Shown one piece after another: positions 1 through 64,000 of a stretch of 64,000 bases of DNA (position 1 is its first letter; every line of letters begins with the position of its first letter). The translations under genes and the position numbers were made by a program. The notes under the pieces were generated by a model. The model had not been told where the DNA came from and did not search any database. It saw only the letters and a list, made by a program, of their open reading frames with translations. Origin of the DNA: Neolewinella aurantiaca (lineage in GTDB: Bacteria > Bacteroidota > Bacteroidia > Chitinophagales > Saprospiraceae); contig NZ_VOXD01000026.1 in NCBI RefSeq assembly GCF_008014675.1, positions 1 to 64,000 of the forward strand, given 5' to 3'.

Positions 1-39
1 AGGTGTCATTTGTGCGAGACGTTTCTCGCTTGCGGGTCG

Positions 40-71
40 CAAAGATACGCTCCCAATCACCACCCTTGCAA
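40..71 (-). promoter_or_regulatory. Bacteroidota-type promoter for a gene leaving the window at left
   Basis: Read on the minus strand, TATCTTTG (47 down to 40) fits the Bacteroidota -7 box TAnnTTTG. A TTG lies 21 bases upstream (71-69), where the -33 element is expected. An ATG follows at 9-7 on the same strand, so a gene probably starts at the very edge with Met-Thr-Pro. Only three codons are inside the window, so the gene cannot be identified. Confidence 0.45.
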
Positions 72-621
72 GTGTTTCTCAACTTTGATTCAATCTTTTT
101 TCAACTTTGATGAAAAGTTGCGCGATCACCGATTTTCGCCAAACTTTTACAAGGTGTTTCGACTGGTTTACAGAACCGCTCAAACCAACTGATTCAGATT
201 CATTGCAGAAAGCAGGCTTTGGTCGCTTCAGAAAACTCTCGGAGCTACCCAAATCAGAGCAATATCCGGGTAAAGCAGATGATTCTTTGACTTGATACCA
301 TATATACAGGTGTATTACTTCACGAAGTCATGGAATTGAAGACCCTGTACTTAGCTCTTTCTGCATAGGGTATACTTACGCCAACGCCTAATCCAGTCGC
401 TACTATTGGTTTTCGCTCTTACTATCCGCTAAGTTTTCGCATTACGTTGTGCACGCCTACGGCTTAGCAAGGAGAAACCAGGAGGGCCCCGGCATGATGG
501 CTAATGGCTCAACAGAGCTCTTCGGGGCTTTATGGATATTTATAGTACACGAGAAAAGGAAAGCCCCTACCCTGCTTACAGTAGAGGGAGGATAGGTAAG
601 AGATCATCCCGGGTTACGCTC

Positions 622-650
622 AACCTTCTTTGCACCTGCGTCCGCGCCGC
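622..650 (-). repeat. Dispersed GCAGGTGCA element, copy 1
   Basis: This is a near-consensus copy of the element whose core is GGCGCGGNCGCAGGTGCA. Read on the minus strand, the core is followed by AAGAAGGTT. It lies in the gene-free left margin, about 300 bp beyond the 3' end of glutamine synthetase. Confidence 0.75.
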
Positions 651-778
651 TGCCTTATGTTACGCTATCCTGATGATTATTGGAATATTAATGGTTGCCA
701 GCAGATATGGCGTTATGGGTGTCTGATTCTGGCTCCCTGGCCGCGCGAAATCGTATACCATATATATAAGGTCTCTCA

Positions 779-817
779 GAAAACAAAAAACCGGGCCGCC
801 AATTAAGGCGACCCGGG
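779..817 (-). terminator. Rho-independent terminator, minus strand
   Basis: A GC-rich stem (791-800 with 807-816, one bulge) is followed on the minus strand by a T-rich run (790-781). It lies about 130 bp beyond the glutamine synthetase stop codon and is the best candidate for the end of that transcript. Confidence 0.65.
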
Positions 818-906
818 CAAATCCATGTCCCGCGGACCGCGCGGAACCTGAGCTGATTTAACCTTCTTACATACTTTGCAGGAAGCTTAAATCCTCTTTC
901 ATGGGA

Positions 907-939
907 TTGCAGGAGTTGCAAAGTCTGCAACTCCTGCAA
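907..939 (-). terminator. Perfect 14-bp stem-loop behind the GS gene
   Basis: TTGCAGGAGTTGCA at 907-920 is exactly complementary to 926-939, with a 5-base loop. It starts only 5 bases after the stop codon of glutamine synthetase. It has no T run, so it is more likely an mRNA 3'-end stabiliser or processing structure than a complete terminator. Confidence 0.5.
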
Positions 940-944
940 CACAT

Positions 945-1961
945 TTATACAGAAACCGGCTTAACGGTTTTCACGATCCGTGCAGCAACCTTGTAGGGGT
1001 CTGCAGCGGAGTTAGGGCGACGGTCTTCCAACCAACCTTTCCAGCCGCGCTCAACGGTAGCAACCGGAATACGGATGGAGGCACCACGGTCAGAGATACC
1101 GTAGCTGAACTCGTGAATGCTCTGTGTCTCGTGAAGACCAGTGAGACGGAGGTGGTTATCGTGGCCGTAAACCTCGATGTGTTCCTTAGTGACAGGGCGG
1201 AATGCTTCACATACCTTCTCATAGTCTTCCTTCTTTCCACTTTCGCGGAGGAAAGAGTTGGAGAAGTTAGCGTGCATACCGGAACCGTTCCAATCACCGG
1301 GTACAGGCTTACATTCGTAGTTGATGACGACACCGTACTGCTCGGCCACGCGGTCGAGAAGGAAACGTGCGAGCCAGATCTGGTCACCTGCTTCTTTTGC
1401 GCCTTTGGCGAAGGTCTGGAATTCCCACTGACCAGGAGCAACTTCGCAGTTGATACCTTCTACGGTCAGGCCTGCGTCGAGACAAGCATCAAGGTGCTCC
1501 TCGATGATCTCGCGGCCGTATGCGTTGGCTGCGCCAACGGAACAGTAGTACTGGCCCTGGGGAGCGGGGTCGCTGCCGTCTGCGGGGAAGCCGAGAGGCT
1601 TATTGGTCTCGGGGTCCCAGAGGAAGTATTCCTGCTCGAATCCAAACCAGAAGTCTTTGTCCTCATCCTCGATGGTAGCACGAGCGTTGGATGGGTGCGG
1701 GGTGCCGTCGGCACTGAGCACCTCGGTAAGAACGATGTAGCCGTTCTTGCGCTGAGGGTCGGTGATGATGGCAACGGGCTTGAGCAGACAGTCGGAGCTG
1801 CCGCCGGAAGCCTGTTGGGTAGAAGATCCGTCGAAGGACCACATCGGACAGTCTTCGAGCTTACCGCTGAAGTCTTCGATGATCTGGGTTTTGCAGCGCA
1901 TCTGCTGCATGGGCTCGGAACCGTCGAGCCAAACGTACTGTAGCTTATGTTTAGTAGCCAT
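945..1961 (-). CDS. glnA: Glutamine synthetase, type II (GSII)
   Basis: This is the cytosolic enzyme joining ammonium to glutamate with ATP. At 338 residues it has the size of the short GSII class (eukaryote and glnII type), not the roughly 470-residue GSI or 730-residue GSIII. Visible signatures are the N-terminal WSFDGSST segment, the EQEYFLWD active-site motif, NGSGMHANFS for ATP and glutamate binding, and the C-terminal RGASIRIP and DRRPNSAADPY segments. It is the last gene of a minus-strand nitrogen set (P-II, amtB, porin, glnA), so ammonium uptake, sensing and assimilation are encoded together. The upstream gap to the porin is 169 bp and contains two inverted copies of the dispersed repeat, so it may have its own promoter. 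GSII lacks the adenylylation control of GSI, so regulation is probably transcriptional. Confidence 0.95.
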   Translation of the reverse strand: MATKHKLQYVWLDGSEPMQQMRCKTQIIEDFSGKLEDCPMWSFDGSSTQQASGGSSDCLLKPVAIITDPQRKNGYIVLTEVLSADGTPHPSNARATIEDEDKDFWFGFEQEYFLWDPETNKPLGFPADGSDPAPQGQYYCSVGAANAYGREIIEEHLDACLDAGLTVEGINCEVAPGQWEFQTFAKGAKEAGDQIWLARFLLDRVAEQYGVVINYECKPVPGDWNGSGMHANFSNSFLRESGKKEDYEKVCEAFRPVTKEHIEVYGHDNHLRLTGLHETQSIHEFSYGISDRGASIRIPVATVERGWKGWLEDRRPNSAADPYKVAARIVKTVKPVSV

Positions 1962-2007
1962 AGTTAGAAAGGAGTTTGTGAGGTTAAATCAGAAATAAAT
2001 GAAATTT

Positions 2008-2036
2008 GGGCGAGGCCGCAGGTGCAAGGTGAGTTT
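2008..2036 (+). repeat. Dispersed GCAGGTGCA element, copy 2
   Basis: This copy lies 47 bp upstream of the glutamine synthetase start. It faces copy 3 (2087-2117) as an inverted pair about 50 bp apart, so a transcript through this gap could fold into a long stem. Confidence 0.75.
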
Positions 2037-2086
2037 TGAGAGGAGAATAGTCATTAAGGGAAGTTTCCTTTGCTGAGTTCTGCCTT

Positions 2087-2117
2087 AAACCGTTGCCTTG
2101 CACCCGCATCCGTGCCC
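2087..2117 (-). repeat. Dispersed GCAGGTGCA element, copy 3 (diverged)
   Basis: This inverted partner of copy 2 has mismatches in the core (GCGGGTGCA). It lies 14 bp beyond the stop codon of the porin gene. Confidence 0.6.
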
Positions 2118-2130
2118 GCTATTGTCGTTT

Positions 2131-3258
2131 TTAGAAAGTGTACACAGCAGCGAGGATGAAAGCAGCTACGCTGTTATCATCTGCGGAAGGGAAAATGCCA
2201 CTGGGCTGAGAATCAAATACGACCTGATCGTTACCAGAGTCGAAGCGTACTTCAGGGATGATGGTGAGGGGACCAACCTTATAGTTGCCACTGAGAGTGA
2301 AAGCAGTGACAGAAGGAGCGTCTCCCGTAACTCCTTCGGCTAGTTTACCCGTGAAGTACTCACCGCGGAAACCGAGGTCGAAGCCATCAGAAATTCCAAC
2401 GGTTGCGTAAAGTGCAGCTCCGGTGAAACCGTCAACAGTGCTGCCATCAACACTGCTTGTTTTGTCGGATACGTTCAGGCCGAGCATGAACGTTTCGCTG
2501 ACTTCGTAAGTTGCGGTCAGGTCAACCTGGAAACCAGACTGATCGAGATCGTCGGTTTCACCTTCAGCCTCCTTGCCGGCAAGGAAATTGAGGTAAGCTG
2601 CGAGGTTACCCGTTTCGGCGCTGAGCTGAGCACCAATGTGCTTACCTTCTACGTCGTCGAACTTGCTATCGGTGTCATTAAAAACACCAACCATTGCACC
2701 AAAGCCCTCAGCGATGGCGAAATCAGCTTTGATACCCGTGTGGAAGAAAGGGCCGTTGCTGAAAAGGTAGCTCGTAGAGTAGTTTACATTGATCGGGTCA
2801 ATGACTTCGTATCCGACGAAGGTACCAAAGTTACCGAGGGTGAAGGTAACGAAATCGGAAGGTGCGTAAGTTACGAACAACTGCTGAACTGCAGGAACGT
2901 CTCCGTTGGCTGCCTCTGCACGGGGCCCGAAACCAAGCTGAGCGACGAAGCTCACCTTTTCGAATTCCTGAGCGAGGGTAACATTAGCCATACCGATGGT
3001 GAACTCGTTAGCCCGGTCAGTGAAACTGGTTGGGAAAACGAGTGGTAGTTCGCTATCAGCTCCTTCGGTGAAGTTTTGCTGGTAGTAAACGTCAGCAAAT
3101 CCACTGATTTGGAGACCTGGCGTTTCTTCTTCCTCTTTTTCTTCGTCAGCGGGTGCAGTCACCGGGTCTGCTGCGGGCAGATCGGCGCTCACCTGAGCGA
3201 AGAGAGTAGTGGAAGAAAGGAGCATGAATGCGAGCGTAAATTTGAAAATTGTTTTCAT
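2131..3258 (-). CDS. Outer-membrane beta-barrel porin, OmpL/BBP2-like
   Basis: This is a predicted outer-membrane channel of 375 residues. A signal peptide occupies about residues 1-21 (MKTIFKFTLAFMLLSSTTLF, cleavage after AQ). A short acidic Pro/Glu-rich linker follows, then alternating amphipathic strands starting with ISGFADVYYQQNF. The protein ends in an aromatic residue (AAVYTF), as outer-membrane barrels do. The overall look is that of the putative beta-barrel porin-2 family common in Bacteroidota. It sits between amtB and glutamine synthetase on the same strand, so I infer that it admits ammonium or another small nitrogen compound to the periplasm. The substrate is not visible in the sequence. 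The start codon is the one that opens the signal peptide. Confidence 0.8.
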   Translation of the reverse strand: MKTIFKFTLAFMLLSSTTLFAQVSADLPAADPVTAPADEEKEEEETPGLQISGFADVYYQQNFTEGADSELPLVFPTSFTDRANEFTIGMANVTLAQEFEKVSFVAQLGFGPRAEAANGDVPAVQQLFVTYAPSDFVTFTLGNFGTFVGYEVIDPINVNYSTSYLFSNGPFFHTGIKADFAIAEGFGAMVGVFNDTDSKFDDVEGKHIGAQLSAETGNLAAYLNFLAGKEAEGETDDLDQSGFQVDLTATYEVSETFMLGLNVSDKTSSVDGSTVDGFTGAALYATVGISDGFDLGFRGEYFTGKLAEGVTGDAPSVTAFTLSGNYKVGPLTIIPEVRFDSGNDQVVFDSQPSGIFPSADDNSVAAFILAAVYTF

Positions 3259-3335
3259 CGTTGGAGTAAAGTTTAATATCCGTGGTGATAGTGAGGTGAT
3301 ATTTCATTCCGGATATGGACTTAACCCCTGGGTAA

Positions 3336-3366
3336 TTGGCAAATTGAATTCGCTGTCATACCTTTG
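3336..3366 (+). promoter_or_regulatory. Plus-strand promoter in the porin-amtB gap
   Basis: TACCTTTG at 3359-3366 matches the Bacteroidota -7 box. TTG at 3336-3338 stands 20 bases upstream, the expected spacing for the -33 element. It points away from both flanking genes, which are on the minus strand, and towards the terminator at 3456-3492. Confidence 0.45.
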
Positions 3367-3369
3367 ATT

Positions 3370-3492
3370 CTTTACCAGTTCTCCCTTCCGGATAAGAAGA
3401 GAGAATTGATAAGAGAAAGATCCTTAGTTGGGGGCGGTTCAGTCCGTTTCCGGCGGGCCCGTTTGACGTTGCAGCGTCGGCGGGCCTTTTTT
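3370..3492 (+). ncRNA. Candidate small RNA, about 120 nt
   Basis: A promoter-like pair (3336-3366) and a rho-independent terminator (3456-3492) on the plus strand bracket about 120 bases with no plausible reading frame. Both flanking genes (porin and amtB) run on the other strand. Such a promoter-terminator pair with no gene is the usual sequence sign of a trans-acting small RNA. No known RNA family was recognised, and the exact ends are inferred. Confidence 0.35.
3456..3492 (+). terminator. Rho-independent terminator, plus strand
   Basis: The outer stem GGCCCG/CGGGCC (3456-3461 with 3481-3486) and inner stem GACG/CGTC (3465-3468 with 3475-3478) are followed by six T (3487-3492). The T run fixes the direction as plus, although no plus-strand gene lies upstream. 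Confidence 0.6.
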
Positions 3493-3506
3493 GTAGTGAT
3501 GGTTTC

Positions 3507-3552
3507 GGCCCGTTAGCAGATCGAGGCATTTACCTCTGCTGGCTAACGGGCC
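3507..3552 (-). terminator. Stem-loop behind amtB
   Basis: GGCCCGTTAGC (3507-3517) pairs exactly with 3542-3552, and a weaker inner stem lies between. It starts 12 bp past the amtB stop. It lacks a T run on the minus strand, so it may be an mRNA 3' stabiliser rather than a strong terminator. Confidence 0.5.
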
Positions 3553-3563
3553 AAAATCACATT

Positions 3564-4826
3564 TTATCCTTCAGTAAGTTGGAAGATTCCGTCCTCTTTA
3601 CCGTCGGTGTAGGCGTGCATATCGTGCTCGCCGATGTCGAGTCCTTTGAGTTCCTCTTCTTCGTCTACCCGGATGCCCATGATTGCTTTGAGTGCACCCA
3701 TGATGCCGAAGCTGGCGAGGAAAGAGAAAGCACCTACAGCAAGGGTACCGATAAGCTGGGTAACGAAACTGTGCTCTGGGTTAGTAGAGAAAATTCCTAC
3801 CGCAAGGGTACCCCAGATACCACATACACCGTGAACGGAAGTTGCACCAACGGGATCGTCGAGCTTGAGGGTTTTATCGAAGAAGACAATGCTAAGGGGA
3901 ATGATGATACCAGCGATGGCACCCACCAGGATAGCGCTGCCACCGGTGAAGCTGTCGGCACCGGCAGTTACACCTACGAGACCACCGAGGATACCGTTGA
4001 GTACCATGGAGAGATCGTAAGACTTGAACATGAAGTAAGCCACGAAGAAGGCGGCAACACCACCAGCTGCAGCAGCGAGTGAAGTGGTTACGAATACGAG
4101 TGAAACGCCGTTGGGGTCAGCACTCAGGACAGATCCGCCGTTGAAGCCGTACCAGCCGAACCAAAGGAGGAAAACACCGATAGCTGCCAAGGGCATGCTG
4201 TGGCCGGGGATCGCGGTAATGCGGCCATCACTTTTGTACTTGCCCTTGCGCGCACCGAGCAGGATGATTGCAGCGAGAGCGGCAAAGCCACCAGCCGCGT
4301 GAACCAGAGTAGAACCGGCAAAATCGTAAAAGCCCATTTCGGCGAGCCAGCCACCACCCCAGTGCCACATACCTGTGATTGGGTAGCTGATGCCAACGAA
4401 GAGCGTAGCGAAAAGCAGGAAAGGAACAAGTTTGATTCGCTCAGCTACGGCACCGGATACGATGGTGGCACAGGTAGCGGCAAACATTGCCTGAAAGATG
4501 AAGTCGGAGTAGCCCGTGTAAGCTGAGCCACCTTCAGCAGCGGCGGCGTAATCGGCTACGGCGCTTCCGGCCCAGTCGAGAGGGACGAAGAACTTCCCTA
4601 CGAATCCTCCTTCGTAGCCCTCACCGGGGTACATAAGGTTAAATCCAATCACGAAGTAGGTCAGCAGACCGATACAGATGATCATCGAGTTTTTGAAAAG
4701 GATATTGACTACGTTCTTCTTCTGAACGAAGCCAGCCTCCAGGCTGGCAAAGCCTAGGTGCATAAGGAAGACGAAACAAGTCGCCACCAGGATCCAGAGG
4801 TTATTTACAGTGAATAATGCTTCCAT
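3564..4826 (-). CDS. amtB: Ammonium transporter, Amt/MEP/Rh family
   Basis: This inner-membrane ammonium channel has 420 residues and about eleven hydrophobic segments. Family marks are visible: the outer-vestibule stretch around FAATCATIVSGAVAERIKL, the first pore histidine in STLVHAAGGFAALAA and the second in SVHGVCGIWGTLAVG (the twin-His pair). The N-terminus lacks a cleavable signal, but the first segment is hydrophobic. The charged C-terminal tail (RVDEEEELKGLDIGEHDMHAY) is the cytoplasmic region that P-II proteins contact in this family. The P-II gene lies 228 bp upstream on the same strand, the classic glnK-amtB arrangement, so P-II gating of the channel is the natural inference. Confidence 0.95.
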   Translation of the reverse strand: MEALFTVNNLWILVATCFVFLMHLGFASLEAGFVQKKNVVNILFKNSMIICIGLLTYFVIGFNLMYPGEGYEGGFVGKFFVPLDWAGSAVADYAAAAEGGSAYTGYSDFIFQAMFAATCATIVSGAVAERIKLVPFLLFATLFVGISYPITGMWHWGGGWLAEMGFYDFAGSTLVHAAGGFAALAAIILLGARKGKYKSDGRITAIPGHSMPLAAIGVFLLWFGWYGFNGGSVLSADPNGVSLVFVTTSLAAAAGGVAAFFVAYFMFKSYDLSMVLNGILGGLVGVTAGADSFTGGSAILVGAIAGIIIPLSIVFFDKTLKLDDPVGATSVHGVCGIWGTLAVGIFSTNPEHSFVTQLIGTLAVGAFSFLASFGIMGALKAIMGIRVDEEEELKGLDIGEHDMHAYTDGKEDGIFQLTEG

Positions 4827-5054
4827 AGCAAAAAAAGGTATTTTGTAAGAGTGTGTTAGTTGAAAAAGTCGGGCCTGGAGCCGGTTAGCTAGCGGAGAAG
4901 GAAAAGAGGTTCCATCCGCTGCCTGGCATGCTGGCTCGGTTACAATCTGGTCTTACAAGGTTGGGGCTGGGGGGGGATGGAGGGCCGGCAACGGCTCGTC
5001 CTGTGGCGAAGGTGGTTAAATCTCGCTCTTAAGTGAAAGTCTGAAAAGTAAAAA

Positions 5055-5393
5055 TTAGATAGCGCTCTCGTTTTCTTCTCCGGTGCGGATACGTACTACG
5101 CGTTCGATGTCGAAGATGGAAATTTTTCCATCCCCAACCTTGCCGGTGCGGCCTGCGGACGTGATGGCGCCGATAATGGCGTCTACTTTGTCGGTGGGAG
5201 CAAGCAGATCGAGTTGAAGGCGCGCGATGTAATCAGCGTCGTATACACTACCCCGGTAAGTGAGTTGTTCGCCACGCTGGAGGCCAAAGCCCTTTACTTC
5301 GGAAAGAGTAAAGAACTTGACGTCGATTTCAGCCAAAGCATCACGGACGGCCTCGAATCTTGAAAGGCGAATAATAGCTTCGATTTTCTTCAT
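5055..5393 (-). CDS. glnK: P-II family nitrogen regulatory protein
   Basis: This is a small cytosolic trimeric sensor of 2-oxoglutarate, ATP and ADP. The 112-residue product starts MKKIEAIIRLSRFEAVRDAL, the usual P-II start. An in-frame upstream extension to 5525 reads as atypical sequence and is rejected. KGFGLQRG leads into the T-loop (TYRGSVYDADY), which retains a Tyr where uridylylation occurs in proteobacteria. RTGKVGDGKISIFDIERVVRIRTGEE is the B-loop and C-loop region for nucleotide binding. It lies directly upstream of amtB on the same strand and probably controls AmtB flux. No uridylyltransferase gene is in the window. glnK is chosen over glnB only because of the amtB linkage. Confidence 0.92.
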   Translation of the reverse strand: MKKIEAIIRLSRFEAVRDALAEIDVKFFTLSEVKGFGLQRGEQLTYRGSVYDADYIARLQLDLLAPTDKVDAIIGAITSAGRTGKVGDGKISIFDIERVVRIRTGEENESAI

Positions 5394-5636
5394 TAGAATC
5401 TTTTTGTTCGATATCTCCTTGGTCAGTGGAAAAATAAACGTACAGTGAATTAAAAAGTCTAAATGGTTCGGGGGTTGGAAAAAGCGAAAATTAATCTTCC
5501 CGCTTTGTTGAAAGCAAATATGCATTGGCTTGGAGGTCCCAGTGTAGTCAGTTAAATTTACTTATCGTTACAACCAACCAAGCACTTAATCACCTTACAA
5601 GCTGATTATCAAAGACTTAAAACTTTCGATCTGCTC

Positions 5637-7142
5637 ATGGCCACCGCAATAAAAAATCAGGTATTTAGGCTTGTCAAATCTTTGACCAAGGCTGAAAAGC
5701 GCAATTTCAAGCTTTTTGCCACCAGAGCAGGAGCGACAACAGACAATAAATTCATCCGCTTATTTGATGCGATCGATAAGTCTCCAGCTCCGGAAGACAG
5801 CCTTCTCGTGAAGCAACTCAGCATCACATCCGGCAAGTTGAGCAACCTCAAACGCCACCTTTACCAACAAGTCCTGACCAGCCTGCGGCTCATCTATATC
5901 AATAAAGAAATAGACATTGAACTCCGGCAACAAATTGACTTCACCCGAATCCTCTACGGCAAGGGACATTACCTCGACTCGCTGAGGCTCCTGGAGCGGG
6001 CTAAACTCACGGCAGTAAAGCACAATCAGGATTTGCTGCATCTCGAGATCCTCGAATTTCAGAAACTTATCGAGGCGCGGCACGTGACCCTCTCACGTCA
6101 GGTCGACAACAAAATGGACCTTTTGCTCAAAGAATCTACCGAGTGCAACCAGAGTGTTCTTAACAACAGCGAGTTGTTCAACATCAACATCCAGGTACAC
6201 GGCCTTTATATAGAACACGGTCACAGCCGGACAGCAGAAGAGCTGGCAGAGAACGAAGAATTCTGGACCAACACACAGAAGCGGATGGCTCGCAAAGGCC
6301 CATCGGACTATACTTTCCACCAAAAAATCAACCGGTCTCAGGCGACAATGTGGTTTCACTACATACAGCTGGACTTCAGAGAAGCCCTGGACGACGCCGT
6401 GGAAGCCTCCAACATGTTTTACCTCAACCCTCAAATGATGGTTAAGGACCCCGATCTTTACCTGCGTTGTCTTTATTACGTTTCTATGCTGGGTTACCTC
6501 ACCAAAGATGAAACGACCGTAAGGCGAAATGTAACTAAGATGGACAAGTTTCTGAACGGAGATGATGTTCTCCTGAATGGCAACTCCCGTCAGTTGGGTG
6601 AGACCTACCTCAATCTCTCCCGCTTCAATCACCTTTTTATGACCGGCGATCATGAAGAAGCATACCAACTCAGTCAGAAAATTCTTGCGCAGCACACCCT
6701 CGGGGAGTTCCTACCCTCTTCTCACCGCTGGGCGCTGTTTCTTTTCAAGTTTGCGGCAGCCTGCTTTCTGGTAAAGCGCTTCGACGAAGCGCTCGATTAC
6801 CTCAACGAAATAATAAACATGCGCAGCGGAATTTTCCGTGAAGATCTGCTCATCAACACCCGTTTGCTGCACGCGCTCTGCAATTTTGAACTAACCAATT
6901 ACTCCCTCGTCGATTATCACCTCAATTCTGTAAGCCGGTTACTGAACCGCAGTAAAGAGACCGCCCAGGTACATAAGCTATCCGTTTCGGGGCTGCGCCG
7001 ATTGCTGAAAACACCGATTGCGGAGCACCAACAGGTTTACACCGTGTTGCAGGAAGAGATCAATAGTGTTGCCGACCAGGCTTTTGAACGTAAAGCATTG
7101 ATCTACCTCGACCTGAATTGGTGGTTAAACAGCAAACAATAA
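5637..7142 (+). CDS. Conserved helical-repeat protein of unknown function
   Basis: This 501-residue protein is not assigned a function. It has no signal peptide or membrane segment. The N-terminus (AIKNQVFRLVKSLTKAEKRNF) is basic and helical and resembles the start of a Bacteroidota protein group I recall only as hypothetical. The remainder is almost wholly alpha-helical, with TPR-like spaced aromatic and alanine positions, so a scaffold or protein-binding solenoid in the cytoplasm is plausible. It is divergent from the P-II gene (gap 243 bp) and stands alone, followed by the long hairpin element at 7156-7275. Codon use looks like that of its neighbours. Confidence 0.75.
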   Translation: MATAIKNQVFRLVKSLTKAEKRNFKLFATRAGATTDNKFIRLFDAIDKSPAPEDSLLVKQLSITSGKLSNLKRHLYQQVLTSLRLIYINKEIDIELRQQIDFTRILYGKGHYLDSLRLLERAKLTAVKHNQDLLHLEILEFQKLIEARHVTLSRQVDNKMDLLLKESTECNQSVLNNSELFNINIQVHGLYIEHGHSRTAEELAENEEFWTNTQKRMARKGPSDYTFHQKINRSQATMWFHYIQLDFREALDDAVEASNMFYLNPQMMVKDPDLYLRCLYYVSMLGYLTKDETTVRRNVTKMDKFLNGDDVLLNGNSRQLGETYLNLSRFNHLFMTGDHEEAYQLSQKILAQHTLGEFLPSSHRWALFLFKFAAACFLVKRFDEALDYLNEIINMRSGIFREDLLINTRLLHALCNFELTNYSLVDYHLNSVSRLLNRSKETAQVHKLSVSGLRRLLKTPIAEHQQVYTVLQEEINSVADQAFERKALIYLDLNWWLNSKQ

Positions 7143-7155
7143 TATCTGGTGTTAT

Positions 7156-7275
7156 CTTTAAGCATATACTACTGGACATTTTTGATTTTCTACCTCACCC
7201 TCCGCCCCCTCCAGCAAGCTTCGCTTTAAGGCTCAGCGGAGAGGGAACCAAAAATGTCCAGTAGTATGCTTTAAG
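7156..7275. repeat. MITE-like 120-bp inverted-repeat element
   Basis: The arms at 7156-7184 and 7249-7275 are complementary. They share an exact 17-base run (ACTACTGGACATTTTTG) plus an imperfect outer end containing TTTAAGC/GCTTTAAG. The interior also folds: CCTCCGC near 7199 faces GCGGAG near 7236, and AAGC-TTCG-CTT forms a tetraloop at the tip. The whole unit can form one long hairpin. It has no coding capacity and fills the gap between two plus-strand genes. Confidence 0.6.
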
Positions 7276-7299
7276 CATTAACCTCTGATCAACTAAAGC

Positions 7300-8169
7300 A
7301 TGAGTCTTTCTAAGTCCCGCCACCTGATGGCGCTGTTACCTTTAATTGTAGCAACCTTCTTCCTTGGTAATTCCGGTGGTCCGGCGTCCAACGGAAACTT
7401 CTATACCGGAGCGCCAAAATTCGGTGGCGGAACCGAAAGAACCTGCAGTGTTTGCCACAGCACCGGCGACTTCGGCCAACCGGAGATCAACGTATCCTTC
7501 GCGCTGGACGGTGTTCCAACAGACCTGACAACCTACACTCCGGGCGCCACTTACCGGGTTACCGTAGCAGTTGGCTACGGGGCCGCGGCTCCGGCAGCTT
7601 ACGGATTCAGCTCTCAGTTTCTGACCACAACCGCCCCGGCTCCTGAAGTGGCAGGTGCCGCGGCCAATCCGGATGCGGCAACCCAAGTCATCACCGGCGA
7701 CGGCGGACGCGTGTACATTGAGCAAAATGCAGCGAATCAGGACAGTACGTTTTCGTTCGACTGGACGGCTCCTGAAGCCGGGGCAGGCCCGGTGGAATAC
7801 TACGTGGTGGGTAATCTGGTCAACGGTGCTTCCGGTACACTTGGCGACAACGGCAGCACCGAGCCTACTGTAATCACACTGGCAGAAGGTTCTCCCTCTG
7901 GCCTGCGCGACATTGCGGTTATTCCACACAAGTTATATCCCAACCCAACCGCAGGAGTGGCGAACCTTACCTTCGATGCTCCCGGTACCGGAGCGTACCA
8001 ACTCAGCATCCTCGGCCTGGACGGCAAAGTGCTGCGCGACCAACAACTTTCGCTTTCAGCCGGGGCCAATAGCTTGCCCTTGCCGGTGGCTACGTTGAAA
8101 CCAGGCGTGTACATTGTGCAGCTCAGCGGTACCGACGGCCGTCTCACGTCGCGCCTCGCCGTGCGTTGA
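7300..8169 (+). CDS. Secreted haem-motif protein with T9SS type A sorting domain (choice-of-anchor V type)
   Basis: This is a predicted exported protein of 289 residues. An N-terminal hydrophobic signal lies at about residues 8-24. A single CxxCH haem-c-type motif (CSVCH, residues 49-53) follows a Gly-rich stretch (FYTGAPKFGGGTERT). A beta-sandwich of about 150 residues comes next. The C-terminal 80 residues form a T9SS type A domain: KLYPNPTAG, then IYxLDG-like repeats, then LKPGVYIVQL and a basic end. The arrangement fits the choice-of-anchor V group, in which a CxxCH-containing Reelin-like domain precedes a surface-sorting tail. The role is unknown, and extracellular electron transfer is possible. 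Cytochrome maturation genes (ccmD, ccmE, ccmF) occur elsewhere in the window. Confidence 0.8.
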   Translation: MSLSKSRHLMALLPLIVATFFLGNSGGPASNGNFYTGAPKFGGGTERTCSVCHSTGDFGQPEINVSFALDGVPTDLTTYTPGATYRVTVAVGYGAAAPAAYGFSSQFLTTTAPAPEVAGAAANPDAATQVITGDGGRVYIEQNAANQDSTFSFDWTAPEAGAGPVEYYVVGNLVNGASGTLGDNGSTEPTVITLAEGSPSGLRDIAVIPHKLYPNPTAGVANLTFDAPGTGAYQLSILGLDGKVLRDQQLSLSAGANSLPLPVATLKPGVYIVQLSGTDGRLTSRLAVR

Positions 8170-8184
8170 TCAGCTAACCGATTC

Positions 8185-8213
8185 AGGGCGCTGACGCAGG
8201 TGCAGGCAAGGTT
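8185..8213 (+). repeat. Dispersed GCAGGTGCA element, copy 4
   Basis: This is the left half of the head-to-head pair. Its core reads GCTGACGCAGGTGCA, so the GC block differs slightly from consensus. Confidence 0.7.
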
Positions 8214-8221
8214 CTCAAAAA

Positions 8222-8249
8222 ACGTTCTTTGCACCTGCGGCCCCGCCCT
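8222..8249 (-). repeat. Dispersed GCAGGTGCA element, copy 5
   Basis: This is the right half of the pair, inverted, with the exact core CGCAGGTGCAAAGAA on the minus strand. Confidence 0.75.
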
Positions 8250-8296
8250 GATGAACCAGCCGGGCCAAAGTATCGTTGAGTCAGAAAAACAATAAC

Positions 8297-8773
8297 ATGC
8301 CAGGATTTACCCTCACCAGCAAAGAATTTACCGGACAGGTTCCAATTGAAAACGTATACGATGATTTTGGCGCCGGCGGCGGCAACCGCAGCCCCCAACT
8401 CAGTTGGGAGAACGCTCCCGAAGGCACCAAAAGCTTCATCATCACCTGCTACGATGCCGATGCCCCCGGCCCCGGCTGGTGGCACTGGTGTGCCTTCAAC
8501 ATCCCCGCCGGAACGCGTGACCTGAGCACGGGAGACAGCAAAGCTTCGATGCCCGGTGCTACCGTACAAACAAAAAACAGCTACGGTAGTATTGGCTACG
8601 GTGGTGCCTGCCCTCCTCCCGGAGATACCGCCCATGCTTATCATATCACCATTTATGCACTAGATACCGAAGCTTTAGAGCTCGACGAAAACGCCAGTCC
8701 CGCCATGGTGATGTTCATGGCTGATTCCCATATTATCGGCAAAGCCGGCATTACTGCTTACTACGCTCGCTAA
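8297..8773 (+). CDS. YbhB/YbcL family (Raf kinase inhibitor-like, PEBP) protein
   Basis: This small cytosolic protein has 158 residues from the ATG at 8297. A TTG seven codons earlier is possible but would add only a polar leader. Family signatures are SPQLSWENAPEGTKSF, the ligand-pocket motif CYDADAPGPGWWHW, and KNSYGSIGYGGACPPPGDTAHAYH in the middle. Bacterial PEBP-fold proteins of this kind bind small anionic ligands, but their biological role is mostly unsettled. It stands alone between the repeat-pair hairpin and the receptor gene. The assignment is by strong motif identity, and the function stays open. Confidence 0.88.
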   Translation: MPGFTLTSKEFTGQVPIENVYDDFGAGGGNRSPQLSWENAPEGTKSFIITCYDADAPGPGWWHWCAFNIPAGTRDLSTGDSKASMPGATVQTKNSYGSIGYGGACPPPGDTAHAYHITIYALDTEALELDENASPAMVMFMADSHIIGKAGITAYYAR

Positions 8774-8886
8774 GCACCATGATCAACGGCGCGATGGTTT
8801 TTACCAACCATTCCGTTTAAATATACAGCTGCTTAACCTTCAGGTAAACTTTACATTCGGATCGCGAATTTTCGCTTACATGTAAT

Positions 8887-8894
8887 TAACTTTG
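8887..8894 (+). promoter_or_regulatory. -7 promoter box of the Oar-like receptor gene
   Basis: TAACTTTG fits TAnnTTTG exactly and would start transcription near 8900. This is 70 bp before the ATG at 8969. It also rules out the GTG at 8894 as the true start, because that codon overlaps the box. Confidence 0.45.
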
Positions 8895-8968
8895 TGAGCA
8901 ACTTAATCAACCAGGTCTTCTTCAGATCGTGGTATACGCGGTCGTTGGGATCAACATCACTAGTTTAC

Positions 8969-11900
8969 ATGAAGCTTTCTACTTTTTTTGCGCTGCTGCT
9001 CATATGCTGCGCTACGTCTGGTCTTTCGGCCCAGGCAACTACTTCGGCATTGACCGGCAGGATTACGGATTCCGACGGTACCGGGCTCATTGGTGCCACA
9101 ATCAAAGCCATTCACACCCCAACAGGTACAGTTTATGGCAGTGCGGCACAAAACGACGGCTATTACACCATTTCTAATATGCGCATTGGTGGCCCGTACA
9201 CCGTTACGGTAAGCTACCTTGGTTTTACCTCAAACACCACAGAAGGTATCATCCTGAAGCTGGGTGAGAAACTCACCTTCGACGTAGCCATGCTGGAAGA
9301 TGGTGAGACACTGGACGAAGTTGTCGTCAGCGCCCGTAAAAACAGCGTCATCAATAGTGACCGGACCGGAGCGGCTACTCAGATTAGTTCTGATGACCTT
9401 CAGCGTTTGCCGACCATCAGCCGTTCGGCATCAGATTTCACGCGTCTGACGCCGAGTTCTGATGGCAACAGCTTTGGCGGTCGTAACGACCAGTACAACA
9501 GCTTTACACTAGACGGGTCGATCTTCAACAACCCATTCGGTCTCGATGAAGCAACTGCTGGTGGTCAGTCCAATGCTCAACCTATTTCATTGGATGCCAT
9601 CGAGCAAATTCAGGTTAGCCTGGCACCTTACGATGTGACCCAGGCTGGCTTTACCGGCGCCGCAGTAAACGCTGTGACCAAGAGCGGAACCAACGAATTC
9701 AGCGGAACAGTTTACGGTTTCTACCGTAATGAAGGCCTTACCGGAGGTAAGGTAGCAGGAGATGAAATCTTCCAGCCCGAACTCAACCAGCTTCAGACCG
9801 GAATCAGCATTGGCGGTCCTATCATCAAGGATAAACTTTTCTTCTTTGCCAACTTCGAAGCAGAACGCCGTGATGATCTGGGCAGTGAGTTTTTGGCCAA
9901 CCGCGCCGGTCTTTCCGGCGATCAGGTCAGCCGGGTAGAAGCCAGCGACCTCGATGCCATCTCATCTGCGCTTAACAGCCGCTTCGGTTACGAAACAGGC
10001 GCGTACGAAGGCTACACCCACGAAACCGACAATGAGAAAGGGCTCTTCAAACTGGACTGGAACATTGCCCCCGGAAATACCCTGACGGCAACTTATAACT
10101 TCCTGGACGCCAGCCGCGACCTCAACGCCAACCGCTTTGCTCTTGGCCGTCGTGGCCCGGACGCACAGACGCTTCAGTACGCGAATTCCGGCTACACGAT
10201 CAACAACAAGATTCAGTCGGGCATTGTGGAATGGAACAGCCTCTTCGCCGACAAATTCAGCAATAAGCTACAGGTGGGCTACACCGACTACGAAGACTTC
10301 CGTGAGCCGGACAGCAGCCCCTTCCCCAGCCTGATCATTCAGCGCGATGGTACCAACTACATTGTAGTGGGTCACGAGCCCTTCTCGATCAACAACCGTC
10401 TTGATCAGAACGTACTTCAGTTTACCAACAACCTGCAGTACTTTGCGGGTAAACACACCTGGACCGCAGGTGTCAGCTTCGAGAAATTCCAGTTCGACAA
10501 CAGTTTCAACCTCGGTGCTTACCCTGGTGTGTTCGGCCCCGTAAACGGTGCTGCTCAAAGCAGCCCTCAGGCTTTCCTCGACTCACTTAATGCTGGTGCG
10601 TTTGACGCGGCAGTTCAGGCCGCTCAGGATGCATTTGCCAACGGCAATGGTTCCGGAACGGGGTACAACGGTTCCAACTGGGCCCTGGCCGAAACAAACG
10701 TTGGCCAGCTCGGACTTTACCTGCAAGATGAGATTGCCCTCACCCCTGACCTTACGGTTACCCTCGGTCTTCGCCTCGATAAGCCGCTGTACTTTGACAC
10801 CGACGAGAAGATTCAGGAGAACATTGACCGCAACTGCTGTTACGACCCGTCCATCGTTTACTACAATGAGGACAATGAGGCCGTAACCTTCAATCACACC
10901 GATCTTCCCGAAAGCAAATTCCTGTTCAGCCCACGTTTGGGTTTCAACTGGGATGTGAAAGGAGACCAGACGATGCAGCTCCGGGGCGGGTCCGGTCTGT
11001 TTACCGGCCGTTTCCCCTTCGTATGGATCGGCAACCAGGTTGCCAACCCTAACTTCTTCTTCTATAACATGACCGCACGGAACTTTGAGTTCCCACAGGT
11101 TTGGAGAACCAACCTCGGTGGCGATTTTGCCGTAGGCAATGGCTGGACGATCACTTCTGACTTTGTTTACACCAAAGACGTCAACTCCGTCCTTGTACGT
11201 AACTACGGACTGCGTACTCCCGAAGGAACCCTCCCCGGCCCCGACGACCGCCCTGTCTACCGGTCAGAGGAAGACCGCGCTCTGGTATTCGGTGCTCCGA
11301 CCAACGCTTACGTATTCACCAATACCGACATTGGCCGCAGCATCAACGCCAGCGTTGAGTTGAAGCGCAACTGGACCAACGGATTGTTTACGAGCATTGC
11401 TTACAACTTCAACGACACCCGCGAGGCATCCTCCATTGAAGCAGAGATCAGTTCCGATGCTTACGAACGTAACCCGGCCCTCGGCAACATCAACCAGGCG
11501 GTACTTTCTCCAAGTCTTTACGGCAACCGCCACCGGGTAGTTGGTAGCGCTTACCGCGCCTTCAACTACGGCAGCGCTGACCAGTGGACAACAACTATCG
11601 CTGTCTTCTTCCAGTACGCTCAGGGCAACCGCTTCAGCTACACTTACAACGGCGACATCAACAACGACGGTTCCGGGCTGAACGACCTCCTTTACATTCC
11701 GACCAGCAGCGAACTTGCTGGAATCGCCTTCGTTGGCGGCGAAGAGCAGCGGAATGCATTCAATGCATTCATCGAGCAGGACGAATACCTCAACGAGCGC
11801 CGCGGCGACTACGTGGAGCGCTACGCGATCCTCAGCCCCTGGTACTCTAACTGGGATCTTCGCCTGGCACAGAAGATCAACCTGAGTGGTAAGAAGCAGA

Positions 11901-12118
11901 TTGAATTTACGTTCGACATCCTCAACGTAGGCAATCTGCTGAACAGCAACTGGGGTGTACGTGAACTTCCGTCTACTACTCAGCCAGTAGGTGTAAGCAT
12001 CCAGGAAGACGGCACCCCGCTGTACTCCTTCGATCCGACGCTGACCAGTACCTTCACCAACGACTTCAGCCTGCTGAGTCGCTGGCAGGGACAGATGGGC
12101 CTGCGCTTCCGCTTCTAA
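8969..12118 (+). CDS. TonB-dependent outer-membrane receptor, Oar-like
   Basis: This outer-membrane receptor has 1049 residues from the ATG at 8969, chosen because it opens a clean signal peptide (MKLSTFFALLLICCATSGLS, cleaved after AQ). Residues about 25-115 form a carboxypeptidase-regulatory-like beta-sandwich (ALTGRITDSDGTGLIGATI). The plug domain follows (SSDDLQRLPTISRSASDFTR, then NSFTLDGSIFNNPFG and AVNAVTKSGTNEFSGTVYGF), then a long 22-strand-type barrel ending in GLRFRF. The plug wording matches the Oar group of Myxococcus and Bacteroidota rather than SusC. It is not paired with a SusD-like lipoprotein, so the ligand is unknown. Uptake of peptides or export-related adhesion are possibilities only. 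Confidence 0.9.
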   Translation: MKLSTFFALLLICCATSGLSAQATTSALTGRITDSDGTGLIGATIKAIHTPTGTVYGSAAQNDGYYTISNMRIGGPYTVTVSYLGFTSNTTEGIILKLGEKLTFDVAMLEDGETLDEVVVSARKNSVINSDRTGAATQISSDDLQRLPTISRSASDFTRLTPSSDGNSFGGRNDQYNSFTLDGSIFNNPFGLDEATAGGQSNAQPISLDAIEQIQVSLAPYDVTQAGFTGAAVNAVTKSGTNEFSGTVYGFYRNEGLTGGKVAGDEIFQPELNQLQTGISIGGPIIKDKLFFFANFEAERRDDLGSEFLANRAGLSGDQVSRVEASDLDAISSALNSRFGYETGAYEGYTHETDNEKGLFKLDWNIAPGNTLTATYNFLDASRDLNANRFALGRRGPDAQTLQYANSGYTINNKIQSGIVEWNSLFADKFSNKLQVGYTDYEDFREPDSSPFPSLIIQRDGTNYIVVGHEPFSINNRLDQNVLQFTNNLQYFAGKHTWTAGVSFEKFQFDNSFNLGAYPGVFGPVNGAAQSSPQAFLDSLNAGAFDAAVQAAQDAFANGNGSGTGYNGSNWALAETNVGQLGLYLQDEIALTPDLTVTLGLRLDKPLYFDTDEKIQENIDRNCCYDPSIVYYNEDNEAVTFNHTDLPESKFLFSPRLGFNWDVKGDQTMQLRGGSGLFTGRFPFVWIGNQVANPNFFFYNMTARNFEFPQVWRTNLGGDFAVGNGWTITSDFVYTKDVNSVLVRNYGLRTPEGTLPGPDDRPVYRSEEDRALVFGAPTNAYVFTNTDIGRSINASVELKRNWTNGLFTSIAYNFNDTREASSIEAEISSDAYERNPALGNINQAVLSPSLYGNRHRVVGSAYRAFNYGSADQWTTTIAVFFQYAQGNRFSYTYNGDINNDGSGLNDLLYIPTSSELAGIAFVGGEEQRNAFNAFIEQDEYLNERRGDYVERYAILSPWYSNWDLRLAQKINLSGKKQIEFTFDILNVGNLLNSNWGVRELPSTTQPVGVSIQEDGTPLYSFDPTLTSTFTNDFSLLSRWQGQMGLRFRF

Positions 12119-12164
12119 AAGAGCGTATTTTGAGCAGGATCCCGAATAATCGGGCCCTGAAACA

Positions 12165-12206
12165 AGAATCCCCCGGTTGCCATCAGGCAGCCGGGGGATT
12201 TCTTTT
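12165..12206 (+). terminator. Bidirectional rho-independent terminator
   Basis: AATCCCCCGGTTGCC (12167-12181) pairs with 12186-12200, with one mismatch. T-rich flanks lie on both sides when read outward. It separates the convergent ends of the receptor and amidase genes. Confidence 0.8.
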
Positions 12207-13093
12207 CAGTCGAGGTAACGTTGGGTGAGCCCTTGGTAGGCATCGATTCTTCGATCCCGGAAGAAAGGCCAGATGCGGCGGACATCTGCGGTCCGGCCGC
12301 GATCGATGGTGACAACGGTGGTCACCTCTTCGTCTTGTAGAGCCTGCCAGAGGTATTCTCCCTGCGGGCCGGCCACGAAGGAAGAGCCCCAGAACTGGAT
12401 TCCGTTAGTAACGCTGCTCGGGTCGTCTTCGAATCCGGTTCGGTTGACGGAGACGACAGGAAGTCCGTTCGCAACGGCATGAGCGCGCTGAGAGATCAGC
12501 CATGCATCCCGCTGCCGAGCCTGCTCCTCCTTGCTGTCGGTAGTTTCATAGCCAATAGCAGTCGGGTAAATCAGCAGTTCGGCCCCGGCCAGTGCCATCA
12601 GGCGGGCTGCTTCGGGGTACCACTGGTCCCAGCAGACCAAAACTCCGAGCTTACCGACACTGGTCTGGACCGGCTTAAAGCCCATATCACCCGGCGTGAA
12701 GTAGAATTTCTCGTAGTACGCCGGATCATCCGGGATGTGCATCTTGCGATACTTACCGGCAATCGAGCCATCTTTTTCAATCACTACTGCGGTGTTGTGA
12801 CAAAGGCCGGGAGCTCTCTGTTCGAACAGAGAAAGCACTAAGACGCAATCGATTTCCCGGGCGAGCTCACCGAAGTAGTCGGTGCTGGGGCCAGGGATGG
12901 TTTCCGCCTGATCAAACACGGTGGTATCTTCCGTTTGGCAGAAATACAAACCCGTGTGAAGTTCCTGAAACACGATCAGTTCTGCACCATCGGCTTTGCA
13001 CTTACGAGCTTCTTCGGCCGACTTAGTAATGTTGGTGGCGCGGTCGCCGGTGTTGGATTGTTGGACTATGCCTACGTTAAGAAGGTTGGGCAT
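12206..13093 (-). CDS. aguB: N-carbamoylputrescine amidase (nitrilase superfamily)
   Basis: This cytosolic hydrolase of about 295 residues is predicted to convert N-carbamoylputrescine to putrescine, CO2 and ammonia. The nitrilase Glu-Lys-Cys triad is visible in FQELHTGLYFCQ, KYRKMHIPDDPAYYEKFYF and VCWDQWYPEAARLMALAGAE. These surroundings are characteristic of AguB rather than of aliphatic amidases or omega-amidases. The ATG at 13093 (MPNLLNVGIVQ) is preferred over a TTG start at 13114. The usual partner, agmatine deiminase (aguA), is not in the window. It lies downstream of the Lrp regulator on the same strand (gap 83 bp), and its upstream gap holds an 8-bp-phased repeat array. Confidence 0.88.
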   Translation of the reverse strand: MPNLLNVGIVQQSNTGDRATNITKSAEEARKCKADGAELIVFQELHTGLYFCQTEDTTVFDQAETIPGPSTDYFGELAREIDCVLVLSLFEQRAPGLCHNTAVVIEKDGSIAGKYRKMHIPDDPAYYEKFYFTPGDMGFKPVQTSVGKLGVLVCWDQWYPEAARLMALAGAELLIYPTAIGYETTDSKEEQARQRDAWLISQRAHAVANGLPVVSVNRTGFEDDPSSVTNGIQFWGSSFVAGPQGEYLWQALQDEEVTTVVTIDRGRTADVRRIWPFFRDRRIDAYQGLTQRYLD

Positions 13094-13133
13094 AAGGCAC
13101 TGAATTTTACACAAATAGTCAGGCAGTAACCTG

Positions 13134-13173
13134 TACTACCTGACTATTCGTATGATTAACTATTTGAGGGAAC
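13134..13173. repeat. 8-bp-phased GACTAnnn array, locus A
   Basis: In 8-base register the sequence reads TACTACCT, GACTATTC, GTATGATT, AACTATTT, GAGGGAAC. A mirror GACTATTT stands on the minus strand near 13117. CCTGACTATT at 13139-13148 forms an inverted repeat with 13110-13119. It lies between lrp and aguB. Confidence 0.4.
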
Positions 13174-13176
13174 GAC

Positions 13177-13659
13177 TTACTCTTCCCCGTCGTAATCGTA
13201 AGGTAGTCGCTTCGAATCCTTCACCGTAGAAAGTGTCATCAGCGTCTTCAGCCGCTCGATCTCGTCGATCTGCTGAAGGGTTTTGAAGAGCAGGCGTTCG
13301 TAGGTTGGGATGTCTTTACAGACAATCTTAATCAGGAAATCCGCTTCTCCGGTGATGATGTAGCACTCAGTGATTTCATCGATGGTTTCCACCTGAGAAA
13401 GAAAGCTTTCTCTGGCCTGGTTCTTCCTCCAGTCGAGAGAGACGAGGACAAAAGTTTTGACCATCAGGCCAATCGCTTCGGGAGTAACCTGAGCGTGATA
13501 GCTATTAATGACGTCGTTCTGCTCCAGCTTTTTCACCCGCTCGAGAGTAGGTGCAGGGCTGAGGCCAATCCGCTTGGAGAGGTCGAGGTTGGTGATCTTG
13601 CTATTGTCCTGAAGAATTTTCAGAATGTGAAGATCGATCTTATCTAATTTATCAGACAT
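13177..13659 (-). CDS. Lrp/AsnC family transcriptional regulator
   Basis: This DNA-binding feast/famine regulator has 160 residues. The N-terminal winged helix-turn-helix spans about residues 5-60 (LDKIDLHILKILQDNSKI, then TNLDLSKRIGLSPAPTLERV). The C-terminal RAM ligand-binding domain spans about 70-145 (MVKTFVLVSLDWRKNQARES, then ECYIITGEADFLIKIVCKDI). Such proteins form octamers and respond to amino acids. The gene follows glutamate dehydrogenase on the same strand (gap 97 bp) and precedes aguB, so control of amino-acid catabolism, perhaps of gdhA itself, is a reasonable inference. Confidence 0.92.
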   Translation of the reverse strand: MSDKLDKIDLHILKILQDNSKITNLDLSKRIGLSPAPTLERVKKLEQNDVINSYHAQVTPEAIGLMVKTFVLVSLDWRKNQARESFLSQVETIDEITECYIITGEADFLIKIVCKDIPTYERLLFKTLQQIDEIERLKTLMTLSTVKDSKRLPYDYDGEE

Positions 13660-13676
13660 AACTTATGTTAGGGAAG

Positions 13677-13705
13677 GTTGGTGCGGCGAAGATAGCCGCA
13701 CCAAC
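13677..13705 (-). terminator. Perfect 11-bp hairpin in the gdhA-lrp gap
   Basis: GTTGGTGCGGC (13677-13687) pairs exactly with 13695-13705 around a 7-base loop. Read on the minus strand, the loop is part of TATCTTCG, which is one base off the -7 promoter box. The gdhA terminator and the lrp promoter may therefore overlap. There is no T run on the minus strand. Confidence 0.45.
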
Positions 13706-13756
13706 TATTATTTCATAATTTCGCTTGAAAAAGTATAAAATTTCCCAAACTGCACA

Positions 13757-15178
13757 CTATGGCCAAATTCCGAGTGCGATGTAATCGCTTGATATCTTAC
13801 TGATTGCCAGTGCAAAAGCGGCCGTGCGAAGATCTTTGATCTCTGCGTTGTCGGCATACATTTTATACACCTGCTGGAAGCCGGTGATCATTGTTTCTTC
13901 AAGTCCTGAACGCACCAGGTCGATTTCATCGGCTCCGCGGACAATCATATCGCGGTCTCTGTCGCTGATTGTTTTGCCCGTTGTGGCTTCAATTTGATCA
14001 ACAATCCGTCGGTAAGCGCGCTCATCAAAGCGCTTTTCCAACCGGCCGAAGCGCATGTGGCTAAGGTTTTTGAGCCATTCGAAGTAGCTCACGGTAACAC
14101 CACCGGCGTTGAGGTAAATATCGGGAATTACGATTATGCCACGATCAGCCAGGATGGCAGCGCCGTCGGCAGTTACGGGGCCGTTGGCTGCTTCGGCGAT
14201 AATTTTGGCGCGGACGTTGGGAGCATTCTCAGCGTCGATCTGATTTTCAAGAGCGGCAGGAACGAGGATATCACAGTCGAATTCCATCACGGCCCGGCGC
14301 TTGTCTTTGCCATAAATGCGGGCGTCCGGATAGCTCAGGATGCTTCCGTGGTGAGCACGGTGACGCAGCAGCGCGTGGATATCGATGCCGTCGGGGTTAT
14401 AGATGGCACCTTCAACTTCGGATACGCCGATGATTTTGACGCCACCTTCATCCTGGCTGATGGTTGCGGTATGAGAGCCCACATTACCAAGACCCTGGAT
14501 AACCATGGTTTTACCTTCGATGCCTGGCTCGAGCCCGAGCTTGTCCATCAAATCTTTGTTGTTGCACGCTTCGCGGATACCGTAGAATACACCACGGCCG
14601 GTTGCTTCCGTACGGCCACGAACACCGTTCTGGTTAACGGGCTTACCGGTTACACAACCTGCAGCGTTAATATCATCCGGGTGAAAAGAGCGATAAGTAT
14701 CGTAGATCCAGGCCATTTCGCGGCTGCCGGTTCCGTAGTCAGGAGCGGGTACATCAACGGCGGGGCCGATGAATTTGCGACGAATCAATTCGGTGGTATA
14801 GCGGCGGGTGATTTTTTCCAGATCCTGTTCGCTGTACTCCCAGGGGTTGATCTTTACTCCGCCTTTCGCTCCGCCAAAGGGCACATCAACGATGGCACAT
14901 TTGTAAGACATGAGCGTTGCCAGGGCAACAACTTCGTCCTGATTTACGTGGTTCGAATACCGGATACCACCTTTGGTGGGGCTCCGGTGGTGGCTGTGCT
15001 GGGCACGGTAGGCTTCCAGCACCTCCACTTTTCCGTTAATCTTTACCGGGAAGTGGATTTGGTAGACACCATTGCAAACTTTGATTTGCTTAAGAAGGCC
15101 TTCGTCCAGGCCGGTGTGCGGCGCGGCGGCGTCAAAATAGCGATTTACGCTATCAAGAAATGAAACATTTTTAGGCAT
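13757..15178 (-). CDS. gdhA: Glutamate dehydrogenase (Glu/Leu/Phe/Val dehydrogenase family)
   Basis: This cytosolic enzyme has 473 residues and interconverts glutamate with 2-oxoglutarate and ammonium using NAD(P). The substrate half contains RAQHSHHRSPTKGGIRYS and the catalytic lysine region PFGGAKGGVKINPWEYS. The dinucleotide-binding Rossmann glycines are in GKTMVIQGLGNVGSHTA. AAFALAISKISSDYIALGI forms the C-terminus. The ATG at 15178 (MPKNVSFLDS) is chosen over a TTG at 15187. It overlaps the stop of the upstream ccmD-like gene by 8 bases, so the two are translationally linked. Together with GSII and Amt at 1-5 kb it gives a complete ammonium assimilation and release set. Confidence 0.93.
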   Translation of the reverse strand: MPKNVSFLDSVNRYFDAAAPHTGLDEGLLKQIKVCNGVYQIHFPVKINGKVEVLEAYRAQHSHHRSPTKGGIRYSNHVNQDEVVALATLMSYKCAIVDVPFGGAKGGVKINPWEYSEQDLEKITRRYTTELIRRKFIGPAVDVPAPDYGTGSREMAWIYDTYRSFHPDDINAAGCVTGKPVNQNGVRGRTEATGRGVFYGIREACNNKDLMDKLGLEPGIEGKTMVIQGLGNVGSHTATISQDEGGVKIIGVSEVEGAIYNPDGIDIHALLRHRAHHGSILSYPDARIYGKDKRRAVMEFDCDILVPAALENQIDAENAPNVRAKIIAEAANGPVTADGAAILADRGIIVIPDIYLNAGGVTVSYFEWLKNLSHMRFGRLEKRFDERAYRRIVDQIEATTGKTISDRDRDMIVRGADEIDLVRSGLEETMITGFQQVYKMYADNAEIKDLRTAAFALAISKISSDYIALGIWP

Positions 15179-15389
15179 GATTATCAATTTGGTTTTCTAA
15201 ATCATTCAGGCGGCGGTCCAGCCGCCAGAGGTAAAAGGCAATACCCAGGAACACCACGACGATTACCGCCACTACAACGTAGAGTTTACCGATGCTGCGC
15301 AGAAAGTCCGCCGGTGGTTCAGCGGCGGATTGAGCACAGATGGTGGCAACGGCAAAGCAAAGTAATATGGTGGAAGTAATACGGGCCAT
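15171..15389 (-). CDS. CcmD-like small membrane protein
   Basis: This 72-residue product has an N-terminal signal-like hydrophobic segment (STILLCFAVATICA). A second membrane helix (LYVVVAVIVVVFLGIAFYLW) follows, then a charged coiled tail (RLDRRLNDLENQIDNHA). This fits the CcmD family, a small inner-membrane factor of c-type cytochrome maturation that helps load haem onto CcmE. It is unusual that it is joined to gdhA by an 8-base overlap instead of to ccmC. CcmE and CcmF are encoded about 9 kb away. The family call rests on size, topology and charge pattern, so it is moderately sure. Confidence 0.65.
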   Translation of the reverse strand: MARITSTILLCFAVATICAQSAAEPPADFLRSIGKLYVVVAVIVVVFLGIAFYLWRLDRRLNDLENQIDNHA

Positions 15390-15417
15390 AAGGTTCCGGA
15401 CAAATTGGTTAGGTTAG

Positions 15418-15425
15418 CAAAGGTA
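15418..15425 (-). promoter_or_regulatory. -7 promoter box for the ccmD-like/gdhA pair
   Basis: The minus strand reads TACCTTTG, a full match to TAnnTTTG, about 29 bases before the start at 15389. It would drive both overlapping genes. Confidence 0.45.
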
Positions 15426-15518
15426 GGTATTACCAGCGGGGCTAAATGTAGCTGTTTGACACGGAATTAAGATTGTTTACGCGAAAATGATTTTCAGCGC
15501 CCCCTTACTTCTTTTTCC

Positions 15519-15546
15519 GGGCGCGGCCGCAGGTGCAGAGAAAGGT
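15519..15546 (+). repeat. Dispersed GCAGGTGCA element, copy 6
   Basis: This is a full-consensus copy (GGGCGCGGCCGCAGGTGCAG, then AGAAAGGT). It lies alone in the intergenic region between the divergent genes at 15389 and 15811. Confidence 0.8.
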
Positions 15547-15810
15547 AATGGCTTCGGACTGCCCTACTTACCGTTTCGCGGATGATTTCGGAGCGATCAT
15601 GACCTGCAAATCCTGCCTGATCACTGCTGCTTCACGTTACCGAACGGACAGCCTGAGGCTGGCCACCGCTGCTCAATTGTAATACTGTTTGAGACTTGCT
15701 TAAGTTCAGGGATGATCCTTTCATCGAAAAGCCATCCAGGTTCATCGAATTGGTTTCGGCCAACGATCAGTTACAACGACATTAGTGACAACGAATCAAA
15801 AACACGAACT

Positions 15811-16197
15811 ATGAAAATCGCAAGCATCAGTATCGGCAACAACGTCATCGAAACCTACAACAGCATGTGGACCGGAGTAGAAACGGTTTTCTTCAATGGT
15901 GTTCAGGTGAGCAAGCAGTTCAACTGGTTCGTTGGGATCCATGAGTTTGAGGTCGTTGCCGATGACGGCGTCAACACGGATTATTACCGCGTGGAGTTCC
16001 GGACCGATTTCAGCTCAGCTCAGTACATCAAGACCGATATTTTCAGGAACGGAGAGTGCATTCTCGATCAAACCGGCAAACACTACCGTTACGCCGCTAA
16101 CGCACTGCCCGCCATTCCTAATCATCAGAAAAGACACGACGCACGCGGACGCGAGCGGGTGCCCGCTCCGCTATACCGGGAGGAGGACCTGGTTTGA
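15811..16197 (+). CDS. Hypothetical beta-rich protein
   Basis: This 128-residue product has no assigned function. The ATG at 15811 is preferred over an in-frame start at 15712, because conserved-looking sequence begins there (MKIASISIGNNVIETYNSMW). The first 95 residues alternate hydrophobic and polar positions as in a beta-sandwich (TGVETVFFNGVQVSKQFNWF, then HEFEVV). The last 35 are basic and probably disordered. No signal peptide or membrane segment is seen. The gene stands alone, convergent with the acyl-CoA reductase. Confidence 0.55.
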   Translation: MKIASISIGNNVIETYNSMWTGVETVFFNGVQVSKQFNWFVGIHEFEVVADDGVNTDYYRVEFRTDFSSAQYIKTDIFRNGECILDQTGKHYRYAANALPAIPNHQKRHDARGRERVPAPLYREEDLV

Positions 16198-16231
16198 TCA
16201 GTCTGAGCGAAGAGCCCTATCCAATTAAGCA

Positions 16232-17308
16232 TCAGGCCAGCAGCCCGAGCAGAAACGCCAGTGTATCGACTCCGTCTGCATAATCGGCAAGAGCTGGCTG
16301 CTGCGCCTGTCCGTAGCTGAATACGGGCAGGTCTACATTGAGAAAATCAGGAAAAGTAACCACGAGTTGAATTTCATCGCGTTGCTCTTCCAGTTTCGTG
16401 ACGAGTGCCGCTACATCCGGATAGTATTCAAAGTGTAGCGTTCCGATTCGTGACGGGATGGCTTCGGCTTCGAGTACCATCAATGGCCCGGTCAGGTGAA
16501 AGCTCTCCTTGTTGAGGGTAGTAAGCGCGTAGTTGTAGTCGAAGTTATTCTTCCATTTGGTGTGGTTCTGCAGGTTCTTCCATTCGTGGAAGACGTGCAA
16601 CAGCGGATCAAAATCGTATCCTTCCGGCACGTAAAGTTTACTTACGTTGCGGCACCCCAGGCCAAAATACTGAAAGACGTCGTTGCCCAGTGCCCGCATC
16701 TGTTCTTCGGTTTCCTCGCCGGAGAGCACCGCAACCGCGTTGCGGTTCTTACGGATGATGTGAGGGACTTTAGCAAAGTAAGTCTCGAAGTAGCGCGCGG
16801 AGTTGTTAGACCCCGTAGCGATTACGGCATCGTAGCCCCCGAGATTATCGACAATGTCGAAGTAGCCGGTGGCGCGTTCATCGGATTGGGCCAACAACTT
16901 GATCAGGTAAGGCAGGACGTACTCGTCTTTACTGCTCAGTTTGATCTGGGCTTTGTGCCCGGCAACGTAAACGCAGAGTATGTCGTGAAAGCCGACCAGT
17001 GGTATATTTCCGGCCAAAACCAGTCCTACTGTTTTACTTCCCTCACCGTTTGGCCCGGGTTGTGGCACAAAGCCTTCTCCGGCAATGGGGATGATCTTGT
17101 AGCCGTTCAACCAATTGTTAAGCTTTTCTTCGGAGAGGAATTCTTCGGCAATTGCTTTTACGGAAGCTTGCTGGTTTTCCAGCGTAAACCAGGCGTTGTT
17201 GAACAACGTCCGCTTTTGCAGGGCGGTCAGAAATTCGTCCTCCGGTCCGGTGAGATGAGCAGCCAATTGGTGCAGGGTGCTCAGGCGTTCTTGTAGGGTC
17301 ATTGTCAT
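16232..17308 (-). CDS. Acyl-CoA reductase, LuxC family
   Basis: This cytosolic aldehyde-dehydrogenase-fold enzyme of 356-358 residues is predicted to reduce acyl-CoA or acyl-protein thioesters to aldehydes with NADPH. GLVLAGNIPLVGFHDILCVY is the nucleotide-binding segment. IATGSNNSARYFETYF and RNAVAVLSGEE follow, and the catalytic-cysteine region is FQYFGLGCRNVSKLYVPEGY. No other lux genes are nearby, so a role in lipid or aldehyde metabolism is more likely than bioluminescence. The start may be 17308 or the second ATG at 17302. A strong promoter box ends only 7 bases before 17308, so the mRNA may be leaderless. Confidence 0.85.
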   Translation of the reverse strand: MTMTLQERLSTLHQLAAHLTGPEDEFLTALQKRTLFNNAWFTLENQQASVKAIAEEFLSEEKLNNWLNGYKIIPIAGEGFVPQPGPNGEGSKTVGLVLAGNIPLVGFHDILCVYVAGHKAQIKLSSKDEYVLPYLIKLLAQSDERATGYFDIVDNLGGYDAVIATGSNNSARYFETYFAKVPHIIRKNRNAVAVLSGEETEEQMRALGNDVFQYFGLGCRNVSKLYVPEGYDFDPLLHVFHEWKNLQNHTKWKNNFDYNYALTTLNKESFHLTGPLMVLEAEAIPSRIGTLHFEYYPDVAALVTKLEEQRDEIQLVVTFPDFLNVDLPVFSYGQAQQPALADYADGVDTLAFLLGLLA

Positions 17309-18003
17309 TGCGCCGCAAAGATAACATGGTCGGCTTTAATCTATTCAGGGGAGCTACTGCTGTGTATATCAATGGTCCGCTATAGTTTGTAGCTAATAAG
17401 ATAACTTCACTTCCGTGCTGCCAGTCTTTGCAGGGGCGTAACAGCGTCATATCTCGTCATACATCTTGTCTAACATGCCTGCCGGCGACTTTCTTTCGCT
17501 TCGCGTCTACTCCGTGGTGACGGGGCAAAGAAGCAAACCCCTCAGGCTGTGTCTCCGGCTGATCACTAATTCGGTCACTGCTGGCCTAAAAAGCAAAAAC
17601 TCGCCATCAAATTTGCCCTTCGAAGTCTTGGGACCGTTGGGTTTAATAGCCTTTCGGAAATGCAGCCGCTCCGTTTTGGCTCATACAGTTTGCTTTTTTG
17701 ACGGCCATCAGCAACCGAATTAGTGGCCGGAGCCAAAGCCGAAGTCGCTTCACAATGAAAATAGTCGAAAGTGTCGGTGGAGGAGTTTTACTCCGATTAA
17801 ACTTCTATGTACCAATTACGCGGCCAGAGGCCGCTCATCCCCGCTGTTCACCGGAGGTGAAGGCGGCCGGGGACTATAACTTTTCCTGGATGCTCCAAGC
17901 TCCGTAACAGAAAGCAACGCACATAGCTGCGACACTCCGATTCGGCCTTGGCACCAATTTCAACGATCAGCCGGTGATACACACCTTATTCCTCCATCGT
18001 TCC
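17309..18003. other. Gene-free region of about 700 bp with eroded open frames
   Basis: No supported gene is present. Frames near 17466-17723 and 17698-17907 have no domain signal. The phrase MPAGDFLSLR at 17475 onwards resembles junk-frame peptides that I recall from intergenic stretches of many Bacteroidota. TTCACC-gga-GGTGAA (about 17848-17862) is a small perfect inverted repeat. The stretch may be a remnant of a dispersed non-coding element. Confidence 0.35.
17316..17323 (-). promoter_or_regulatory. -7 promoter box of the acyl-CoA reductase gene
   Basis: TATCTTTG on the minus strand is an exact TAnnTTTG box followed by CGGCGCA and then the ATG at 17308. Transcription would begin at or next to the start codon. 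Confidence 0.5.
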
Positions 18004-18519
18004 TTAGGGCTGTTCTCCGAACAGTTCCCGCATCCGGGCGACGTTGCGCTCCGGAATTGCATCCACATCCGGGTAAGCCGCTACGGCATCTGCAACACTG
18101 CCCGTGCGTAGCAATTGCAGAACGGGATATGGTGCGCGGTTGGTGAGGTTACCGGGATCGTCTTGGGCTACGCCCTCGAAGCAATAATCGGGATGGAAGT
18201 GCGCCAGCTGGACCAGTTCAATAGCACCGCTGTTAGCAAGCGCGTCTTCGAAGGTGTAGACGAAATCGAGGAAGGTTTCAAAATCGGCGAGTAGCTCGCC
18301 GGGAAAAACAAGGAGACTGGTCTCCAGGGTATCCGGCTCTTTGTCCAACAAACTCTGCACCTGCGCCAGCGCCGCATAGAAAGCCTCCTCGAAATCATTC
18401 GATTTGATTTCCTTTGCTCCTACCCTGCCCTCGTTGAACGGCAATGCCGCAAAGGGGCACAGCGCGTGGCGAATGACGAAATCTTTTACCCAATCAAGGG
18501 TTTCTGCGGTTGGCCTCAT
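18004..18519 (-). CDS. DUF1415 family protein
   Basis: This 171-residue cytosolic protein has no known function. It fits the DUF1415 family by the early VIRHALCPFA motif (the family's conserved Cys-Pro), the central ETSLLVFP segment, and HFHPDYCFEGVAQDDPGNLT, followed by NRAPYPVLQLLR near the end. Its start codon overlaps the stop of the pseudouridine synthase gene by four bases (ATGA), so the two are translationally coupled. A weak match to the dispersed repeat core lies inside it (18350-18376). Confidence 0.85.
   Translation of the reverse strand: MRPTAETLDWVKDFVIRHALCPFAALPFNEGRVGAKEIKSNDFEEAFYAALAQVQSLLDKEPDTLETSLLVFPGELLADFETFLDFVYTFEDALANSGAIELVQLAHFHPDYCFEGVAQDDPGNLTNRAPYPVLQLLRTGSVADAVAAYPDVDAIPERNVARMRELFGEQP
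18350..18376 (-). repeat. Dispersed element, weak copy 7 inside the DUF1415 gene
   Basis: On the minus strand the sequence GGCGCTGGCGCAGGTGCAGA matches most of the consensus core. It encodes part of AALAQVQSL, which suits the family helix, so this could be chance. Confidence 0.35.
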
Positions 18520-19571
18520 GGGTGTGGATCGCTTTGCTTGCGGTTTTCGATGTAGTTGCGCCAGCGGTCAATCATCTGCTGCATATCGTCGGGCAAATCA
18601 CTGTCAAACGACATCCGCTCTCCGGTTACGGGGTGCGTGAAGGCAATGCTTTTGGCGTGCAGTGCCTGACGCGGACAGAGGTCAAAACAGCGCTCCGCGA
18701 AAATCCGGAATTTGCTGTAAACGGTTCCTTTCAGGATGCGGTCTCCGCCGTAACGGGCGTCGTTGAAGAGCGGATGGCCGATCGATTTCATGTGCACCCG
18801 AATCTGGTGGGTCCGGCCGGTTTCAAGCTTAAGCTCGAGTAGCGAAACGTAGTACAATCCTTCCAGAACCTTGTAATGGGTAATGGCGTGTTTGTGGCCT
18901 TCTTCGGGCTCATCGTATACCCGGTATTTCTGCCGGTTCTTGGCATCACGGCCGATGTAGGCATCGATTGTAGCTGCCATTTCTTCCGGTTCTCCCCAGC
19001 AGACGGCCTGGTATGTCCGTTCGATGCTGTGGTCGAAAAACTGCTTGGCCAGGTGGGTCATTGCCTCGTTGGTCTTGGCAATTACGAGCAGGCCCGAAGT
19101 ATCCTTATCGATGCGGTGAACCAGGCCAACCCGACTATCGTCGTTGCCGGCCAGTGTCGGTAAATCTTCCTGCCCGAGATAAAAAGTAAGTGCATTAACC
19201 AAGGTACCATCGCGGTGGCCGTTGGCGGGGTGTACCACCATGCCCGGCGGCTTATGAACGATCATTACGTGATCGTCTTCGTAGCGGATGTCGAGCGGAA
19301 TATCCTGAGGCGTCGGGGTTCTGCTTTCGTCCTCCGGGCGGTAGCGGGGAATTTCGATGGTGATCAACTCTCCGGGGCTGAGTTTATGGTTGACTTTCAC
19401 TTCTTTGCCATCGACCCTAATGGTTCCGCCTTTGATACCATTCTGTATCCGGTTACGGCTGACCTTGGGCAGCTTGTCGGTCAGGAACTTATCGATACGG
19501 GTCGGCTGCTGGCCGGGGTCGACGAGAATCTCCTGGGTTTCAATGTGGTCTACGGGATACTTACTTTGCAT
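18516..19571 (-). CDS. RluA-family pseudouridine synthase (RluD-like)
   Basis: This enzyme of 351 residues isomerises uridine in rRNA. An S4 RNA-binding domain lies at about residues 18-80 (TRIDKFLTDKLPKVSRNRIQ). The catalytic domain carries LVHRIDKDTSGLLVIAK with the catalytic Asp, and GRTHQIRVHMKSIGHPLFND. Length and S4 domain fit RluD, the large-subunit enzyme, although the exact site cannot be read from sequence. It is the first gene of a coupled pair with the DUF1415 gene. A TACCTTTG box ends four bases before the ATG, suggesting a leaderless message. Confidence 0.9.
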   Translation of the reverse strand: MQSKYPVDHIETQEILVDPGQQPTRIDKFLTDKLPKVSRNRIQNGIKGGTIRVDGKEVKVNHKLSPGELITIEIPRYRPEDESRTPTPQDIPLDIRYEDDHVMIVHKPPGMVVHPANGHRDGTLVNALTFYLGQEDLPTLAGNDDSRVGLVHRIDKDTSGLLVIAKTNEAMTHLAKQFFDHSIERTYQAVCWGEPEEMAATIDAYIGRDAKNRQKYRVYDEPEEGHKHAITHYKVLEGLYYVSLLELKLETGRTHQIRVHMKSIGHPLFNDARYGGDRILKGTVYSKFRIFAERCFDLCPRQALHAKSIAFTHPVTGERMSFDSDLPDDMQQMIDRWRNYIENRKQSDPHP

Positions 19572-19575
19572 TCCG

Positions 19576-19583
19576 CAAAGGTA
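19576..19583 (-). promoter_or_regulatory. -7 promoter box abutting the RluA-family start codon
   Basis: The minus strand reads TACCTTTG-CGGA-ATG. The box is an exact TAnnTTTG match and the predicted transcription start coincides with the start codon at 19571. Confidence 0.5.
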
Positions 19584-19734
19584 CTTATAAGTGGTTTGGG
19601 AATTTATTACTTGTTGTTATCAGTGCTGGCCACGTTGAGAAGTCCCTCCGAAATATTGGTTTCGCCTGGTTTTTTCACCTGTCCGCCATGAATAGAAACT
19701 GCCAACAGACACTAATTACCGCCTTTGCACAAGA

Positions 19735-20439
19735 CTATTTATAAACAGACCGGCAGAGCGTTTCACCCCATTCATTAAGTGTAAACACTACTTTACCTCC
19801 TCCGGCCAGAGGGACCCGCCGGAACTCCAGCTTTCGGGCGGCGACCGGTCCTGTACAGTGCAGCACTCCGACAACCTGATTGTCGTGCACCTGAACCGAA
19901 AAAGAGACGGGCTCAGCGAAGTTGTTCCTGATCAGGAGGTCGCGGTAGCCGTACACGACGGTGGCGTCTGCCCCCAACGGCGTGAAGCGCTCGTCGTCTT
20001 GGTAAATATCGGCAGAATGGTTGTGTCGTTCCAGAATTTCCAGCCCGGAAAGAAGCGACAGGTGGTATAATAAGCCGGAGAGCTGGCAGAGTCCGCCCCC
20101 GAAATCTTCTCTTAGTTCTCCTCCGATCAGGTTACGGCCGGGCAAAAAGCCACGGCGGGCCGTAGGCGGGCCAACGGCCCGCCAGAAAGAGAAAGTCTCC
20201 CCCGGCCGAACAACGTACCGCCCTACCCTCTCGCCCCCAAGGCGAAGGTTGGCCAGTTTGTTTTCGTAGAGGTAACTGCGCCGGACCGGCTGACTTAAAA
20301 CAACCCGCTGCGGCACGAAAGAAGGGGCCGCAGGCTTCGCAAAGCGTATATTTTCGTTGCCCCACCGGTACTGTACAAACCTTTTGAGCAATTGCCAGCT
20401 TATTTTAACCCGGCGGGGAGTCATCTGACGCAGTGTCAT
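19735..20439 (-). CDS. VanW family protein
   Basis: This 234-residue protein has the VanW core: RPGETFSFWRAVGPPTARRG, then GFLPGRNLIGGELREDFGGG, then LCQLSGLLYHLSLLSGLEI and the ERHNHSADIY segment. VanW proteins occur in some vancomycin-resistance operons, but here there are no van genes, and a biochemical role is not established for the family. The ATG at 20439 overlaps the stop of the upstream methyltransferase by four bases (ATGA), which supports this start over 20496. No signal peptide is evident, and the basic N-terminus suggests a cytosolic location. Confidence 0.88.
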   Translation of the reverse strand: MTLRQMTPRRVKISWQLLKRFVQYRWGNENIRFAKPAAPSFVPQRVVLSQPVRRSYLYENKLANLRLGGERVGRYVVRPGETFSFWRAVGPPTARRGFLPGRNLIGGELREDFGGGLCQLSGLLYHLSLLSGLEILERHNHSADIYQDDERFTPLGADATVVYGYRDLLIRNNFAEPVSFSVQVHDNQVVGVLHCTGPVAARKLEFRRVPLAGGGKVVFTLNEWGETLCRSVYK

Positions 20440-21110
20440 CTCTTTTCGATTACGTAGACCCGGTAAGAAGCCACTGTTTTCAGCGGTGTACGGCAAAGCA
20501 GGTTATCGATACCCACGAGCGCGCCGCGTAGCCGTTTCGGGACCCGGTGAACGGGGAAAGCAGCCACCCCACGAACGGCTTTCAGCTTCCAGGTAGTCCC
20601 GAGCAACACCCGGACATCATGATCCGTGAAGGCGTTTGCGCCGTGCCAGTTGTTTTGCTCACGCCCCAGCAAAGAGCGGCGCTCCTCCGAGGGAACGTCG
20701 AAGATCAACTTGCCGCCTGGTTTAACAATGCGGGCGGCTTCCCAGAGGAGGGTTTCCAGATCAGACCATTCCAGGTGCATCATGAGGTGAAAGCAAATCA
20801 CCGCGTCGAAACTCCCCCGTGCGAACCTGGTCTTGAGGGCGTTTTCCACCGCAAACTGCTTGTCCGGGTTATTGGCCCTCGCTACGGAGATCATTTGCGG
20901 ACTGAGGTCGGCCCCTACGGTACAATACTCCATGAAACGCCCGGTTCCGCAGGCGAGGTTGAGCACCGACCGATCTTCGGGAGGGCCGAGATAGCGGTCT
21001 AAGACCGCAGTCTCCTGCTGGTGGATGTAACGTCCGTAGGAGTTACCGAAGCGGTCGTGATCGTAGTTAGGAGCAAGTTGATCGTAGTAAGTTTTTACGG
21101 CAGCGTTCAT
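20436..21110 (-). CDS. Class I SAM-dependent methyltransferase
   Basis: This 224-residue cytosolic protein has the Rossmann methyltransferase core. Motif I is VLNLACGTGRFMEY at about residue 50. VGADLSPQMISVARAN follows, then the ICFHLMMHLEWSDLETLLWE region and VKPGGKLIFDVPSEE (post-motif). The C-terminal part is basic. The substrate is unknown. It is translationally coupled to the VanW gene by an ATGA overlap, so the two probably act on the same small molecule or envelope component. A promoter box stands 25 bp upstream. Confidence 0.85.
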   Translation of the reverse strand: MNAAVKTYYDQLAPNYDHDRFGNSYGRYIHQQETAVLDRYLGPPEDRSVLNLACGTGRFMEYCTVGADLSPQMISVARANNPDKQFAVENALKTRFARGSFDAVICFHLMMHLEWSDLETLLWEAARIVKPGGKLIFDVPSEERRSLLGREQNNWHGANAFTDHDVRVLLGTTWKLKAVRGVAAFPVHRVPKRLRGALVGIDNLLCRTPLKTVASYRVYVIEKR

Positions 21111-21134
21111 GAGTGGGAGTGTTTTTGTTTACTC

Positions 21135-21142
21135 CAAAGTTA
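21135..21142 (-). promoter_or_regulatory. -7 promoter box of the methyltransferase-vanW pair
   Basis: TAACTTTG on the minus strand matches TAnnTTTG and lies 25 bases before the start codon at 21110. Confidence 0.45.
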
Positions 21143-21240
21143 GCCCCTCAACGAGCCGGTTTTTGGGCTGTTTAGCAAGTGTCCGTCTTTCGTGCGTATG
21201 CGCAGCCATACGCAGAATATTCGTCGGGGCGGCATTCCGG

Positions 21241-21405
21241 TCAGTCGTAGAAATAAGCGGCAACATAGCCTGCTCCGATCAGGAAGTTAGTGTACAACCA
21301 GTAGTTTCCAGGGGCGAATACGACGGCGGCTATTCCTAACAGAAAGAACAGTGCGGCAAAAATCAGGTAGTTCCGTTTATTGGTTTTTTCCTTTCTTGAA
21401 TTCAT
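21241..21405 (-). CDS. Small membrane protein (54 aa), coupled to the acetyltransferase gene
   Basis: This 54-residue product starts with a basic leader (MNSRKEKTNKRNY). Two hydrophobic segments follow (LIFAALFFLLGIAAVVFA and about YTNFLIGAGYVAAYF), and it ends in Tyr-Asp. The ATG overlaps the stop codon of the upstream acetyltransferase gene in an ATGA junction, which is the main evidence that it is a real gene. No family is recognised. It may be an inner-membrane hairpin helping the acetyltransferase, which is only an inference. Confidence 0.65.
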   Translation of the reverse strand: MNSRKEKTNKRNYLIFAALFFLLGIAAVVFAPGNYWLYTNFLIGAGYVAAYFYD

Positions 21406-22019
21406 TTGGTCAGCTTACTGAAGTCATTTCCCGTGAGGAGTTTCACGTTGTCCGTTATCCAATCAAGTGGCTGGTCCCACCATTTCAGTTCGAGGAGTTT
21501 TTCGATGGTTTCATCATCGAAGCGCTGCTTGATCTCCCGGGCGGGGTTTCCGCCTACGATGGTGTAAGGAGCTACGTCTTTCACTACGGTTGCATTGGCG
21601 GCAATGATGGCGCCGTCCCCGATAGTAACACCGCTCATGATGGTGGCGTTGTAGCCAATCCACACGTCGTTGCCGATAACCGTGTCCCCTTTTTTGGGGT
21701 AATTCCGGTCTTCCATGGCCTTTTCCCAGCCATCGCCGAAGATGGCAAAGGGGTAAGTGGATACCGCTTCGGTGAGGTGATTTGCTCCACTCATGATGAA
21801 GGTTACGTCGGAGGCGATCATACAGAACTTACCGATGATCAACTTGTCGCCTACGAAGTCGAAGTGATACTTCACATTTTTCTCAAAGTTCATCACGTCT
21901 TCAAAATCGTCGTAGTACGTAAAGTCTCCGACGATGATGTTGGGGTTGGTGATGATGTTTTTCAGGAAGCAAAGGCGATCGTAGTGCGCGAGCGGAAACT
22001 TTGTGGTAGGATTCGGCAT
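21402..22019 (-). CDS. CatB/Vat-like (xenobiotic) O-acetyltransferase
   Basis: This is a left-handed-beta-helix acetyltransferase of 205 residues. GDFTYYDDFEDVMNFEKNV and FCMIASDVTFIMSGANHLTE contain the catalytic-histidine region of the XAT class. Hexapeptide turns follow (IGNDVWIGYNATIMSGVTIG, then DGAIIAANATVV and the PYTIVGGNPAREIKQRF coenzyme A segment). Relatives acetylate chloramphenicol or streptogramin A, but most genomic members have unknown natural acceptors, so resistance should not be assumed. It is coupled to the 54-residue membrane protein gene downstream. A repeat copy lies 19 bp upstream of the start. Confidence 0.88.
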   Translation of the reverse strand: MPNPTTKFPLAHYDRLCFLKNIITNPNIIVGDFTYYDDFEDVMNFEKNVKYHFDFVGDKLIIGKFCMIASDVTFIMSGANHLTEAVSTYPFAIFGDGWEKAMEDRNYPKKGDTVIGNDVWIGYNATIMSGVTIGDGAIIAANATVVKDVAPYTIVGGNPAREIKQRFDDETIEKLLELKWWDQPLDWITDNVKLLTGNDFSKLTK

Positions 22020-22349
22020 TTTCCTTGATTTTATTTTGGCGGGAACGCAGGTGCAAAACAGGTTAAGCAGGATCCAGCCGGAAATCCGGGACCGGGCTCA
22101 CGGCCCGTCCGGATCAGATTAAGAGATTTTCCTCGCTGTTTAATTCAGAGCGCCCGGACCACAGCAAAACCACCGGCAATATATCCCTCCTCAGGAGAAC
22201 TAAAGGCAAGTATGATCAGAAATCCATCTTATAAAAAAGGCAATGGCGTATGTTTGCGCCGCCGGCGAGGTGCAACTTACTCTGATCAACAAGCATTTTA
22301 TGCACGCAACCAACGGTAAAACCTCTTCGGCTCCTAAACTGAAACAGTC
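22020..22349. other. Intergenic region, acetyltransferase to trpS
   Basis: The genes on both sides diverge from this gap. It holds repeat copy 8 and, near 22262, a degenerate GCGAGGTGCAA that may be an eroded copy. No gene or promoter box was seen. Confidence 0.5.
22038..22064 (+). repeat. Dispersed GCAGGTGCA element, copy 8
   Basis: The core is GGCGGGAACGCAGGTGCAAA followed by ACAGGTT. It lies 19 bp upstream of the acetyltransferase start, which runs on the other strand. Confidence 0.75.
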
Positions 22350-23327
22350 ATGAGTAAAAGAATATTAACAGGTATCCAGAGTAGCGGAACCCCCCATTTG
22401 GGTAACATCCTCGGTGCCATCGGCCCTGCTATTGAAATGTCTGAACGCGCAACCGAAAAGTGCTTTTATTTCATCGCAGACATGCACTCCCTGACTTCCC
22501 TCAAAGATGCTCAGACCCGAATTGATAACACTTACTCTGTAGCCGCAACCTGGCTGGCACTGGGTCTCGACATCGAGAAGCACCTCCTCTACCGCCAGTC
22601 CAAGATTCCTCAGGTGAGCGAGCTGTCCTGGTACCTGGGCTGTTTCATGCCCTTTTCCCGGCTTTCGCTGGCGCACTCCTTCAAGGATAAATCGGACAAC
22701 CTCGAAGACGTAAACGCCGGCCTTTTCACCTACCCGGTATTGATGTGTGCCGATATTCTTCTGTACGACGCAGCTTTTGTGCCCGTAGGGAAAGACCAAC
22801 TGCAGCACGTAGAGTTTGCGCGCGACGTTGCGCGCAGGATCAACAGTCATTACAAGAAAGAGGTCTTTGTGATACCAGAAAGCAAAACAAGTGAAGACGT
22901 GATGATCGTTCCCGGCATCGATGGCCGGAAGATGAGCAAATCATACAACAACTTCATCAATATCTTTCTGCCGGAGAAGAAGCTCAAAAAGCGCATCAAC
23001 AGCATCGTAACTTCCTCTACCCCCGTCGAAGAGCCCAAAGATCCCGACACCTGCAACGTATTCAACATCTACAAGCTGATGGGAGCTGCGGAGCAAACCG
23101 AAGCCCTGCGCGCCAACTACCTTGCCGGAGGTTTTGGCTACGGAGCCGCTAAAAAGGAGTTGTTCGAACTGGTCATGGATCGCTATGCGAAGCCACGTGC
23201 CGAATACGACAAGTACCTCAACGACCTGACGGAACTCGAAAGGCTTTTGCAGAAATCCGAGCAGCAGGCTACAGAACTTGCCGACCGGAAGCTCCTCGAA
23301 GTCCGGGAAGTTCTGGGCTTTAAGTAG
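22350..23327 (+). CDS. trpS: Tryptophan--tRNA ligase
   Basis: This cytosolic class I aminoacyl-tRNA synthetase has 325 residues, normal for TrpRS. GIQSSGTPHLGNILGAIGPA carries the HIGH-like signature. CADILLYDAAFVPVGKDQLQ and the KMSKS loop (DGRKMSKSYNN) follow. The C-terminal helical part binds the anticodon. It stands alone and ends in a strong hairpin at 23367-23400. Confidence 0.96.
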   Translation: MSKRILTGIQSSGTPHLGNILGAIGPAIEMSERATEKCFYFIADMHSLTSLKDAQTRIDNTYSVAATWLALGLDIEKHLLYRQSKIPQVSELSWYLGCFMPFSRLSLAHSFKDKSDNLEDVNAGLFTYPVLMCADILLYDAAFVPVGKDQLQHVEFARDVARRINSHYKKEVFVIPESKTSEDVMIVPGIDGRKMSKSYNNFINIFLPEKKLKKRINSIVTSSTPVEEPKDPDTCNVFNIYKLMGAAEQTEALRANYLAGGFGYGAAKKELFELVMDRYAKPRAEYDKYLNDLTELERLLQKSEQQATELADRKLLEVREVLGFK

Positions 23328-23366
23328 GCTCAGGTACGTTTTACAAGTCGGTTTACCCTAAAAGCA

Positions 23367-23400
23367 TGGCCCAACAGATGATCTGTTGGGCCAACTCTTT
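23367..23400 (+). terminator. Terminator hairpin behind trpS
   Basis: TGGCCCAACAG (23367-23377) pairs perfectly with 23383-23393 around a 5-base loop and is followed by the T-containing tail ACTCTTT. Confidence 0.7.
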
Positions 23401-23437
23401 ATGCTTCCACCTCTTTTAGTGGTACATTCCCATCCTG

Positions 23438-24115
23438 ATGTCTCCACTAGCCGTGGCCTTCCTGGCCACCACTTTTCTTACCATCTTTCTTTTTGTCCGG
23501 TCGCACCGCGATCCCGGGCCGCTGGCTTTTTATTTGTCGGGTTATGCTGCGCTGCAGTACGGAATTGCTACCACTGGCTTTTACGAAAACACCGAAGTTC
23601 TGCCGCCGCCTTTCCTGCTCAACGTGGTGCCAGCCATAGTATTTGTTATCTGGTTGTTTGTTGCGCAGCGGGGAAAAGCCTTCGCGGCAGGTTTTATGCC
23701 TGATCGTTTACTATGGGTCCATTTCGTTCGCATGCCGGTAGAACTCATCTTATTTGGGCTTTTCACCGCCGGCCTGGTCCCTGAAGTGATGACCTTCGCT
23801 GGCAGCAACTTCGACATTCTGGCCGGCCTTTCCGCCCCCGTTGTCTGGTATTTGGCTTACTACCGAAAGCTGATGTCACCAGCGTTGCTGCGGGCATGGC
23901 ACATTGCAGCATCCCTTCTTCTGCTTAACATCGTGGCTTCGGCTGTTCTATCCGTTCCACTTCCCATCCAGCAGTTTGGTCTCGAGCAGCCTAACCTGGC
24001 GTTGCTGATGGCTCCGTACAATTTATTGCCTGCAGTAGTGGTTCCACTTGTTATTGTCGGGCACATTGCGGGATTCCGGACAGAGCGTGGAGAAGTAGCC
24101 CAAAAACCGGCCTAA
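23438..24115 (+). CDS. Polytopic membrane protein of unknown function
   Basis: This 225-residue protein has about seven hydrophobic segments (VAFLATTFLTIFLFV, LAFYLSGYAALQYGIATTGF, NVVPAIVFVIWLFVA, VELILFGLFTAGLVPEVM, LLLLNIVASAVLSVPLP, and LLPAVVVPLVIVGHIAGF at the end). Charged loops between them are short. No family is recognised. It precedes ccmE by 137 bp on the same strand, with a repeat copy in the gap, so it could belong to the cytochrome maturation group, but nothing in the sequence proves it. Confidence 0.7.
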   Translation: MSPLAVAFLATTFLTIFLFVRSHRDPGPLAFYLSGYAALQYGIATTGFYENTEVLPPPFLLNVVPAIVFVIWLFVAQRGKAFAAGFMPDRLLWVHFVRMPVELILFGLFTAGLVPEVMTFAGSNFDILAGLSAPVVWYLAYYRKLMSPALLRAWHIAASLLLLNIVASAVLSVPLPIQQFGLEQPNLALLMAPYNLLPAVVVPLVIVGHIAGFRTERGEVAQKPA

Positions 24116-24206
24116 GCTTGACCCAATTCTGACCATGCCCGAGGGCGGGTAGCGTACCTTCGCAGAACGTTACGCAAACTGTATTTTATTCGCACTTTGC
24201 TTTCGT

Positions 24207-24238
24207 AAAACTTTCCCCTGCACCCTGCGTGCGCGCCC
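24207..24238 (-). repeat. Dispersed GCAGGTGCA element, copy 9
   Basis: This copy has one extra base in the core (CGCAGGGTGCAGG on the minus strand). It ends 14 bp before the ccmE start, so it would lie in the 5' leader of that mRNA. Confidence 0.65.
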
Positions 24239-24252
24239 AAAAGATTCTTGCC

Positions 24253-24654
24253 ATGAAAAAGACATATATCATCGCCATCGTAATGGTTGCAATTGCCGCC
24301 TTTATTGCCAGCAATGCTTTTGCAGAAGGTGGAGTTGCGCCCTACGCCAATTTCAGTAAGGCTGCCGAAACCGGAGAATCCGTGAAACTTGTCGGCACCC
24401 TCGTGAAAGACAAGCCGATGGTGTTCGAGCCCCTCAAAGATCCCAACAAATTCAGCTTCTTCCTCGAAGATCAGGATGGTACTGAACGTGAAGTCATCCT
24501 GCTTAAAGGGAAACCCCAGGACTTCGAAATGTCTGAATCCATCGTCCTCACCGGTCGGATGGAAGGCAGCCAGTTCATCGCCAAAGACATCCAGCTGAAG
24601 TGCCCCAGCAAGTATAAAGACGAAGAATCTATGATCAAAGGATTGGTAGAGTAA
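24253..24654 (+). CDS. ccmE: Cytochrome c maturation protein CcmE, CxxxY variant
   Basis: This 133-residue haem chaperone is anchored by one N-terminal helix (MKKTYIIAIVMVAIAAFIAS) with an OB-fold in the periplasm. VKLVGTLVKDKPMVF, FFLEDQDGTEREVILLKGKP and IVLTGRMEGSQFIAKDIQLK match the CcmE fold. Classical CcmE binds haem covalently through His in HxxxY. Here the equivalent site is C117-P-S-K-Y121, the CxxxY form known from some sulfate reducers and archaea (system I*). The ATG at 24253 is preferred over an upstream frame start at 24229, because it starts the membrane anchor. CcmF follows on the same strand after 98 bp. Confidence 0.85.
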   Translation: MKKTYIIAIVMVAIAAFIASNAFAEGGVAPYANFSKAAETGESVKLVGTLVKDKPMVFEPLKDPNKFSFFLEDQDGTEREVILLKGKPQDFEMSESIVLTGRMEGSQFIAKDIQLKCPSKYKDEESMIKGLVE

Positions 24655-24707
24655 TTCTACTGCTCCCGGGCTTGCAGTCAGTCAGTGCGCAGCCCGTTTG
24701 GTTACCT

Positions 24708-24755
24708 GACTATTTGAATACCTGATCGTTCGACTTTTTTGACTTTAGACTAATG
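24708..24755 (+). repeat. 8-bp-phased GACTAnnn array, locus B
   Basis: Reading in steps of eight gives GACTATTT, GAATACCT, GATCGTTC, GACTTTTT, TGACTTTA, GACTAATG. The last unit contains the ccmF start codon, so changes in unit number would move the promoter or leader of ccmF. Confidence 0.4.
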
Positions 24756-27608
24756 GAGGAAATTACATACATCAACGAGCACCTCGGCCCGCGCCATATT
24801 GGCCATTTTGCCCTGCTGCTCGCGTTTTTTGCCGCGATTCTCGGTATGGTCAGCTACTTTATGGCCACCCACCACCGGGCCGAAAAGCTCCGTAGTGGCA
24901 AGTGGCAGCGCCTGGGGCAGTTGAGTTTCCTCTTCCACGGCGCAGCCGTGTTTACCGTAATTGGTTGCATCTTTTACGCGATGCTCAACCAGTATTACGA
25001 GTACCAGTACGTAAGCGCTCACGTAAGTGCAGACCTTCAGCAACGGTATATTTTCAGTGCATTCTGGGAAGGGCAGGAAGGTTCCTTTCTGCTGTGGATG
25101 TTCTGGCACGTCATTTTAGGCTACGTACTCATGGTTACGGCGCGCCGCTGGGAAAGCCCGGTAATGACCACGCTTTGTGCCGTTCAGGTAGTGATCGTCT
25201 CCATGGTACTGGGGGTTCATTTTGGTTTTGGTGACTGGGTGATCAAACTCGGTTCCAGCCCAATGCTACTGCTGCGCGAAACAATCAATGCCCCCATTTT
25301 CCAGCAAGCCGACTACGTTGCGCTACTGAAGGGTAACGGGCTCAACCCCAGCCTTCAGAACTACTGGATGACCATCCACCCTCCTACCCTTTTCCTGGGT
25401 TTTGCGAGCACCGTGGTACCTTTCTGCTTCGCCGTTGCCGGGCTGTGGACGGGCGAGCACAAAGCCTGGCTAAAGCCAGCTTTACGCTGGTCTTTGTTCA
25501 GCGCGGGCATCCTTGGTATCGGCATCCTGATGGGTGCAGCCTGGGCCTACGAGGCGCTCAACTTTGGCGGTTACTGGGCGTGGGATCCGGTTGAGAACAC
25601 AAGCCTTGTACCGTGGCTTCTGCTCGTTGCCGGCCTGCACACCAACCTTGTCAGCCGGGCCACCGGCCAGGGAATCCGGGCAACCTACCTGTTCTACCTC
25701 TTCACTTTCGTGATGATCGTTTACAGTACTTTCCTCACCCGTTCGGGTATTTTGGGAGACACCTCTGTACACGCCTTCACCGAGATGGGCCTCGAAGCAC
25801 AGTTGCTCTTCTTCCTCGGGTTCTTCGGGATCGGCAGTGCTGCACTCATGGTTTGGCGCTGGCGGAGCATTCCCGTTCCGGAAAAAGAAGAAAGCCTCAG
25901 CAGCCGCGAGTTCTGGATGTTCATCGGTAGCCTGGTGCTGTTGATGTCAGCCGTACTTATCACGGCTTCAACGTCGCTTCCGGTGTACAACGAAATCCGG
26001 GAATACCTCAACCCCGTTTTCGACGGCGTTACCCTCACTGACCCCGAAGCGCACCACAACCGCTTCCAGATCTGGATCGGTATCTTCGTCGGTATTCTTT
26101 CCGGAATTGCTCACTTTTTGCGGTGGCGCGAGAAAGACTTCTCGAAGCACTCACGGTCTTTCCTGTTGCACACACTGGGCGCGGTCGCAGGTGCAGTGGT
26201 TTGTTCATGGCTAACCCTCCTCTGGATCGATGCCGGCCCGTGGCAGTTCAAGCTTATGCTCTTCAGCGGCTGGTTTGCCATCTGGACGAATGTGGACTAC
26301 CTCATTCGGTTTGCTTTCAAAGACGTCAAGGTTTTCGGTTCCGGACTGAGCCACATCGGCTTCGGTCTGATGCTGCTCGGCATTCTTGCCTCCGGAGCAA
26401 ACAAGCGTGTTATCTCCCAGAATCAGTTCCTGATGGAAGGCCTCAGCGACGACGAAGAACTCGAGCGTACCACCGTCATCCTGATCAAGGACGAGCCCAT
26501 GGTGATGGAAAACTACGAACTCACCCTGCGGGGAGACACCATCGATGGCTTTAACCGCACCTATTTCGTAGACTATAAGCGCAAAGACGCCGCCGGGCGG
26601 GTTGTCGAAGAATTCCAACTCGAGCCAAACCTCCTTTACGACAAGACTTTCGAGAAGATCGCAATCACCAACCCCAGTACCAAACACTATTGGGACAAAG
26701 ACATCTTCACCGTAATCATGAGTCTTCCGCTGGAAGAGCAAAGCCTCGAGGAAAAACGCAAAAAAGAAGACAGCCTGAAGTACCACGTCGTTTCACTCAC
26801 GCCCGGTGAAATGATCGACTTCAAGGACACCCTGAAGATCAGTCAGCCAGACACCTTCATGGTACGTGACTATCGGGTATCGCTCGAGAATTTCGCGAGA
26901 GTACCTGTCCACCCTGATTATGAGCCCGAACCGAAAGACATCGGCGTGAGCGCTACGGTGGCCATCTCCCGCGGAAAAGCAGACACGGTTTACCGCGAGC
27001 AAATCGCTCTGGTTCTGCGCGAGGGTCTTCTTTACCACTACCCCGCTCAGATCAACGAAATCAGCACACGCCTGAAGATCGACGAGGACATCTTTGAGCA
27101 ACTCCTTACTCCCGAGGACCAGCTCGACTACAAAGAGTTCGTTGTTAAGCCCGGAAGTTCGTTCAGGCTGGGCGACAAGGAACTTACCTTCCGCAACTTC
27201 AAGCCTCAGCCTGAGGTAGACCACTATTTGCCGCAGGAAGGCGACATTGCGGTAAGCGCCCAGCTGGACATCACCGACGCAGCGGGTAATACCGGAACGA
27301 TGGAGCCTGTCTTCATTATTCGCGACAAAACCCCCAGCCGCATTCGCGACGAGCACCGCGAGTTCGGCCTGTTCTCTAATCTGGTGAACCTCAACCCCGA
27401 GACGAGCGAAGCGACGTTGCTTATCGCTCAAGCACCTCCGCGTGATGCTGTTCGGGTTCCTATTGCTGTTGCGACCAAGAGCTCCCGCTCCGATTGGCTG
27501 GCCCTTCAGGCCATTGAGTTTCCGGGTATCAACCTGTTCTGGATTGGCTGCATCTCAATGATGATGGGGCTGCTGATTTCGATGGTGCTGCGGTTGCGGA
27601 TGCGGTAG
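24753..27608 (+). CDS. ccmF: Haem lyase CcmF (cytochrome c biogenesis, CcsA/CcmF family)
   Basis: This large inner-membrane protein of 951 residues joins haem to apocytochrome c. About a dozen helices fill residues 15-560. The periplasmic WWD haem-handling motif is YWAWDPVENTSLVPWLLLVA at about residue 270, and conserved histidines lie in TIHPPTLFLGFAS and nearby loops. A soluble periplasmic region of about 350 residues follows (about 570-915), longer than in proteobacteria. A final helix ends the protein (LFWIGCISMMMGLLISMVLR). It follows ccmE and shares its strand. Copy 10 of the dispersed repeat lies within the frame at residues about 475-484 (GAVAGAVV), in a membrane segment. Confidence 0.93.
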   Translation: MEEITYINEHLGPRHIGHFALLLAFFAAILGMVSYFMATHHRAEKLRSGKWQRLGQLSFLFHGAAVFTVIGCIFYAMLNQYYEYQYVSAHVSADLQQRYIFSAFWEGQEGSFLLWMFWHVILGYVLMVTARRWESPVMTTLCAVQVVIVSMVLGVHFGFGDWVIKLGSSPMLLLRETINAPIFQQADYVALLKGNGLNPSLQNYWMTIHPPTLFLGFASTVVPFCFAVAGLWTGEHKAWLKPALRWSLFSAGILGIGILMGAAWAYEALNFGGYWAWDPVENTSLVPWLLLVAGLHTNLVSRATGQGIRATYLFYLFTFVMIVYSTFLTRSGILGDTSVHAFTEMGLEAQLLFFLGFFGIGSAALMVWRWRSIPVPEKEESLSSREFWMFIGSLVLLMSAVLITASTSLPVYNEIREYLNPVFDGVTLTDPEAHHNRFQIWIGIFVGILSGIAHFLRWREKDFSKHSRSFLLHTLGAVAGAVVCSWLTLLWIDAGPWQFKLMLFSGWFAIWTNVDYLIRFAFKDVKVFGSGLSHIGFGLMLLGILASGANKRVISQNQFLMEGLSDDEELERTTVILIKDEPMVMENYELTLRGDTIDGFNRTYFVDYKRKDAAGRVVEEFQLEPNLLYDKTFEKIAITNPSTKHYWDKDIFTVIMSLPLEEQSLEEKRKKEDSLKYHVVSLTPGEMIDFKDTLKISQPDTFMVRDYRVSLENFARVPVHPDYEPEPKDIGVSATVAISRGKADTVYREQIALVLREGLLYHYPAQINEISTRLKIDEDIFEQLLTPEDQLDYKEFVVKPGSSFRLGDKELTFRNFKPQPEVDHYLPQEGDIAVSAQLDITDAAGNTGTMEPVFIIRDKTPSRIRDEHREFGLFSNLVNLNPETSEATLLIAQAPPRDAVRVPIAVATKSSRSDWLALQAIEFPGINLFWIGCISMMMGLLISMVLRLRMR
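26177..26202 (+). repeat. Dispersed element, copy 10, inside ccmF
   Basis: The full core GGGCGCGGTCGCAGGTGCAG lies in frame and reads Gly-Ala-Val-Ala-Gly-Ala. The hydrophobic reading suits the membrane helix it falls in. Confidence 0.6.
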
Positions 27609-27718
27609 CTCAGGTTTGTCGCAGCCACCAGACCCGAAGGCAGCCTTCGCCCGCCCCACGTACGTCGCAGCCGGAGGCTGCTCTTACCGCTCGCGCTCGG
27701 AGAGCGTACTGACCAAGT

Positions 27719-28261
27719 TCAGCACCACTTTGGCTTTGCCGCAATCACCCGCGCGTACACCGGACACTCAGGGTCGTGCGCCCCTGGCAAGTACCCCGTG
27801 CTCATCAGGAACTCATTCGTGATCTCCCCTCCGGTAAATTTGAAGTTTTTTTTGAACAGCTTTACCCACTCGTCTTTCTTCAGCGGGTGCTGGTGGTCCA
27901 GCCAGGCTTTGAAGCTACCGAATTCCGCCTGAAGGCCAAGAATAACGTTAGCGTTATGAATGGCCGCATTCACCTTTAGCTTGTTACGGATGATGCCTGC
28001 ATCAGACAAGAGGCGCTGACGGTCTTCCTCCGTGAAGTTAGCAACGGCTTTAATGTCGTAGCCAGCGTAAGCTACCCTGAAGTTATCCTGTTTGTTGAGG
28101 ATGGTGAGCCAGCTTAGTCCTGCTTGGTTGATTTCCAGGAGGAGCCTGCCGAAGAGTTCGTTATCATCTTCGATGGGGAAGCCATACTCAAAGTCGTGGT
28201 ATTTGCGGTGAACGTGGTCATCCGCCAGGGCTGGCATTAAAGCGCAGTAGCTGTTTTCCAT
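27719..28261 (-). CDS. tag: DNA-3-methyladenine glycosylase I
   Basis: This 180-residue base-excision repair enzyme removes 3-methyladenine from DNA. Signatures are EYGFPIEDDNELFGRLLLEI, NQAGLSWLTILNKQDNFRVA and DAGIIRNKLKVNAAIHNA. The C-terminal metal-binding part is GYLPGAHDPECPVY with the final KWC. The family's zinc ligands (Cys and His near both ends) appear present. It stands alone between the convergent end of ccmF and the rpsP terminator. Confidence 0.94.
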   Translation of the reverse strand: MENSYCALMPALADDHVHRKYHDFEYGFPIEDDNELFGRLLLEINQAGLSWLTILNKQDNFRVAYAGYDIKAVANFTEEDRQRLLSDAGIIRNKLKVNAAIHNANVILGLQAEFGSFKAWLDHQHPLKKDEWVKLFKKNFKFTGGEITNEFLMSTGYLPGAHDPECPVYARVIAAKPKWC

Positions 28262-28277
28262 AGTGCCGTAAAAGTAA

Positions 28278-28311
28278 GAAGCCCCGCTGACCAGGTGGTC
28301 AGCGGGGCTTC
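28278..28311 (-). terminator. Terminator behind rpsP
   Basis: A perfect 15-bp stem (28278-28292 with 28297-28311) with a 4-base loop is followed on the minus strand by a T-rich tail. It separates rpsP from tag. Confidence 0.85.
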
Positions 28312-28335
28312 AACGTTATGTTGTTAGCCGGAGAA

Positions 28336-28908
28336 CTAAGCTTCCTTTTCTTCAGCGGGAGCTTCTCCTTCTCCTTTAGCCTCAGCCATAGCGGCATCAA
28401 GCTCAGAAGTAGCGGATGGCTCAGCGGGAGCTTCAGCTTCAGCACCTTCAGCAGCAGCTTCTTCAGCTACTGGCTCGGGCTCCGGAGCTTTGATTTCAGG
28501 AACTTTACCGGAAAGATCACGGTGGAACTTAGCGGTTTTCTGCGCCTCTGCCTCACGGCGAGCGGCTACTTTACCCTCTTTAGCTTCGATCCACTCCTCA
28601 AACTTCTTGGAAGCTTCTTCGCGGCTCAGGGCGCCCTTCTCAACACCACGCATGAGGTGCTTGAAGTACATTACACCCTTGAAACGGAGGATGGCGCGAA
28701 CGGTATCAGAAGGCTGCGCGCCTTTCACGATCCATTTGTAAGCGGCCATGCGGTCCAGCTCGATAGTGGCGGGTACGGTCATTGGGTTGTAAGTACCGAG
28801 TTTCTCGATGAACTTACCATCGCGGGGAGCGCGCGCATCGGCGGCTACGATGTGGTAAAAAGGGCGTTTGCGCCGACCGTGGCGCTGAAGACGAAGACGT
28901 ACTGGCAT
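28336..28908 (-). CDS. rpsP: 30S ribosomal protein S16
   Basis: This is a small-subunit ribosomal protein. Residues 1-80 are the standard S16 domain (MPVRLRLQRHGRRKRPFYHI, VAADARAPRDGKFIEKLGTY, NPMT). The rest, to residue 190, is a lysine-rich helix followed by an Ala/Glu/Pro-rich tail (EAAAEGAEAEAPAEPSA), an extension typical of Bacteroidota S16. A promoter box stands about 80 bp upstream at 28989-28996. No rimM or rplS neighbour is seen. Confidence 0.95.
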   Translation of the reverse strand: MPVRLRLQRHGRRKRPFYHIVAADARAPRDGKFIEKLGTYNPMTVPATIELDRMAAYKWIVKGAQPSDTVRAILRFKGVMYFKHLMRGVEKGALSREEASKKFEEWIEAKEGKVAARREAEAQKTAKFHRDLSGKVPEIKAPEPEPVAEEAAAEGAEAEAPAEPSATSELDAAMAEAKGEGEAPAEEKEA

Positions 28909-28988
28909 AATGACAAATTATCTTGGTTAGTTAAGTACCGACTTACTCCCAAAAGTATGGGGCGGCCGGTTTTGTCGATTTGAGCACG

Positions 28989-28996
28989 CAAAGATA
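28989..28996 (-). promoter_or_regulatory. -7 promoter box of rpsP
   Basis: TATCTTTG on the minus strand matches TAnnTTTG exactly and gives a leader of about 75 nt for rpsP. Confidence 0.45.
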
Positions 28997-29061
28997 AGGC
29001 TTTTTTATTTACTGGAGAAGTTTTTACAGTCCAATGAAAACTTGAGCTAAAGCGATCTCCT

Positions 29062-29289
29062 TTATTTCGGAGCAAAGTGCCTCCCTAGTTGAAACCCGAT
29101 TATCATGAACATCAAAGCTCCAACGACAATACAGGCCCTCCAGAATTCGATGTGGTTAGTTATCCCTGTTGTAGGATCTAATGGGGTGGCCCCGAAATAG
29201 AACGCGGCTCCTCCGGCAAATAATAAGGGAGCTATAAAACCTAAATTCTTTTTTGCCCTTGACATCTCCATAGTTCGCTTTCCTGGCAA
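29062..29289 (-). CDS. Small two-helix membrane protein of unknown function
   Basis: This is at most 75 residues, and the start could also be the ATG at 29271 or 29265. Two hydrophobic segments (NLGFIAPLLFAGGAAFYFG and ACIVVGALMFMIIGFQLG) are joined by a short polar loop (TPLDPTTGITNHIEFWR), with a basic tail. No family is recognised. It lies 18 bp beyond the LhgO gene on the same strand, so it could be its operon partner. Confidence 0.5.
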   Translation of the reverse strand: MPGKRTMEMSRAKKNLGFIAPLLFAGGAAFYFGATPLDPTTGITNHIEFWRACIVVGALMFMIIGFQLGRHFAPK

Positions 29290-29307
29290 TTTACAACACT
29301 TTTCTTG

Positions 29308-30498
29308 CTAATCCAACAACTCACTTACCACCGCCCCACCAATTGCTAAGCTAGCCGTAGCCGCCGGGCTCGGCGCATTCGCCACGTTCACCAGCCGGTC
29401 GCCTTTATAGAACAGAAAGTCGTCGATCATTTCACCTTTAGGGCCGACGGCCATGGCGCGGACACCCGCGCCGCCGGTGGTAAGGTCAGATAATTGAAGG
29501 TCCGGCATAAGTGGCAAAAGACTATCCAGAAAAGCTTGTTTGCTGAAGCTACGGTGTAACTCCTTCGCGCCCTTGCGCCAGTATTTGCGCGCCAGGGCCT
29601 GAAAGCCGGAGTACTTGACCGTCTCCGCCAGCTCGCGAAGGTTTACGGTCTTATTATTATAGCCTTCGCGGGCGAAGGCGAGTACGGCGTTGGGGCCGGC
29701 CTCTACCCTACCGTCAATCATCGGCGTCAGGTGGACGCCAAGGAAGGGGAAAGCGGGGTCCGGAACGGGGTAAATCAGGTGGTTTACTTTACTGGCCGCA
29801 GCAGAACCCAATTCATAGTACTCTCCGCGAAAGGGAAGGATTTGCACTGCTGGTTGGTGACCGGTCATCTTCGTCAGCAGGTCGGATTGCAGGCCGCCGC
29901 AGTTGACAAGGTGGGTGGCGCGGAGTTCCCCGGCGGAAGTCCTTAATATATAGGTTTTGCCCTCTTGTTGGCAGCCGAGGACTTCGGTACGGAGCTGTAC
30001 TACCCCGCCCCGGCTTTCGATACGGGCGCGGTAAGCTTCGCTAACGGCGGAGTAACCGATAATGCCGGCCTGCGGCACCCAAAGGGCGGCGATGCCCCCG
30101 GTGTGGGGACTGCGTTCGCGCATTTCGGCGCCGCTCATCCACTGCAAATTGGTGAGACCGTTGGCGGTGCCGCGTTCGTGAATTTTCCTGAGGCCGGGTA
30201 GCTCGGCTTCGTTGGTGGCGACGATGAACTTGCCGGTGAGTTTATAAGGGATGTTCTCTTCGTCGCAAAAATCCAGCAGCTCGCGGTAGCCCTGTACGCA
30301 AAGCCGGGCGCGCGTGCCGCCGGGCGGATAGTAAACACCAGAATGAATTACACCAGAGTTGTGCCCGGTCTGATGCGCAGCGGCGCGGTCAGCTTTATCG
30401 ACAACGATGATCTTCCAGTCGGGGCGGCGTTCCTGAAGCTTAAGAGCGGTGGCAAGGCCGACGGCTCCGGCTCCGGTAATGAGGGCATCGTAGGTCAT
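29308..30498 (-). CDS. lhgO: L-2-hydroxyglutarate oxidase
   Basis: This FAD-dependent oxidase/dehydrogenase of 396 residues converts L-2-hydroxyglutarate to 2-oxoglutarate and can feed electrons to the membrane. The N-terminal FAD-binding glycines are in ALITGAGAVGLATALKLQER. The AHQTGHNSGVIHSGVYYPPG motif is diagnostic of LhgO/L2HGDH. HLVNCGGLQSDLLTKMTGH and the C-terminal GGAGVRAMAVGPKGEMIDDF follow. It is a metabolite-repair or catabolic enzyme. It diverges from groES, with two inverted repeat copies in the gap. Confidence 0.93.
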   Translation of the reverse strand: MTYDALITGAGAVGLATALKLQERRPDWKIIVVDKADRAAAHQTGHNSGVIHSGVYYPPGGTRARLCVQGYRELLDFCDEENIPYKLTGKFIVATNEAELPGLRKIHERGTANGLTNLQWMSGAEMRERSPHTGGIAALWVPQAGIIGYSAVSEAYRARIESRGGVVQLRTEVLGCQQEGKTYILRTSAGELRATHLVNCGGLQSDLLTKMTGHQPAVQILPFRGEYYELGSAAASKVNHLIYPVPDPAFPFLGVHLTPMIDGRVEAGPNAVLAFAREGYNNKTVNLRELAETVKYSGFQALARKYWRKGAKELHRSFSKQAFLDSLLPLMPDLQLSDLTTGGAGVRAMAVGPKGEMIDDFLFYKGDRLVNVANAPSPAATASLAIGGAVVSELLD

Positions 30499-30514
30499 GA
30501 CAGTTTTTTGGGGC

Positions 30515-30542
30515 GGCGGCGCGCGGGTGCAGGGAAAGGTTT
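30515..30542 (+). repeat. Dispersed GCAGGTGCA element, copy 11 (diverged)
   Basis: The core reads GGCGGCGCGCGGGTGCAGGG, then AAAGGTTT. It lies 17 bp upstream of the lhgO start and is the inverted partner of copy 12, about 180 bp away. Confidence 0.6.
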
Positions 30543-30725
30543 CAACTCGGTCTCTAAACTCGACAGGCGAACTTTTTTGCTTCTCAGGTTGAGTAAATGA
30601 CTCGTGCGGCAGTATCTAAACAGGCACTGACAATTTATCCAAATCTTCATAAGCAAAAAAGAATTCGACTGGCGAGGTTAACACAAAGAAAACCTCGACC
30701 AGAGCATCAAAGGTACAACGTCCCT

Positions 30726-30755
30726 AAAACCTCCCCTTGCACCTGCGGTCGCGCC
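30726..30755 (-). repeat. Dispersed GCAGGTGCA element, copy 12
   Basis: On the minus strand the core is GGCGCGACCGCAGGTGCAAG. It lies just upstream of the inverted repeat and sigma-54-like promoter of groES. Confidence 0.75.
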
Positions 30756-30780
30756 AAAATTGCACCACCTGAATGCCACG

Positions 30781-30795
30781 CCGACATATTGTCAG
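30781..30795 (+). promoter_or_regulatory. Inverted repeat upstream of the groES promoter
   Basis: CCGACA-TAT-TGTCAG is a nearly perfect 6-bp inverted repeat placed 11 bp before the -24 element. It is a candidate activator or repressor site. It is not the CIRCE element of HrcA. Confidence 0.4.
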
Positions 30796-30806
30796 CCCGG
30801 CACAAA

Positions 30807-30822
30807 TGGCACGACCTTCGCA
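30807..30822 (+). promoter_or_regulatory. Sigma-54-like promoter of groES-groEL
   Basis: TGGCACG-ACCT-TCGCA fits the -24/-12 consensus (TGGCACG-N4-TTGCA) with one mismatch. The invariant GG (30808-30809) and GC (30820-30821) are exactly 12 bp apart. Transcription would start near 30833, leaving a leader of about 90 nt. No TAnnTTTG box is seen nearby. Confidence 0.5.
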
Positions 30823-30921
30823 CCTACCAACTCCGGAAGGAGGCATTAGTCCACTTTCTCATGGTTTTCGGATACTGGAAGCCAATCCAAGTCTAATTAA
30901 CCAAACTTAAATATTCATCAT

Positions 30922-31185
30922 ATGAAGCCGACCAGCGATCGTGTCGTAATTAAATCAGCCCCCGCCGAAGAGAAAACAAGCGGCGGCATCATCATCCCTG
31001 ATACCGCAAAAGAGAAGCCTCAACGCGGTGAAGTAATTGCCGTAGGCCCCGGTAAGAAAGACAACCCAATGACCGTATCCGTAGGTGACACCGTACTGTA
31101 CGGAAAGTACGCCGGCCAGGAAGTCACCATCGATGGAAAAGACTACCTCATCATGCGTGAAGACGACATCCTCGTCGTCATCTAG
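30922..31185 (+). CDS. groS: Co-chaperonin GroES
   Basis: This 87-residue ring protein caps the GroEL chamber in the cytoplasm. The start [20 protein letters not shown], the mobile loop [19 protein letters not shown], and the end [20 protein letters not shown] are standard. It lies 119 bp before groEL on the same strand in the usual groESL order. A sigma-54-like site upstream suggests stress control. Confidence 0.96.
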
Positions 31186-31292
31186 TGACCGAGATTGGGC
31201 AGGCTGCTGAACCATTGCCGTTGCGCACAATACGTAAGGCACTAATTCAGCCGATCGCCAACTCAGCAACGCACTATCAACTCAACCAATAA

Positions 31293-32954
<1,662 letters not shown>

Positions 32955-33010
32955 ACGACTCCGTTCGTTAGCAATATGGTCTGGTTCTTCGGAGCCGGCA
33001 CCGTTCAGGG

Positions 33011-33045
33011 AGCACCCCGGTCAGCAGTTGTTGGCCGGGGTGTTC
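33011..33045 (+). terminator. Hairpin behind groEL
   Basis: CACCCCGG (33013-33020) pairs with CCGGGGTG (33035-33042). The following bases TTCT are only weakly T-rich. Confidence 0.5.
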
Positions 33046-33144
33046 TGCCTTGGGCTGATGTTACACCCCAAAAATTTCACCGATCCGTAACTTTCCGCCC
33101 TAAAATCTAAACACTCTACCCACTTTCAGTCTTTAGTGAAAGCT

Positions 33145-33645
33145 ATGCAATTACAAGAAGGAAAAGAACGATTCATTGAAGCCTGGGGCACACTTGGCAG
33201 CAGTTGGGGGGTAACCCGCACAATGGCCCAGATTCATGCGCTTTTGCTCGTCTCTACCACTCCCCTCAGTTCTGATGACGTAATGGAGAAACTGCAAATC
33301 AGCAGGGGTAACGTGAACACCAATATGCGGATGCTGGTAGACTGGACGCTGGCACACAAGAAGCTCATCCCCGGTGAACGCAAAGAATTCTTCGTTGCCG
33401 AGAAAGACATGTCTAAAGTTGTGAAGAGCATCGTCATCGCCCGTAAAAAACGGGAGCTTGAACCGATGCTTCGTTTGCTGGACGACCTCACCGAAGTTGA
33501 AGGCAAAGACGAGGAAGCCGAAGGCTTCCGTCACGTAGTCAAGGACCTCAAACTCTACAGCGACAAAGCCGACAGCGCGCTCGACGCGCTGATTAAAGTG
33601 GACAGCAACTGGTTCTTTTCTACCTTTTTGAAGATGTTGAAATAG
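33145..33645 (+). CDS. GbsR/MarR family transcriptional regulator
   Basis: This 166-residue winged-helix regulator starts at the ATG at 33145. A GTG three codons earlier is possible. The helix-turn-helix spans about residues 30-90 (LVSTTPLSSDDVMEKLQISR, then GNVNTNMRMLVDWTLAHKK), followed by a beta wing and a helical dimerisation tail. The pattern is that of the GbsR group, which in Bacillus represses choline-to-betaine genes. No osmolyte genes are near, so the target is unknown. Its stop codon directly abuts the end of the convergent LytTR gene. Confidence 0.85.
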   Translation: MQLQEGKERFIEAWGTLGSSWGVTRTMAQIHALLLVSTTPLSSDDVMEKLQISRGNVNTNMRMLVDWTLAHKKLIPGERKEFFVAEKDMSKVVKSIVIARKKRELEPMLRLLDDLTEVEGKDEEAEGFRHVVKDLKLYSDKADSALDALIKVDSNWFFSTFLKMLK

Positions 33646-34353
33646 CTACTTCCAGCCCATGTGACTAACAAAAGCTTTCCTTCTGCTACGAGCCAACGGG
33701 ATTTCATCCCCGTTTCTGAGAATTACGCAGTAATTCCCTTGCTGGTCGCGTGCACGTACCCCGGCAACGTACTTCGAGTTGACGAGGTAACTCTGGTGGA
33801 TGCGGTAAAAAGAGGGGGAATCGAGCAGGCGTTCGTAGTGCGCAAGGTTTCGGGACACCAGCACATTTTCTTTCCCGTAGTAAAAGGTGGTATAGTTCCT
33901 GTCTCCGGCCATGTATCTTATCTCATCGTGGTGAAGAACGATCATCTTCTCCTTCGTAGTTAGAAAAATACGATTATCGAATTCGGATGGGGCATCGAAC
34001 TGGAGATTCGATCTTCGGATGGCTTGCTGGAGCAATTCCGGATCAACAGGCTTGAGCAGGTAATGAATCGCTTCGGTCTGGAATGCTTCGACGGCGTATT
34101 TATCGTACGCCGTTACAAAGATTATGTTGGGGCAGTAGCGGCTAATCTGCTTTGCTACGTCGATCCCGCTTTCACCGTTCAACTGAATATCCACGAAGGC
34201 GAAGTCGAACTTTCGGCTGCTCACCATTTTGAGGGCTTCCTCGCCATCTTCGGCCTCCAACATCAGGGAAATTTCCGGGCAAAAAAGCTCCAGCAATTTC
34301 CGCATCACGTTGCGGGCATCGGCTTCATCATCAATTACCAGTGCATTATACAT
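33646..34353 (-). CDS. LytTR family response regulator
   Basis: This 235-residue two-component response regulator has a receiver domain at about residues 1-120. Acidic residues are in VIDDEADARN, the phospho-acceptor Asp is in FAFVDIQLNGESG, and the conserved Thr and Lys are in FVTAYDKYA and YLLKPVD. The LytTR DNA-binding domain spans about 135-235 (KEKMIVLHHDEIRYMAGDRN, then SFYRIHQSYLVNSKYVAGV). It follows the propeller histidine kinase on the same strand after 68 bp and is its obvious partner. Confidence 0.93.
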   Translation of the reverse strand: MYNALVIDDEADARNVMRKLLELFCPEISLMLEAEDGEEALKMVSSRKFDFAFVDIQLNGESGIDVAKQISRYCPNIIFVTAYDKYAVEAFQTEAIHYLLKPVDPELLQQAIRRSNLQFDAPSEFDNRIFLTTKEKMIVLHHDEIRYMAGDRNYTTFYYGKENVLVSRNLAHYERLLDSPSFYRIHQSYLVNSKYVAGVRARDQQGNYCVILRNGDEIPLARSRRKAFVSHMGWK

Positions 34354-34421
34354 TGTGTTTCAATTTTAAACTCCTCCCCTGTTTGGGGTGACACAATTGT
34401 GCCTTTCTGTAATTTGGTGTT

Positions 34422-37400
34422 TCAGCGATCCGGCTTCCTCATTGTTTCCAGCGGCGCGGACGCAGGTGCAGTGGTGGTTAATGGGCAAATGAACAGCGTA
34501 ACCCGGGTACCCTGCAGGCTCCCATCTTCCGACAGGAGTGACTCTATCTCCATACCGGAGGTATGGCTTCGCCCCCGGCCCAGCATTTTAAGACGCCGGC
34601 GGGTTATGTCCATTCCTAAAGATTCAGCCTTATCGGCTTCAGCGGGCTCATAGCCCTTGCCATTGTCCTCGATTACTACCATTAGTTGTTCTGCTGTCCC
34701 GGTGAAATGTACCGATATTTTGCCACCTTCCTTTTTGCCCTGAAGGCCATGAATGATCGCGTTCTCCACAAAAGGCTGGATTAGTAGCGGTGGCAGCACG
34801 ATGTTCTCCTTGGGCAACGATGGATCTATCTCCAGGGTATACGTGAACCCTTCCTTGAAGCGTAGCTTCTCGAGGCCCAGATAGGTTTCCAGCATCATCT
34901 GCTCTTCACCAAGGTGGTGCCGCCCGTCGACCGAGGAGCGCAACGTCTGCCGGATCACCCGCGCAAAACGCGACAGGTAAGTGGCGGCCTGCTTTGCGTC
35001 GTTTTCAAGGACAAAGTTTTGGATAGAATTCAAAGCGTTGAATACGAAGTGGGGATTCATTTGGGCATGAAGTGCAGCATGCTCCAGTTTCGTGATCTGA
35101 AAAAGCAGGTCTTGCTCTCTTCTCCTACGCTGCTCCCGGAACAGAAAGTATGCGCTCAACCCTGCACCCGCCAGCAGAATAGCCCCCAAAATAGCCCAGG
35201 TCGTCTCATACCACGGAGTAGCAACCCTGATGTCCCTGATCACGCCGGGGCTCCAGATGCCGTCCTGGTTCCGGCTTTGTACTTCGAAACGATAAGTGCC
35301 GGGACTCAGGTTGGGATAATTCACGGTTCTTTCATTGCTGTACTGCCAGTTCGCAGCGTCATTCAAACGGTACCGGTACAGCACTTCATCGCCCAGTACG
35401 AAGTTGATGGTTCCAAAACTGATGCTCACATCCTGGGGCCCCGAGGGCAGGTCATATACGTTAGTGTCCGGCAGAGGCTTCCCGTTAAGCATAACGGTAC
35501 GGATCACGGGCCGGGAAGACTGACTTATCAGCGGAGGCTCGTTGAACCGCACTACCCCGGCGCTGGTTGCCAGCCACACTTCTTCCCCGTAGGTATCTGT
35601 TTGGTACACCTCGTTAGTGGGTAATCCGTGTTCCGGCCGGAAGGTACGAAGCTGATACTTGCCCCCATCTTCCGGAATGTAGAGTTTGCTCAGTCCGTTC
35701 AGAGAGCTTACCCATATAACGCCCGAATCATCTATGTGAACATGACGAATCATATCCGAAGCTAATCCGTTACTTTCCCTAATGAAGTAGGTCGTATCAG
35801 GGCTGACATAAATCAGCCCGTCTCCTCTGGTGCCGAACAACAAATCGTCGTTGCCCAGCCCTTTAATGGCTACCACCCGTTTAGACAGTTCGGGAATCCC
35901 CAGATTATTCGGAACGAGGCTACCGTCCTCTCTTTGTTCCATAAGTCCGCTTAAGGTCCCAACTAACGGTCTTCCGTCAGGATGCAGACCGTATACATGA
36001 GCGTTGCCGGGCAACACTCCGAATTCTGATTGCTCTTCGATGATTTCCTCCAGGTCCATATTGAGCACTACGAGGCCGGAAATATTAGAGCCAAAAATTT
36101 TGCGTGTATTTCCACCGCCTGGCTCATTAAAATTCTTGATCAGTAAAGGTCTTCCGGATTTGAAGTAAAACTTCTTGACGTCAGCCGCCCTCAGCTTCCT
36201 CCCTTCAGCCACAGGATGCTCAAATGCATAGTATGGTGTCAGCATCAGGGAGCTTATCGGATCGTAATGTAAATCAAAGAGGCGCCCCGGGGCGGTAAGC
36301 TCAGCATCCTCTACCCGAGCGAGCTGCTCGTCATTCTTGCTGTAGTGGAAAAAGCCTCCGTTGCTATAACCGACGTAAAAATCTTCGGGGCCGGTTGCTG
36401 CGATGGCTATAGCCTTATTATTGTCGGTTGCATCTTCTCTTTTGTACAGTAATTGTTTAGGATACGGACAGTAGAAAATGCCAGCATCAAGGCTGGTGAC
36501 CCAGAATCCTCCGTTTTTGTCTATAATAGCCGACGACAAAGACCGCCCCACCAGCTGCTGAGAAAAACGGGGAGACGCTCCTCCTTTTCGGAAGTCGATT
36601 CCCAACAGTCCGCCACCCCGATCCAGAAGCCCCCAATAAGTGTCAGGATAAAAACCAGGCATGAAATAATTCAACCCGTTTGAAGAAATGACGAATTCAT
36701 GCTTTGTCTTTCCAGCAGCATCCAGTGCGTACAATTTCCGAACACACGAAATCAGGTATTCCTTGCGCCCTCCTTCATCTACGAATGCTCCGGAGAAGTA
36801 ACTTCTGTGAGCGTGTAGCTTTTCAGACTGAATGGTCCCGATCCGTTTACTTGCGTATGGATCGATTATACTCACGCGGGTACTGTCACGGACCCTTGAA
36901 ACAGGGCTCTGGTAGAAAGCATGGGGTGGTGAGGTAGTGTTTTGGTTTTTTTTCCCTTCGCGTTCGTACAGATAAACATCATTGCTTTCAGGGGTTACCA
37001 GCCATTCTGTAGTCCCGGAAGAATCCAGCTTGAGGAGGCCGGCATTTTTGAAGCTGACAATAAATTTTTTCTCCGGGGTTACATCAACCAGCACTCCGAG
37101 ATGCTTAGACTTTTTGATGTGCTCAAGAACATTGTTGTGCTCAAAGGGATGGAAAGCACCGTGCTCGAAGAAGTAAATACCTCCGGAGTAAGTAGATATC
37201 CAGATTTTGCCGTCATCGGCTTCAACGATGCCAAAAATCACCATGTCTTCAAGGCCATCATCGGCGTCGAAAACTTCGAATTCGTAGCCATCAAAACGTG
37301 CGACGCCGTTGTCTGTCCCGATCCAGAGGTAACCAGACCGGTCTTCGAGGATAGTATAGGTTTCGGAGCTTGGTAAGCCCTGGTCTGTATTATACTGTCT

Positions 37401-37499
37401 GAAAACAAGTTGGGCGGGTTGTGCACTAAGGCACCTTCCCGCCCAACAAAAAGTGAGAGACAACATGAACAAGACAAATGAGCGTTCGTAGAAAGTCAT
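34422..37499 (-). CDS. Sensor histidine kinase with periplasmic beta-propeller
   Basis: This is a membrane sensor of 1025 residues. A signal peptide (about 1-26) is followed by two-component-propeller repeats (ILEDRSGYLWIGTDNGVARF, then ADDGKIWISTYSGG), with later blades to about residue 680. A Y_Y_Y-type beta-sandwich follows (LSPGTYRFEVQSRNQDGIWS, about 735-765), then one membrane helix (about 770-795). The kinase core is of the LytS/His_kinase type, with the phospho-accepting His in HAQMNPHFVFNALNSIQNFV (about 811), and an HATPase with VENAIIHGLQGKKEGG and EDNGKGYE. This is the classic form, not a one-protein hybrid. It is paired with the LytTR regulator. The last 20 residues include repeat copy 13 read in antisense (TTTAPASAPLE). 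Confidence 0.92.
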   Translation of the reverse strand: MTFYERSFVLFMLSLTFCWAGRCLSAQPAQLVFRQYNTDQGLPSSETYTILEDRSGYLWIGTDNGVARFDGYEFEVFDADDGLEDMVIFGIVEADDGKIWISTYSGGIYFFEHGAFHPFEHNNVLEHIKKSKHLGVLVDVTPEKKFIVSFKNAGLLKLDSSGTTEWLVTPESNDVYLYEREGKKNQNTTSPPHAFYQSPVSRVRDSTRVSIIDPYASKRIGTIQSEKLHAHRSYFSGAFVDEGGRKEYLISCVRKLYALDAAGKTKHEFVISSNGLNYFMPGFYPDTYWGLLDRGGGLLGIDFRKGGASPRFSQQLVGRSLSSAIIDKNGGFWVTSLDAGIFYCPYPKQLLYKREDATDNNKAIAIAATGPEDFYVGYSNGGFFHYSKNDEQLARVEDAELTAPGRLFDLHYDPISSLMLTPYYAFEHPVAEGRKLRAADVKKFYFKSGRPLLIKNFNEPGGGNTRKIFGSNISGLVVLNMDLEEIIEEQSEFGVLPGNAHVYGLHPDGRPLVGTLSGLMEQREDGSLVPNNLGIPELSKRVVAIKGLGNDDLLFGTRGDGLIYVSPDTTYFIRESNGLASDMIRHVHIDDSGVIWVSSLNGLSKLYIPEDGGKYQLRTFRPEHGLPTNEVYQTDTYGEEVWLATSAGVVRFNEPPLISQSSRPVIRTVMLNGKPLPDTNVYDLPSGPQDVSISFGTINFVLGDEVLYRYRLNDAANWQYSNERTVNYPNLSPGTYRFEVQSRNQDGIWSPGVIRDIRVATPWYETTWAILGAILLAGAGLSAYFLFREQRRRREQDLLFQITKLEHAALHAQMNPHFVFNALNSIQNFVLENDAKQAATYLSRFARVIRQTLRSSVDGRHHLGEEQMMLETYLGLEKLRFKEGFTYTLEIDPSLPKENIVLPPLLIQPFVENAIIHGLQGKKEGGKISVHFTGTAEQLMVVIEDNGKGYEPAEADKAESLGMDITRRRLKMLGRGRSHTSGMEIESLLSEDGSLQGTRVTLFICPLTTTAPASAPLETMRKPDR
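34453..34480 (+). repeat. Dispersed element, copy 13, at the 3' end of the kinase gene
   Basis: The full core GGCGCGGACGCAGGTGCAGT is on the plus strand, antisense to the gene. It supplies residues about 1007-1016, beyond the ATPase domain, as an Ala/Pro-rich tail. Confidence 0.7.
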
Positions 37500-37532
37500 A
37501 ATGGTTCGTATCCGTTATTCATCTGTTACGAA

Positions 37533-37540
37533 CAAAAGTA
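37533..37540 (-). promoter_or_regulatory. -7 promoter box of the histidine kinase gene
   Basis: TACTTTTG on the minus strand matches TAnnTTTG and stands 33 bases before the start codon at 37499. Confidence 0.45.
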
Positions 37541-37861
37541 GTTGTTAATAAGGCTAAGGTAGAACACAGCCGCAGGGCTAATACTAAAGGCTTTTAGGCG
37601 TTCCCCCGAACACCTGAGGCAGATGTTCGGGAAGAAATTCGGGTTTAATATTTGAGTCGTAATAATTCTTAAGCTAAAATGTAAATATGCCTGATGTTGG
37701 CAGTTAATAGGGTTCTGGGTACAAATATGTCCCTTCCACTTACCCTACACAACGCCAATTGAAATTCGGCAGAAGTGAATGCAGATTCGACAGAGAAATC
37801 TTCCTGATGAAGACAAAGAGCTCCCAGAAACGATATTACAGGAGTGTCCGTCCTGCTTTTT

Positions 37862-37891
37862 CAACTTCACCCTGCACCTGCGACCGCGCCC
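37862..37891 (-). repeat. Dispersed GCAGGTGCA element, copy 14
   Basis: On the minus strand the core reads GGGCGCGGTCGCAGGTGCAG, an exact consensus match. It lies about 190 bp upstream of sdhC. Confidence 0.8.
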
Positions 37892-38049
37892 TGGCAACTG
37901 CCAACGATAAAAAACTTTCGGCTGGTTGCTGATTCTCATTTTGAGGGAAAATCCGAATAAAATACGCCACCCGCTAACTAGACGAAATCTAAACAAAGAA
38001 TTACAAACTTTCCCTTCTAAACCCTTTAGTTAGTCTGCGCTTTAACTGT

Positions 38050-38057
38050 TAAGTTTG
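38050..38057 (+). promoter_or_regulatory. -7 promoter box of the sdhCAB operon
   Basis: TAAGTTTG matches TAnnTTTG and lies 25 bases before the sdhC start codon. Confidence 0.5.
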
Positions 38058-38082
38058 CCCCGATTAGTAAAAACTTCACTAT

Positions 38083-38778
38083 ATGAATACTTGGTTAGGC
38101 CGATTTCTCACTTCCAGTATCGGCAAGAAAGTGGTAATGGCCCTCACGGGGTTGTTTCTGATCAGCTTTCTGGCTGTTCACCTGGTAGGTAACCTTCAGC
38201 TTTTGGCGAGCGATGGAGGCCAGGCCTTTAATGAATACGCCTATTTTATGACGCACAATCCGTTGATTAAGTTCACCAGTTACGGGTTGTACGCCTTCAT
38301 TCTCATTCACGCGATTCAGGGTATTGCCCTGTGGCTAAAGAACAGAGCCGCGCGTGGCAGCCAGGGTTATGCCGTAAAGGTTAACCGTACGGCAGGTGCC
38401 AGCAAGGCATCGGTACGAATGGGTGCATTAGGCACGATCATTCTTCTCTTCATCCTCCTCCACATGTACCAGTTCTGGCTTCAGATGAAGCTTGGAAACA
38501 CGGCAATGGTCGGTTACGATGGCGGAGAGCAGGTAAAAGATCTCTACACGCTCGTAATGGGCGTTTACGCGAACCCCGTTTTTGTCGGTATTTACGTGAT
38601 CAGCATGATCGTCATCGGCTTCCACCTATGGCACGGCTTTGAGTCGGCTTTCCAGACGCTGGGCCTTAACCACCCGAAGTGGACGCCCCTGATCAAGCTT
38701 GTAGGCCGGGCATACAGTGTCCTTGTTCCGCTTGGCTTTGCGATCATTCCGATCTGGATGTACCTCGCGCAACAGTAA
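38083..38778 (+). CDS. sdhC: Succinate dehydrogenase cytochrome b subunit (b558 type)
   Basis: This 231-residue inner-membrane subunit anchors the SDH/fumarate reductase complex and binds haem and quinone. Five hydrophobic segments are visible ([96 protein letters not shown]). Histidines suited to haem ligation are in [23 protein letters not shown] and FHLWHG. It opens the sdhCAB operon with 28 bp to sdhA. Confidence 0.93.
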
Positions 38779-38806
38779 CCCATCACTTCCATTTAAAAGC
38801 AAAATC

Positions 38807-40801
38807 ATGCCATTCCAATCCAACGTACCGCCCGGAGAACTCGGCGAAAAGTGGACCAAATACCGGTCGTCGATGCCGCTGGTGGCGCCTAACAACAAGC
38901 GCCGCATTGAAGTGATCATCGTAGGTACCGGCCTGGCCGGCGGCGCTGCCGCTGCCACCCTTGGCGAGCTGGGCTATAAAGTAAAGGTTTTCACCTTTCA
39001 CGACAGCCCCCGCCGCGCGCACTCAATTGCCGCTCAGGGCGGAATCAACGCCGCTAAAAACTACCAAAACGACGGTGACTCTGTCTACCGTCTCTTTTAC
39101 GATACCATTAAAGGCGGCGATTACCGCAGCCGGGAAGCCAACGTTCACCGTTTGGCCGAGGTATCGGTTAATATCATCGACCAGGCTGTTGCCCAGGGTG
39201 TTCCTTTCGCCCGTGAGTACGGTGGCCTGCTCGCCAACCGCTCCTTCGGTGGTGTACAGGTAAGCCGGACGTTCTACGCCCGTGGCCAAACCGGACAGCA
39301 GCTGCTGCTCGGTGCCTACCAGAGCCTCAGCCGCCAGGTAAGTCTCGGTAACGTAGAGATGTTTAACCGCCACGAAATGGTGGATGTGGTGAAGATCGAC
39401 GGCAAAGCCCGTGGCATCATCGCCCGGAACCTGCTTACCGGTGAACTCGAACGCCACGGTGCACATGCAGTAGTACTCGGTACCGGTGGTTACGGTAACG
39501 TATTCTACCTGAGTACGAACGCCATGAACTCCAACTGTTCGGCTGCCTGGCGCTCCGTAAAGAAGGGAGCTTACATGGCCAACCCTTGTTTCACACAGAT
39601 TCACCCCACCTGTATCCCGGTTTCCGGCGAGTACCAGTCTAAGCTTACCCTTATGTCTGAGTCACTCCGTAACGATGGTCGGGTTTGGGTTCCCAAATCG
39701 GTCGCTGACGCTGAAGCCATCCGTGCCGGTAAAAAGACCGGTCGTGACCTTCCCGAAGAGGCACGTGACTACTACCTCGAGCGCCGCTACCCTGCTTTCG
39801 GTAACCTCGTACCACGCGACGTGGCCAGCCGGGCCGCTAAAACAGCCTGCGACGAAGGTAAAGGCGTAAGCCCTACCGGCCTTGCGGTTTACCTCGACTT
39901 CGCCGACGCCATCCAGCGTTACGGCCGCAGCCGCGCTACTACCCTCAACGAGCACAACGCTTCTGATGCACGCATCAAAGAGTTGGGTACCGCCGTTATC
40001 GAAGAAAAGTACGGTAACCTCTTCGAGATGTACGAAAAGATCACGGGCGAAAACCCGTACGTGATGCCGATGAAGATTTACCCTGCCGTTCACTACACAA
40101 TGGGTGGCCTCTGGGTAGATTACAACCTGCAAACCAACATCCCCGGTCTCTTCGCCGCAGGCGAAGCCAACTTCTCTGATCACGGAGCCAACCGTCTCGG
40201 TGCCTCCGCCCTGATGCAGGGTCTGGCCGACGGGTACTTCGTTCTTCCCTACACCATCGGTACTTTCCTGGCCAACGAAATTCGTACGCCGACGATCGAC
40301 CCCAACGGTGCAGAATTCATGAAAGCTGAGAAAGAGGTTGCTGACCGGATTTCGATGATCATGAACGTGAAAGGCAAGCAATCCGTGGAAAGCTTCCACC
40401 GTCGCCTCGGTAAGCTGATGTGGGAATACTGTGGCATGGCCCGTAACGCAGAAGGCCTTACCAAAGGACGCGCCGGCATCCGTGCGCTCCGCGAAGAATT
40501 CTACAAGGACGTATTTGTTCCGGGAACCGCCGACGAGTACAACCCTGAACTGGAGAAGGCTCTGCGCGTTGCAGACTTCCTTGAACTGGGTGAACTGATG
40601 ATGCTAGACGCTAAGGACCGCGAAGAATCCTGTGGTGGCCACTTCCGTGAGGAGTACCAGACAGAAGATGGCGAGGCACTTCGTCGCGACAAAGAGTTCG
40701 CCTACGTTTCTGCATGGGAATGGGACGACAACGATCCGAAACTTCACAAAGAAGAACTCAACTTCGAGAACGTGGAACTCAAGACCCGTTCGTACAAATA
40801 A
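38807..40801 (+). CDS. sdhA: Succinate dehydrogenase/fumarate reductase flavoprotein subunit
   Basis: This 664-residue FAD subunit oxidises succinate to fumarate at the membrane face. The start is the ATG at 38807 ([16 protein letters not shown]). The open frame extends upstream into sdhC but only as overlap. FAD binding is shown by [20 protein letters not shown] and the covalent-FAD His region [20 protein letters not shown]. The substrate-binding and Arg regions follow ([20 protein letters not shown]), then the [10 protein letters not shown] motif and [20 protein letters not shown]. The length fits the b558-type enzyme. sdhB follows after 109 bp. Confidence 0.96.
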
Positions 40802-40818
40802 TTCACCGCCGGTTCGAT

Positions 40819-40880
40819 ACCGGATCTGACACCTGCGTCGGGCAATATGGCGCGAACGCAGGTGCAAAACAAGGTCCGGT
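40819..40880 (+). other. Hairpin around repeat copy 15 in the sdhA-sdhB gap
   Basis: ACCGGA (40819-40824) pairs with TCCGGT (40875-40880), and CACCTGCG (about 40830-40837) pairs with CGCAGGTG (about 40857-40864) in the repeat. It sits between two operon genes and may adjust relative sdhA and sdhB expression. Confidence 0.5.
40849..40875 (+). repeat. Dispersed GCAGGTGCA element, copy 15
   Basis: The core reads GGCGCGAACGCAGGTGCAAA, then ACAAGGT. A shortened inverted partner (CACCTGCGTCGGG, from 40830) lies just before it. Confidence 0.8.
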
Positions 40881-40910
40881 GGAGAGCAGGGTTCAAAAAA
40901 CCAAGAAATT

Positions 40911-41675
40911 ATGAGCGCTGACAACATGAAGCTCACCCTTAAAATCTGGCGGCAGAAAAGTGCAAACGCCAAAGGTCACTTCGACACCCACACGCTCGAG
41001 GGCGTTACCTCTCACATGTCCTTCCTGGAGATGCTGGATGTTCTCAACGAGCAGATCATCAACGAGCAAAAGGAGCCCGTTGCTTTCGAGCACGATTGCC
41101 GCGAGGGCATTTGCGGTACCTGTAGCCTCGTGATCAATGGCTACCCCCACGGCCCACAACAAGGAACCACCACTTGCCAATTGCACATGCGGCACTTCAA
41201 CGACGGTGATACCATCACCATCGAGCCCTGGCGCTCTTCGGCTTTCCCCGTCGTGAAGGACCTCGTTGTAAACCGTGATGCATTCGATCGTATCATCCAG
41301 GCTGGTGGTTACATTTCCGCCAATACTGGCCAGGCACAGGATGGGAATGCTATTCCGATCGAGAAAGACCAGGCTAACGAAGCAATGGACGCAGCGACCT
41401 GTATCGGCTGTGGTGCATGTGTTGCTGCCTGCCCTAACGCATCGGCAATGCTGTTCACTTCCGCAAAAGTGAGCCATCTTGCTCTTATGCCACAAGGTGA
41501 AGTAGAGGCCAGCCAGCGGGCTATCCGGATGGTGGAACAACACGACGCCGAAGGTTTTGGCCGTTGCTCCAACATCACTGCCTGTGAAGCTGAATGTCCG
41601 AAAGAAATTTCCGTCGAGCACATCGCCCGCCTGAACCGGGAATACCTTTCTGCTTCCGTTGGATCAAAAAAATAA
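40911..41675 (+). CDS. sdhB: Succinate dehydrogenase/fumarate reductase iron-sulfur subunit
   Basis: This 254-residue electron-transfer subunit links the flavin to the quinone site. The 2Fe-2S ferredoxin motif is in [19 protein letters not shown]. The 4Fe-4S and 3Fe-4S cysteines are in [13 protein letters not shown] and in [20 protein letters not shown]. It is the last gene of sdhCAB and is followed by a strong terminator at 41722-41771. Confidence 0.96.
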
Positions 41676-41721
41676 TCAGTTCTAAACCACTGGTTGTTTA
41701 TACGGAAAGACTTTTCCTTTT

Positions 41722-41771
41722 CAAGAGTCATTCCTGCCTTTCGTTGGCGGGAATGACTCTTGTCGTTTTTT
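41722..41771 (+). terminator. Terminator of the sdhCAB operon
   Basis: CAAGAGTCATTCC (41722-41734) pairs exactly with 41750-41762, and a T run (41766-41771) follows. Confidence 0.85.
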
Positions 41772-41812
41772 ACGGGCCTGTAGTCTGTTTCAGGCATACC
41801 GGGTAGTATCGC

Positions 41813-42145
41813 TTATACCAATCGAACCACTTCATTAACTTCTGACAACACACCTTTGCCCAGGTAAGAGTATCCCCGGACATATATCTCGGGCACGCGC
41901 AGCGTGCCTCCTCTGCGGTCTGTCCTGCGGCGGTAGCGTAGCTCCCCGCGGATGAGCAGACGGTCTCCAGGGTTAAGATGCTCGTGGAGGTCCAGCGCCG
42001 CCGGGCCCCATGCCGTACAGTGATGTGCCTCCTGCCGGTCGCCGGAGGTAGTCCGGAGTTCAAAGCGGGTGAGGTCCAATCCTTTGTGCGTGCAATGATA
42101 CGTGGGTGAAAAGGCCAACTGGCCAATAAGCGTAATCTCGTTCAT
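41813..42145 (-). CDS. SSB-like OB-fold protein, small paralogue 1
   Basis: This 110-residue protein begins MNEITLIGQLAFSPTYHC. The upstream in-frame extension to 42205 is atypical and rejected. The single-stranded-DNA-binding OB-fold shows LTRFELRTTSGDRQEAHHCT, AWGPAALDLHEHLNPGDRLL, and IRGELRYRRR before a variable end. It lacks the acidic C-terminal tail (DDDIPF type) through which housekeeping SSB recruits partners. It lies 56 bp after a second, divergent paralogue. It is more likely a specialised SSB (mobile element, competence or repair) than the replicative one. Confidence 0.8.
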   Translation of the reverse strand: MNEITLIGQLAFSPTYHCTHKGLDLTRFELRTTSGDRQEAHHCTAWGPAALDLHEHLNPGDRLLIRGELRYRRRTDRRGGTLRVPEIYVRGYSYLGKGVLSEVNEVVRLV

Positions 42146-42201
42146 GATGGTATAGTTAAGTCGATGTAGTAAGTAATAGTATCGGGAAATCAGGAAACCT
42201 G

Positions 42202-42585
42202 TCATTCCGGCGGTGCTACTCCCGGTTCACTGCCAGTTTCTTCCAGGAGAGCATGCCCCGGATTAGAAACCCGTTGTAAAAGCAAGTAACTACCAAGGTG
42301 AATCTCGGGACGCACGTGGTTTATGCCCTCCTGCTTCCAGGTTCGTATCCGGAGCTGACCGGTAACGAAGAGGTTATCTCCCCGCCTGACTTTACGGTGT
42401 AATGACTCCGCCATGCTCCCCCATGCTACAATAGAGAAAGCTGTGGATGATCGTTCACCGGAACGATTGGTAGCCGATTGATACAGGCGTAGGCGCGCCA
42501 TCATCGTTCCGTCCGTCATCGTGAAAACTTCTGGCGAGTGACCCGCCCGGCCTGTCAGTTGAATCTGATTGTGAGGGTTTGGCAT
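42202..42585 (-). CDS. SSB-like OB-fold protein, small paralogue 2
   Basis: This 127-residue protein starts MPNPHNQIQLTGRAGHSPEV, with ATG 42585 chosen over 42612. The OB-fold positions are TMMARLRLYQSATNRSGERS, AFSIVAWGSMAESLHRKVRR and GDNLFVTGQLRIRTWKQEG. It ends in Glu/Pro-rich residues but without the DDDIPF tip. It shares only limited identity with its neighbour, so the pair is an old duplication or was acquired together. The upstream region holds a promoter box and an inverted repeat. Confidence 0.8.
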   Translation of the reverse strand: MPNPHNQIQLTGRAGHSPEVFTMTDGTMMARLRLYQSATNRSGERSSTAFSIVAWGSMAESLHRKVRRGDNLFVTGQLRIRTWKQEGINHVRPEIHLGSYLLLQRVSNPGHALLEETGSEPGVAPPE

Positions 42586-42640
42586 AGTTGGTGGTTTGTT
42601 TCTACCAGCCAAGGTGCGGAACGGCTACTCAACTAATCGT

Positions 42641-42672
42641 CTTTTATACGCATACTTACGTATATAAACGTT
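42641..42672. promoter_or_regulatory. Inverted repeat, possible operator of the SSB pair
   Basis: TATACG (42645-42650) and CGTATA (42659-42664) are mirror arms, with flanking TTTA/TAAA extending the symmetry. The site lies between the SSB promoter box and the first SSB start codon. Confidence 0.3.
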
Positions 42673-42733
42673 TAAAAACGACTATAAAACCATAACAACC
42701 TGACTACAAGTCAACTATAAAAAATGAAGGTTG

Positions 42734-42741
42734 CAAATTTA
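42734..42741 (-). promoter_or_regulatory. -7 promoter box of the SSB pair
   Basis: TAAATTTG on the minus strand matches TAnnTTTG and predicts a leader of about 140 nt for the SSB genes. Confidence 0.35.
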
Positions 42742-42852
42742 TTTGGTTTTGGCTCCGGCAAAATCCATTAGGTCTTCACCGGTCATCACTATATCCGTTG
42801 ATATTTAACTCAGGGGTAATCAACCTGACAATACGGGTAACTGAATTCCTTG

Positions 42853-42860
42853 TAATTTTG
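42853..42860 (+). promoter_or_regulatory. -7 promoter box of the secreted nuclease gene
   Basis: TAATTTTG matches TAnnTTTG and would start transcription about 55 bases before the ATG at 42922. Confidence 0.45.
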
Positions 42861-42921
42861 CACTCCTTAATGTCTCTTCTTATTGATTACGGGGCCTTAC
42901 ATCATAACCTATCTTCACACT

Positions 42922-45900
42922 ATGCGCATCCTCTTTTCTTTTTTGGCAATATGCCTTTCGTTCACCCTTTGTGCCCAGCAGGCTATCCTGACGGGTATCC
43001 TTGACGGAGACCTCTTCAACTCAGGCGGACAAGGTGGCAACCCAAAGGTTATCGAACTGTACGTAAACGGCAGCCTTGACATTAGTGGCTACCAGCTCAG
43101 CCGTACGAACGCCACCAATGTTTTCACCTTCCCGGCGGGCAGCACTTACTCCGACGAGTTCGTGTACGTTGTTAATCCTTCAGGAGAGGACCAATACATC
43201 GCCGCTTTCGGCACTTCCGGAGATTTCGCCAACTACCTGCTCAGCAATAACGTGGCGGGTAATGGTGACGACCCTTACCAATTGCTCAACGCCAGCGGAG
43301 TAGTACTCGATCAAACCGGCGGACCAGACGGCTCCTCCTACACCTACCGCGATGGTCACTTCTACCGCGTAGACAATACCGGCCCGGACGGTGCATGGGT
43401 TGCCGCCAACTGGACCGGTGGCAACGGCACCGTAGACAACCAGCCCGTCAGCTCTTACGCTGCCCTCACAATGTTCGGAACCTACTCGGTCACTCCTCCC
43501 GGCCCAAACGTAAGTGCCTCAGCGAATGGCAACCTTACCGAGCCTTCAACCGATGGTGGCTTTCTGGTTACGCTTTCCGAAGTCGCAGCCGCAAACGTAA
43601 CCGTAACGTACACCCTGGCAGGTACGGCAGTTGCCGGAGCAGACTACGTTGCCCCCTCCGGAAGCATCCAGATCCTGGCGGGTGATTTATCGGCGGTCCT
43701 TCCTATTGAAGTACTCGACGATGCCGACTCCGAGCTTTCGGAGACAATCGAAATAACCCTCACTTCTGTTTCCGATGCAACCTACTCTCTTGGTTCCGGC
43801 GCAACCATCAACGTATTTGACGACGAACCCGTAGCGGCCATTCTTATCAGTGCAATTCAGGGTACAGGTACTACAAGCCCGGCTGTTGGCCAGACTCTCA
43901 CCATCGAAGGAATTGTAGTGGGCGACTTCCAGGGAGGTACCGGAGTTGGTCTCGGTGGTTTCTTCGTGCAGGAAGAAGATAATGACGCCGATGCAAACCC
44001 AATGACCTCCGAAGGAATCTGGGTCTACGACAATACCGGAGGGGTTGATGTTTCTGTCGGCGACAAAGTCGCCGTTACCGGTCTCGTGGAAGAGAGCAGT
44101 AACCTTACCCAAATGAATGTAACCGGTGGCGGTTCAAGCGTCTCCATCGTTAGCACCTCTAACACCCTCCCAACCGCGGCAAACCTTGCACTTCCCGTGG
44201 CTAACGATGCAGACTACGAACCATTCGAAGGTATGCTGACCACTATCACCTCTCCGGTATTCGTTACCGAAACATTCGGTGTGGGTCGCTACGGCGAATT
44301 CGTCGTTTCCGAAGGCGAACGCCTTGTTCAGTACACTGAGTGCAATGAGCCCGACCCCGCAGGTCTCGCGGCCTACAACGCGCAGCAAAGCCTGCGCAAA
44401 CTGACGGTAGACGATGGTCGCAGCGGCGAAAACGTGTACCCGATCGTACTCGGTAACGGCCAGCAGGTTACTGCTACCAACAGCCTGCGGTCCGGTTCTT
44501 CCATTACGGGTCTTACCGGAATCATCGACGAGCGTTTCTCGGCCTATCGCATGCAGGCTACCGACTTCACCGTTGGCGCTGAAAATGCACGCCCTACTTC
44601 TGCTCCGGCACTTGGAGGCGACATCACTGTCGTTGGCATGAACGTTCTGAACTACTTCACTACTCTCAACAGCCGTGGTGCGAACAACCAGGCAGAATTT
44701 GACCGTCAGGAGATCAAGATCGTAAAGGCTATCTGTGAACTGGACGCGGATATCATCGGCCTTGTCGAAATCGAGAACAATGGCTACGGAGCAAACGGAG
44801 CGTTGCAATCACTCATCGACGCAATTGCAGCAGAGTGTGGAACTCAGTACAGTTTCGTAACATCCCCCAACACGGGCGGAGATGAAATTCAGGTTGCCCT
44901 TATTTACAAACCCAACGTTGTAATGGAGTCCGGCACAGCTGCCGCACTTTCTACCCCGGCAAATGTATTCAGCCGTAACCGCATCCCCGTAGCTCAGACT
45001 TTCAAAGTGATTGATGCCGGTAACCCAAGTCTCGACGGTGAGCTGACCGTATGTGTCAACCACTGGAAAAGCAAAGGGAGCTCCTGCGGTTCTGGTGATG
45101 ACGACACCGGAGGTGCCGGCAACTGTGACGGCTCACGTACCGCGGCTGCACAAGCTATTTACGACTGGCTGGAAACCAACCCAACCGGAACAACCGACAC
45201 CGACAACCTTGTAATTGGTGACCTCAATGCCTACAGCCAGGAAGCACCGATCACCCTTTTCACCGATGCAGGTTACGTAAACGCAGTCCGCGAAGCAGCG
45301 GGTGCCGGCAGTTTCCCCTGTGGTGGAAACCCTTCCTACGTTTTCAGCGGTGAATGGGGTAGCCTCGATCAGGCACTGGCCAGCGCCTCCCTGGCAAGTC
45401 AGGTAACCGGAGCAATTCCGTGGCCGGTCAACGCTCCGGAACCCATCGCTCTCGATTACGATACACAGTACAACGATCCCGCACTGTGGGCCGCCGATTA
45501 CTACCGCTTCAGTGATCACGACCCGGTTGTAATCGGCCTGAAGCTTGACTCACCTTTGCCCGTAGAGCTCCTTTCCTTCACCGGCCAGGAACAGGAAGGC
45601 GATGTTCTTCTCAACTGGTCTACCGCAAGCGAGCAGATGACCGAGCGCTTTGATGTGCAACGCCGTGATGTGAACAGTACTTTCGCTACCATCGGGACCC
45701 TGCCGGCAACGGGCAACAGCTCGGAGCAGCAAGACTATAGCTTCCTCGACACCGATCCTGTGAACGGTACCAATGAGTACCGTCTTCGCATCGTAGATGT
45801 CGACGGCAGCGAGGCGTTCAGCGACATTGTTAGTATTGAAATCGAAGGCACCAACTCTCTCGAAATCCGTCAGGTCAGTCCTCGCCAGTTCCGTCTCTTC

Positions 45901-46080
45901 GGCGGCACCTCCGGTGCAGAATACCTGTTCACTAACGCAGCAGGAGCGGTGCTACGTAAGGGTACCATCACCAACGAGCTTACCGACATCGACGGCTCTG
46001 GCCTGCCCGCAGGAATCTACTTCCTCGTTATTCAGTCGCGTAACGTGGGCGGACAAACCTTCAAAATTGTGCTTCGCTAA
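42922..46080 (+). CDS. Secreted ExeM/NucH-like nuclease with T9SS type A sorting domain
   Basis: This exported protein has 1052 residues, starting at the ATG that opens the signal peptide (MRILFSFLAICLSFTLCAQ). In order it has a lamin-tail-like domain (about 20-190, GGNPKVIELYVNGSLDISGY), a Calx-beta-like domain (about 200-300, VTYTLAGTAVAGADYVAPSG), an OB-fold of the YhcR type (about 310-440), and an endonuclease/exonuclease/phosphatase domain (about 560-860). Nuclease motifs are VVGMNVLNYFTT, IIGLVEIENNGYG, LVIGDLNAYSQEAP and FSDHDPVVIGL. A T9SS type A tail ends it (GLPAGIYFLVI). It probably degrades extracellular DNA for nutrients or biofilm turnover. Confidence 0.9.
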   Translation: MRILFSFLAICLSFTLCAQQAILTGILDGDLFNSGGQGGNPKVIELYVNGSLDISGYQLSRTNATNVFTFPAGSTYSDEFVYVVNPSGEDQYIAAFGTSGDFANYLLSNNVAGNGDDPYQLLNASGVVLDQTGGPDGSSYTYRDGHFYRVDNTGPDGAWVAANWTGGNGTVDNQPVSSYAALTMFGTYSVTPPGPNVSASANGNLTEPSTDGGFLVTLSEVAAANVTVTYTLAGTAVAGADYVAPSGSIQILAGDLSAVLPIEVLDDADSELSETIEITLTSVSDATYSLGSGATINVFDDEPVAAILISAIQGTGTTSPAVGQTLTIEGIVVGDFQGGTGVGLGGFFVQEEDNDADANPMTSEGIWVYDNTGGVDVSVGDKVAVTGLVEESSNLTQMNVTGGGSSVSIVSTSNTLPTAANLALPVANDADYEPFEGMLTTITSPVFVTETFGVGRYGEFVVSEGERLVQYTECNEPDPAGLAAYNAQQSLRKLTVDDGRSGENVYPIVLGNGQQVTATNSLRSGSSITGLTGIIDERFSAYRMQATDFTVGAENARPTSAPALGGDITVVGMNVLNYFTTLNSRGANNQAEFDRQEIKIVKAICELDADIIGLVEIENNGYGANGALQSLIDAIAAECGTQYSFVTSPNTGGDEIQVALIYKPNVVMESGTAAALSTPANVFSRNRIPVAQTFKVIDAGNPSLDGELTVCVNHWKSKGSSCGSGDDDTGGAGNCDGSRTAAAQAIYDWLETNPTGTTDTDNLVIGDLNAYSQEAPITLFTDAGYVNAVREAAGAGSFPCGGNPSYVFSGEWGSLDQALASASLASQVTGAIPWPVNAPEPIALDYDTQYNDPALWAADYYRFSDHDPVVIGLKLDSPLPVELLSFTGQEQEGDVLLNWSTASEQMTERFDVQRRDVNSTFATIGTLPATGNSSEQQDYSFLDTDPVNGTNEYRLRIVDVDGSEAFSDIVSIEIEGTNSLEIRQVSPRQFRLFGGTSGAEYLFTNAAGAVLRKGTITNELTDIDGSGLPAGIYFLVIQSRNVGGQTFKIVLR

Positions 46081-46148
46081 TACCGACCCCTGACGAAAGC
46101 ACGAGTCACTCCAGACGCTTGCCGCAACGTCAGGACACTACGCAGAAG

Positions 46149-46218
46149 AGCATCCATCGTTCCGCATTCAAGCCATCGTTAATAAGGCCTGAATGCGAAG
46201 CGGTGGATGCTTTTTTTT
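46149..46218 (+). terminator. Terminator of the secreted nuclease gene
   Basis: Two stacked stems (AGCATCCA with TGGATGC, and CGCATTCA with TGAATGCG) are followed by eight T (46211-46218). Confidence 0.8.
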
Positions 46219-46311
46219 GCCTCAAACTGACCGTCGTAATTCATCTTCTTTCCTCTTTCTGTAAAGTCAGAACAGCTCCCGTTTTTACGGTCTTTCCTTC
46301 CGTTGGTTTCT

Positions 46312-46338
46312 GGCGGGACCGCAGGTGCAAGGCAAGTT
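46312..46338 (+). repeat. Dispersed GCAGGTGCA element, copy 16
   Basis: The core reads GGCGGGACCGCAGGTGCAAG, then GCAAGTT. It is located about 215 bp upstream of the membrane cytochrome gene. Confidence 0.75.
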
Positions 46339-46553
46339 ATAAGCGAGTGGTTCTCCGGCTCAACAGCCTGTTCAACGGAGGTCCGGAGACTTCCCCTCTG
46401 TCTCTACCCTCTCCCAAAAAGGAGGTGTCCCTGGCTGTCACCGACGGCAGTTTTGTCAAATGACATAACAAATGGTCAATATGGTAACAGCGGTCGCTCG
46501 GAATGAAGCCGACGGACTAAATATGAATAAATTGCGGAATAATCTTCCACGTC

Positions 46554-47948
46554 ATGCAAACTGTATTCCTCGCCGACTTCGGCTTGTTCCTTGGCCGTTT
46601 CCATCCCTTGCTGGTTCATCTGCCTATTGGCTTTTTGCTCCTGGCGGTATTATTGGAATGGTGGCCCGGCGATAAGGTCCGGCCCGCCATCCGCGTAAGC
46701 TGGGCGGTTGGTGCTCTCTCTGCGATTGCAGCTGCGTTTTGCGGTTGGTTACTTTCGGGTGAGAGCGGCGGCGGCGACGCGCTGTTCTGGCACAAATGGC
46801 TCGGAATAAGCGTAGCGGTTCTGGCCGTTGCGGGCACCTACCTCACCTGGAACGGCGGTAAAATCGCTAAAGGCATTGGCTTTGTGGTGGCCGGTTTGCT
46901 ATCCGTAGCTGGTCACCAGGGAGGCAACCTGACCCACGGAGAAGACTACCTCTTCGAACATGCTCCTGCAGTGGTCCAAACGATTGCCGGTCACGAGCCC
47001 AAAGCATCCGCCAGCCAAGACTGGAGCACCGTGAACGTCGACAGCATCAACATTTATTCTTCCTTCCTGCAACCGGCACTAAACAAATCCTGCACCAAAT
47101 GCCACAACGCCGGAAAACAGAACGGAGGTCTGCGCCTCGACGCGCCTTCTTACGCCTTCGCCGGTGGCGACGGTGGGGAAATCATTCATCCCGGCGACCC
47201 GTTGGGGAGCTCCTGGTATAAGCGCATCACCCTGCCGCGCAACAACGTAAAAGCCATGCCTCCGCAAGGAACTCCTCTCGATTTTTCTCAGGTGAGACTA
47301 CTTGAATTCTGGATTGCCACAGGAGCAGACACCCTGGCGTTACTTGACCCGAAAACCACACCAGAGGACATCAAAATGCTGCTGGCCCGAGACTACGGCC
47401 TTGACCTCAGTCCGAAGTTGTTCGTAGAAAAGATCATTGCACCCGCGCTCAGCGCCCAAGACATCGAAGCCCTTTCCGCAATAAACTGGTCCATTACCCC
47501 ACTTGTTCCCGGTGGTCCGGCGCTGGAAGTAAAGCCCAAACCCGGAAAATCCATCGATGCCGCCTCGCTGGCAAAACTCGCCGAACTGGCCCCCACTCAG
47601 GTCGCCTACCTTAGCCTCGATCAACTTCCGCTGACCGACAACGACCTCACGCCGTTGGCCAACTTCAAAAACCTGAACCGCCTGCGCCTGAACGGGACGA
47701 AAGTCACCGCCAAGACCGTCGGGATACTCAGTAAATTGCCCCACCTGGAAAGCCTGAATCTCTACGGTACAGAGGTCGACGACGAAGTGTTTGCCCATCT
47801 CCAACTTTTCCCTTCTTTGAAGCGTCTATACCTATGGCAGACAAAAGTAACTCCCGAAGCTACTGAGGCTTACGCTTCGGCAAACCCCACCGTTAGTGTA
47901 GATACGGGATTCACTTTTGCGCCGGTTTCCGAGCAAAAGAGTAAATAA
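46554..47948 (+). CDS. Membrane-anchored c-type cytochrome with DUF2231-like and leucine-rich regions
   Basis: This 464-residue protein begins with a DUF2231-like membrane module of about four helices (FHPLLVHLPIGFLLLAVLLE, then WAVGALSAIAAAFCGWLL, WLGISVAVLAVAGTYLTW, IGFVVAGLLSVAGHQGG). A periplasmic cytochrome c domain follows with one CTKCH motif (about residue 182) and Met-containing AMPPQGTPLDF, as in the planctomycete-type domain. A leucine-rich region lies at about residues 340-440 (LTDNDLTPLANFKNLNRLRL, then LPHLESLNLYGTEVDDEV). The downstream Tat-type propeller gene starts immediately after its stop codon, so the two are an operon. Function is unknown, and a redox-coupled sensor or dehydrogenase partner is possible. 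Confidence 0.8.
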   Translation: MQTVFLADFGLFLGRFHPLLVHLPIGFLLLAVLLEWWPGDKVRPAIRVSWAVGALSAIAAAFCGWLLSGESGGGDALFWHKWLGISVAVLAVAGTYLTWNGGKIAKGIGFVVAGLLSVAGHQGGNLTHGEDYLFEHAPAVVQTIAGHEPKASASQDWSTVNVDSINIYSSFLQPALNKSCTKCHNAGKQNGGLRLDAPSYAFAGGDGGEIIHPGDPLGSSWYKRITLPRNNVKAMPPQGTPLDFSQVRLLEFWIATGADTLALLDPKTTPEDIKMLLARDYGLDLSPKLFVEKIIAPALSAQDIEALSAINWSITPLVPGGPALEVKPKPGKSIDAASLAKLAELAPTQVAYLSLDQLPLTDNDLTPLANFKNLNRLRLNGTKVTAKTVGILSKLPHLESLNLYGTEVDDEVFAHLQLFPSLKRLYLWQTKVTPEATEAYASANPTVSVDTGFTFAPVSEQKSK

Positions 47949-48971
47949 ATGTCTTCCCACCAACGACGAGATTTCCTGAAACAAGCGGGCCTCTTCAGCG
48001 CTGCCGCCCTGACATCCCCGCTGGCCGCGAGCCCCTTTGCACAGGAAAATTACAAAGCGATCGTTGGTCATGGAGACTTCAAATACAAGGTCGACAAAAA
48101 CTGGGGCCAGCTCGATCCCCTGAACCAGTCCGTTATGCACTGCCACGAGATGGTAATCGATAGCCGGCAACGGCTCCTCTGCACTACGGTGAGTAAGCAT
48201 TTCGACGTACTGGCCTACAACAAAAGAGGGAAACTCGAGAATGCCTGGAAACTCCGCATGACCGAACCCCACGGCCTCAGTAAAGCCGGCGAAGGCAACG
48301 CCCAGACCCTTTGGATAACCGATCCGAGCGATGGCCGCGTCGTTAACCTCGACCTCGAGGGCCGCATCATCCGTGAGTTAAAGGTTCCTGCGGATCAAAT
48401 ACCCGCCGGGAAACAGTTTAAGCCAACCGAAACAGCCATCGGCAGTAATGGGGACATTTACGTAGCCGACGGCTACGGGACTAACCTCATTTTTCATTTC
48501 GACTCCAAAGGGCAACTCCACAACGTGTTCGGAGGCCCCGACCACTTCAACTGTTGTCACGGTATCGTAGCAGACAACCGCCGGGGTAAAGAAGAACTTC
48601 TGATTACCAGCAGAGCAAACCAGGAATTTCAGCGCTGGAGTACGAACGGCAAACACCTTGCCACCCGCAAACTCCCCGGCCTTCAAATCTGCCGGCCCGT
48701 CATTAGTGGCGACGAAACACTCTTTGCCGTTATCGCCTCGAAATCATGGTGGGACTACGACGGGATGGTTGCCGTTCTGGATAAGAATTTCGATGTGGTT
48801 TCTTTACCCGGAGGTTCTGCCCCCCAAAACCAGGAGGACTTCACGGGCATAAAGCACGATAATACGACGTTCATGAACCCACATGATGTCTGCCCGGACG
48901 AAGACGGCAACCTGTACGTCCCGCAGTGGTACAGCGGGCGAACTTATCCGATACGACTTAAGAGGGTATGA
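47949..48971 (+). CDS. Tat-exported six-bladed beta-propeller (NHL-like) protein
   Basis: This 340-residue exported protein has a twin-arginine signal (HQRRDFLKQAGLFSAAALTS). The mature part has repeated blades: HEMVIDSRQRLLCTTVS, EPHGLSKAGEGNAQTLWITD, TETAIGSNGDIYVADGYGTN, HGIVADNRRGKEELLITSRA, then NPHDVCPDEDGNLYVPQWYS. The fold resembles NHL or peptidylglycine-lyase-like propellers. Tat export implies folding, perhaps with a cofactor, in the cytoplasm. It directly follows the cytochrome gene with no gap, so the two products probably interact in the periplasm. Confidence 0.8.
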   Translation: MSSHQRRDFLKQAGLFSAAALTSPLAASPFAQENYKAIVGHGDFKYKVDKNWGQLDPLNQSVMHCHEMVIDSRQRLLCTTVSKHFDVLAYNKRGKLENAWKLRMTEPHGLSKAGEGNAQTLWITDPSDGRVVNLDLEGRIIRELKVPADQIPAGKQFKPTETAIGSNGDIYVADGYGTNLIFHFDSKGQLHNVFGGPDHFNCCHGIVADNRRGKEELLITSRANQEFQRWSTNGKHLATRKLPGLQICRPVISGDETLFAVIASKSWWDYDGMVAVLDKNFDVVSLPGGSAPQNQEDFTGIKHDNTTFMNPHDVCPDEDGNLYVPQWYSGRTYPIRLKRV

Positions 48972-49025
48972 GGCCATTGATGCTTTGATTCTCCGGGGTC
49001 TTACTCATCGCATACCCGGTAATAC

Positions 49026-49054
49026 GGGCGCGGAGCGCAGGTGCAAAGCGAGTT
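49026..49054 (+). repeat. Dispersed GCAGGTGCA element, copy 17
   Basis: The core reads GGGCGCGGAGCGCAGGTGCA with one extra base, then AAGCGAGTT. It lies between the convergent ends of the propeller and deacetylase-like genes. Confidence 0.75.
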
Positions 49055-49086
49055 GACCGAAACCATCCGTTCCCGGAACACTGCTC

Positions 49087-49989
49087 TTAATCCCTCATTT
49101 GTTCCGCCATCCTGAAGGTATTGGCATGTGCTTCGATGATGGTCGCAAGGCGTTCGGAGTAGCCCCCGCCCATGCTTACAGCCACCGGCAAATTTCGGTC
49201 TTTACACATCTGAAAGACGAACCGGTCCCGCTCTTTGCAGCCATCCAGGCTAAGCGACAACCGACCGAGTTTATCGGACGCCAGCACGTCTACGCCGCTC
49301 AGGTAAAATACAAGGTCTGGCTTAACACGATCCATAACTCCTGGCAGTACTTCGTAGAGTTCACGGAGGTAAACATCATCGCCGGTTCCGTCCGGGAAAC
49401 CGACATCTAAATCAGAAGGCGGCTTACGGTTTGGGTAGTTCTTCGCGCCATGAAAGCTCAGCGTAAACACCCGGGGTTCACCCGCAAATATGCTGGCGGT
49501 TCCGTTGCCTTGATGCACGTCGAGATCGACCACCAGAGCGCGGCTAATCTCACCGGTGTGCAGCAGTTCGTTGGCAGCGATGGCGATGTCGTTGAAGACA
49601 CAAAAGCCTTCTCCCCGATCCGCAAAAGAGTGGTGCGTCCCCCCCGCGATGTTAAGAGCCACACCATCGCCGCTCATGGCAAACCGGGCACAGTCCAGAG
49701 TTCCCTGGGCGATGACCCGTCCGCGGGCAATCAGCTCCGGCCGCATGGGGAACCCGATGGCCCGGGCTTCCTTGCGGGTAAGGGTGTTTGTTTTCAGTTT
49801 GTGCCAGTACCCGGCGGTATGGGTCCGCAGTATGGCTTCCTCGGAGAGCGGAGCAGCAGTAAAGAATGCCGCTTCGGTGATGGTTCCCTCGTAGAGCAAT
49901 TGTTCCGGCAAAAGGGTGTACTTCTCCATCGGAAAGCGGTGCTTTGCCGGCAATTCGTAACGGTAGATCGGGGAGAAGGCGATCCTCAC
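49087..49989 (-). CDS. Histone deacetylase family protein (acetyl-amine hydrolase)
   Basis: This 300-residue zinc hydrolase has the arginase/deacetylase fold. The catalytic His pair is in GGTHHSFADRGEGFCVFNDI, the Zn ligands Asp and His are in VVDLDVHQGNGTASIF, and the later Asp is in YLSGVDVLASDKLGRLSLS. SFHGAKNYPNRKPPSDLDVG is the family's substrate loop. Bacterial relatives act on acetylated lysines, polyamines or acetoin-related substrates, and which applies here is not clear. It lies 2 bp after a methyltransferase gene, so they form an operon, with an M48-like protease gene just upstream of both. Confidence 0.9.
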   Translation of the reverse strand: MRIAFSPIYRYELPAKHRFPMEKYTLLPEQLLYEGTITEAAFFTAAPLSEEAILRTHTAGYWHKLKTNTLTRKEARAIGFPMRPELIARGRVIAQGTLDCARFAMSGDGVALNIAGGTHHSFADRGEGFCVFNDIAIAANELLHTGEISRALVVDLDVHQGNGTASIFAGEPRVFTLSFHGAKNYPNRKPPSDLDVGFPDGTGDDVYLRELYEVLPGVMDRVKPDLVFYLSGVDVLASDKLGRLSLSLDGCKERDRFVFQMCKDRNLPVAVSMGGGYSERLATIIEAHANTFRMAEQMRD

Positions 49990-49991
49990 AT

Positions 49992-50780
49992 TTATGCTTT
50001 TTTAACCAGTGCGTAGCAACAGGTCGCGAAAAAGTCTTTAAACCACGGAATTCCTCCAATCAACGATGGCAATGGTCTGGGCGTGAGGCCGAATTTGATT
50101 TCGTAATTGGGGTTGATGAACCAGAGGTCTTTTTGCTCGAAGCGGAAGCCTGCCTGCTCAATCGCCCGGGTAAAGCGGGCGATGCTGATGCCGGTATCTT
50201 TGATTTCGAGCAGGTCATCAATACGCCGGTCCGGTTCTCCTGCCATCTTCAGAACGCTTTTGTACAGTGGTGTCGGCAGCAGATGGTACCAGGGCAACTT
50301 GCTGAGAATCTTGCTCTCGCATATCTGCTGATGACCACCGAAGGGCATCCTCCATGGCGGAAACCCAAAAAAGATACGCCCCTCCGGCTTCAGAAATTTG
50401 TGGACAAAAGCCAGGAATCGCTCCTGGTTATGGATATGCTCGATCACATCACGTAGAATGATGAGATCAAACGTACCGAGGCTATTAGCGCTACTGTCGT
50501 AGATATCCTGAACGATCATTGTCACATCAGCATCGGGCACAACTTCGGCCAGGTATTCTTTGCCAAGGTCAATTTTTGCCTGGCTGAGGTCTACCCCTAC
50601 GCCCTGGCAGCCGAGTTCAAGAAACGGGACCAAATTGCCACCTTCTCCGCAACCGATCTCGAAAACGCGGGTTGCGGCCGTTACCGGCATCGTTTTACTG
50701 ATGTAGGGCAAGACGTGCTTCCGGGTGGTGAGCACTTGTTCGTCGAAGTATTGTTTGCGGTTTCTGTGCCGTTCTTGCAT
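49992..50780 (-). CDS. Class I SAM-dependent methyltransferase
   Basis: This 262-residue cytosolic protein has motif I (VFEIGCGEGGNLVPFLELGC). GVGVDLSQAKIDLGKEYLAE, the ILRDVIEHIHNQERFLAFVH motif II region, and KPEGRIFFGFPPWRMPFGGH follow. The C-terminal part is aromatic-rich, as in lipid- or sugar-methylating enzymes, but the substrate cannot be read. It starts 17 bp past the M48-like gene and ends 2 bp before the deacetylase-like gene. A TACCTTCG box ends three bases before its ATG (50791-50784), a possible leaderless start. Confidence 0.85.
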   Translation of the reverse strand: MQERHRNRKQYFDEQVLTTRKHVLPYISKTMPVTAATRVFEIGCGEGGNLVPFLELGCQGVGVDLSQAKIDLGKEYLAEVVPDADVTMIVQDIYDSSANSLGTFDLIILRDVIEHIHNQERFLAFVHKFLKPEGRIFFGFPPWRMPFGGHQQICESKILSKLPWYHLLPTPLYKSVLKMAGEPDRRIDDLLEIKDTGISIARFTRAIEQAGFRFEQKDLWFINPNYEIKFGLTPRPLPSLIGGIPWFKDFFATCCYALVKKA

Positions 50781-50783
50781 GGC

Positions 50784-50791
50784 GCGAAGGT
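50784..50791 (-). promoter_or_regulatory. -7-like box abutting the methyltransferase start codon
   Basis: The minus strand reads TACCTTCG-CGCC-ATG (one base off TAnnTTTG, and the final C of the spacer joins the ATG). It lies inside the gap after the M48-like gene and could give a leaderless transcript from 50780. Confidence 0.35.
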
Positions 50792-50797
50792 ACTGAG

Positions 50798-51514
50798 TTA
50801 GCGGCTAAATTGCGTGAGCATCTTCCGGCCGAGGTAGAAAGTCATCAGGTTGGCCCGGTCTCTTCCGGCCGGATGGGTTTGTGTCGCACCACTAAACGCC
50901 AACGCTCCGCCATCCGCCAGGATAAAGCGCGATGCCTGGTTTATTTCAGCGATGGAGTACCCGGCCAGCACCATCAGGTCGGCCGCCCGGTGGTCGGCCG
51001 CAATTTCCTCCAACTGGCGGAGAGTGAGTTGGCCGAGGAGGTGGCGCTCGGCGTCGGTCATCGGGTCATTCTTCAGGAGAGCCGGGTTTCGGTGATCTGC
51101 ATGGGCAAGTTCGTGGGCCAGCAGCAGAGCGAGAGCCGGCTCGTTGTCGCTCAGGCGATCCCACGCGGTAACACTGAGCCAGATCACCCGGCTGGCGGTG
51201 CAGGTCATTGCGTTGATGGCGCGGTAACCGCGCCGGTCCTGCATCAACTCGATGGAATAGGAATCCGGATCGTTGCCGGCCGCAAGAGCCAGGTCATGAA
51301 ACACCCATTGCACCTGCCCCCGGGCCGTATGAAACACCGGCTCGAAGTTGGGGTCCAGCGCACAACCGGATGAAGTGGAGGCCAGGTCGGAAACCGCAGC
51401 GTAGGCACTAATTCCCCTGGCAGGAACATTCGGGGGAGGATGACGGTCCGACAAACGAAAAAACGACAGGTAAGCCGCCGCAAGAACGGAAAGAAGACGA
51501 AGGAAGGTTTTCAT
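50798..51514 (-). CDS. M48-type zinc metalloprotease, exported
   Basis: This 238-residue protein has a signal peptide or anchor (MKTFLRLLSVLAAAYLSFF). The HELAH zinc motif is in LALLLAHELAHADHRNPALL at about residue 135. A distal Glu candidate is in LRQLEEIAADHRAADLMVLA. This fits the short M48-like periplasmic proteases. It is the first gene of a minus-strand group with the methyltransferase and deacetylase-like genes. The weak repeat-like GGGGGCAGGTGCAA at 51309-51326 was considered and not counted. Confidence 0.78.
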   Translation of the reverse strand: MKTFLRLLSVLAAAYLSFFRLSDRHPPPNVPARGISAYAAVSDLASTSSGCALDPNFEPVFHTARGQVQWVFHDLALAAGNDPDSYSIELMQDRRGYRAINAMTCTASRVIWLSVTAWDRLSDNEPALALLLAHELAHADHRNPALLKNDPMTDAERHLLGQLTLRQLEEIAADHRAADLMVLAGYSIAEINQASRFILADGGALAFSGATQTHPAGRDRANLMTFYLGRKMLTQFSR

Positions 51515-51724
51515 GTTATGGTTTTTGGTAAATACACATCAGCGAATTGCGTTCGCTGCTCAAAGCATTCTCTAAACCCACGGCTTCGTCTTAAAAATTG
51601 CGAGTCGTTCGTTAAGCATACGATAAAACCTAAAGTGTCAGGCCCGCCACGCATTAATTCTCTAAGGGGTTCTTAAACTATCCAACCCTACCAACTCTCG
51701 GGCCGGTACAATTGTCTTTAATTC

Positions 51725-52321
51725 ATGCAAAGATTACTTATAACGCTACTCCTTCTCAGCTTCCTGACGGCTCTGTCGGCACAGACCCCGATGCTGATCA
51801 ACAATCTCGAGAAGAGCTGGGAACAGCAAGCCCGGTGGGAAGAACGCAACGACGTGGATGGTCGCTTCAAACTGCTCGCCCCAGCGGCTCTGACCCATAA
51901 TATCGACACGGTGGAAACTGGCATCGGCCAGCAGGCATACCACACTTTTTTCCTGCAAGCACCGGATAAAGACGAAGCTGAAAACATCATCTACGCCATC
52001 AGTTACGTTGACTATCCCGAAGGTACCCTTCACCACGACAGCCTCGAACTGGTGAACGAGTTCCTGACCGGCACCGAAGAAGAAGCTGCCAAGGCAGTTG
52101 GTGGCGAAGTGATTTACTCTTCCGACAAGCAGATTTCCGGCTTTCCGGCACGCCAGTGGCGCATTGATTACCCCAGCAAAGGCGGAACCGCCAGTGCACG
52201 TACCCTCGCGGGCGTAGCCAATAACCGGTACTATGAGTTGAAGGTTTTCAGTCTCCAGGCCTCAGGCCTGAATAAGAGTGCGGATCGGTTTTTTGACTCG
52301 GTCCGGTTGTTCAGCAACTGA
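51725..52321 (+). CDS. Secreted protein of unknown function
   Basis: This 198-residue protein starts with a signal peptide (MQRLLITLLLLSFLTALSAQ). The mature part is mixed alpha/beta (GRFKLLAPAALTHNIDTVET, AYHTFFLQAPDKDEAENII, then FPARQWRIDYPSKGGTASAR). It ends with a helix (LNKSADRFFDSVRLFSN). It resembles short periplasmic proteins of PsbP-like shape, but no family is claimed. It stands alone, divergent from the M48-like gene. Confidence 0.6.
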   Translation: MQRLLITLLLLSFLTALSAQTPMLINNLEKSWEQQARWEERNDVDGRFKLLAPAALTHNIDTVETGIGQQAYHTFFLQAPDKDEAENIIYAISYVDYPEGTLHHDSLELVNEFLTGTEEEAAKAVGGEVIYSSDKQISGFPARQWRIDYPSKGGTASARTLAGVANNRYYELKVFSLQASGLNKSADRFFDSVRLFSN

Positions 52322-52403
52322 AAGCTGTGAACCAAACAGCGTCAGGGCTGTAATATGGTGGTGTGGCGGATAGATCGCCACGCAATCATTTATCCATACA
52401 ACT

Positions 52404-52703
52404 ATGTCTAAGCAACTCTACCTGATCGCTAAATTCGAACTTGACGACGCCGATAATTTCGCGCCAATCTTTGCGAAACACGCCAAAGACAGCCGCCGCA
52501 AAGAAGGCTGTTTGTTTTTCTACCTGATCAGAGACCGGGAAGACCCCAGCAAATTTGCCACCATGGAATGCTGGGATACCTACGCCGACTTCGAAGCGCA
52601 CGTCGCGGACGAGGAGCATGCCGCCTTCTTCAAACAGATTAAGCCACTTTTCCGCAAAGACCCGGTAGTGACCGAGGCGGACCTCGTAATGGGGATGGAA
52701 TAA
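52404..52703 (+). CDS. Antibiotic biosynthesis monooxygenase (ABM) family protein
   Basis: This 99-residue dimeric alpha-beta barrel protein fits the putative quinol monooxygenase group. The signature is DADNFAPIFAKHAKDSRRKE, followed by GCLFFYLIRDREDPSKFATM and ECWDTYADFEAHVADEEHAA. Enzymes of this fold act on quinols or similar small molecules without a cofactor, and the natural substrate is unknown. It is a single gene with its own hairpin at 52709-52750. Confidence 0.85.
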   Translation: MSKQLYLIAKFELDDADNFAPIFAKHAKDSRRKEGCLFFYLIRDREDPSKFATMECWDTYADFEAHVADEEHAAFFKQIKPLFRKDPVVTEADLVMGME

Positions 52704-52708
52704 TGTGA

Positions 52709-52750
52709 CTGGCCCGGCCACCTTTGGTTAATTCCCGGCGGCCGGGCCAG
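52709..52750 (+). terminator. Terminator-like hairpin behind the ABM gene
   Basis: CTGGCCCGGCC (52709-52719) pairs exactly with GGCCGGGCCAG (52740-52750). No T run follows. Confidence 0.5.
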
Positions 52751-52867
52751 GTTCAGTCTGATTCTCTTCTTTTTAAGTCGTTGCAACCGGGCATCCGGTA
52801 CGGGCATAAAGGCACTCCGTAGAGAGCGATTGAACCAATAATTCCTGCTAAGATGCTTTTTCAATAA

Positions 52868-52915
52868 GACTATCTGACGGCAAGACTACAAGACTATCTG
52901 ACGACTTAACTATCT
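52868..52915 (+). repeat. 8-bp-phased GACTAnnn array, locus C
   Basis: In 8-base steps from 52868 the units are GACTATCT, GACGGCAA, GACTACAA, GACTATCT, GACGACTT, AACTATCT. The register is exact for six units and merges into the promoter-like TATCTTCG box of pheS. Confidence 0.5.
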
Positions 52916-52917
52916 TC
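52910..52917 (+). promoter_or_regulatory. -7-like box of pheS
   Basis: TATCTTCG, one base off TAnnTTTG, ends 8 bases before the pheS ATG. Transcription would start next to the start codon. Confidence 0.35.
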
Positions 52918-52925
52918 GCGCCAAT

Positions 52926-53984
52926 ATGGCAAATGAAGTATTCAACCGCGTAGCGGCCCTCATCACTGAAATAGAAAACGCTACGGCGGAGACTCCCGAA
53001 GCGGTGGAAGCTTTCCGTATCAGGTACCTTGGCAGCAAGAACATCCTCAAGCCCCTCATGGGCGAGATGCGCAACATCCCCAACGAGCAAAAGCGCGACT
53101 TCGGTCAGTTGGTCAATAAAGCGAAGGAAACAGCCCAGTCCAAATTCGATGCCCTGCAGGCAGCGACACAGGACAATGCGGGCGCGGACGCAGGTGCAAA
53201 GTTTGACCTGACGGCCCCGGCAGAACCCATGCCACTGGGTTCGCGCCACCCTATCGCCCTGACGATGCGGCGCATCATCTCGATCTTCGAGCGTATCGGC
53301 TTCACCGTAGCAGAAGGCCCCGAAGTGGAAGACGACTGGCACAACTTTACCGCCATGAACACCCCGGAGGATCACCCCGCCCGGGACATGCAGGATACCT
53401 TCTACGTCGCCACCGGTATGCCCGCCGGGCCAGACAACGCAGACATGCTGCTGCGGACCCACACCAGTTCCGTTCAGGCCCGTACGATGGAAACCTCTAA
53501 ACCGCCGATCCGCATCATCGCCCCGGGCCGTGTTTACCGCAACGAAACCATCAGCGCCCGCAGCCACGCCCAATTCCACCAGGTCGAAGGGCTCTACATC
53601 GCCGAAAAATGCAGCTTTGCGGACATGAAAGCCACGCTCCTTCACTTCGCCCGCGAGATGTACGGCGACAAGACGAAAATCCGCCTCCGCCCCAGCTACT
53701 TCCCTTTCACCGAGCCCAGCGCCGAAATGGACATCTGGTGGGGCCTGGAGTCTGAGCACGACTACCGCATCACAAAAGGTACCGGCTGGCTGGAAATCCT
53801 CGGTTGTGGTATGGTTGACCCCGAAGTACTCAAAAACTGTGGTATCGACCCTGAAAAGTATACCGGTTATGCATTCGGAATGGGCATCGAGCGCCAGGCA
53901 ATGCTTCTTTATAACATCACCGACATCCGGCTGATGTTCGAGAACGACGTACGGTTCCTCAAGCAATTCTCCGGAGTGATCTGA
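52926..53984 (+). CDS. pheS: Phenylalanine--tRNA ligase alpha subunit
   Basis: This 352-residue class II synthetase subunit has an N-terminal coiled-coil that contacts tRNA (about residues 1-84). The catalytic domain follows: FTVAEGPEVEDDWHNFTAMN, PARDMQDTFYVATGMPAG, the HTSSVQARTM motif, APGRVYRNETISARSHAQFH, and the motif 3 region GMGIERQAMLLYNITDIRLM. The beta subunit (pheT) is not adjacent. Residues about 86-92 (GADAGAK) come from a dispersed repeat copy and lie in the linker between coiled-coil and catalytic domain. A phased repeat array and a promoter-like box precede the ATG. Confidence 0.95.
   Translation: MANEVFNRVAALITEIENATAETPEAVEAFRIRYLGSKNILKPLMGEMRNIPNEQKRDFGQLVNKAKETAQSKFDALQAATQDNAGADAGAKFDLTAPAEPMPLGSRHPIALTMRRIISIFERIGFTVAEGPEVEDDWHNFTAMNTPEDHPARDMQDTFYVATGMPAGPDNADMLLRTHTSSVQARTMETSKPPIRIIAPGRVYRNETISARSHAQFHQVEGLYIAEKCSFADMKATLLHFAREMYGDKTKIRLRPSYFPFTEPSAEMDIWWGLESEHDYRITKGTGWLEILGCGMVDPEVLKNCGIDPEKYTGYAFGMGIERQAMLLYNITDIRLMFENDVRFLKQFSGVI
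53180..53204 (+). repeat. Dispersed element, copy 18, inside pheS
   Basis: The complete core GGGCGCGGACGCAGGTGCAA is in frame and encodes Gly-Ala-Asp-Ala-Gly-Ala at residues about 86-91, in the flexible linker. Confidence 0.75.
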
Positions 53985-54120
53985 TCGTGGGTCCACCAGC
54001 TGGTTGATGGCTGGGAAGAGCAATACTTGAAGACAATTCGGATTCACCGAAAACAGGACCGGAAACAAGTGGCAGGTTGCCAGAAGAAACCCTTTGGCAT
54101 GGTGGAACATTGCTAATAAT

Positions 54121-54150
54121 AAGCTTTCTTTGCACCTGCGTACCGCGCCC
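54121..54150 (-). repeat. Dispersed GCAGGTGCA element, copy 19
   Basis: The core on the minus strand is GGGCGCGGTACGCAGGTGCA, then AAGAAAGCTT. It lies 53 bp upstream of corA. Confidence 0.75.
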
Positions 54151-54203
54151 GTATCCCTGATCAAAGGCCGGCACGGATTATTGAAGAACCAAACCATCTC
54201 CCT

Positions 54204-55160
54204 ATGATCAGCTACTACGCCTCCCGCAATGGCCGCCTGGAAGAGATGGACTCCCTCGTTGAAGAAGGTTGCTGGATCTCCCTGACGCCGCCTTTCGAGG
54301 CCGACGAACTGGCCAGGGTTGCCAATGATTTCGACCTACCGCCCGATTTCCTCACCGACCCGCTGGATACCGACGAACGTTCGCGCTACGAGCGCGAAGA
54401 CGATGCCCGGCTGATCGTTCTCAACACCCCGCTCCTTTCGGCCGGAGACGGGGACAACGACGGTATTTACATTACCGCTCCGATTGGTCTTATCCTAGTA
54501 GAAGATCACCTCATCACCGTCACCTCCTCGGCCAGCCACCCGGTGCTGAAACTCTTCACGGAAAATAAGGTACGCAATGTAGACACCGCCCGCCGGCAGC
54601 ACTTCGTGCTGCGTATTTTTGAACAGACGGTGTACCGCTACCTCACCTGCCTCAAGCGCCTCAACGTGAAGCGCAACATGATCGAACAGGAACTCTACGA
54701 AAGCAGTCAGAACAAAGAGCTGAAGCAGCTGCTCAGCATTGAGAAATCACTGGTTTACTTCATCAATGCGCTCAACGGTAACGAACTGCTGAAAATGAAG
54801 ATGAAGCGGACCGATTTCCTCGCCATTCGCCACGATGAGGATTTGGCAGATTTGTTCGAAGACATCATCATCGACAATGGCCAGGCCCTGGAGATGGCAA
54901 ACATCTACACCAATATCCTCAACGGAACGATGTCGGCTTTCGGCTCGATCATTTCCAACAACCTCAACATCACGATCCAGCGCCTGACCCTCATCACCAT
55001 CATCCTTACCGTCCCGATGGTGATCGCCAGCTTCTTCGGCATGAACGTCACGGTCCCCTACCAGTCTGGTAGCGTCTGGGCCTTCTTCGGCATCATCCTC
55101 ATCTCCGTTCTCATGAGCGTGGCTGTCATCGCCTACTTCCGGCGAAAACGGATGTTTTAG
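54204..55160 (+). CDS. corA: CorA-family magnesium/divalent cation transporter
   Basis: This 318-residue inner-membrane channel has a long cytoplasmic N-terminal part (about 1-250) with the stalk helix EQELYESSQNKELKQLLSIE. Two C-terminal helices follow (LTLITIILTVPMVIASFFGM and VWAFFGIILISVLMSVAVIA). The signature GMN follows the first helix in FFGMNVTVPYQ, and the basic end (RRKRMF) is typical. The stop codon merges with repeat copy 20. Confidence 0.93.
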   Translation: MISYYASRNGRLEEMDSLVEEGCWISLTPPFEADELARVANDFDLPPDFLTDPLDTDERSRYEREDDARLIVLNTPLLSAGDGDNDGIYITAPIGLILVEDHLITVTSSASHPVLKLFTENKVRNVDTARRQHFVLRIFEQTVYRYLTCLKRLNVKRNMIEQELYESSQNKELKQLLSIEKSLVYFINALNGNELLKMKMKRTDFLAIRHDEDLADLFEDIIIDNGQALEMANIYTNILNGTMSAFGSIISNNLNITIQRLTLITIILTVPMVIASFFGMNVTVPYQSGSVWAFFGIILISVLMSVAVIAYFRRKRMF

Positions 55161-55187
55161 GGCGCGGCCGCAGGTGTAGATTCCGGG
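55160..55187 (+). repeat. Dispersed GCAGGTGCA element, copy 20
   Basis: GGGCGCGGCCGCAGGTGTAG begins on the last base of the corA stop codon. One core base differs (GTGTA for GTGCA). Confidence 0.7.
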
Positions 55188-55246
55188 TTTTAAGCGCAAG
55201 GAGGCTAAACACCCACCTATTCTCCTAGAAATTTTATCTGAGATAC

Positions 55247-55663
55247 ATGGTCCGAATACCACGACATCTCGATAAGATCGTTCTCGTAAGCCTTACAACT
55301 GTTGTTTTCTGTACTCTTACTGCTGAGTATGATTTGAGTTGGTACGGCGACCCTGTCAGGCCCGGCAGAGGATTCCCGTTTCCCTTCATCAAGGATGGTT
55401 CCTGGACGTCGATGAGTTTTGAGCTTGCTCCGCTTTGGCTAATTGCTGACTTCCTGATTTATCTGGGCCTCAGTTTCCTGTTGCTTCGCCGGCTTTCCTC
55501 CTTTATCAGTAGTCGATGGTACCTGGCAATTCCTCTGCTTGTGATCGCCGCCATTCTGGTACTCACCTGCATATTTATTCTAACCGGTTTTGAAACCATA
55601 CTTTCGCTGTTCGACTACCAACCGCAGTGGCAAACCATCCGCTTTAAGTTTTTCTGGCTGTAA
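55247..55663 (+). CDS. Membrane protein of unknown function
   Basis: This 138-residue protein has about four hydrophobic segments (IVLVSLTTVVFCTLTA, LAPLWLIADFLIYLGLSFLL, WYLAIPLLVIAAILVLTCIF, ILTGFETILSLF). A periplasmic or cytoplasmic loop with GDPVRPGRGFPFPFIKDGSW lies between the first two. No family is recognised. It follows corA by 86 bp, with the repeat copy in between. Confidence 0.6.
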   Translation: MVRIPRHLDKIVLVSLTTVVFCTLTAEYDLSWYGDPVRPGRGFPFPFIKDGSWTSMSFELAPLWLIADFLIYLGLSFLLLRRLSSFISSRWYLAIPLLVIAAILVLTCIFILTGFETILSLFDYQPQWQTIRFKFFWL

Positions 55664-55700
55664 TAAAAAACCGCCGGCCCCCAAATTGGGAACCGGCGGT
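55664..55700 (-). terminator. Terminator of the T9SS operon
   Basis: ACCGCCGG (55670-55677) pairs with CCGGCGGT (55693-55700). On the minus strand it is followed by a T run (rc of 55664-55670). It also lies directly behind the convergent membrane protein gene. Confidence 0.8.
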
Positions 55701-55722
55701 AATTGAACGTAGTAGTTCGGGC

Positions 55723-58700
55723 TTAACGCAGAATGGTAATGTTACCCTGCTTGACGAATGGCTCACCGGTCGGGCAGGTAAGCCGCAGCCAGTAGCCGTA
55801 AACGTCTGGCTCCAGGTCATCACCTTCGATGGTACCGTCCCAACTATCGTTGATGTCGTCCGAGGTGTAAACCTCTTGTCCCCAACGGTTGTAGATGATC
55901 CAGCGGAAGTCCGTAATCTGATCCGCAAAGTTCGAGCGGACACGCATGACTTCGTTCCGACCGTCCTGGTTAGGAGTGAATGCGTTAGGGATGTACACGT
56001 GGTCGAAGTCACAGAGTGGGTCTTCTACGCGGAGTGTAATGGTAACGATTTCGGTACATCCGTTCTGGGTAACGACTACTTCGTAGGTCACATCACCGGC
56101 TTCGTCCGGGGTAACGGTTACGGTCTGGCCGGTATTCGGAACGATGGTTCCGTTGCCTCCCATCCATTCGTAAGTACAACCAACACATTCTCCTTCTACG
56201 GAGAGGTCAGAAGTTTCACCGATAAAGATGGTGTCAGGCTCAGCTGTTCCGAAGAGTCCGCCCAGGTCGGTAACATTGATGACAACATCGTTAGTGCTGC
56301 TACAACCAGTAGCCGGGTCAACGGTAGTAACGGTAATAGTAGAGCTCGATGTGCCGACAAATACCGGATTGGTGGGATCGGAATCATCGATCAGGTCTGA
56401 TGGTTCATACGTATAGTCCAGAACACCGTTCACTCCACCCGGAGCGAAGATAGATGGCTGGTCTCCGGCACAGGCATCAACATTCTCGAGGGGCAGGCCA
56501 GCAGTAATATCAGAAACGGTTACCGTTACCGGCACGACCTGAGAACAACCGGTGTTCGGGTCAGTAGCCTCACCGTATACGGTATAGGTCTGGCCTACTT
56601 CTGCAGCTTCTACTGTGTAGGTTGGTCCGGTACCGATTTCGTTGTTGAGGTCCTCATCGTCGTACCAAACAATCACAACATCATCGTTAACGGAAGTGCC
56701 ACCAACGGTGATATCAGCAGGTTCACAGATCACAGTATCCACAGGGCTGGCCATGAAACTGATCTCAGGAGCCACGTCGACATTGATTGTTTGAGTTTCA
56801 GAACAACCGGTAAGCGGGTCGGTGATCGTTACCGTCAGCGTACCATCTTCATCGAAGGTGCCAACGGGGTTCGCGGGGTCGGTAAGGTCGAGATCATCGG
56901 AAGGGACCCATTCGTAATTGTATCCGTCAACCTGTGGGCCTCCGTCAATAACAAAGCCTTCGTTAAAACATGGCTGAATCACATCGACATACATATTTGG
57001 CGTGAAAGGAGTAACGGTAACCGGAACTGTAATCACGGTATCGCAACCAAACTGATTGGTAACAGTGACCATGAGGTCAACCGTGCCTTCAGCAGGAGCA
57101 GTGATGTCAACGAACTCACCATCGAGAGGTCCGTTGATGATATCGTTGGGCTCCCAGGAATAAGTCAGCGTATCATTAGGGTCGTTGTTAACAACGGCTA
57201 CCATGGTATCCATAGCTGCACAGAGGTTGACACCGCTGGCACCGACATTAATTCCTGCATCTACCTGATTGTTGATGATCACTACTGTGTCTCTTTCGAT
57301 ACAGCCGAATTCGTTTGTTGCTGTGATAACTATTGTATCCCGACCGCTTGGGTTAACCGTAAACTCGCTTCCTGATCCCAATACGTTGCCGTCGAGGTCA
57401 GTGTAAACGATATTTACATCGTCGTTGGTAGTAAGGTTAACGTCAAGATCGATAGGATTTCCACAGGTTTGAACTGTGGGGAGAATCACTTCTCCGTTGT
57501 TACCACCGTTGCCTCCGTTACCGTTGCCGCCGTCATCGCCGGTCAATGGTCCGTCTGGTCCGTTGACTACCAGGCCAATGCTGTCAGCAATGACAACCGT
57601 AACGGTGTCGGTATTTGCGCAATTGAAGTCGGCAGAAGTTGCCGTTACGGATACTACATAAGTGCCAGCAATACTGGTAGTCGGGTTAGAATCGTTGGCA
57701 TCGAAATCAGTTGCGGGAGACCAGTTGTAGGTCAGTCCTTCATCGGCTCCGGGATTAAGTTCAGTAGAGTCTCCCGGGCAGATAACGATTTCTTCCTCGA
57801 GGTCGATTACCGCCAGGTTAACAGTAAAAGTGGTATCGAGCGTAGAAGTACAATCGTCTTCGGAAGTCACTTCTAAAGTAGCAGTAACCGTACCGGATTC
57901 AGAGATAACCACAGATGGGTTTTGGTCCGTGCTTGTAGTTGGCACTACTCCGGTGAAGGTCCACTCGTAATCGAGGCCTGAGCCCGTAGCATTAATACTT
58001 TCATCGGTGAACGTCAAAGTAGCGGTACCGTTGTCACAGTCGTCGAGACCGATGCTGAAACCGGCATCGAGAACGAGTGGGAAGGTTGTCACTTCCTGGG
58101 TAAAGCTAGTTACACAGTTCTGATCGTAGACGAGATCAAGAGTAACGGTGTAGGTTCCGGGAGAATCGTATACGTGAACCGGGTTAGCATCAGTAGAAGT
58201 AGTTCCGTCGCCAAAGTCGTAGACATAACCGAAAGAGACAGTGCTACTGTTGGTGAAAGTTACAGTAGAGCCGTCACAGTCGACCATTGAGGAGAACGAT
58301 AAAGCGCCACTGTCATCAATCACGATGATCTGTACATCCTCTGTCTCCATACAGCCGTACTGGTTGGTTACGGTAACAGTTGCAGCGTAATCACCCGGAT
58401 CTCCCACAAATGTTGGGTTAGCAGTGCTTACGGTTGCTGGGTCGAACAGTTCAGCCGGAGCCCACAGGTAAGTAAGAGCGTCGTTCTCGTCGAGGTTAGT
58501 TACCGCAAGGTTGACTCCGTCACTAAGGCAGCTGAGGACAGTGTCTGGAACTGCGATGTCAACAGGGCCACCGCTTACGGTGAAAGTGATGCTGTCCGTG
58601 CAACCTTGGGGATCGGTAGCAACGATGAGGTATTCAGACTCGCCGCTTACGTCGAGTGTAAAAGTGTTTCCTGCCCCAACCTGAACTCCGAGTGGGTTGA

Positions 58701-60792
58701 ATAAAACTACATCAGCAGCAACCGCAGTAGTTGCGGTGATGGTTGTGGTAGGATCACAGATTGGCCCTCCTCCAATAACCTGAAGGTCAATATCGGGAGA
58801 TACCGTAATGGTTACTTCTTCGGTAGTGGTACATACAGAGCCTGTAGCACTGTTATTCGTGATAACCACAGAGTACGTTGTAGTCACACCCGGGTTAAAC
58901 GTTGGCTGATTGGAATTCACATCATCAATTCCGGTAGCCGGACTCCATAAGTAATCGTAAGAGGAGTTACCCGCAACTGGAAGTTGAACAGACTCTCCAA
59001 AACAAATGCTTAGAGCGGAAGGGAATGGACTTGCATCGAAATCGGCAACAGTAACATCCGTACAGGTACGGTTTACACACCCAGTAGGGTCGGTAACGAG
59101 AACGCAGTAAGTTCCTGCTTCGCTGATTCGAACTGTATCGGTGGTAATTCCGTCCACGCCTGGGCCTTCCCACAAGAAGGCAGGTGAGCCAACAACTCCG
59201 GCATCGACCGCTCTGAGAAGAGAGGTTTCACCTTCACAGATATCAGTCGGGCCGACAATGTTAGCGCTGATGACCGGAACTCTTGCCCGGAATTCGGACT
59301 GACTGCTTGCAAACCAGTATGTATTGAGGGTGCTTTTATCGCCATAGCCTACTGTCTCATCGTCATCGAAGGTGTCACATGTACCTCCGGGGTTGAGCGC
59401 GAAGTTGTTCCAGGTTCGGCAACCGTCTCCACAATCACAGCCATCGCGTCCGTCTTTGGACACTCCGGTTCCCGGGTCTTCAGGGATGTCACGATCATCG
59501 TAGAACAGACGGTTAGAAGTAAGTTGCCCCTGGTTACACGTAGGACGAACGGTTTCAACACAGAAGCCATTCTTCAGAAACTCCACATCGTAAGCAGAGT
59601 AGTGCTGTACACCTTGAGCATAGTTGATGATTACATCGACAGTATCCGTAAAGCTTACGGGAGTGCTGTCAGCAAGTAAGCCGTTCCATGGGATACAGGC
59701 AGTAAGGCTGTCAGCGGGGAAGTCATAGACGAGAGCAACGTCCATGCCATTGTCATCAAGTAATCCGTTTCCATCAAAATCGAGGATGATTTCTACCTGG
59801 CCCTGACGGGTAACTTCAACTTCGAGGCAGTAAGGATCGACTCCGCCACAAATGAAAGATTCACCTGCGTTTACCTCACCACAAATACCGTCGGGGAAAA
59901 TTTCAATGTCCGGTAGTGACAGGAATATCCGGTGCTGCCGTGCCATAGCGGTCTCATTGAGCCCCGCAACGGACTTACGGTCTTCGGCTAAGTTGCCGGA
60001 AGTACCCGGGCCGGTTTCGTTGAAAGCAATGTTGAAGGACAATCCCTGAAAGCCAGAGTCCTGAAAATCAATTTTTGAGACGAACCCATCTTCGGTATAG
60101 CTGAAGAGTGTGCCATTGAATTCTCTGTCCCAAACACAATCAGGGGGATTGGTTCCGGTAACCTGTGGAGTACGGAAAGCCCAACCCCGGGACCAAACCC
60201 GTCCTTCCCGAACGTCTCCGTCACGAACGACGGTAAAGTCCCAGAATGGGATATTGACCCGACGACTGCTGACTGTTGCGTCATCAAATTCGATGTAGTA
60301 ATCACCAGTTTCACCCGGCCGGAATACGTACATAGAATCTCCACTAACTAACTGGTCAACAGAATATACGCCATACTCGGCTTCTGCGTAAGAATTGACG
60401 TTAGCGTTCAGGTTGGTGACCGTAAATGGTCCGTGAACGATATCGTCAGGGCCATCAACGTTAACCTTTTTGATTTGGAACCTGTACCGACTACGGGTAA
60501 CGTTCGTGTAAGGATTTCCGTTATTGTCGTAACCCGGAGCAAGTCCCAGGTAAAGGACTTCGTCGGCTCTGCCGAAGGAAACGACTAATCGTCCTTCCGG
60601 GGCGCCATCGAAATCGGCAAAGTTATTAAAGCCAATGCGGCCAGTTTCAAGCATAACGGGAGAATCCGCTTCTGTTGGAGCGATATCCTTGATCCCCGCA
60701 GCGTGGAGCGAGATCCCGGTAAACAGGCTGAACAGGATGATCAACCATGCACCGGCAAGATGGGAAAAATGTATGTTCTGGAATAATTTCAC
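55723..60792 (-). CDS. Giant cell-surface protein with PKD/Ig-like repeats and T9SS type B (gliding-associated) C-terminal domain
   Basis: This 1689-residue exported protein starts with a signal peptide (about 1-31). The N-terminal part (about 35-500) is an unusual region with Asp-rich segments (EVTRQGQVEIILDFDGNGLL) and Cys pairs. From about 510 to 1590 follow at least ten Ig- or PKD-like repeats, each around 80-110 residues (for example YDFGDGTTSTDANPVHVYDS at about 870 and TYNWSPATDFDANDSNPTTS at about 1030). The end (about 1600-1689) is the type B domain: VYIPNAFTPNQDGRNEVMRV, IIYNRWGQEVYTSDDINDSW, then GYWLRLTCPTGEPFVKQGNI. It is the last gene of the PorP/SprF-PD40 operon, so it is probably carried by that membrane partner and anchored on the surface. 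Confidence 0.9.
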   Translation of the reverse strand: MKLFQNIHFSHLAGAWLIILFSLFTGISLHAAGIKDIAPTEADSPVMLETGRIGFNNFADFDGAPEGRLVVSFGRADEVLYLGLAPGYDNNGNPYTNVTRSRYRFQIKKVNVDGPDDIVHGPFTVTNLNANVNSYAEAEYGVYSVDQLVSGDSMYVFRPGETGDYYIEFDDATVSSRRVNIPFWDFTVVRDGDVREGRVWSRGWAFRTPQVTGTNPPDCVWDREFNGTLFSYTEDGFVSKIDFQDSGFQGLSFNIAFNETGPGTSGNLAEDRKSVAGLNETAMARQHRIFLSLPDIEIFPDGICGEVNAGESFICGGVDPYCLEVEVTRQGQVEIILDFDGNGLLDDNGMDVALVYDFPADSLTACIPWNGLLADSTPVSFTDTVDVIINYAQGVQHYSAYDVEFLKNGFCVETVRPTCNQGQLTSNRLFYDDRDIPEDPGTGVSKDGRDGCDCGDGCRTWNNFALNPGGTCDTFDDDETVGYGDKSTLNTYWFASSQSEFRARVPVISANIVGPTDICEGETSLLRAVDAGVVGSPAFLWEGPGVDGITTDTVRISEAGTYCVLVTDPTGCVNRTCTDVTVADFDASPFPSALSICFGESVQLPVAGNSSYDYLWSPATGIDDVNSNQPTFNPGVTTTYSVVITNNSATGSVCTTTEEVTITVSPDIDLQVIGGGPICDPTTTITATTAVAADVVLFNPLGVQVGAGNTFTLDVSGESEYLIVATDPQGCTDSITFTVSGGPVDIAVPDTVLSCLSDGVNLAVTNLDENDALTYLWAPAELFDPATVSTANPTFVGDPGDYAATVTVTNQYGCMETEDVQIIVIDDSGALSFSSMVDCDGSTVTFTNSSTVSFGYVYDFGDGTTSTDANPVHVYDSPGTYTVTLDLVYDQNCVTSFTQEVTTFPLVLDAGFSIGLDDCDNGTATLTFTDESINATGSGLDYEWTFTGVVPTTSTDQNPSVVISESGTVTATLEVTSEDDCTSTLDTTFTVNLAVIDLEEEIVICPGDSTELNPGADEGLTYNWSPATDFDANDSNPTTSIAGTYVVSVTATSADFNCANTDTVTVVIADSIGLVVNGPDGPLTGDDGGNGNGGNGGNNGEVILPTVQTCGNPIDLDVNLTTNDDVNIVYTDLDGNVLGSGSEFTVNPSGRDTIVITATNEFGCIERDTVVIINNQVDAGINVGASGVNLCAAMDTMVAVVNNDPNDTLTYSWEPNDIINGPLDGEFVDITAPAEGTVDLMVTVTNQFGCDTVITVPVTVTPFTPNMYVDVIQPCFNEGFVIDGGPQVDGYNYEWVPSDDLDLTDPANPVGTFDEDGTLTVTITDPLTGCSETQTINVDVAPEISFMASPVDTVICEPADITVGGTSVNDDVVIVWYDDEDLNNEIGTGPTYTVEAAEVGQTYTVYGEATDPNTGCSQVVPVTVTVSDITAGLPLENVDACAGDQPSIFAPGGVNGVLDYTYEPSDLIDDSDPTNPVFVGTSSSTITVTTVDPATGCSSTNDVVINVTDLGGLFGTAEPDTIFIGETSDLSVEGECVGCTYEWMGGNGTIVPNTGQTVTVTPDEAGDVTYEVVVTQNGCTEIVTITLRVEDPLCDFDHVYIPNAFTPNQDGRNEVMRVRSNFADQITDFRWIIYNRWGQEVYTSDDINDSWDGTIEGDDLEPDVYGYWLRLTCPTGEPFVKQGNITILR

Positions 60793-60828
60793 GGTTACAA
60801 TACTTTAATATAAATGCTGGTGATGGTT

Positions 60829-63582
60829 TTACTTCTTCTTGGTGGAGACTCCGTTGCGCAGTACTACCCGGCGCTCGAGGGAAGCGATGGTAGAGTACAC
60901 GGATTCCCGCTCACGGTCGATAAGTTCGTAGATCTTATCCAGGTTCGCGGTAGTTTCCCCAAGTGCAGCTTCTGAGAAACTCAGTTGCTTTCCGTCGATG
61001 TATTTAGCGAGTACACCTCCTTTGTAGTCCCTGAAGAAGTGTTTTAGGGACATGTTCCGGCGAGAGCTCAAACGACGGTTGTATTCCGTTGGTGCACGAG
61101 GGCTGGCGTATCCCTGCAGTTCAACTGTGAAGGTTCCTCCACTCTGCAGATGAAGAATAAGTGCGTCCGAGAAGCGGCGGAGTTGCTCCCAACCAGCTTC
61201 TACTTCCTGATCGAAGAATTGATCAATATCTCCCCGGGTAAGGAAAGATTTTTCCTGGTCCATTCCTTCGCTGGATTCCTTTTTGAAGGCTTCACGGCGG
61301 TTAGCATAAGGGATGTAAGTTTCTTCGTAATTGAGTTTAGTTCTAACGCTGTAAGAGTCCGGATCCGGATGATCGTTATCGAAGTAAACTTCAAACGGCA
61401 GGAAGTCATTCAGGTCATTACTGAAAAGTGGCACGTAGTAAACAAGCGTTCCGTCACCATCGATAAGGTCCTGTTCGGAGAAGCGAAGGGTATCAGTACG
61501 GGGGAAGTAACCCGCTCTTTTCGTGTCGAGAATGAAGGGTTCGTTGAGGTTGACTGTGTAGTAGAAATCATTACCTGTAGAATTGGTAGACTCTCCTACC
61601 AATTTTCCGCTGGCTTTGATAAGTTTCAGGGTTGCATTGAAGAGCGGCTCATCCGTACGGCCGTCAATTACGTATACTTCCAGAGACTGACCAAGGTAAA
61701 GATCACGGCGAATTGAGGTACTTCCTTCATTTGCGTCGTATTCAGTGAGGTCAACTTCTGTTTCGGCCTTACCAAATCCAGGGCGGGTAGCTGTTACGAT
61801 GTAACGCTTTCCAATTTCCAGTTCGTAGTGAGAATCGTTACCAGTAGGGTTGGTGATTTCTTCCACCAGGTTAAGTGAACCATCTTCGAGTACTTCTGAA
61901 AGACTGACGGTTACGTTGGACAGCTCGGACTCATCGGCGTTGTTGTAAGTGAATACATCAAGATCAACTTTCGGGTTAAGCTCGAGGACTCGCTCAATAA
62001 AGGGCAGGTCACGCAGTTCAGGGCTGGAAAGGTCAAATCTGTCGAGGGCTGTTGTGAAACCATCCTTATCTGCAATCAATTCGTACTCCATCCCCGGTTC
62101 AACCTTGAAGTTGAACTCGTTACCTTCGAGGTTGGTCACCTCGTCCATCAGCTCAGGTCCGTTAGGAGTGATCTTGAACAGTTTAACGGTAGCACCAGTC
62201 AGGTCTTCTCCCGTGAGCTTATTGAGGGTAATAGCCTGCAGGTCAATACGGTTGTCGGGGGTAAATTCGTAGAGATCGTAACAACAAACGTCACGAGCTT
62301 CGGAGTAAAACAGAGCTTCGCCGCTTGGCCGGCGACTGCCGACGTACGCCTGATCGGGGTCATCGAAGCGTGTGTAGTACGCTTCATCGGCTGCTGAGTT
62401 TACCGGAGCGCCCATGTTAACGGGGTTGCGGAAGTTACCATCGATGAGGTAAGACTTATAGACGTCCATGCCGCCAAATGTGAAGCGACCGTTGGTTGCG
62501 AAGTACAGGGTTTTACGCGGCGCGTAAAAGAACGGAGAAGCTTCATCTCCTGCTGTATTCAGTTCGGTAAGGTTCTCAGATGCTCCAAGTGATCCGTCTG
62601 CTGAAATCATAGAACGGTACAGGTCTAGTCCTCCCTGCCCACCCGGACGATCGGATGCGAAGTAGAGGTACTCGTTGCCTGACTCATCGAAGCCGACACT
62701 CGGCTGAGTAGTACTGAACCCTGTTTGATTAATACTTGTCTTTTGTGGGTTTGTCCAGTTGCCGTCAGCAGATACATCTGCGCGGTAAACATCACAAATC
62801 AGTTCATCGTAGTTACGAAACTCACAAACGGAGTAGTAAACCTTGGTCATCTCCTTATTGAAGGCGGTATGGGCCACGTTTTTACCAGGCAGGTTAATAC
62901 TTGCGGGCAGGGGCTCAGCGGTTGTTTCGCCCGTTTGCTTCATGATGCGGCTCAGACTGCGCTTGGGTTTAAGAGTGTCGTTTTTAAACTCGAATGTATT
63001 GGAGGAGAAATAGCGATCGGCTCCTTTACCTCGAACATACATGATATCGGAATCCTGCGTGTTGATGCCTTCAGGTAGGTGATTCAACTGAATATCTTCA
63101 GCGCGGGTAAGAGCGTCAATAGCCCAGTCTGCATCATTAATTTGTGACAGAGCAATAGCACGATAAGCTTCAGGTGCTCGTGGCTGGTCGTCCAGAAATT
63201 GCTGAAAGTGAGCAACAGCCTGATCGTACCGGCCTTGCCGGAAAACTGCTTGCCCCATATAGTACTGAGACAGTGGGTACTTGTCGACAGCGGGAAGGCT
63301 TTGAAGCTTCACCAGGTATTTTTCGGCTTCGGTGTAGGCAGTTGCGCGATAAGCAGCAGTGCCAGCTTTGTAGTAAGCTTCACCGATTCGGGCTTCATAA
63401 GCCTGATCATCGCTCCATTCGTCTTCAGCGGCGATAGCATAAAGGCGATAAGCGTTGTAGTGGTCGTCTCTCTGGGCAGCCTTATCGGCTGCACTGAGGT
63501 ATCCTTCGAAGGATTGGTTTTGTGCAAAGAGCCCTGATACAGCCAGAGCAAAAAAGGCAGTAAGTAAGTAGATTCTAGTCAT
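60829..63582 (-). CDS. OmpA-family envelope protein with TPR, PD40 and three beta-sandwich repeats
   Basis: This 917-residue protein starts at the ATG opening a signal peptide (MTRIYLLTAFFALAVSGLFA), rather than at 63621. TPR-like helices cover about residues 25-170. PD40-like propeller repeats (about 190-440) include YLYFASDRPGGQGGLDLYRS and TLYFATNGRFTFGGMDVYKS. Three homologous beta-sandwich units start near residues 464, 557 and 647, about 90 apart (GATVKLFKITPNGPELM, NVTVSLSEVLEDGSLNLVEE, NATLKLIKASGKLVGES). The OmpA-like peptidoglycan-binding end (about 750-917) contains VELQGYASPRAPTEYNRRLS. It lies between PorP/SprF and the giant cargo gene, typical of the T9SS accessory trio. Confidence 0.88.
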   Translation of the reverse strand: MTRIYLLTAFFALAVSGLFAQNQSFEGYLSAADKAAQRDDHYNAYRLYAIAAEDEWSDDQAYEARIGEAYYKAGTAAYRATAYTEAEKYLVKLQSLPAVDKYPLSQYYMGQAVFRQGRYDQAVAHFQQFLDDQPRAPEAYRAIALSQINDADWAIDALTRAEDIQLNHLPEGINTQDSDIMYVRGKGADRYFSSNTFEFKNDTLKPKRSLSRIMKQTGETTAEPLPASINLPGKNVAHTAFNKEMTKVYYSVCEFRNYDELICDVYRADVSADGNWTNPQKTSINQTGFSTTQPSVGFDESGNEYLYFASDRPGGQGGLDLYRSMISADGSLGASENLTELNTAGDEASPFFYAPRKTLYFATNGRFTFGGMDVYKSYLIDGNFRNPVNMGAPVNSAADEAYYTRFDDPDQAYVGSRRPSGEALFYSEARDVCCYDLYEFTPDNRIDLQAITLNKLTGEDLTGATVKLFKITPNGPELMDEVTNLEGNEFNFKVEPGMEYELIADKDGFTTALDRFDLSSPELRDLPFIERVLELNPKVDLDVFTYNNADESELSNVTVSLSEVLEDGSLNLVEEITNPTGNDSHYELEIGKRYIVTATRPGFGKAETEVDLTEYDANEGSTSIRRDLYLGQSLEVYVIDGRTDEPLFNATLKLIKASGKLVGESTNSTGNDFYYTVNLNEPFILDTKRAGYFPRTDTLRFSEQDLIDGDGTLVYYVPLFSNDLNDFLPFEVYFDNDHPDPDSYSVRTKLNYEETYIPYANRREAFKKESSEGMDQEKSFLTRGDIDQFFDQEVEAGWEQLRRFSDALILHLQSGGTFTVELQGYASPRAPTEYNRRLSSRRNMSLKHFFRDYKGGVLAKYIDGKQLSFSEAALGETTANLDKIYELIDRERESVYSTIASLERRVVLRNGVSTKKK

Positions 63583-63605
63583 CAGAAATTGGGATTGGGC
63601 GAGAT

Positions 63606-64000
63606 TTAGAGTAGTGGACAAACCTTGAATTCAGGAAGAGGTCTCACCTTGCGTATAATGTACCGAACAGAAAGTTCCATTCCGCCCCTGTTTTCAGTTG
63701 CGATATCGAATTGGCTCGTGTTGAAGTCATAGTTGAGGCCAACCATCAGGTTGTTGTAAGAAATTTCAAACGTCGGCCAGTAGGCGTCCTGGATCTTGTC
63801 CCGGCGTAGTCCCATACCTGCCATGAGGCTGATTTGCTTGTTAAGGGTATTCTTTACCCACACGCGCCCACCTAGCATCATAACCAGCTCGTCGTAGAAA
63901 GAGCCCTGATTTTGATAAGTGATTCCAGCGACGGCATCGACGATAGGCAGAACCTGAAGGACTCCGGTAGCGTAGGGGGAAAGGCGGCGCTCGAGTTTAA
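63606..64000 (-). CDS. PorP/SprF family type IX secretion membrane protein (5' part outside the window)
   Basis: Only the C-terminal part (about 130 residues) is in the window, and the frame runs off the right edge without a start. The preserved end has barrel-like strands: TFEISYNNLMVGLNYDFNTS, then GGMELSVRYIIRKVRP and the final LPEFKVCPLL, where the KVCP end is typical of PorP/SprF proteins. It is an outer-membrane barrel partner for T9SS type B cargo. The next gene starts 23 bp after its stop, so it opens or continues the operon. Confidence 0.88.
   Translation of the reverse strand, partial: KLERRLSPYATGVLQVLPIVDAVAGITYQNQGSFYDELVMMLGGRVWVKNTLNKQISLMAGMGLRRDKIQDAYWPTFEISYNNLMVGLNYDFNTSQFDIATENRGGMELSVRYIIRKVRPLPEFKVCPLL

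Follow-up and report, generated by a model that had tools for sequence, protein, structure and literature searches.

The 64 000 nucleotides analyzed here (the window: positions 1 to 64,000 of contig NZ_VOXD01000026.1 of the marine bacterium Neolewinella aurantiaca) include a CcmF-like gene, an sdhA-like gene and a histidine-kinase gene; within and between genes we found 22 copies (12 on the plus and 10 on the minus strand) of one repeated word, called with a position matrix at a threshold of ≥14 bits (Table 1). The word, an 18-base core, GGCGCGGNCGCAGGTGCA, followed by a weaker tail, is non-palindromic; the motif spans ∼30 letters, with ∼30 bits of information spread over about 28–38 bases. 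An earlier note on this DNA had listed ∼20 dispersed copies; the matrix recovered 20 of these 20 positions, including a weak one at 18350, and added two more. Of the copies listed, those at 24207, 30515, 49026 and 54121 proved to be variants, with either one extra base or a 5′ half that has diverged. The same note saw no copies in 55.2–64 kb, and there were indeed none there at ≥14 bits.

Table 1. Matrix copies of the element in the 64-kb window
Feature	Position	Strand	Bits	Remark
Element core	631..648	-	34.7	
Element core	2009..2026	+	42.2	Tail-to-tail partner of 2099
Element core	2099..2116	-	25.1	Tail-to-tail partner of 2009
Element core	8187..8204	+	34.2	Tail-to-tail partner of 8230
Element core	8230..8247	-	41.8	Tail-to-tail partner of 8187
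Element core	15520..15537	+	39.0	
Element core	18356..18373	-	32.4	Within predicted gene
Element core	22038..22055	+	34.7	
Variant	24220..24237	-	19.2	One additional base (GGCGCGCACGCAGGGTGCA); upstream of ccmF
Element core	26178..26195	+		Within CcmF-like gene (24753-27608); encodes GAVAGA
Variant	30514..30531	+	17.4	5′ half diverged
Element core	30738..30755	-	43.7	
Element core	34453..34470	+	35.4	Antisense, near histidine-kinase gene 3′ end
Element core	37873..37890	-	36.6	
Element core	40849..40866	+	35.0	Immediately past sdhA-like gene
Element core	46312..46329	+	37.2	
Borderline copy	47438..47455	-	14.3	Absent from earlier list
Variant	49028..49045	+	22.6	Additional base in spacer
Element core	51309..51326	-	24.3	Absent from earlier list
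Element core	53181..53198	+	31.0	Within predicted gene
Variant	54131..54148	-	20.9	Additional base in spacer
Element core	55161..55178	+	29.9	Immediately 3′ of stop codon

With up to three mismatches the core matched 19 times within the window; 100 shuffles averaged 0.22 matches. The whole genome contained 764 + 757 = 1521 matches with up to two mismatches, the reversed word 0 + 2; the repetition is thus real and above chance, as had been claimed. Copies of the full motif numbered 309 in 864 kb of this genome (reversed control: 3), and the genome total is about 2000. Equal loading of both strands is a feature shared with the uptake sequences DUS and USS.

Among 165 matrix copies in 464 kb, 102 were intergenic, 59 coding and 4 lay across gene ends (gene classes came from a simple gene caller, by which 81% of those 464 kb were coding). 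Coding copies were sense in 33 cases and antisense in 26. Since copies were enriched in intergenic DNA and sense and antisense counts were similar, we ruled out a codon-bias product, one of the outcomes that the earlier note had named as a refutation. Terminators were ruled out as well: 12 of the 99 placed intergenic copies were situated between convergent genes, a class that makes up 13% of intergenic bases. A site marking replication polarity was also rejected, strands being balanced in six of the six contigs sampled. Tail-to-tail pairs were in excess, with many short inverted pairs; periodicity in short tail-to-tail pairs did not rise above random.

The element is a property of the genus: 20 congeners had from 10 to 1744 copies each, while 39 genomes outside the genus had 0–16 (background). 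Element-rich members include Neolewinella litorea and two Lewinella species. As is the case for DUS and USS, congeners use variant spellings, or dialects. One congener, G011, has an unrelated word altogether, with 446 + 435 copies in its own genome and at most one in each of the 35 other genomes searched. Some dialect candidates were set aside: a local tandem array, not a dialect, accounted for the top words of the first G001 sample, and we discarded the matrix from a second G009 seed, which had drifted to codon periodicity. In other genera, the top word of G021 was driven by codons or repeats, and 100–140 kb of G023, G035 and G025 yielded nothing beyond a control simulated from G023; the samples of G022 and G034 were smaller, too short to judge.

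Congeners of the same dialect had a copy at the matching place in 14 of 15 comparisons over six sites, and between them the element mismatched at 17% of positions, the flanks at 30%. The copy past the sdhA-like gene was kept in four of the four same-dialect congeners compared; at this site none was visible in the more distant G013, G014, G016 and G020. A minus-strand copy near the 24220 position was present in five of nine congener loci scanned upstream of ccmF. For the copy inside ccmF, the protein alignment of 15 orthologues was free of gaps, orthologues without the element included; judging from these sequences, the in-gene copy is a product of substitution, not of insertion. Positions were not kept in congeners of different dialect: G014 and G015 had no copy by their own matrices at the ccmF site. 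Between species, no clean insertion was seen at the orthologous sites compared.

Copies in the same orientation avoid each other. Pairs on the same strand closer than 2 kb numbered 10 in the N. aurantiaca genome, with 107 expected: 0 versus 16.1 below 300 bp, 2 versus 37.4 at 0.3–1 kb and 8 versus 53.2 at 1–2 kb. The avoidance reached 2–3 kb (32 versus 52.8), with ratios of observed to expected near 1 farther out and a mean same-strand interval of 5.5 kb. Copies in opposite orientation were nearly independent, the ratio being near 1 past 300 bp. Variants with a one-base indel followed suit: 0 of 12 had a same-strand copy closer than 1.5 kb, against 51% at random. Long intervals were also too few; those >10 kb made up 3.2%, versus 6.0–6.4% in simulations with exclusion only (recalibrated, the first version being too lenient at short range), and the observed CV was reached by 0 and 2 of 200 such simulations. 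In eight congeners pooled, G011 among them, at 60–2000 bp, there were 7 same-strand pairs against 64.6 expected and 78 opposite pairs against 70.7; G004 was left out of this test because its matrix, from both seeds, drifted to codon periodicity. The unrelated G011 word obeyed the rule equally strongly (1 same-strand pair versus 11.7 expected).

This spacing suggests that the element is read strand-specifically; from the same-strand exclusion we infer recognition that is single-stranded or polar. We think that the orientation rule, which the earlier note did not report, is the most informative feature of the element. The rule is a new finding, and if the element marks the genome, what is conserved could tentatively be taken to be the rule rather than the sequence, because G011 swapped the entire word yet the spacing persists.

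Some viral contigs (31–45 kb) also carry the element. Three viral records had a copy about every 4–5 kb, with the same spacing trend; a search for a named phage with the element gave one chance-level match.

Among known systems, the DUS of Neisseriaceae are similar in having many non-palindromic copies, equal on both strands, genic as well as intergenic, with an excess of tail-to-tail pairs and dialects within a genus. The USS of Pasteurellaceae share the core with a weaker flanking tail, the predominance of near-perfect copies and the presence in a host phage (17 USS words in 32 kb of the Haemophilus phage HP1). The element differs from DUS in being longer and more informative, and in being confined, here, to a genus of Bacteroidota in which no PilB/PilT match was convincing. 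Same-strand exclusion with independent strands was absent from 200 kb of gonococcal DUS (opposite neighbours in 58 of 120 cases, pairs <60 bp left out; same-strand CV 1.13). P. multocida USS showed a mild depletion at 0.3–2 kb, equal for both orientations, and no alternation outside close pairs (opposite neighbours 20 of 49; CV 1.25); in HP1, opposite neighbours were 9 of 16. Outside hairpin pairs, spacing in these gonococcal and P. multocida samples is thus indifferent to orientation, which is not so for the element. A study of H. influenzae reports that orientation had no effect on uptake (PMC1939737).

As to uptake machinery, PF00437 (PilB/PilT) gave partial matches of 19–25.5 bits in 20 of 21 genus genomes, N. 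aurantiaca included, and none in one incomplete genome; 11 congeners were just at the 24.9-bit cut-off, and two other genomes of the order scored 410–423 bits. With only such partial, low-bit matches, the genus seems to lack the usual type IV pilus route. ComEC is present, as it also is in 10 of 14 control genomes. We know of no receptor for the element, and a report of competence in the genus was not found in the literature searched. In the openly accessible literature on Lewinella transformation, Neolewinella repeats and Bacteroidetes uptake sequences, and that on Bacteroidota competence, even spacing of USS and Chi spacing or AddAB, judged by its listings, we recognized no description of this element.

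We favour, with a probability of about 0.38, a genome-wide self-DNA tag of Neolewinella, similar to DUS but counting only for the strand that carries the copy. The suggestion of a DNA-uptake-type sequence in the earlier note is supported as regards anatomy, copy number, coding and intergenic placement, tail-to-tail pairs and dialects, and falls short in the strand-specific spacing and the marginal, partial matches to the type IV pilus ATPase. Also counting against the tag are the H. influenzae result on orientation and the loss of positions between congeners of different dialect. Selection or biased transfer would hold the ∼2000 copies in place, spelled in the dialect of the species. A protein would recognize the 18-base core with its tail, as the ∼30-bit logo suggests. 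Recognition would occur on a single strand or in one direction of travel, e.g. on strands imported or loaded for recombination; this step is drawn from the strand-specific exclusion, that is, from spacing only. A strand fragment of ∼3–6 kb would need one copy, so that a second on the same strand would be redundant and decay, a strand lacking one would be disadvantaged and those on the opposite strand would not matter, which fits the spacing. Phages passing through these hosts may acquire the tag. One could speculate, a little more cautiously, that this is a new genome-marking system: a long, fast-evolving tag placed about every 5 kb per strand, read strand-wise and common to the genus and its phages.

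The main rival is a long Chi-like site. A helicase–nuclease entering from a DNA end would read one orientation, halt degradation and start recombination, and phages would carry the element to survive the nuclease. With breaks arising anywhere, the site would be required in both orientations, with even spacing within each and no dependence between them; the strand-independent, gap-filling spacing is thus directly predicted. Chi is polar, with which the orientation-specific spacing of the element would agree, and it has the same same-strand mean (5.5 kb in 150 kb of E. coli); the N. aurantiaca genome has one gene with a PDDEXK_1 (AddB/RecB-type nuclease) domain in an open frame of 1106 aa, and the viral density would fit. 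However, known Chi words are 5–8 bases long, whereas the element carries its information over at least 28. Moreover, Chi copies in E. coli did not avoid each other (same-strand intervals <2 kb: 11 of 41, versus 12.9 expected; CV 1.28) and were unevenly spaced and biased in orientation (34 to 9), unlike the element, balanced in every contig sampled. To our knowledge, Chi has no such variable dialects within a genus. We regard this explanation as somewhat less likely than the self-DNA tag.

Less likely still is a binding or stop site of some other polar DNA motor or nucleoid organizer, such as a loop extruder, that would be read in one orientation and required at intervals on both strands; the chromosome-organisation site suggested in the earlier note would be of this kind. 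The even spacing, independent for each strand, would follow from it, as would the rarity of long gaps compared with exclusion by itself; copies in viral contigs, rapid dialect change and the lack of orientation bias along contigs would be unexpected.

Similarly improbable is an ordinary DUS recognized on double-stranded DNA, with spacing due to an unrelated cause. Almost all features besides spacing match DUS or USS. Deletion between nearby direct repeats depends on distance and orientation; it would remove neighbours in the same orientation and leave inverted ones in place. However, models with exclusion only yield an excess of long gaps, the unrelated G011 word obeys the rule as strongly, the measured DUS and USS samples lack it, and in the same genome a different repeat family, with 18 identical bases, lies in direct copies 190–366 bp apart.

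The REP/BIME-like mobile palindrome half proposed earlier, or another repeat spreading by insertion, is very improbable, since the sites compared stay in place among congeners of one dialect and the in-gene copy apparently arose by substitution: REP/BIME with RAYT do likewise consist of short copies, dispersed in both orientations and numbering hundreds to thousands, and the genome has four RAYT-like Y1 transposase genes besides the inverted pairs, but the element is non-palindromic and often genic (59 of 165), the interiors of inverted pairs appear mutually unrelated (judged by eye), and density at the four RAYT-like loci, 7 copies per 22.5 kb, is about the genome average.

The literature searched describes self-DNA tagged by sequence in Neisseriaceae and Pasteurellaceae. 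If the self-DNA tag is real, Neolewinella would provide an independent example among Bacteroidota, complete with a dialect series and one full replacement of the word, and the origin of uptake sequences by drive, mate recognition or recombination would become testable in a second kind of lineage. The spacing also offers a quantitative clue as to how the element is read: if recognition is of double strands, the two orientations should be spaced in the same way, which is not expected if it is of single strands or polar. The viral copies are natural test molecules.

The core of the element, GGCGCGGNCGCAGGTGCA, has 19 matches in the window (≤3 mismatches; 0.22 expected); the recurrence described in the earlier note is thus upheld, and it extends well beyond the window. 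The genome scan for enrichment (assembly of 6.0 Mb in 104 contigs, ≤2 mismatches) returned 764 forward and 757 reverse matches versus 0 and 2 for the same word read backwards. In a logo of ∼135 copies CGCAGGTGCA is almost invariant and is preceded by a strong GGCGCGGN; the flanks are T-rich upstream, with a tail AAG...GGTT and then purines to about +37. The 50-column matrix holds ∼32 bits and its scores are sharply two-peaked: 161 matches reach 20 bits, and lowering the threshold to 6 bits adds just 27, a first-order null yielding 9 and a reversed control 10 there. There were 309 copies of at least 14 bits in 864 kb (reversed control 3), which scales to about 2100 copies per genome. Using a simple codon-usage gene caller (464 kb, 81% called coding), we placed 165 copies: 102 intergenic, 4 across gene ends and 59 in genes, of which 33 are sense and 26 antisense. 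None of the six sampled contigs had a strand bias.

Neighbouring copies were opposite in 246 of 303 cases (maximum 186 in 2000 strand shuffles), because same-strand pairs are depleted at short range: 0 observed with 16.1 expected below 300 bp, 2 with 37.4 at 0.3–1 kb, 8 with 53.2 at 1–2 kb and 32 with 52.8 at 2–3 kb; beyond 3 kb observed/expected was 0.88–1.2. Beyond 300 bp opposite-strand pairs were about as numerous as expected, head-to-head (−+) pairs at 0.3–2 kb being slightly low (36 observed, 47.3 expected); tail-to-tail pairs below 300 bp were in excess (36 and 8.3). Same-strand spacing had a mean of 5.5 kb and a CV of 0.45. For twelve one-base indel variants, found later, the median distance to the closest same-strand copy was 3.25 kb; none was within 1.5 kb of one (51% at random), and 50% were within 1.5 kb of an opposite-strand copy. 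Two exclusion-only simulations calibrated to short range (200 runs each) gave CVs of 0.52 and 0.50 versus 0.44 observed with indel variants included, a value attained in 0 and 2 runs, and yielded about twice the observed long gaps; therefore, long gaps between same-strand copies seem to be filled as well, a moderate effect.

The element is spelled differently across the genus. The N. aurantiaca word occurs in 10 to 1744 copies per genome in 20 congeners; 39 genomes from outside the genus have 0 to 16. Related spellings emerged from de novo word counts and matrices for congeners G002, G005, G017, G009 and G014; in G001 and G007 the core is longer by one base, GGCGNCGGNGCGCAGGT, with 668 and 470 copies (≤1 mismatch); the remaining 19 members of the genus have 3 to 243 each, N. 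aurantiaca having 69. In G011 the element is replaced by an unrelated dispersed word, CATTGCTACTTTGNNAGCCAAA (446 and 435 copies, ≤3 mismatches), which none of the other 35 genomes searched for it contains more than once. Among other genera, samples of G023, G035 and G025 had no dialect word above simulated control, and the top word of G021 was rejected as codon or repeat driven. Dialects of the Neisseriaceae uptake sequence (DUS) are reportedly the subject of a published paper. A tandem array in congener G001 has a repeat unit of ∼93 bp that includes a GGAGCTCCAG-type word.

Of the 20 congeners nine were sampled for spacing, and the rule holds in the pooled data of the eight with a usable matrix (G004 had none): at 60–2000 bp, there were 7 same-strand pairs with 64.6 expected and 78 opposite-strand pairs with 70.7 expected. 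A same-strand pair in G002, separated by 30 bp, falls below the 60-bp floor and is excluded, and the rule is weak alone in G009 (2 same-strand pairs, 4.6 expected) and G014 (0 and 4.1). The unrelated word of G011 gave 1 same-strand pair (11.7 expected) and 13 opposite (13.1 expected).

Exclusion acts independently on the two strands, which implies that a copy is visible only to something reading its own strand or travelling in its own direction. With a double-strand receptor, as for DUS and the Pasteurellaceae signal USS, a further copy would be expected to add nothing, whichever way it faces. The Pasteurella multocida sample (150 kb, 58 USS) behaves in this way: at 0.3–2 kb USS were mildly depleted in either orientation (same 12, expected 19.4; opposite 8, expected 17.8), opposite neighbours numbered 20 of 49 and the CV was 1.25. 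In 200 kb of Neisseria gonorrhoeae (161 DUS), neighbours beyond 60 bp were opposite in 58 of 120 pairs, with a same-strand CV of 1.13. The element is like DUS and USS in anatomy but unlike them in strand-specific spacing, the rule being absent from both samples, which are partial genomes. In passages of Mora and colleagues (PMC7811141), USS orientation counts concern overlapping pairs only. Two PLSDB records filed as plasmids look chromosomal: NZ_CP119140.1 (N. gonorrhoeae, by its length of 2.17 Mb) and NZ_CP113523.1 (P. multocida, 260 kb with dnaA, rpoD and ribosomal genes).

One strand or direction could be presented at a time by single-strand import or loading during transformation, or, alternatively, by end-resection by a RecBCD/AddAB-type enzyme. 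On the strength of motif length, dialects and USS-like anatomy, we slightly favour a self tag read on a single strand. Close behind is a Chi-like site, read directionally by an end-resecting enzyme, which predicts the observed spacing most directly; Chi itself, in 150 kb of Escherichia coli, had 34 plus and 9 minus copies, a CV of 1.28 and 11 of 41 same-strand intervals below 2 kb (12.9 expected). ComEC was found, as was a single gene for a PDDEXK_1 nuclease.

Copies also occur in viral contigs. An exact-word scan of IMG/VR gave 59 stretches, many with single chance-like matches; 25 had a full-matrix copy of 28–41 bits. Of 26 viral loci compared, 23 form one sequence-linked group, with records G061 and G062 apart. 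Ten proteins, from the main group and G061, were searched: the main group is a tailed phage, identified by its tape-measure protein, and G061 may be one too, on weaker support from a protein with collagen repeats that matches tail-fibre families and from the IMG/VR listing. Whole-record scans covered eight records (≤3 mismatches, reversed-word control); three are tabulated, and five shorter or poorer ones had 1 to 4 copies each. In the three, copies come about every 4–5 kb, and 1 of 21 same-strand intervals is below 2 kb (4.7 expected); they are possible phages of this genus, one of them clearly tailed. The G011 word had one exact viral match and the G001 word none. Viral copies alone cannot separate an uptake tag from a Chi-like site, as Haemophilus phage HP1 carries 17 USS words in 32 kb (opposite neighbours 9 of 16).

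The uptake-type sequence suggested in the earlier note agrees with the anatomy, the dialects and the copies in genes; same-strand exclusion and the marginal pilus matches speak against it. For the type IV pilus ATPase family we saw marginal partial matches only (19–25.5 bits, covering about 25–100 of the model's 370 positions); several lie in reading frames ∼950 aa long, and they are presumably other ATPases. The element resembles a DNA uptake sequence, but we do not file it in that class, since it lacks two of the class features, one of them measured and the other genetic.

The REP/BIME-like mobile palindrome also suggested there is not borne out: the CcmF-like in-gene site is gap-free over 40 residues in 15 of 15 orthologues (16 congeners searched), and the four RAYT-like loci have 7 copies of at least 10 bits in 22.5 kb, about genome average; the element is not a REP. 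The 18-base core at that site is exact in four orthologues (G008, G005, G010, G006) and within 2 mismatches in three more (G018, G002, G019); farther congeners use other codons, G014 having a sequence near its own dialect. By the N. aurantiaca matrix, seven of nine nearer congeners score a copy there (G014 and G015 do not), and five of nine score the minus-strand copy that lies upstream of ccmF; in one of the nine the locus ends too early to include it. Across six sites in same-dialect congeners (alignments at 70–81% identity), a copy was scored in the same place in all but one of 15 comparisons, with 17% mismatch in the element versus 30% in flanks. Gap columns (1 to 12) fell within the element in eight of the 15: two intergenic sites account for six of these, an unclassified site for one and ccmF in G018 for the last, which has 2 columns in the DNA alignment and none in the protein alignment.

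A separate ∼120-bp repeat has inverted arms ACTCGACAGGCGAACTTTTTTGCTT ... AGCAAAAAAGAATTCGACTGGCGAG, to which none of the four RAYT-like loci has an exact match; its arms have 13 and 14 matches (≤4 mismatches) in 864 kb, and it looks like a BIME or MITE.

Locations and copy counts of the element, the G011 word and other repeats
Feature	Record or stretch	Position or length	Element copies	Reversed control
Element copy inside CcmF-like gene	window	core at 26178
Element copy directly 3′ of SdhA-like gene	window
CATTGCTACTTTGNNAGCCAAA word, example loci	G011: L041, L042, L099–L103
Viral record	G060 (behind L303)	38.7 kb	8	0
Viral record	G061 (behind L286)	44.6 kb	11	2
Viral record	G062 (behind L321)	30.9 kb	8	3
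Tandem array, ∼93-bp units	G001, L034	∼3.7–5.5 kb
∼120-bp repeat	window	30557–30677
∼120-bp repeat	L009	∼9.5 kb
∼120-bp repeat	L257	∼17.3 kb
∼120-bp repeat	L271	∼5.4 kb
∼120-bp repeat	L273	∼0.1 kb
∼120-bp repeat, dense array	L275	14.7–16.2 kb
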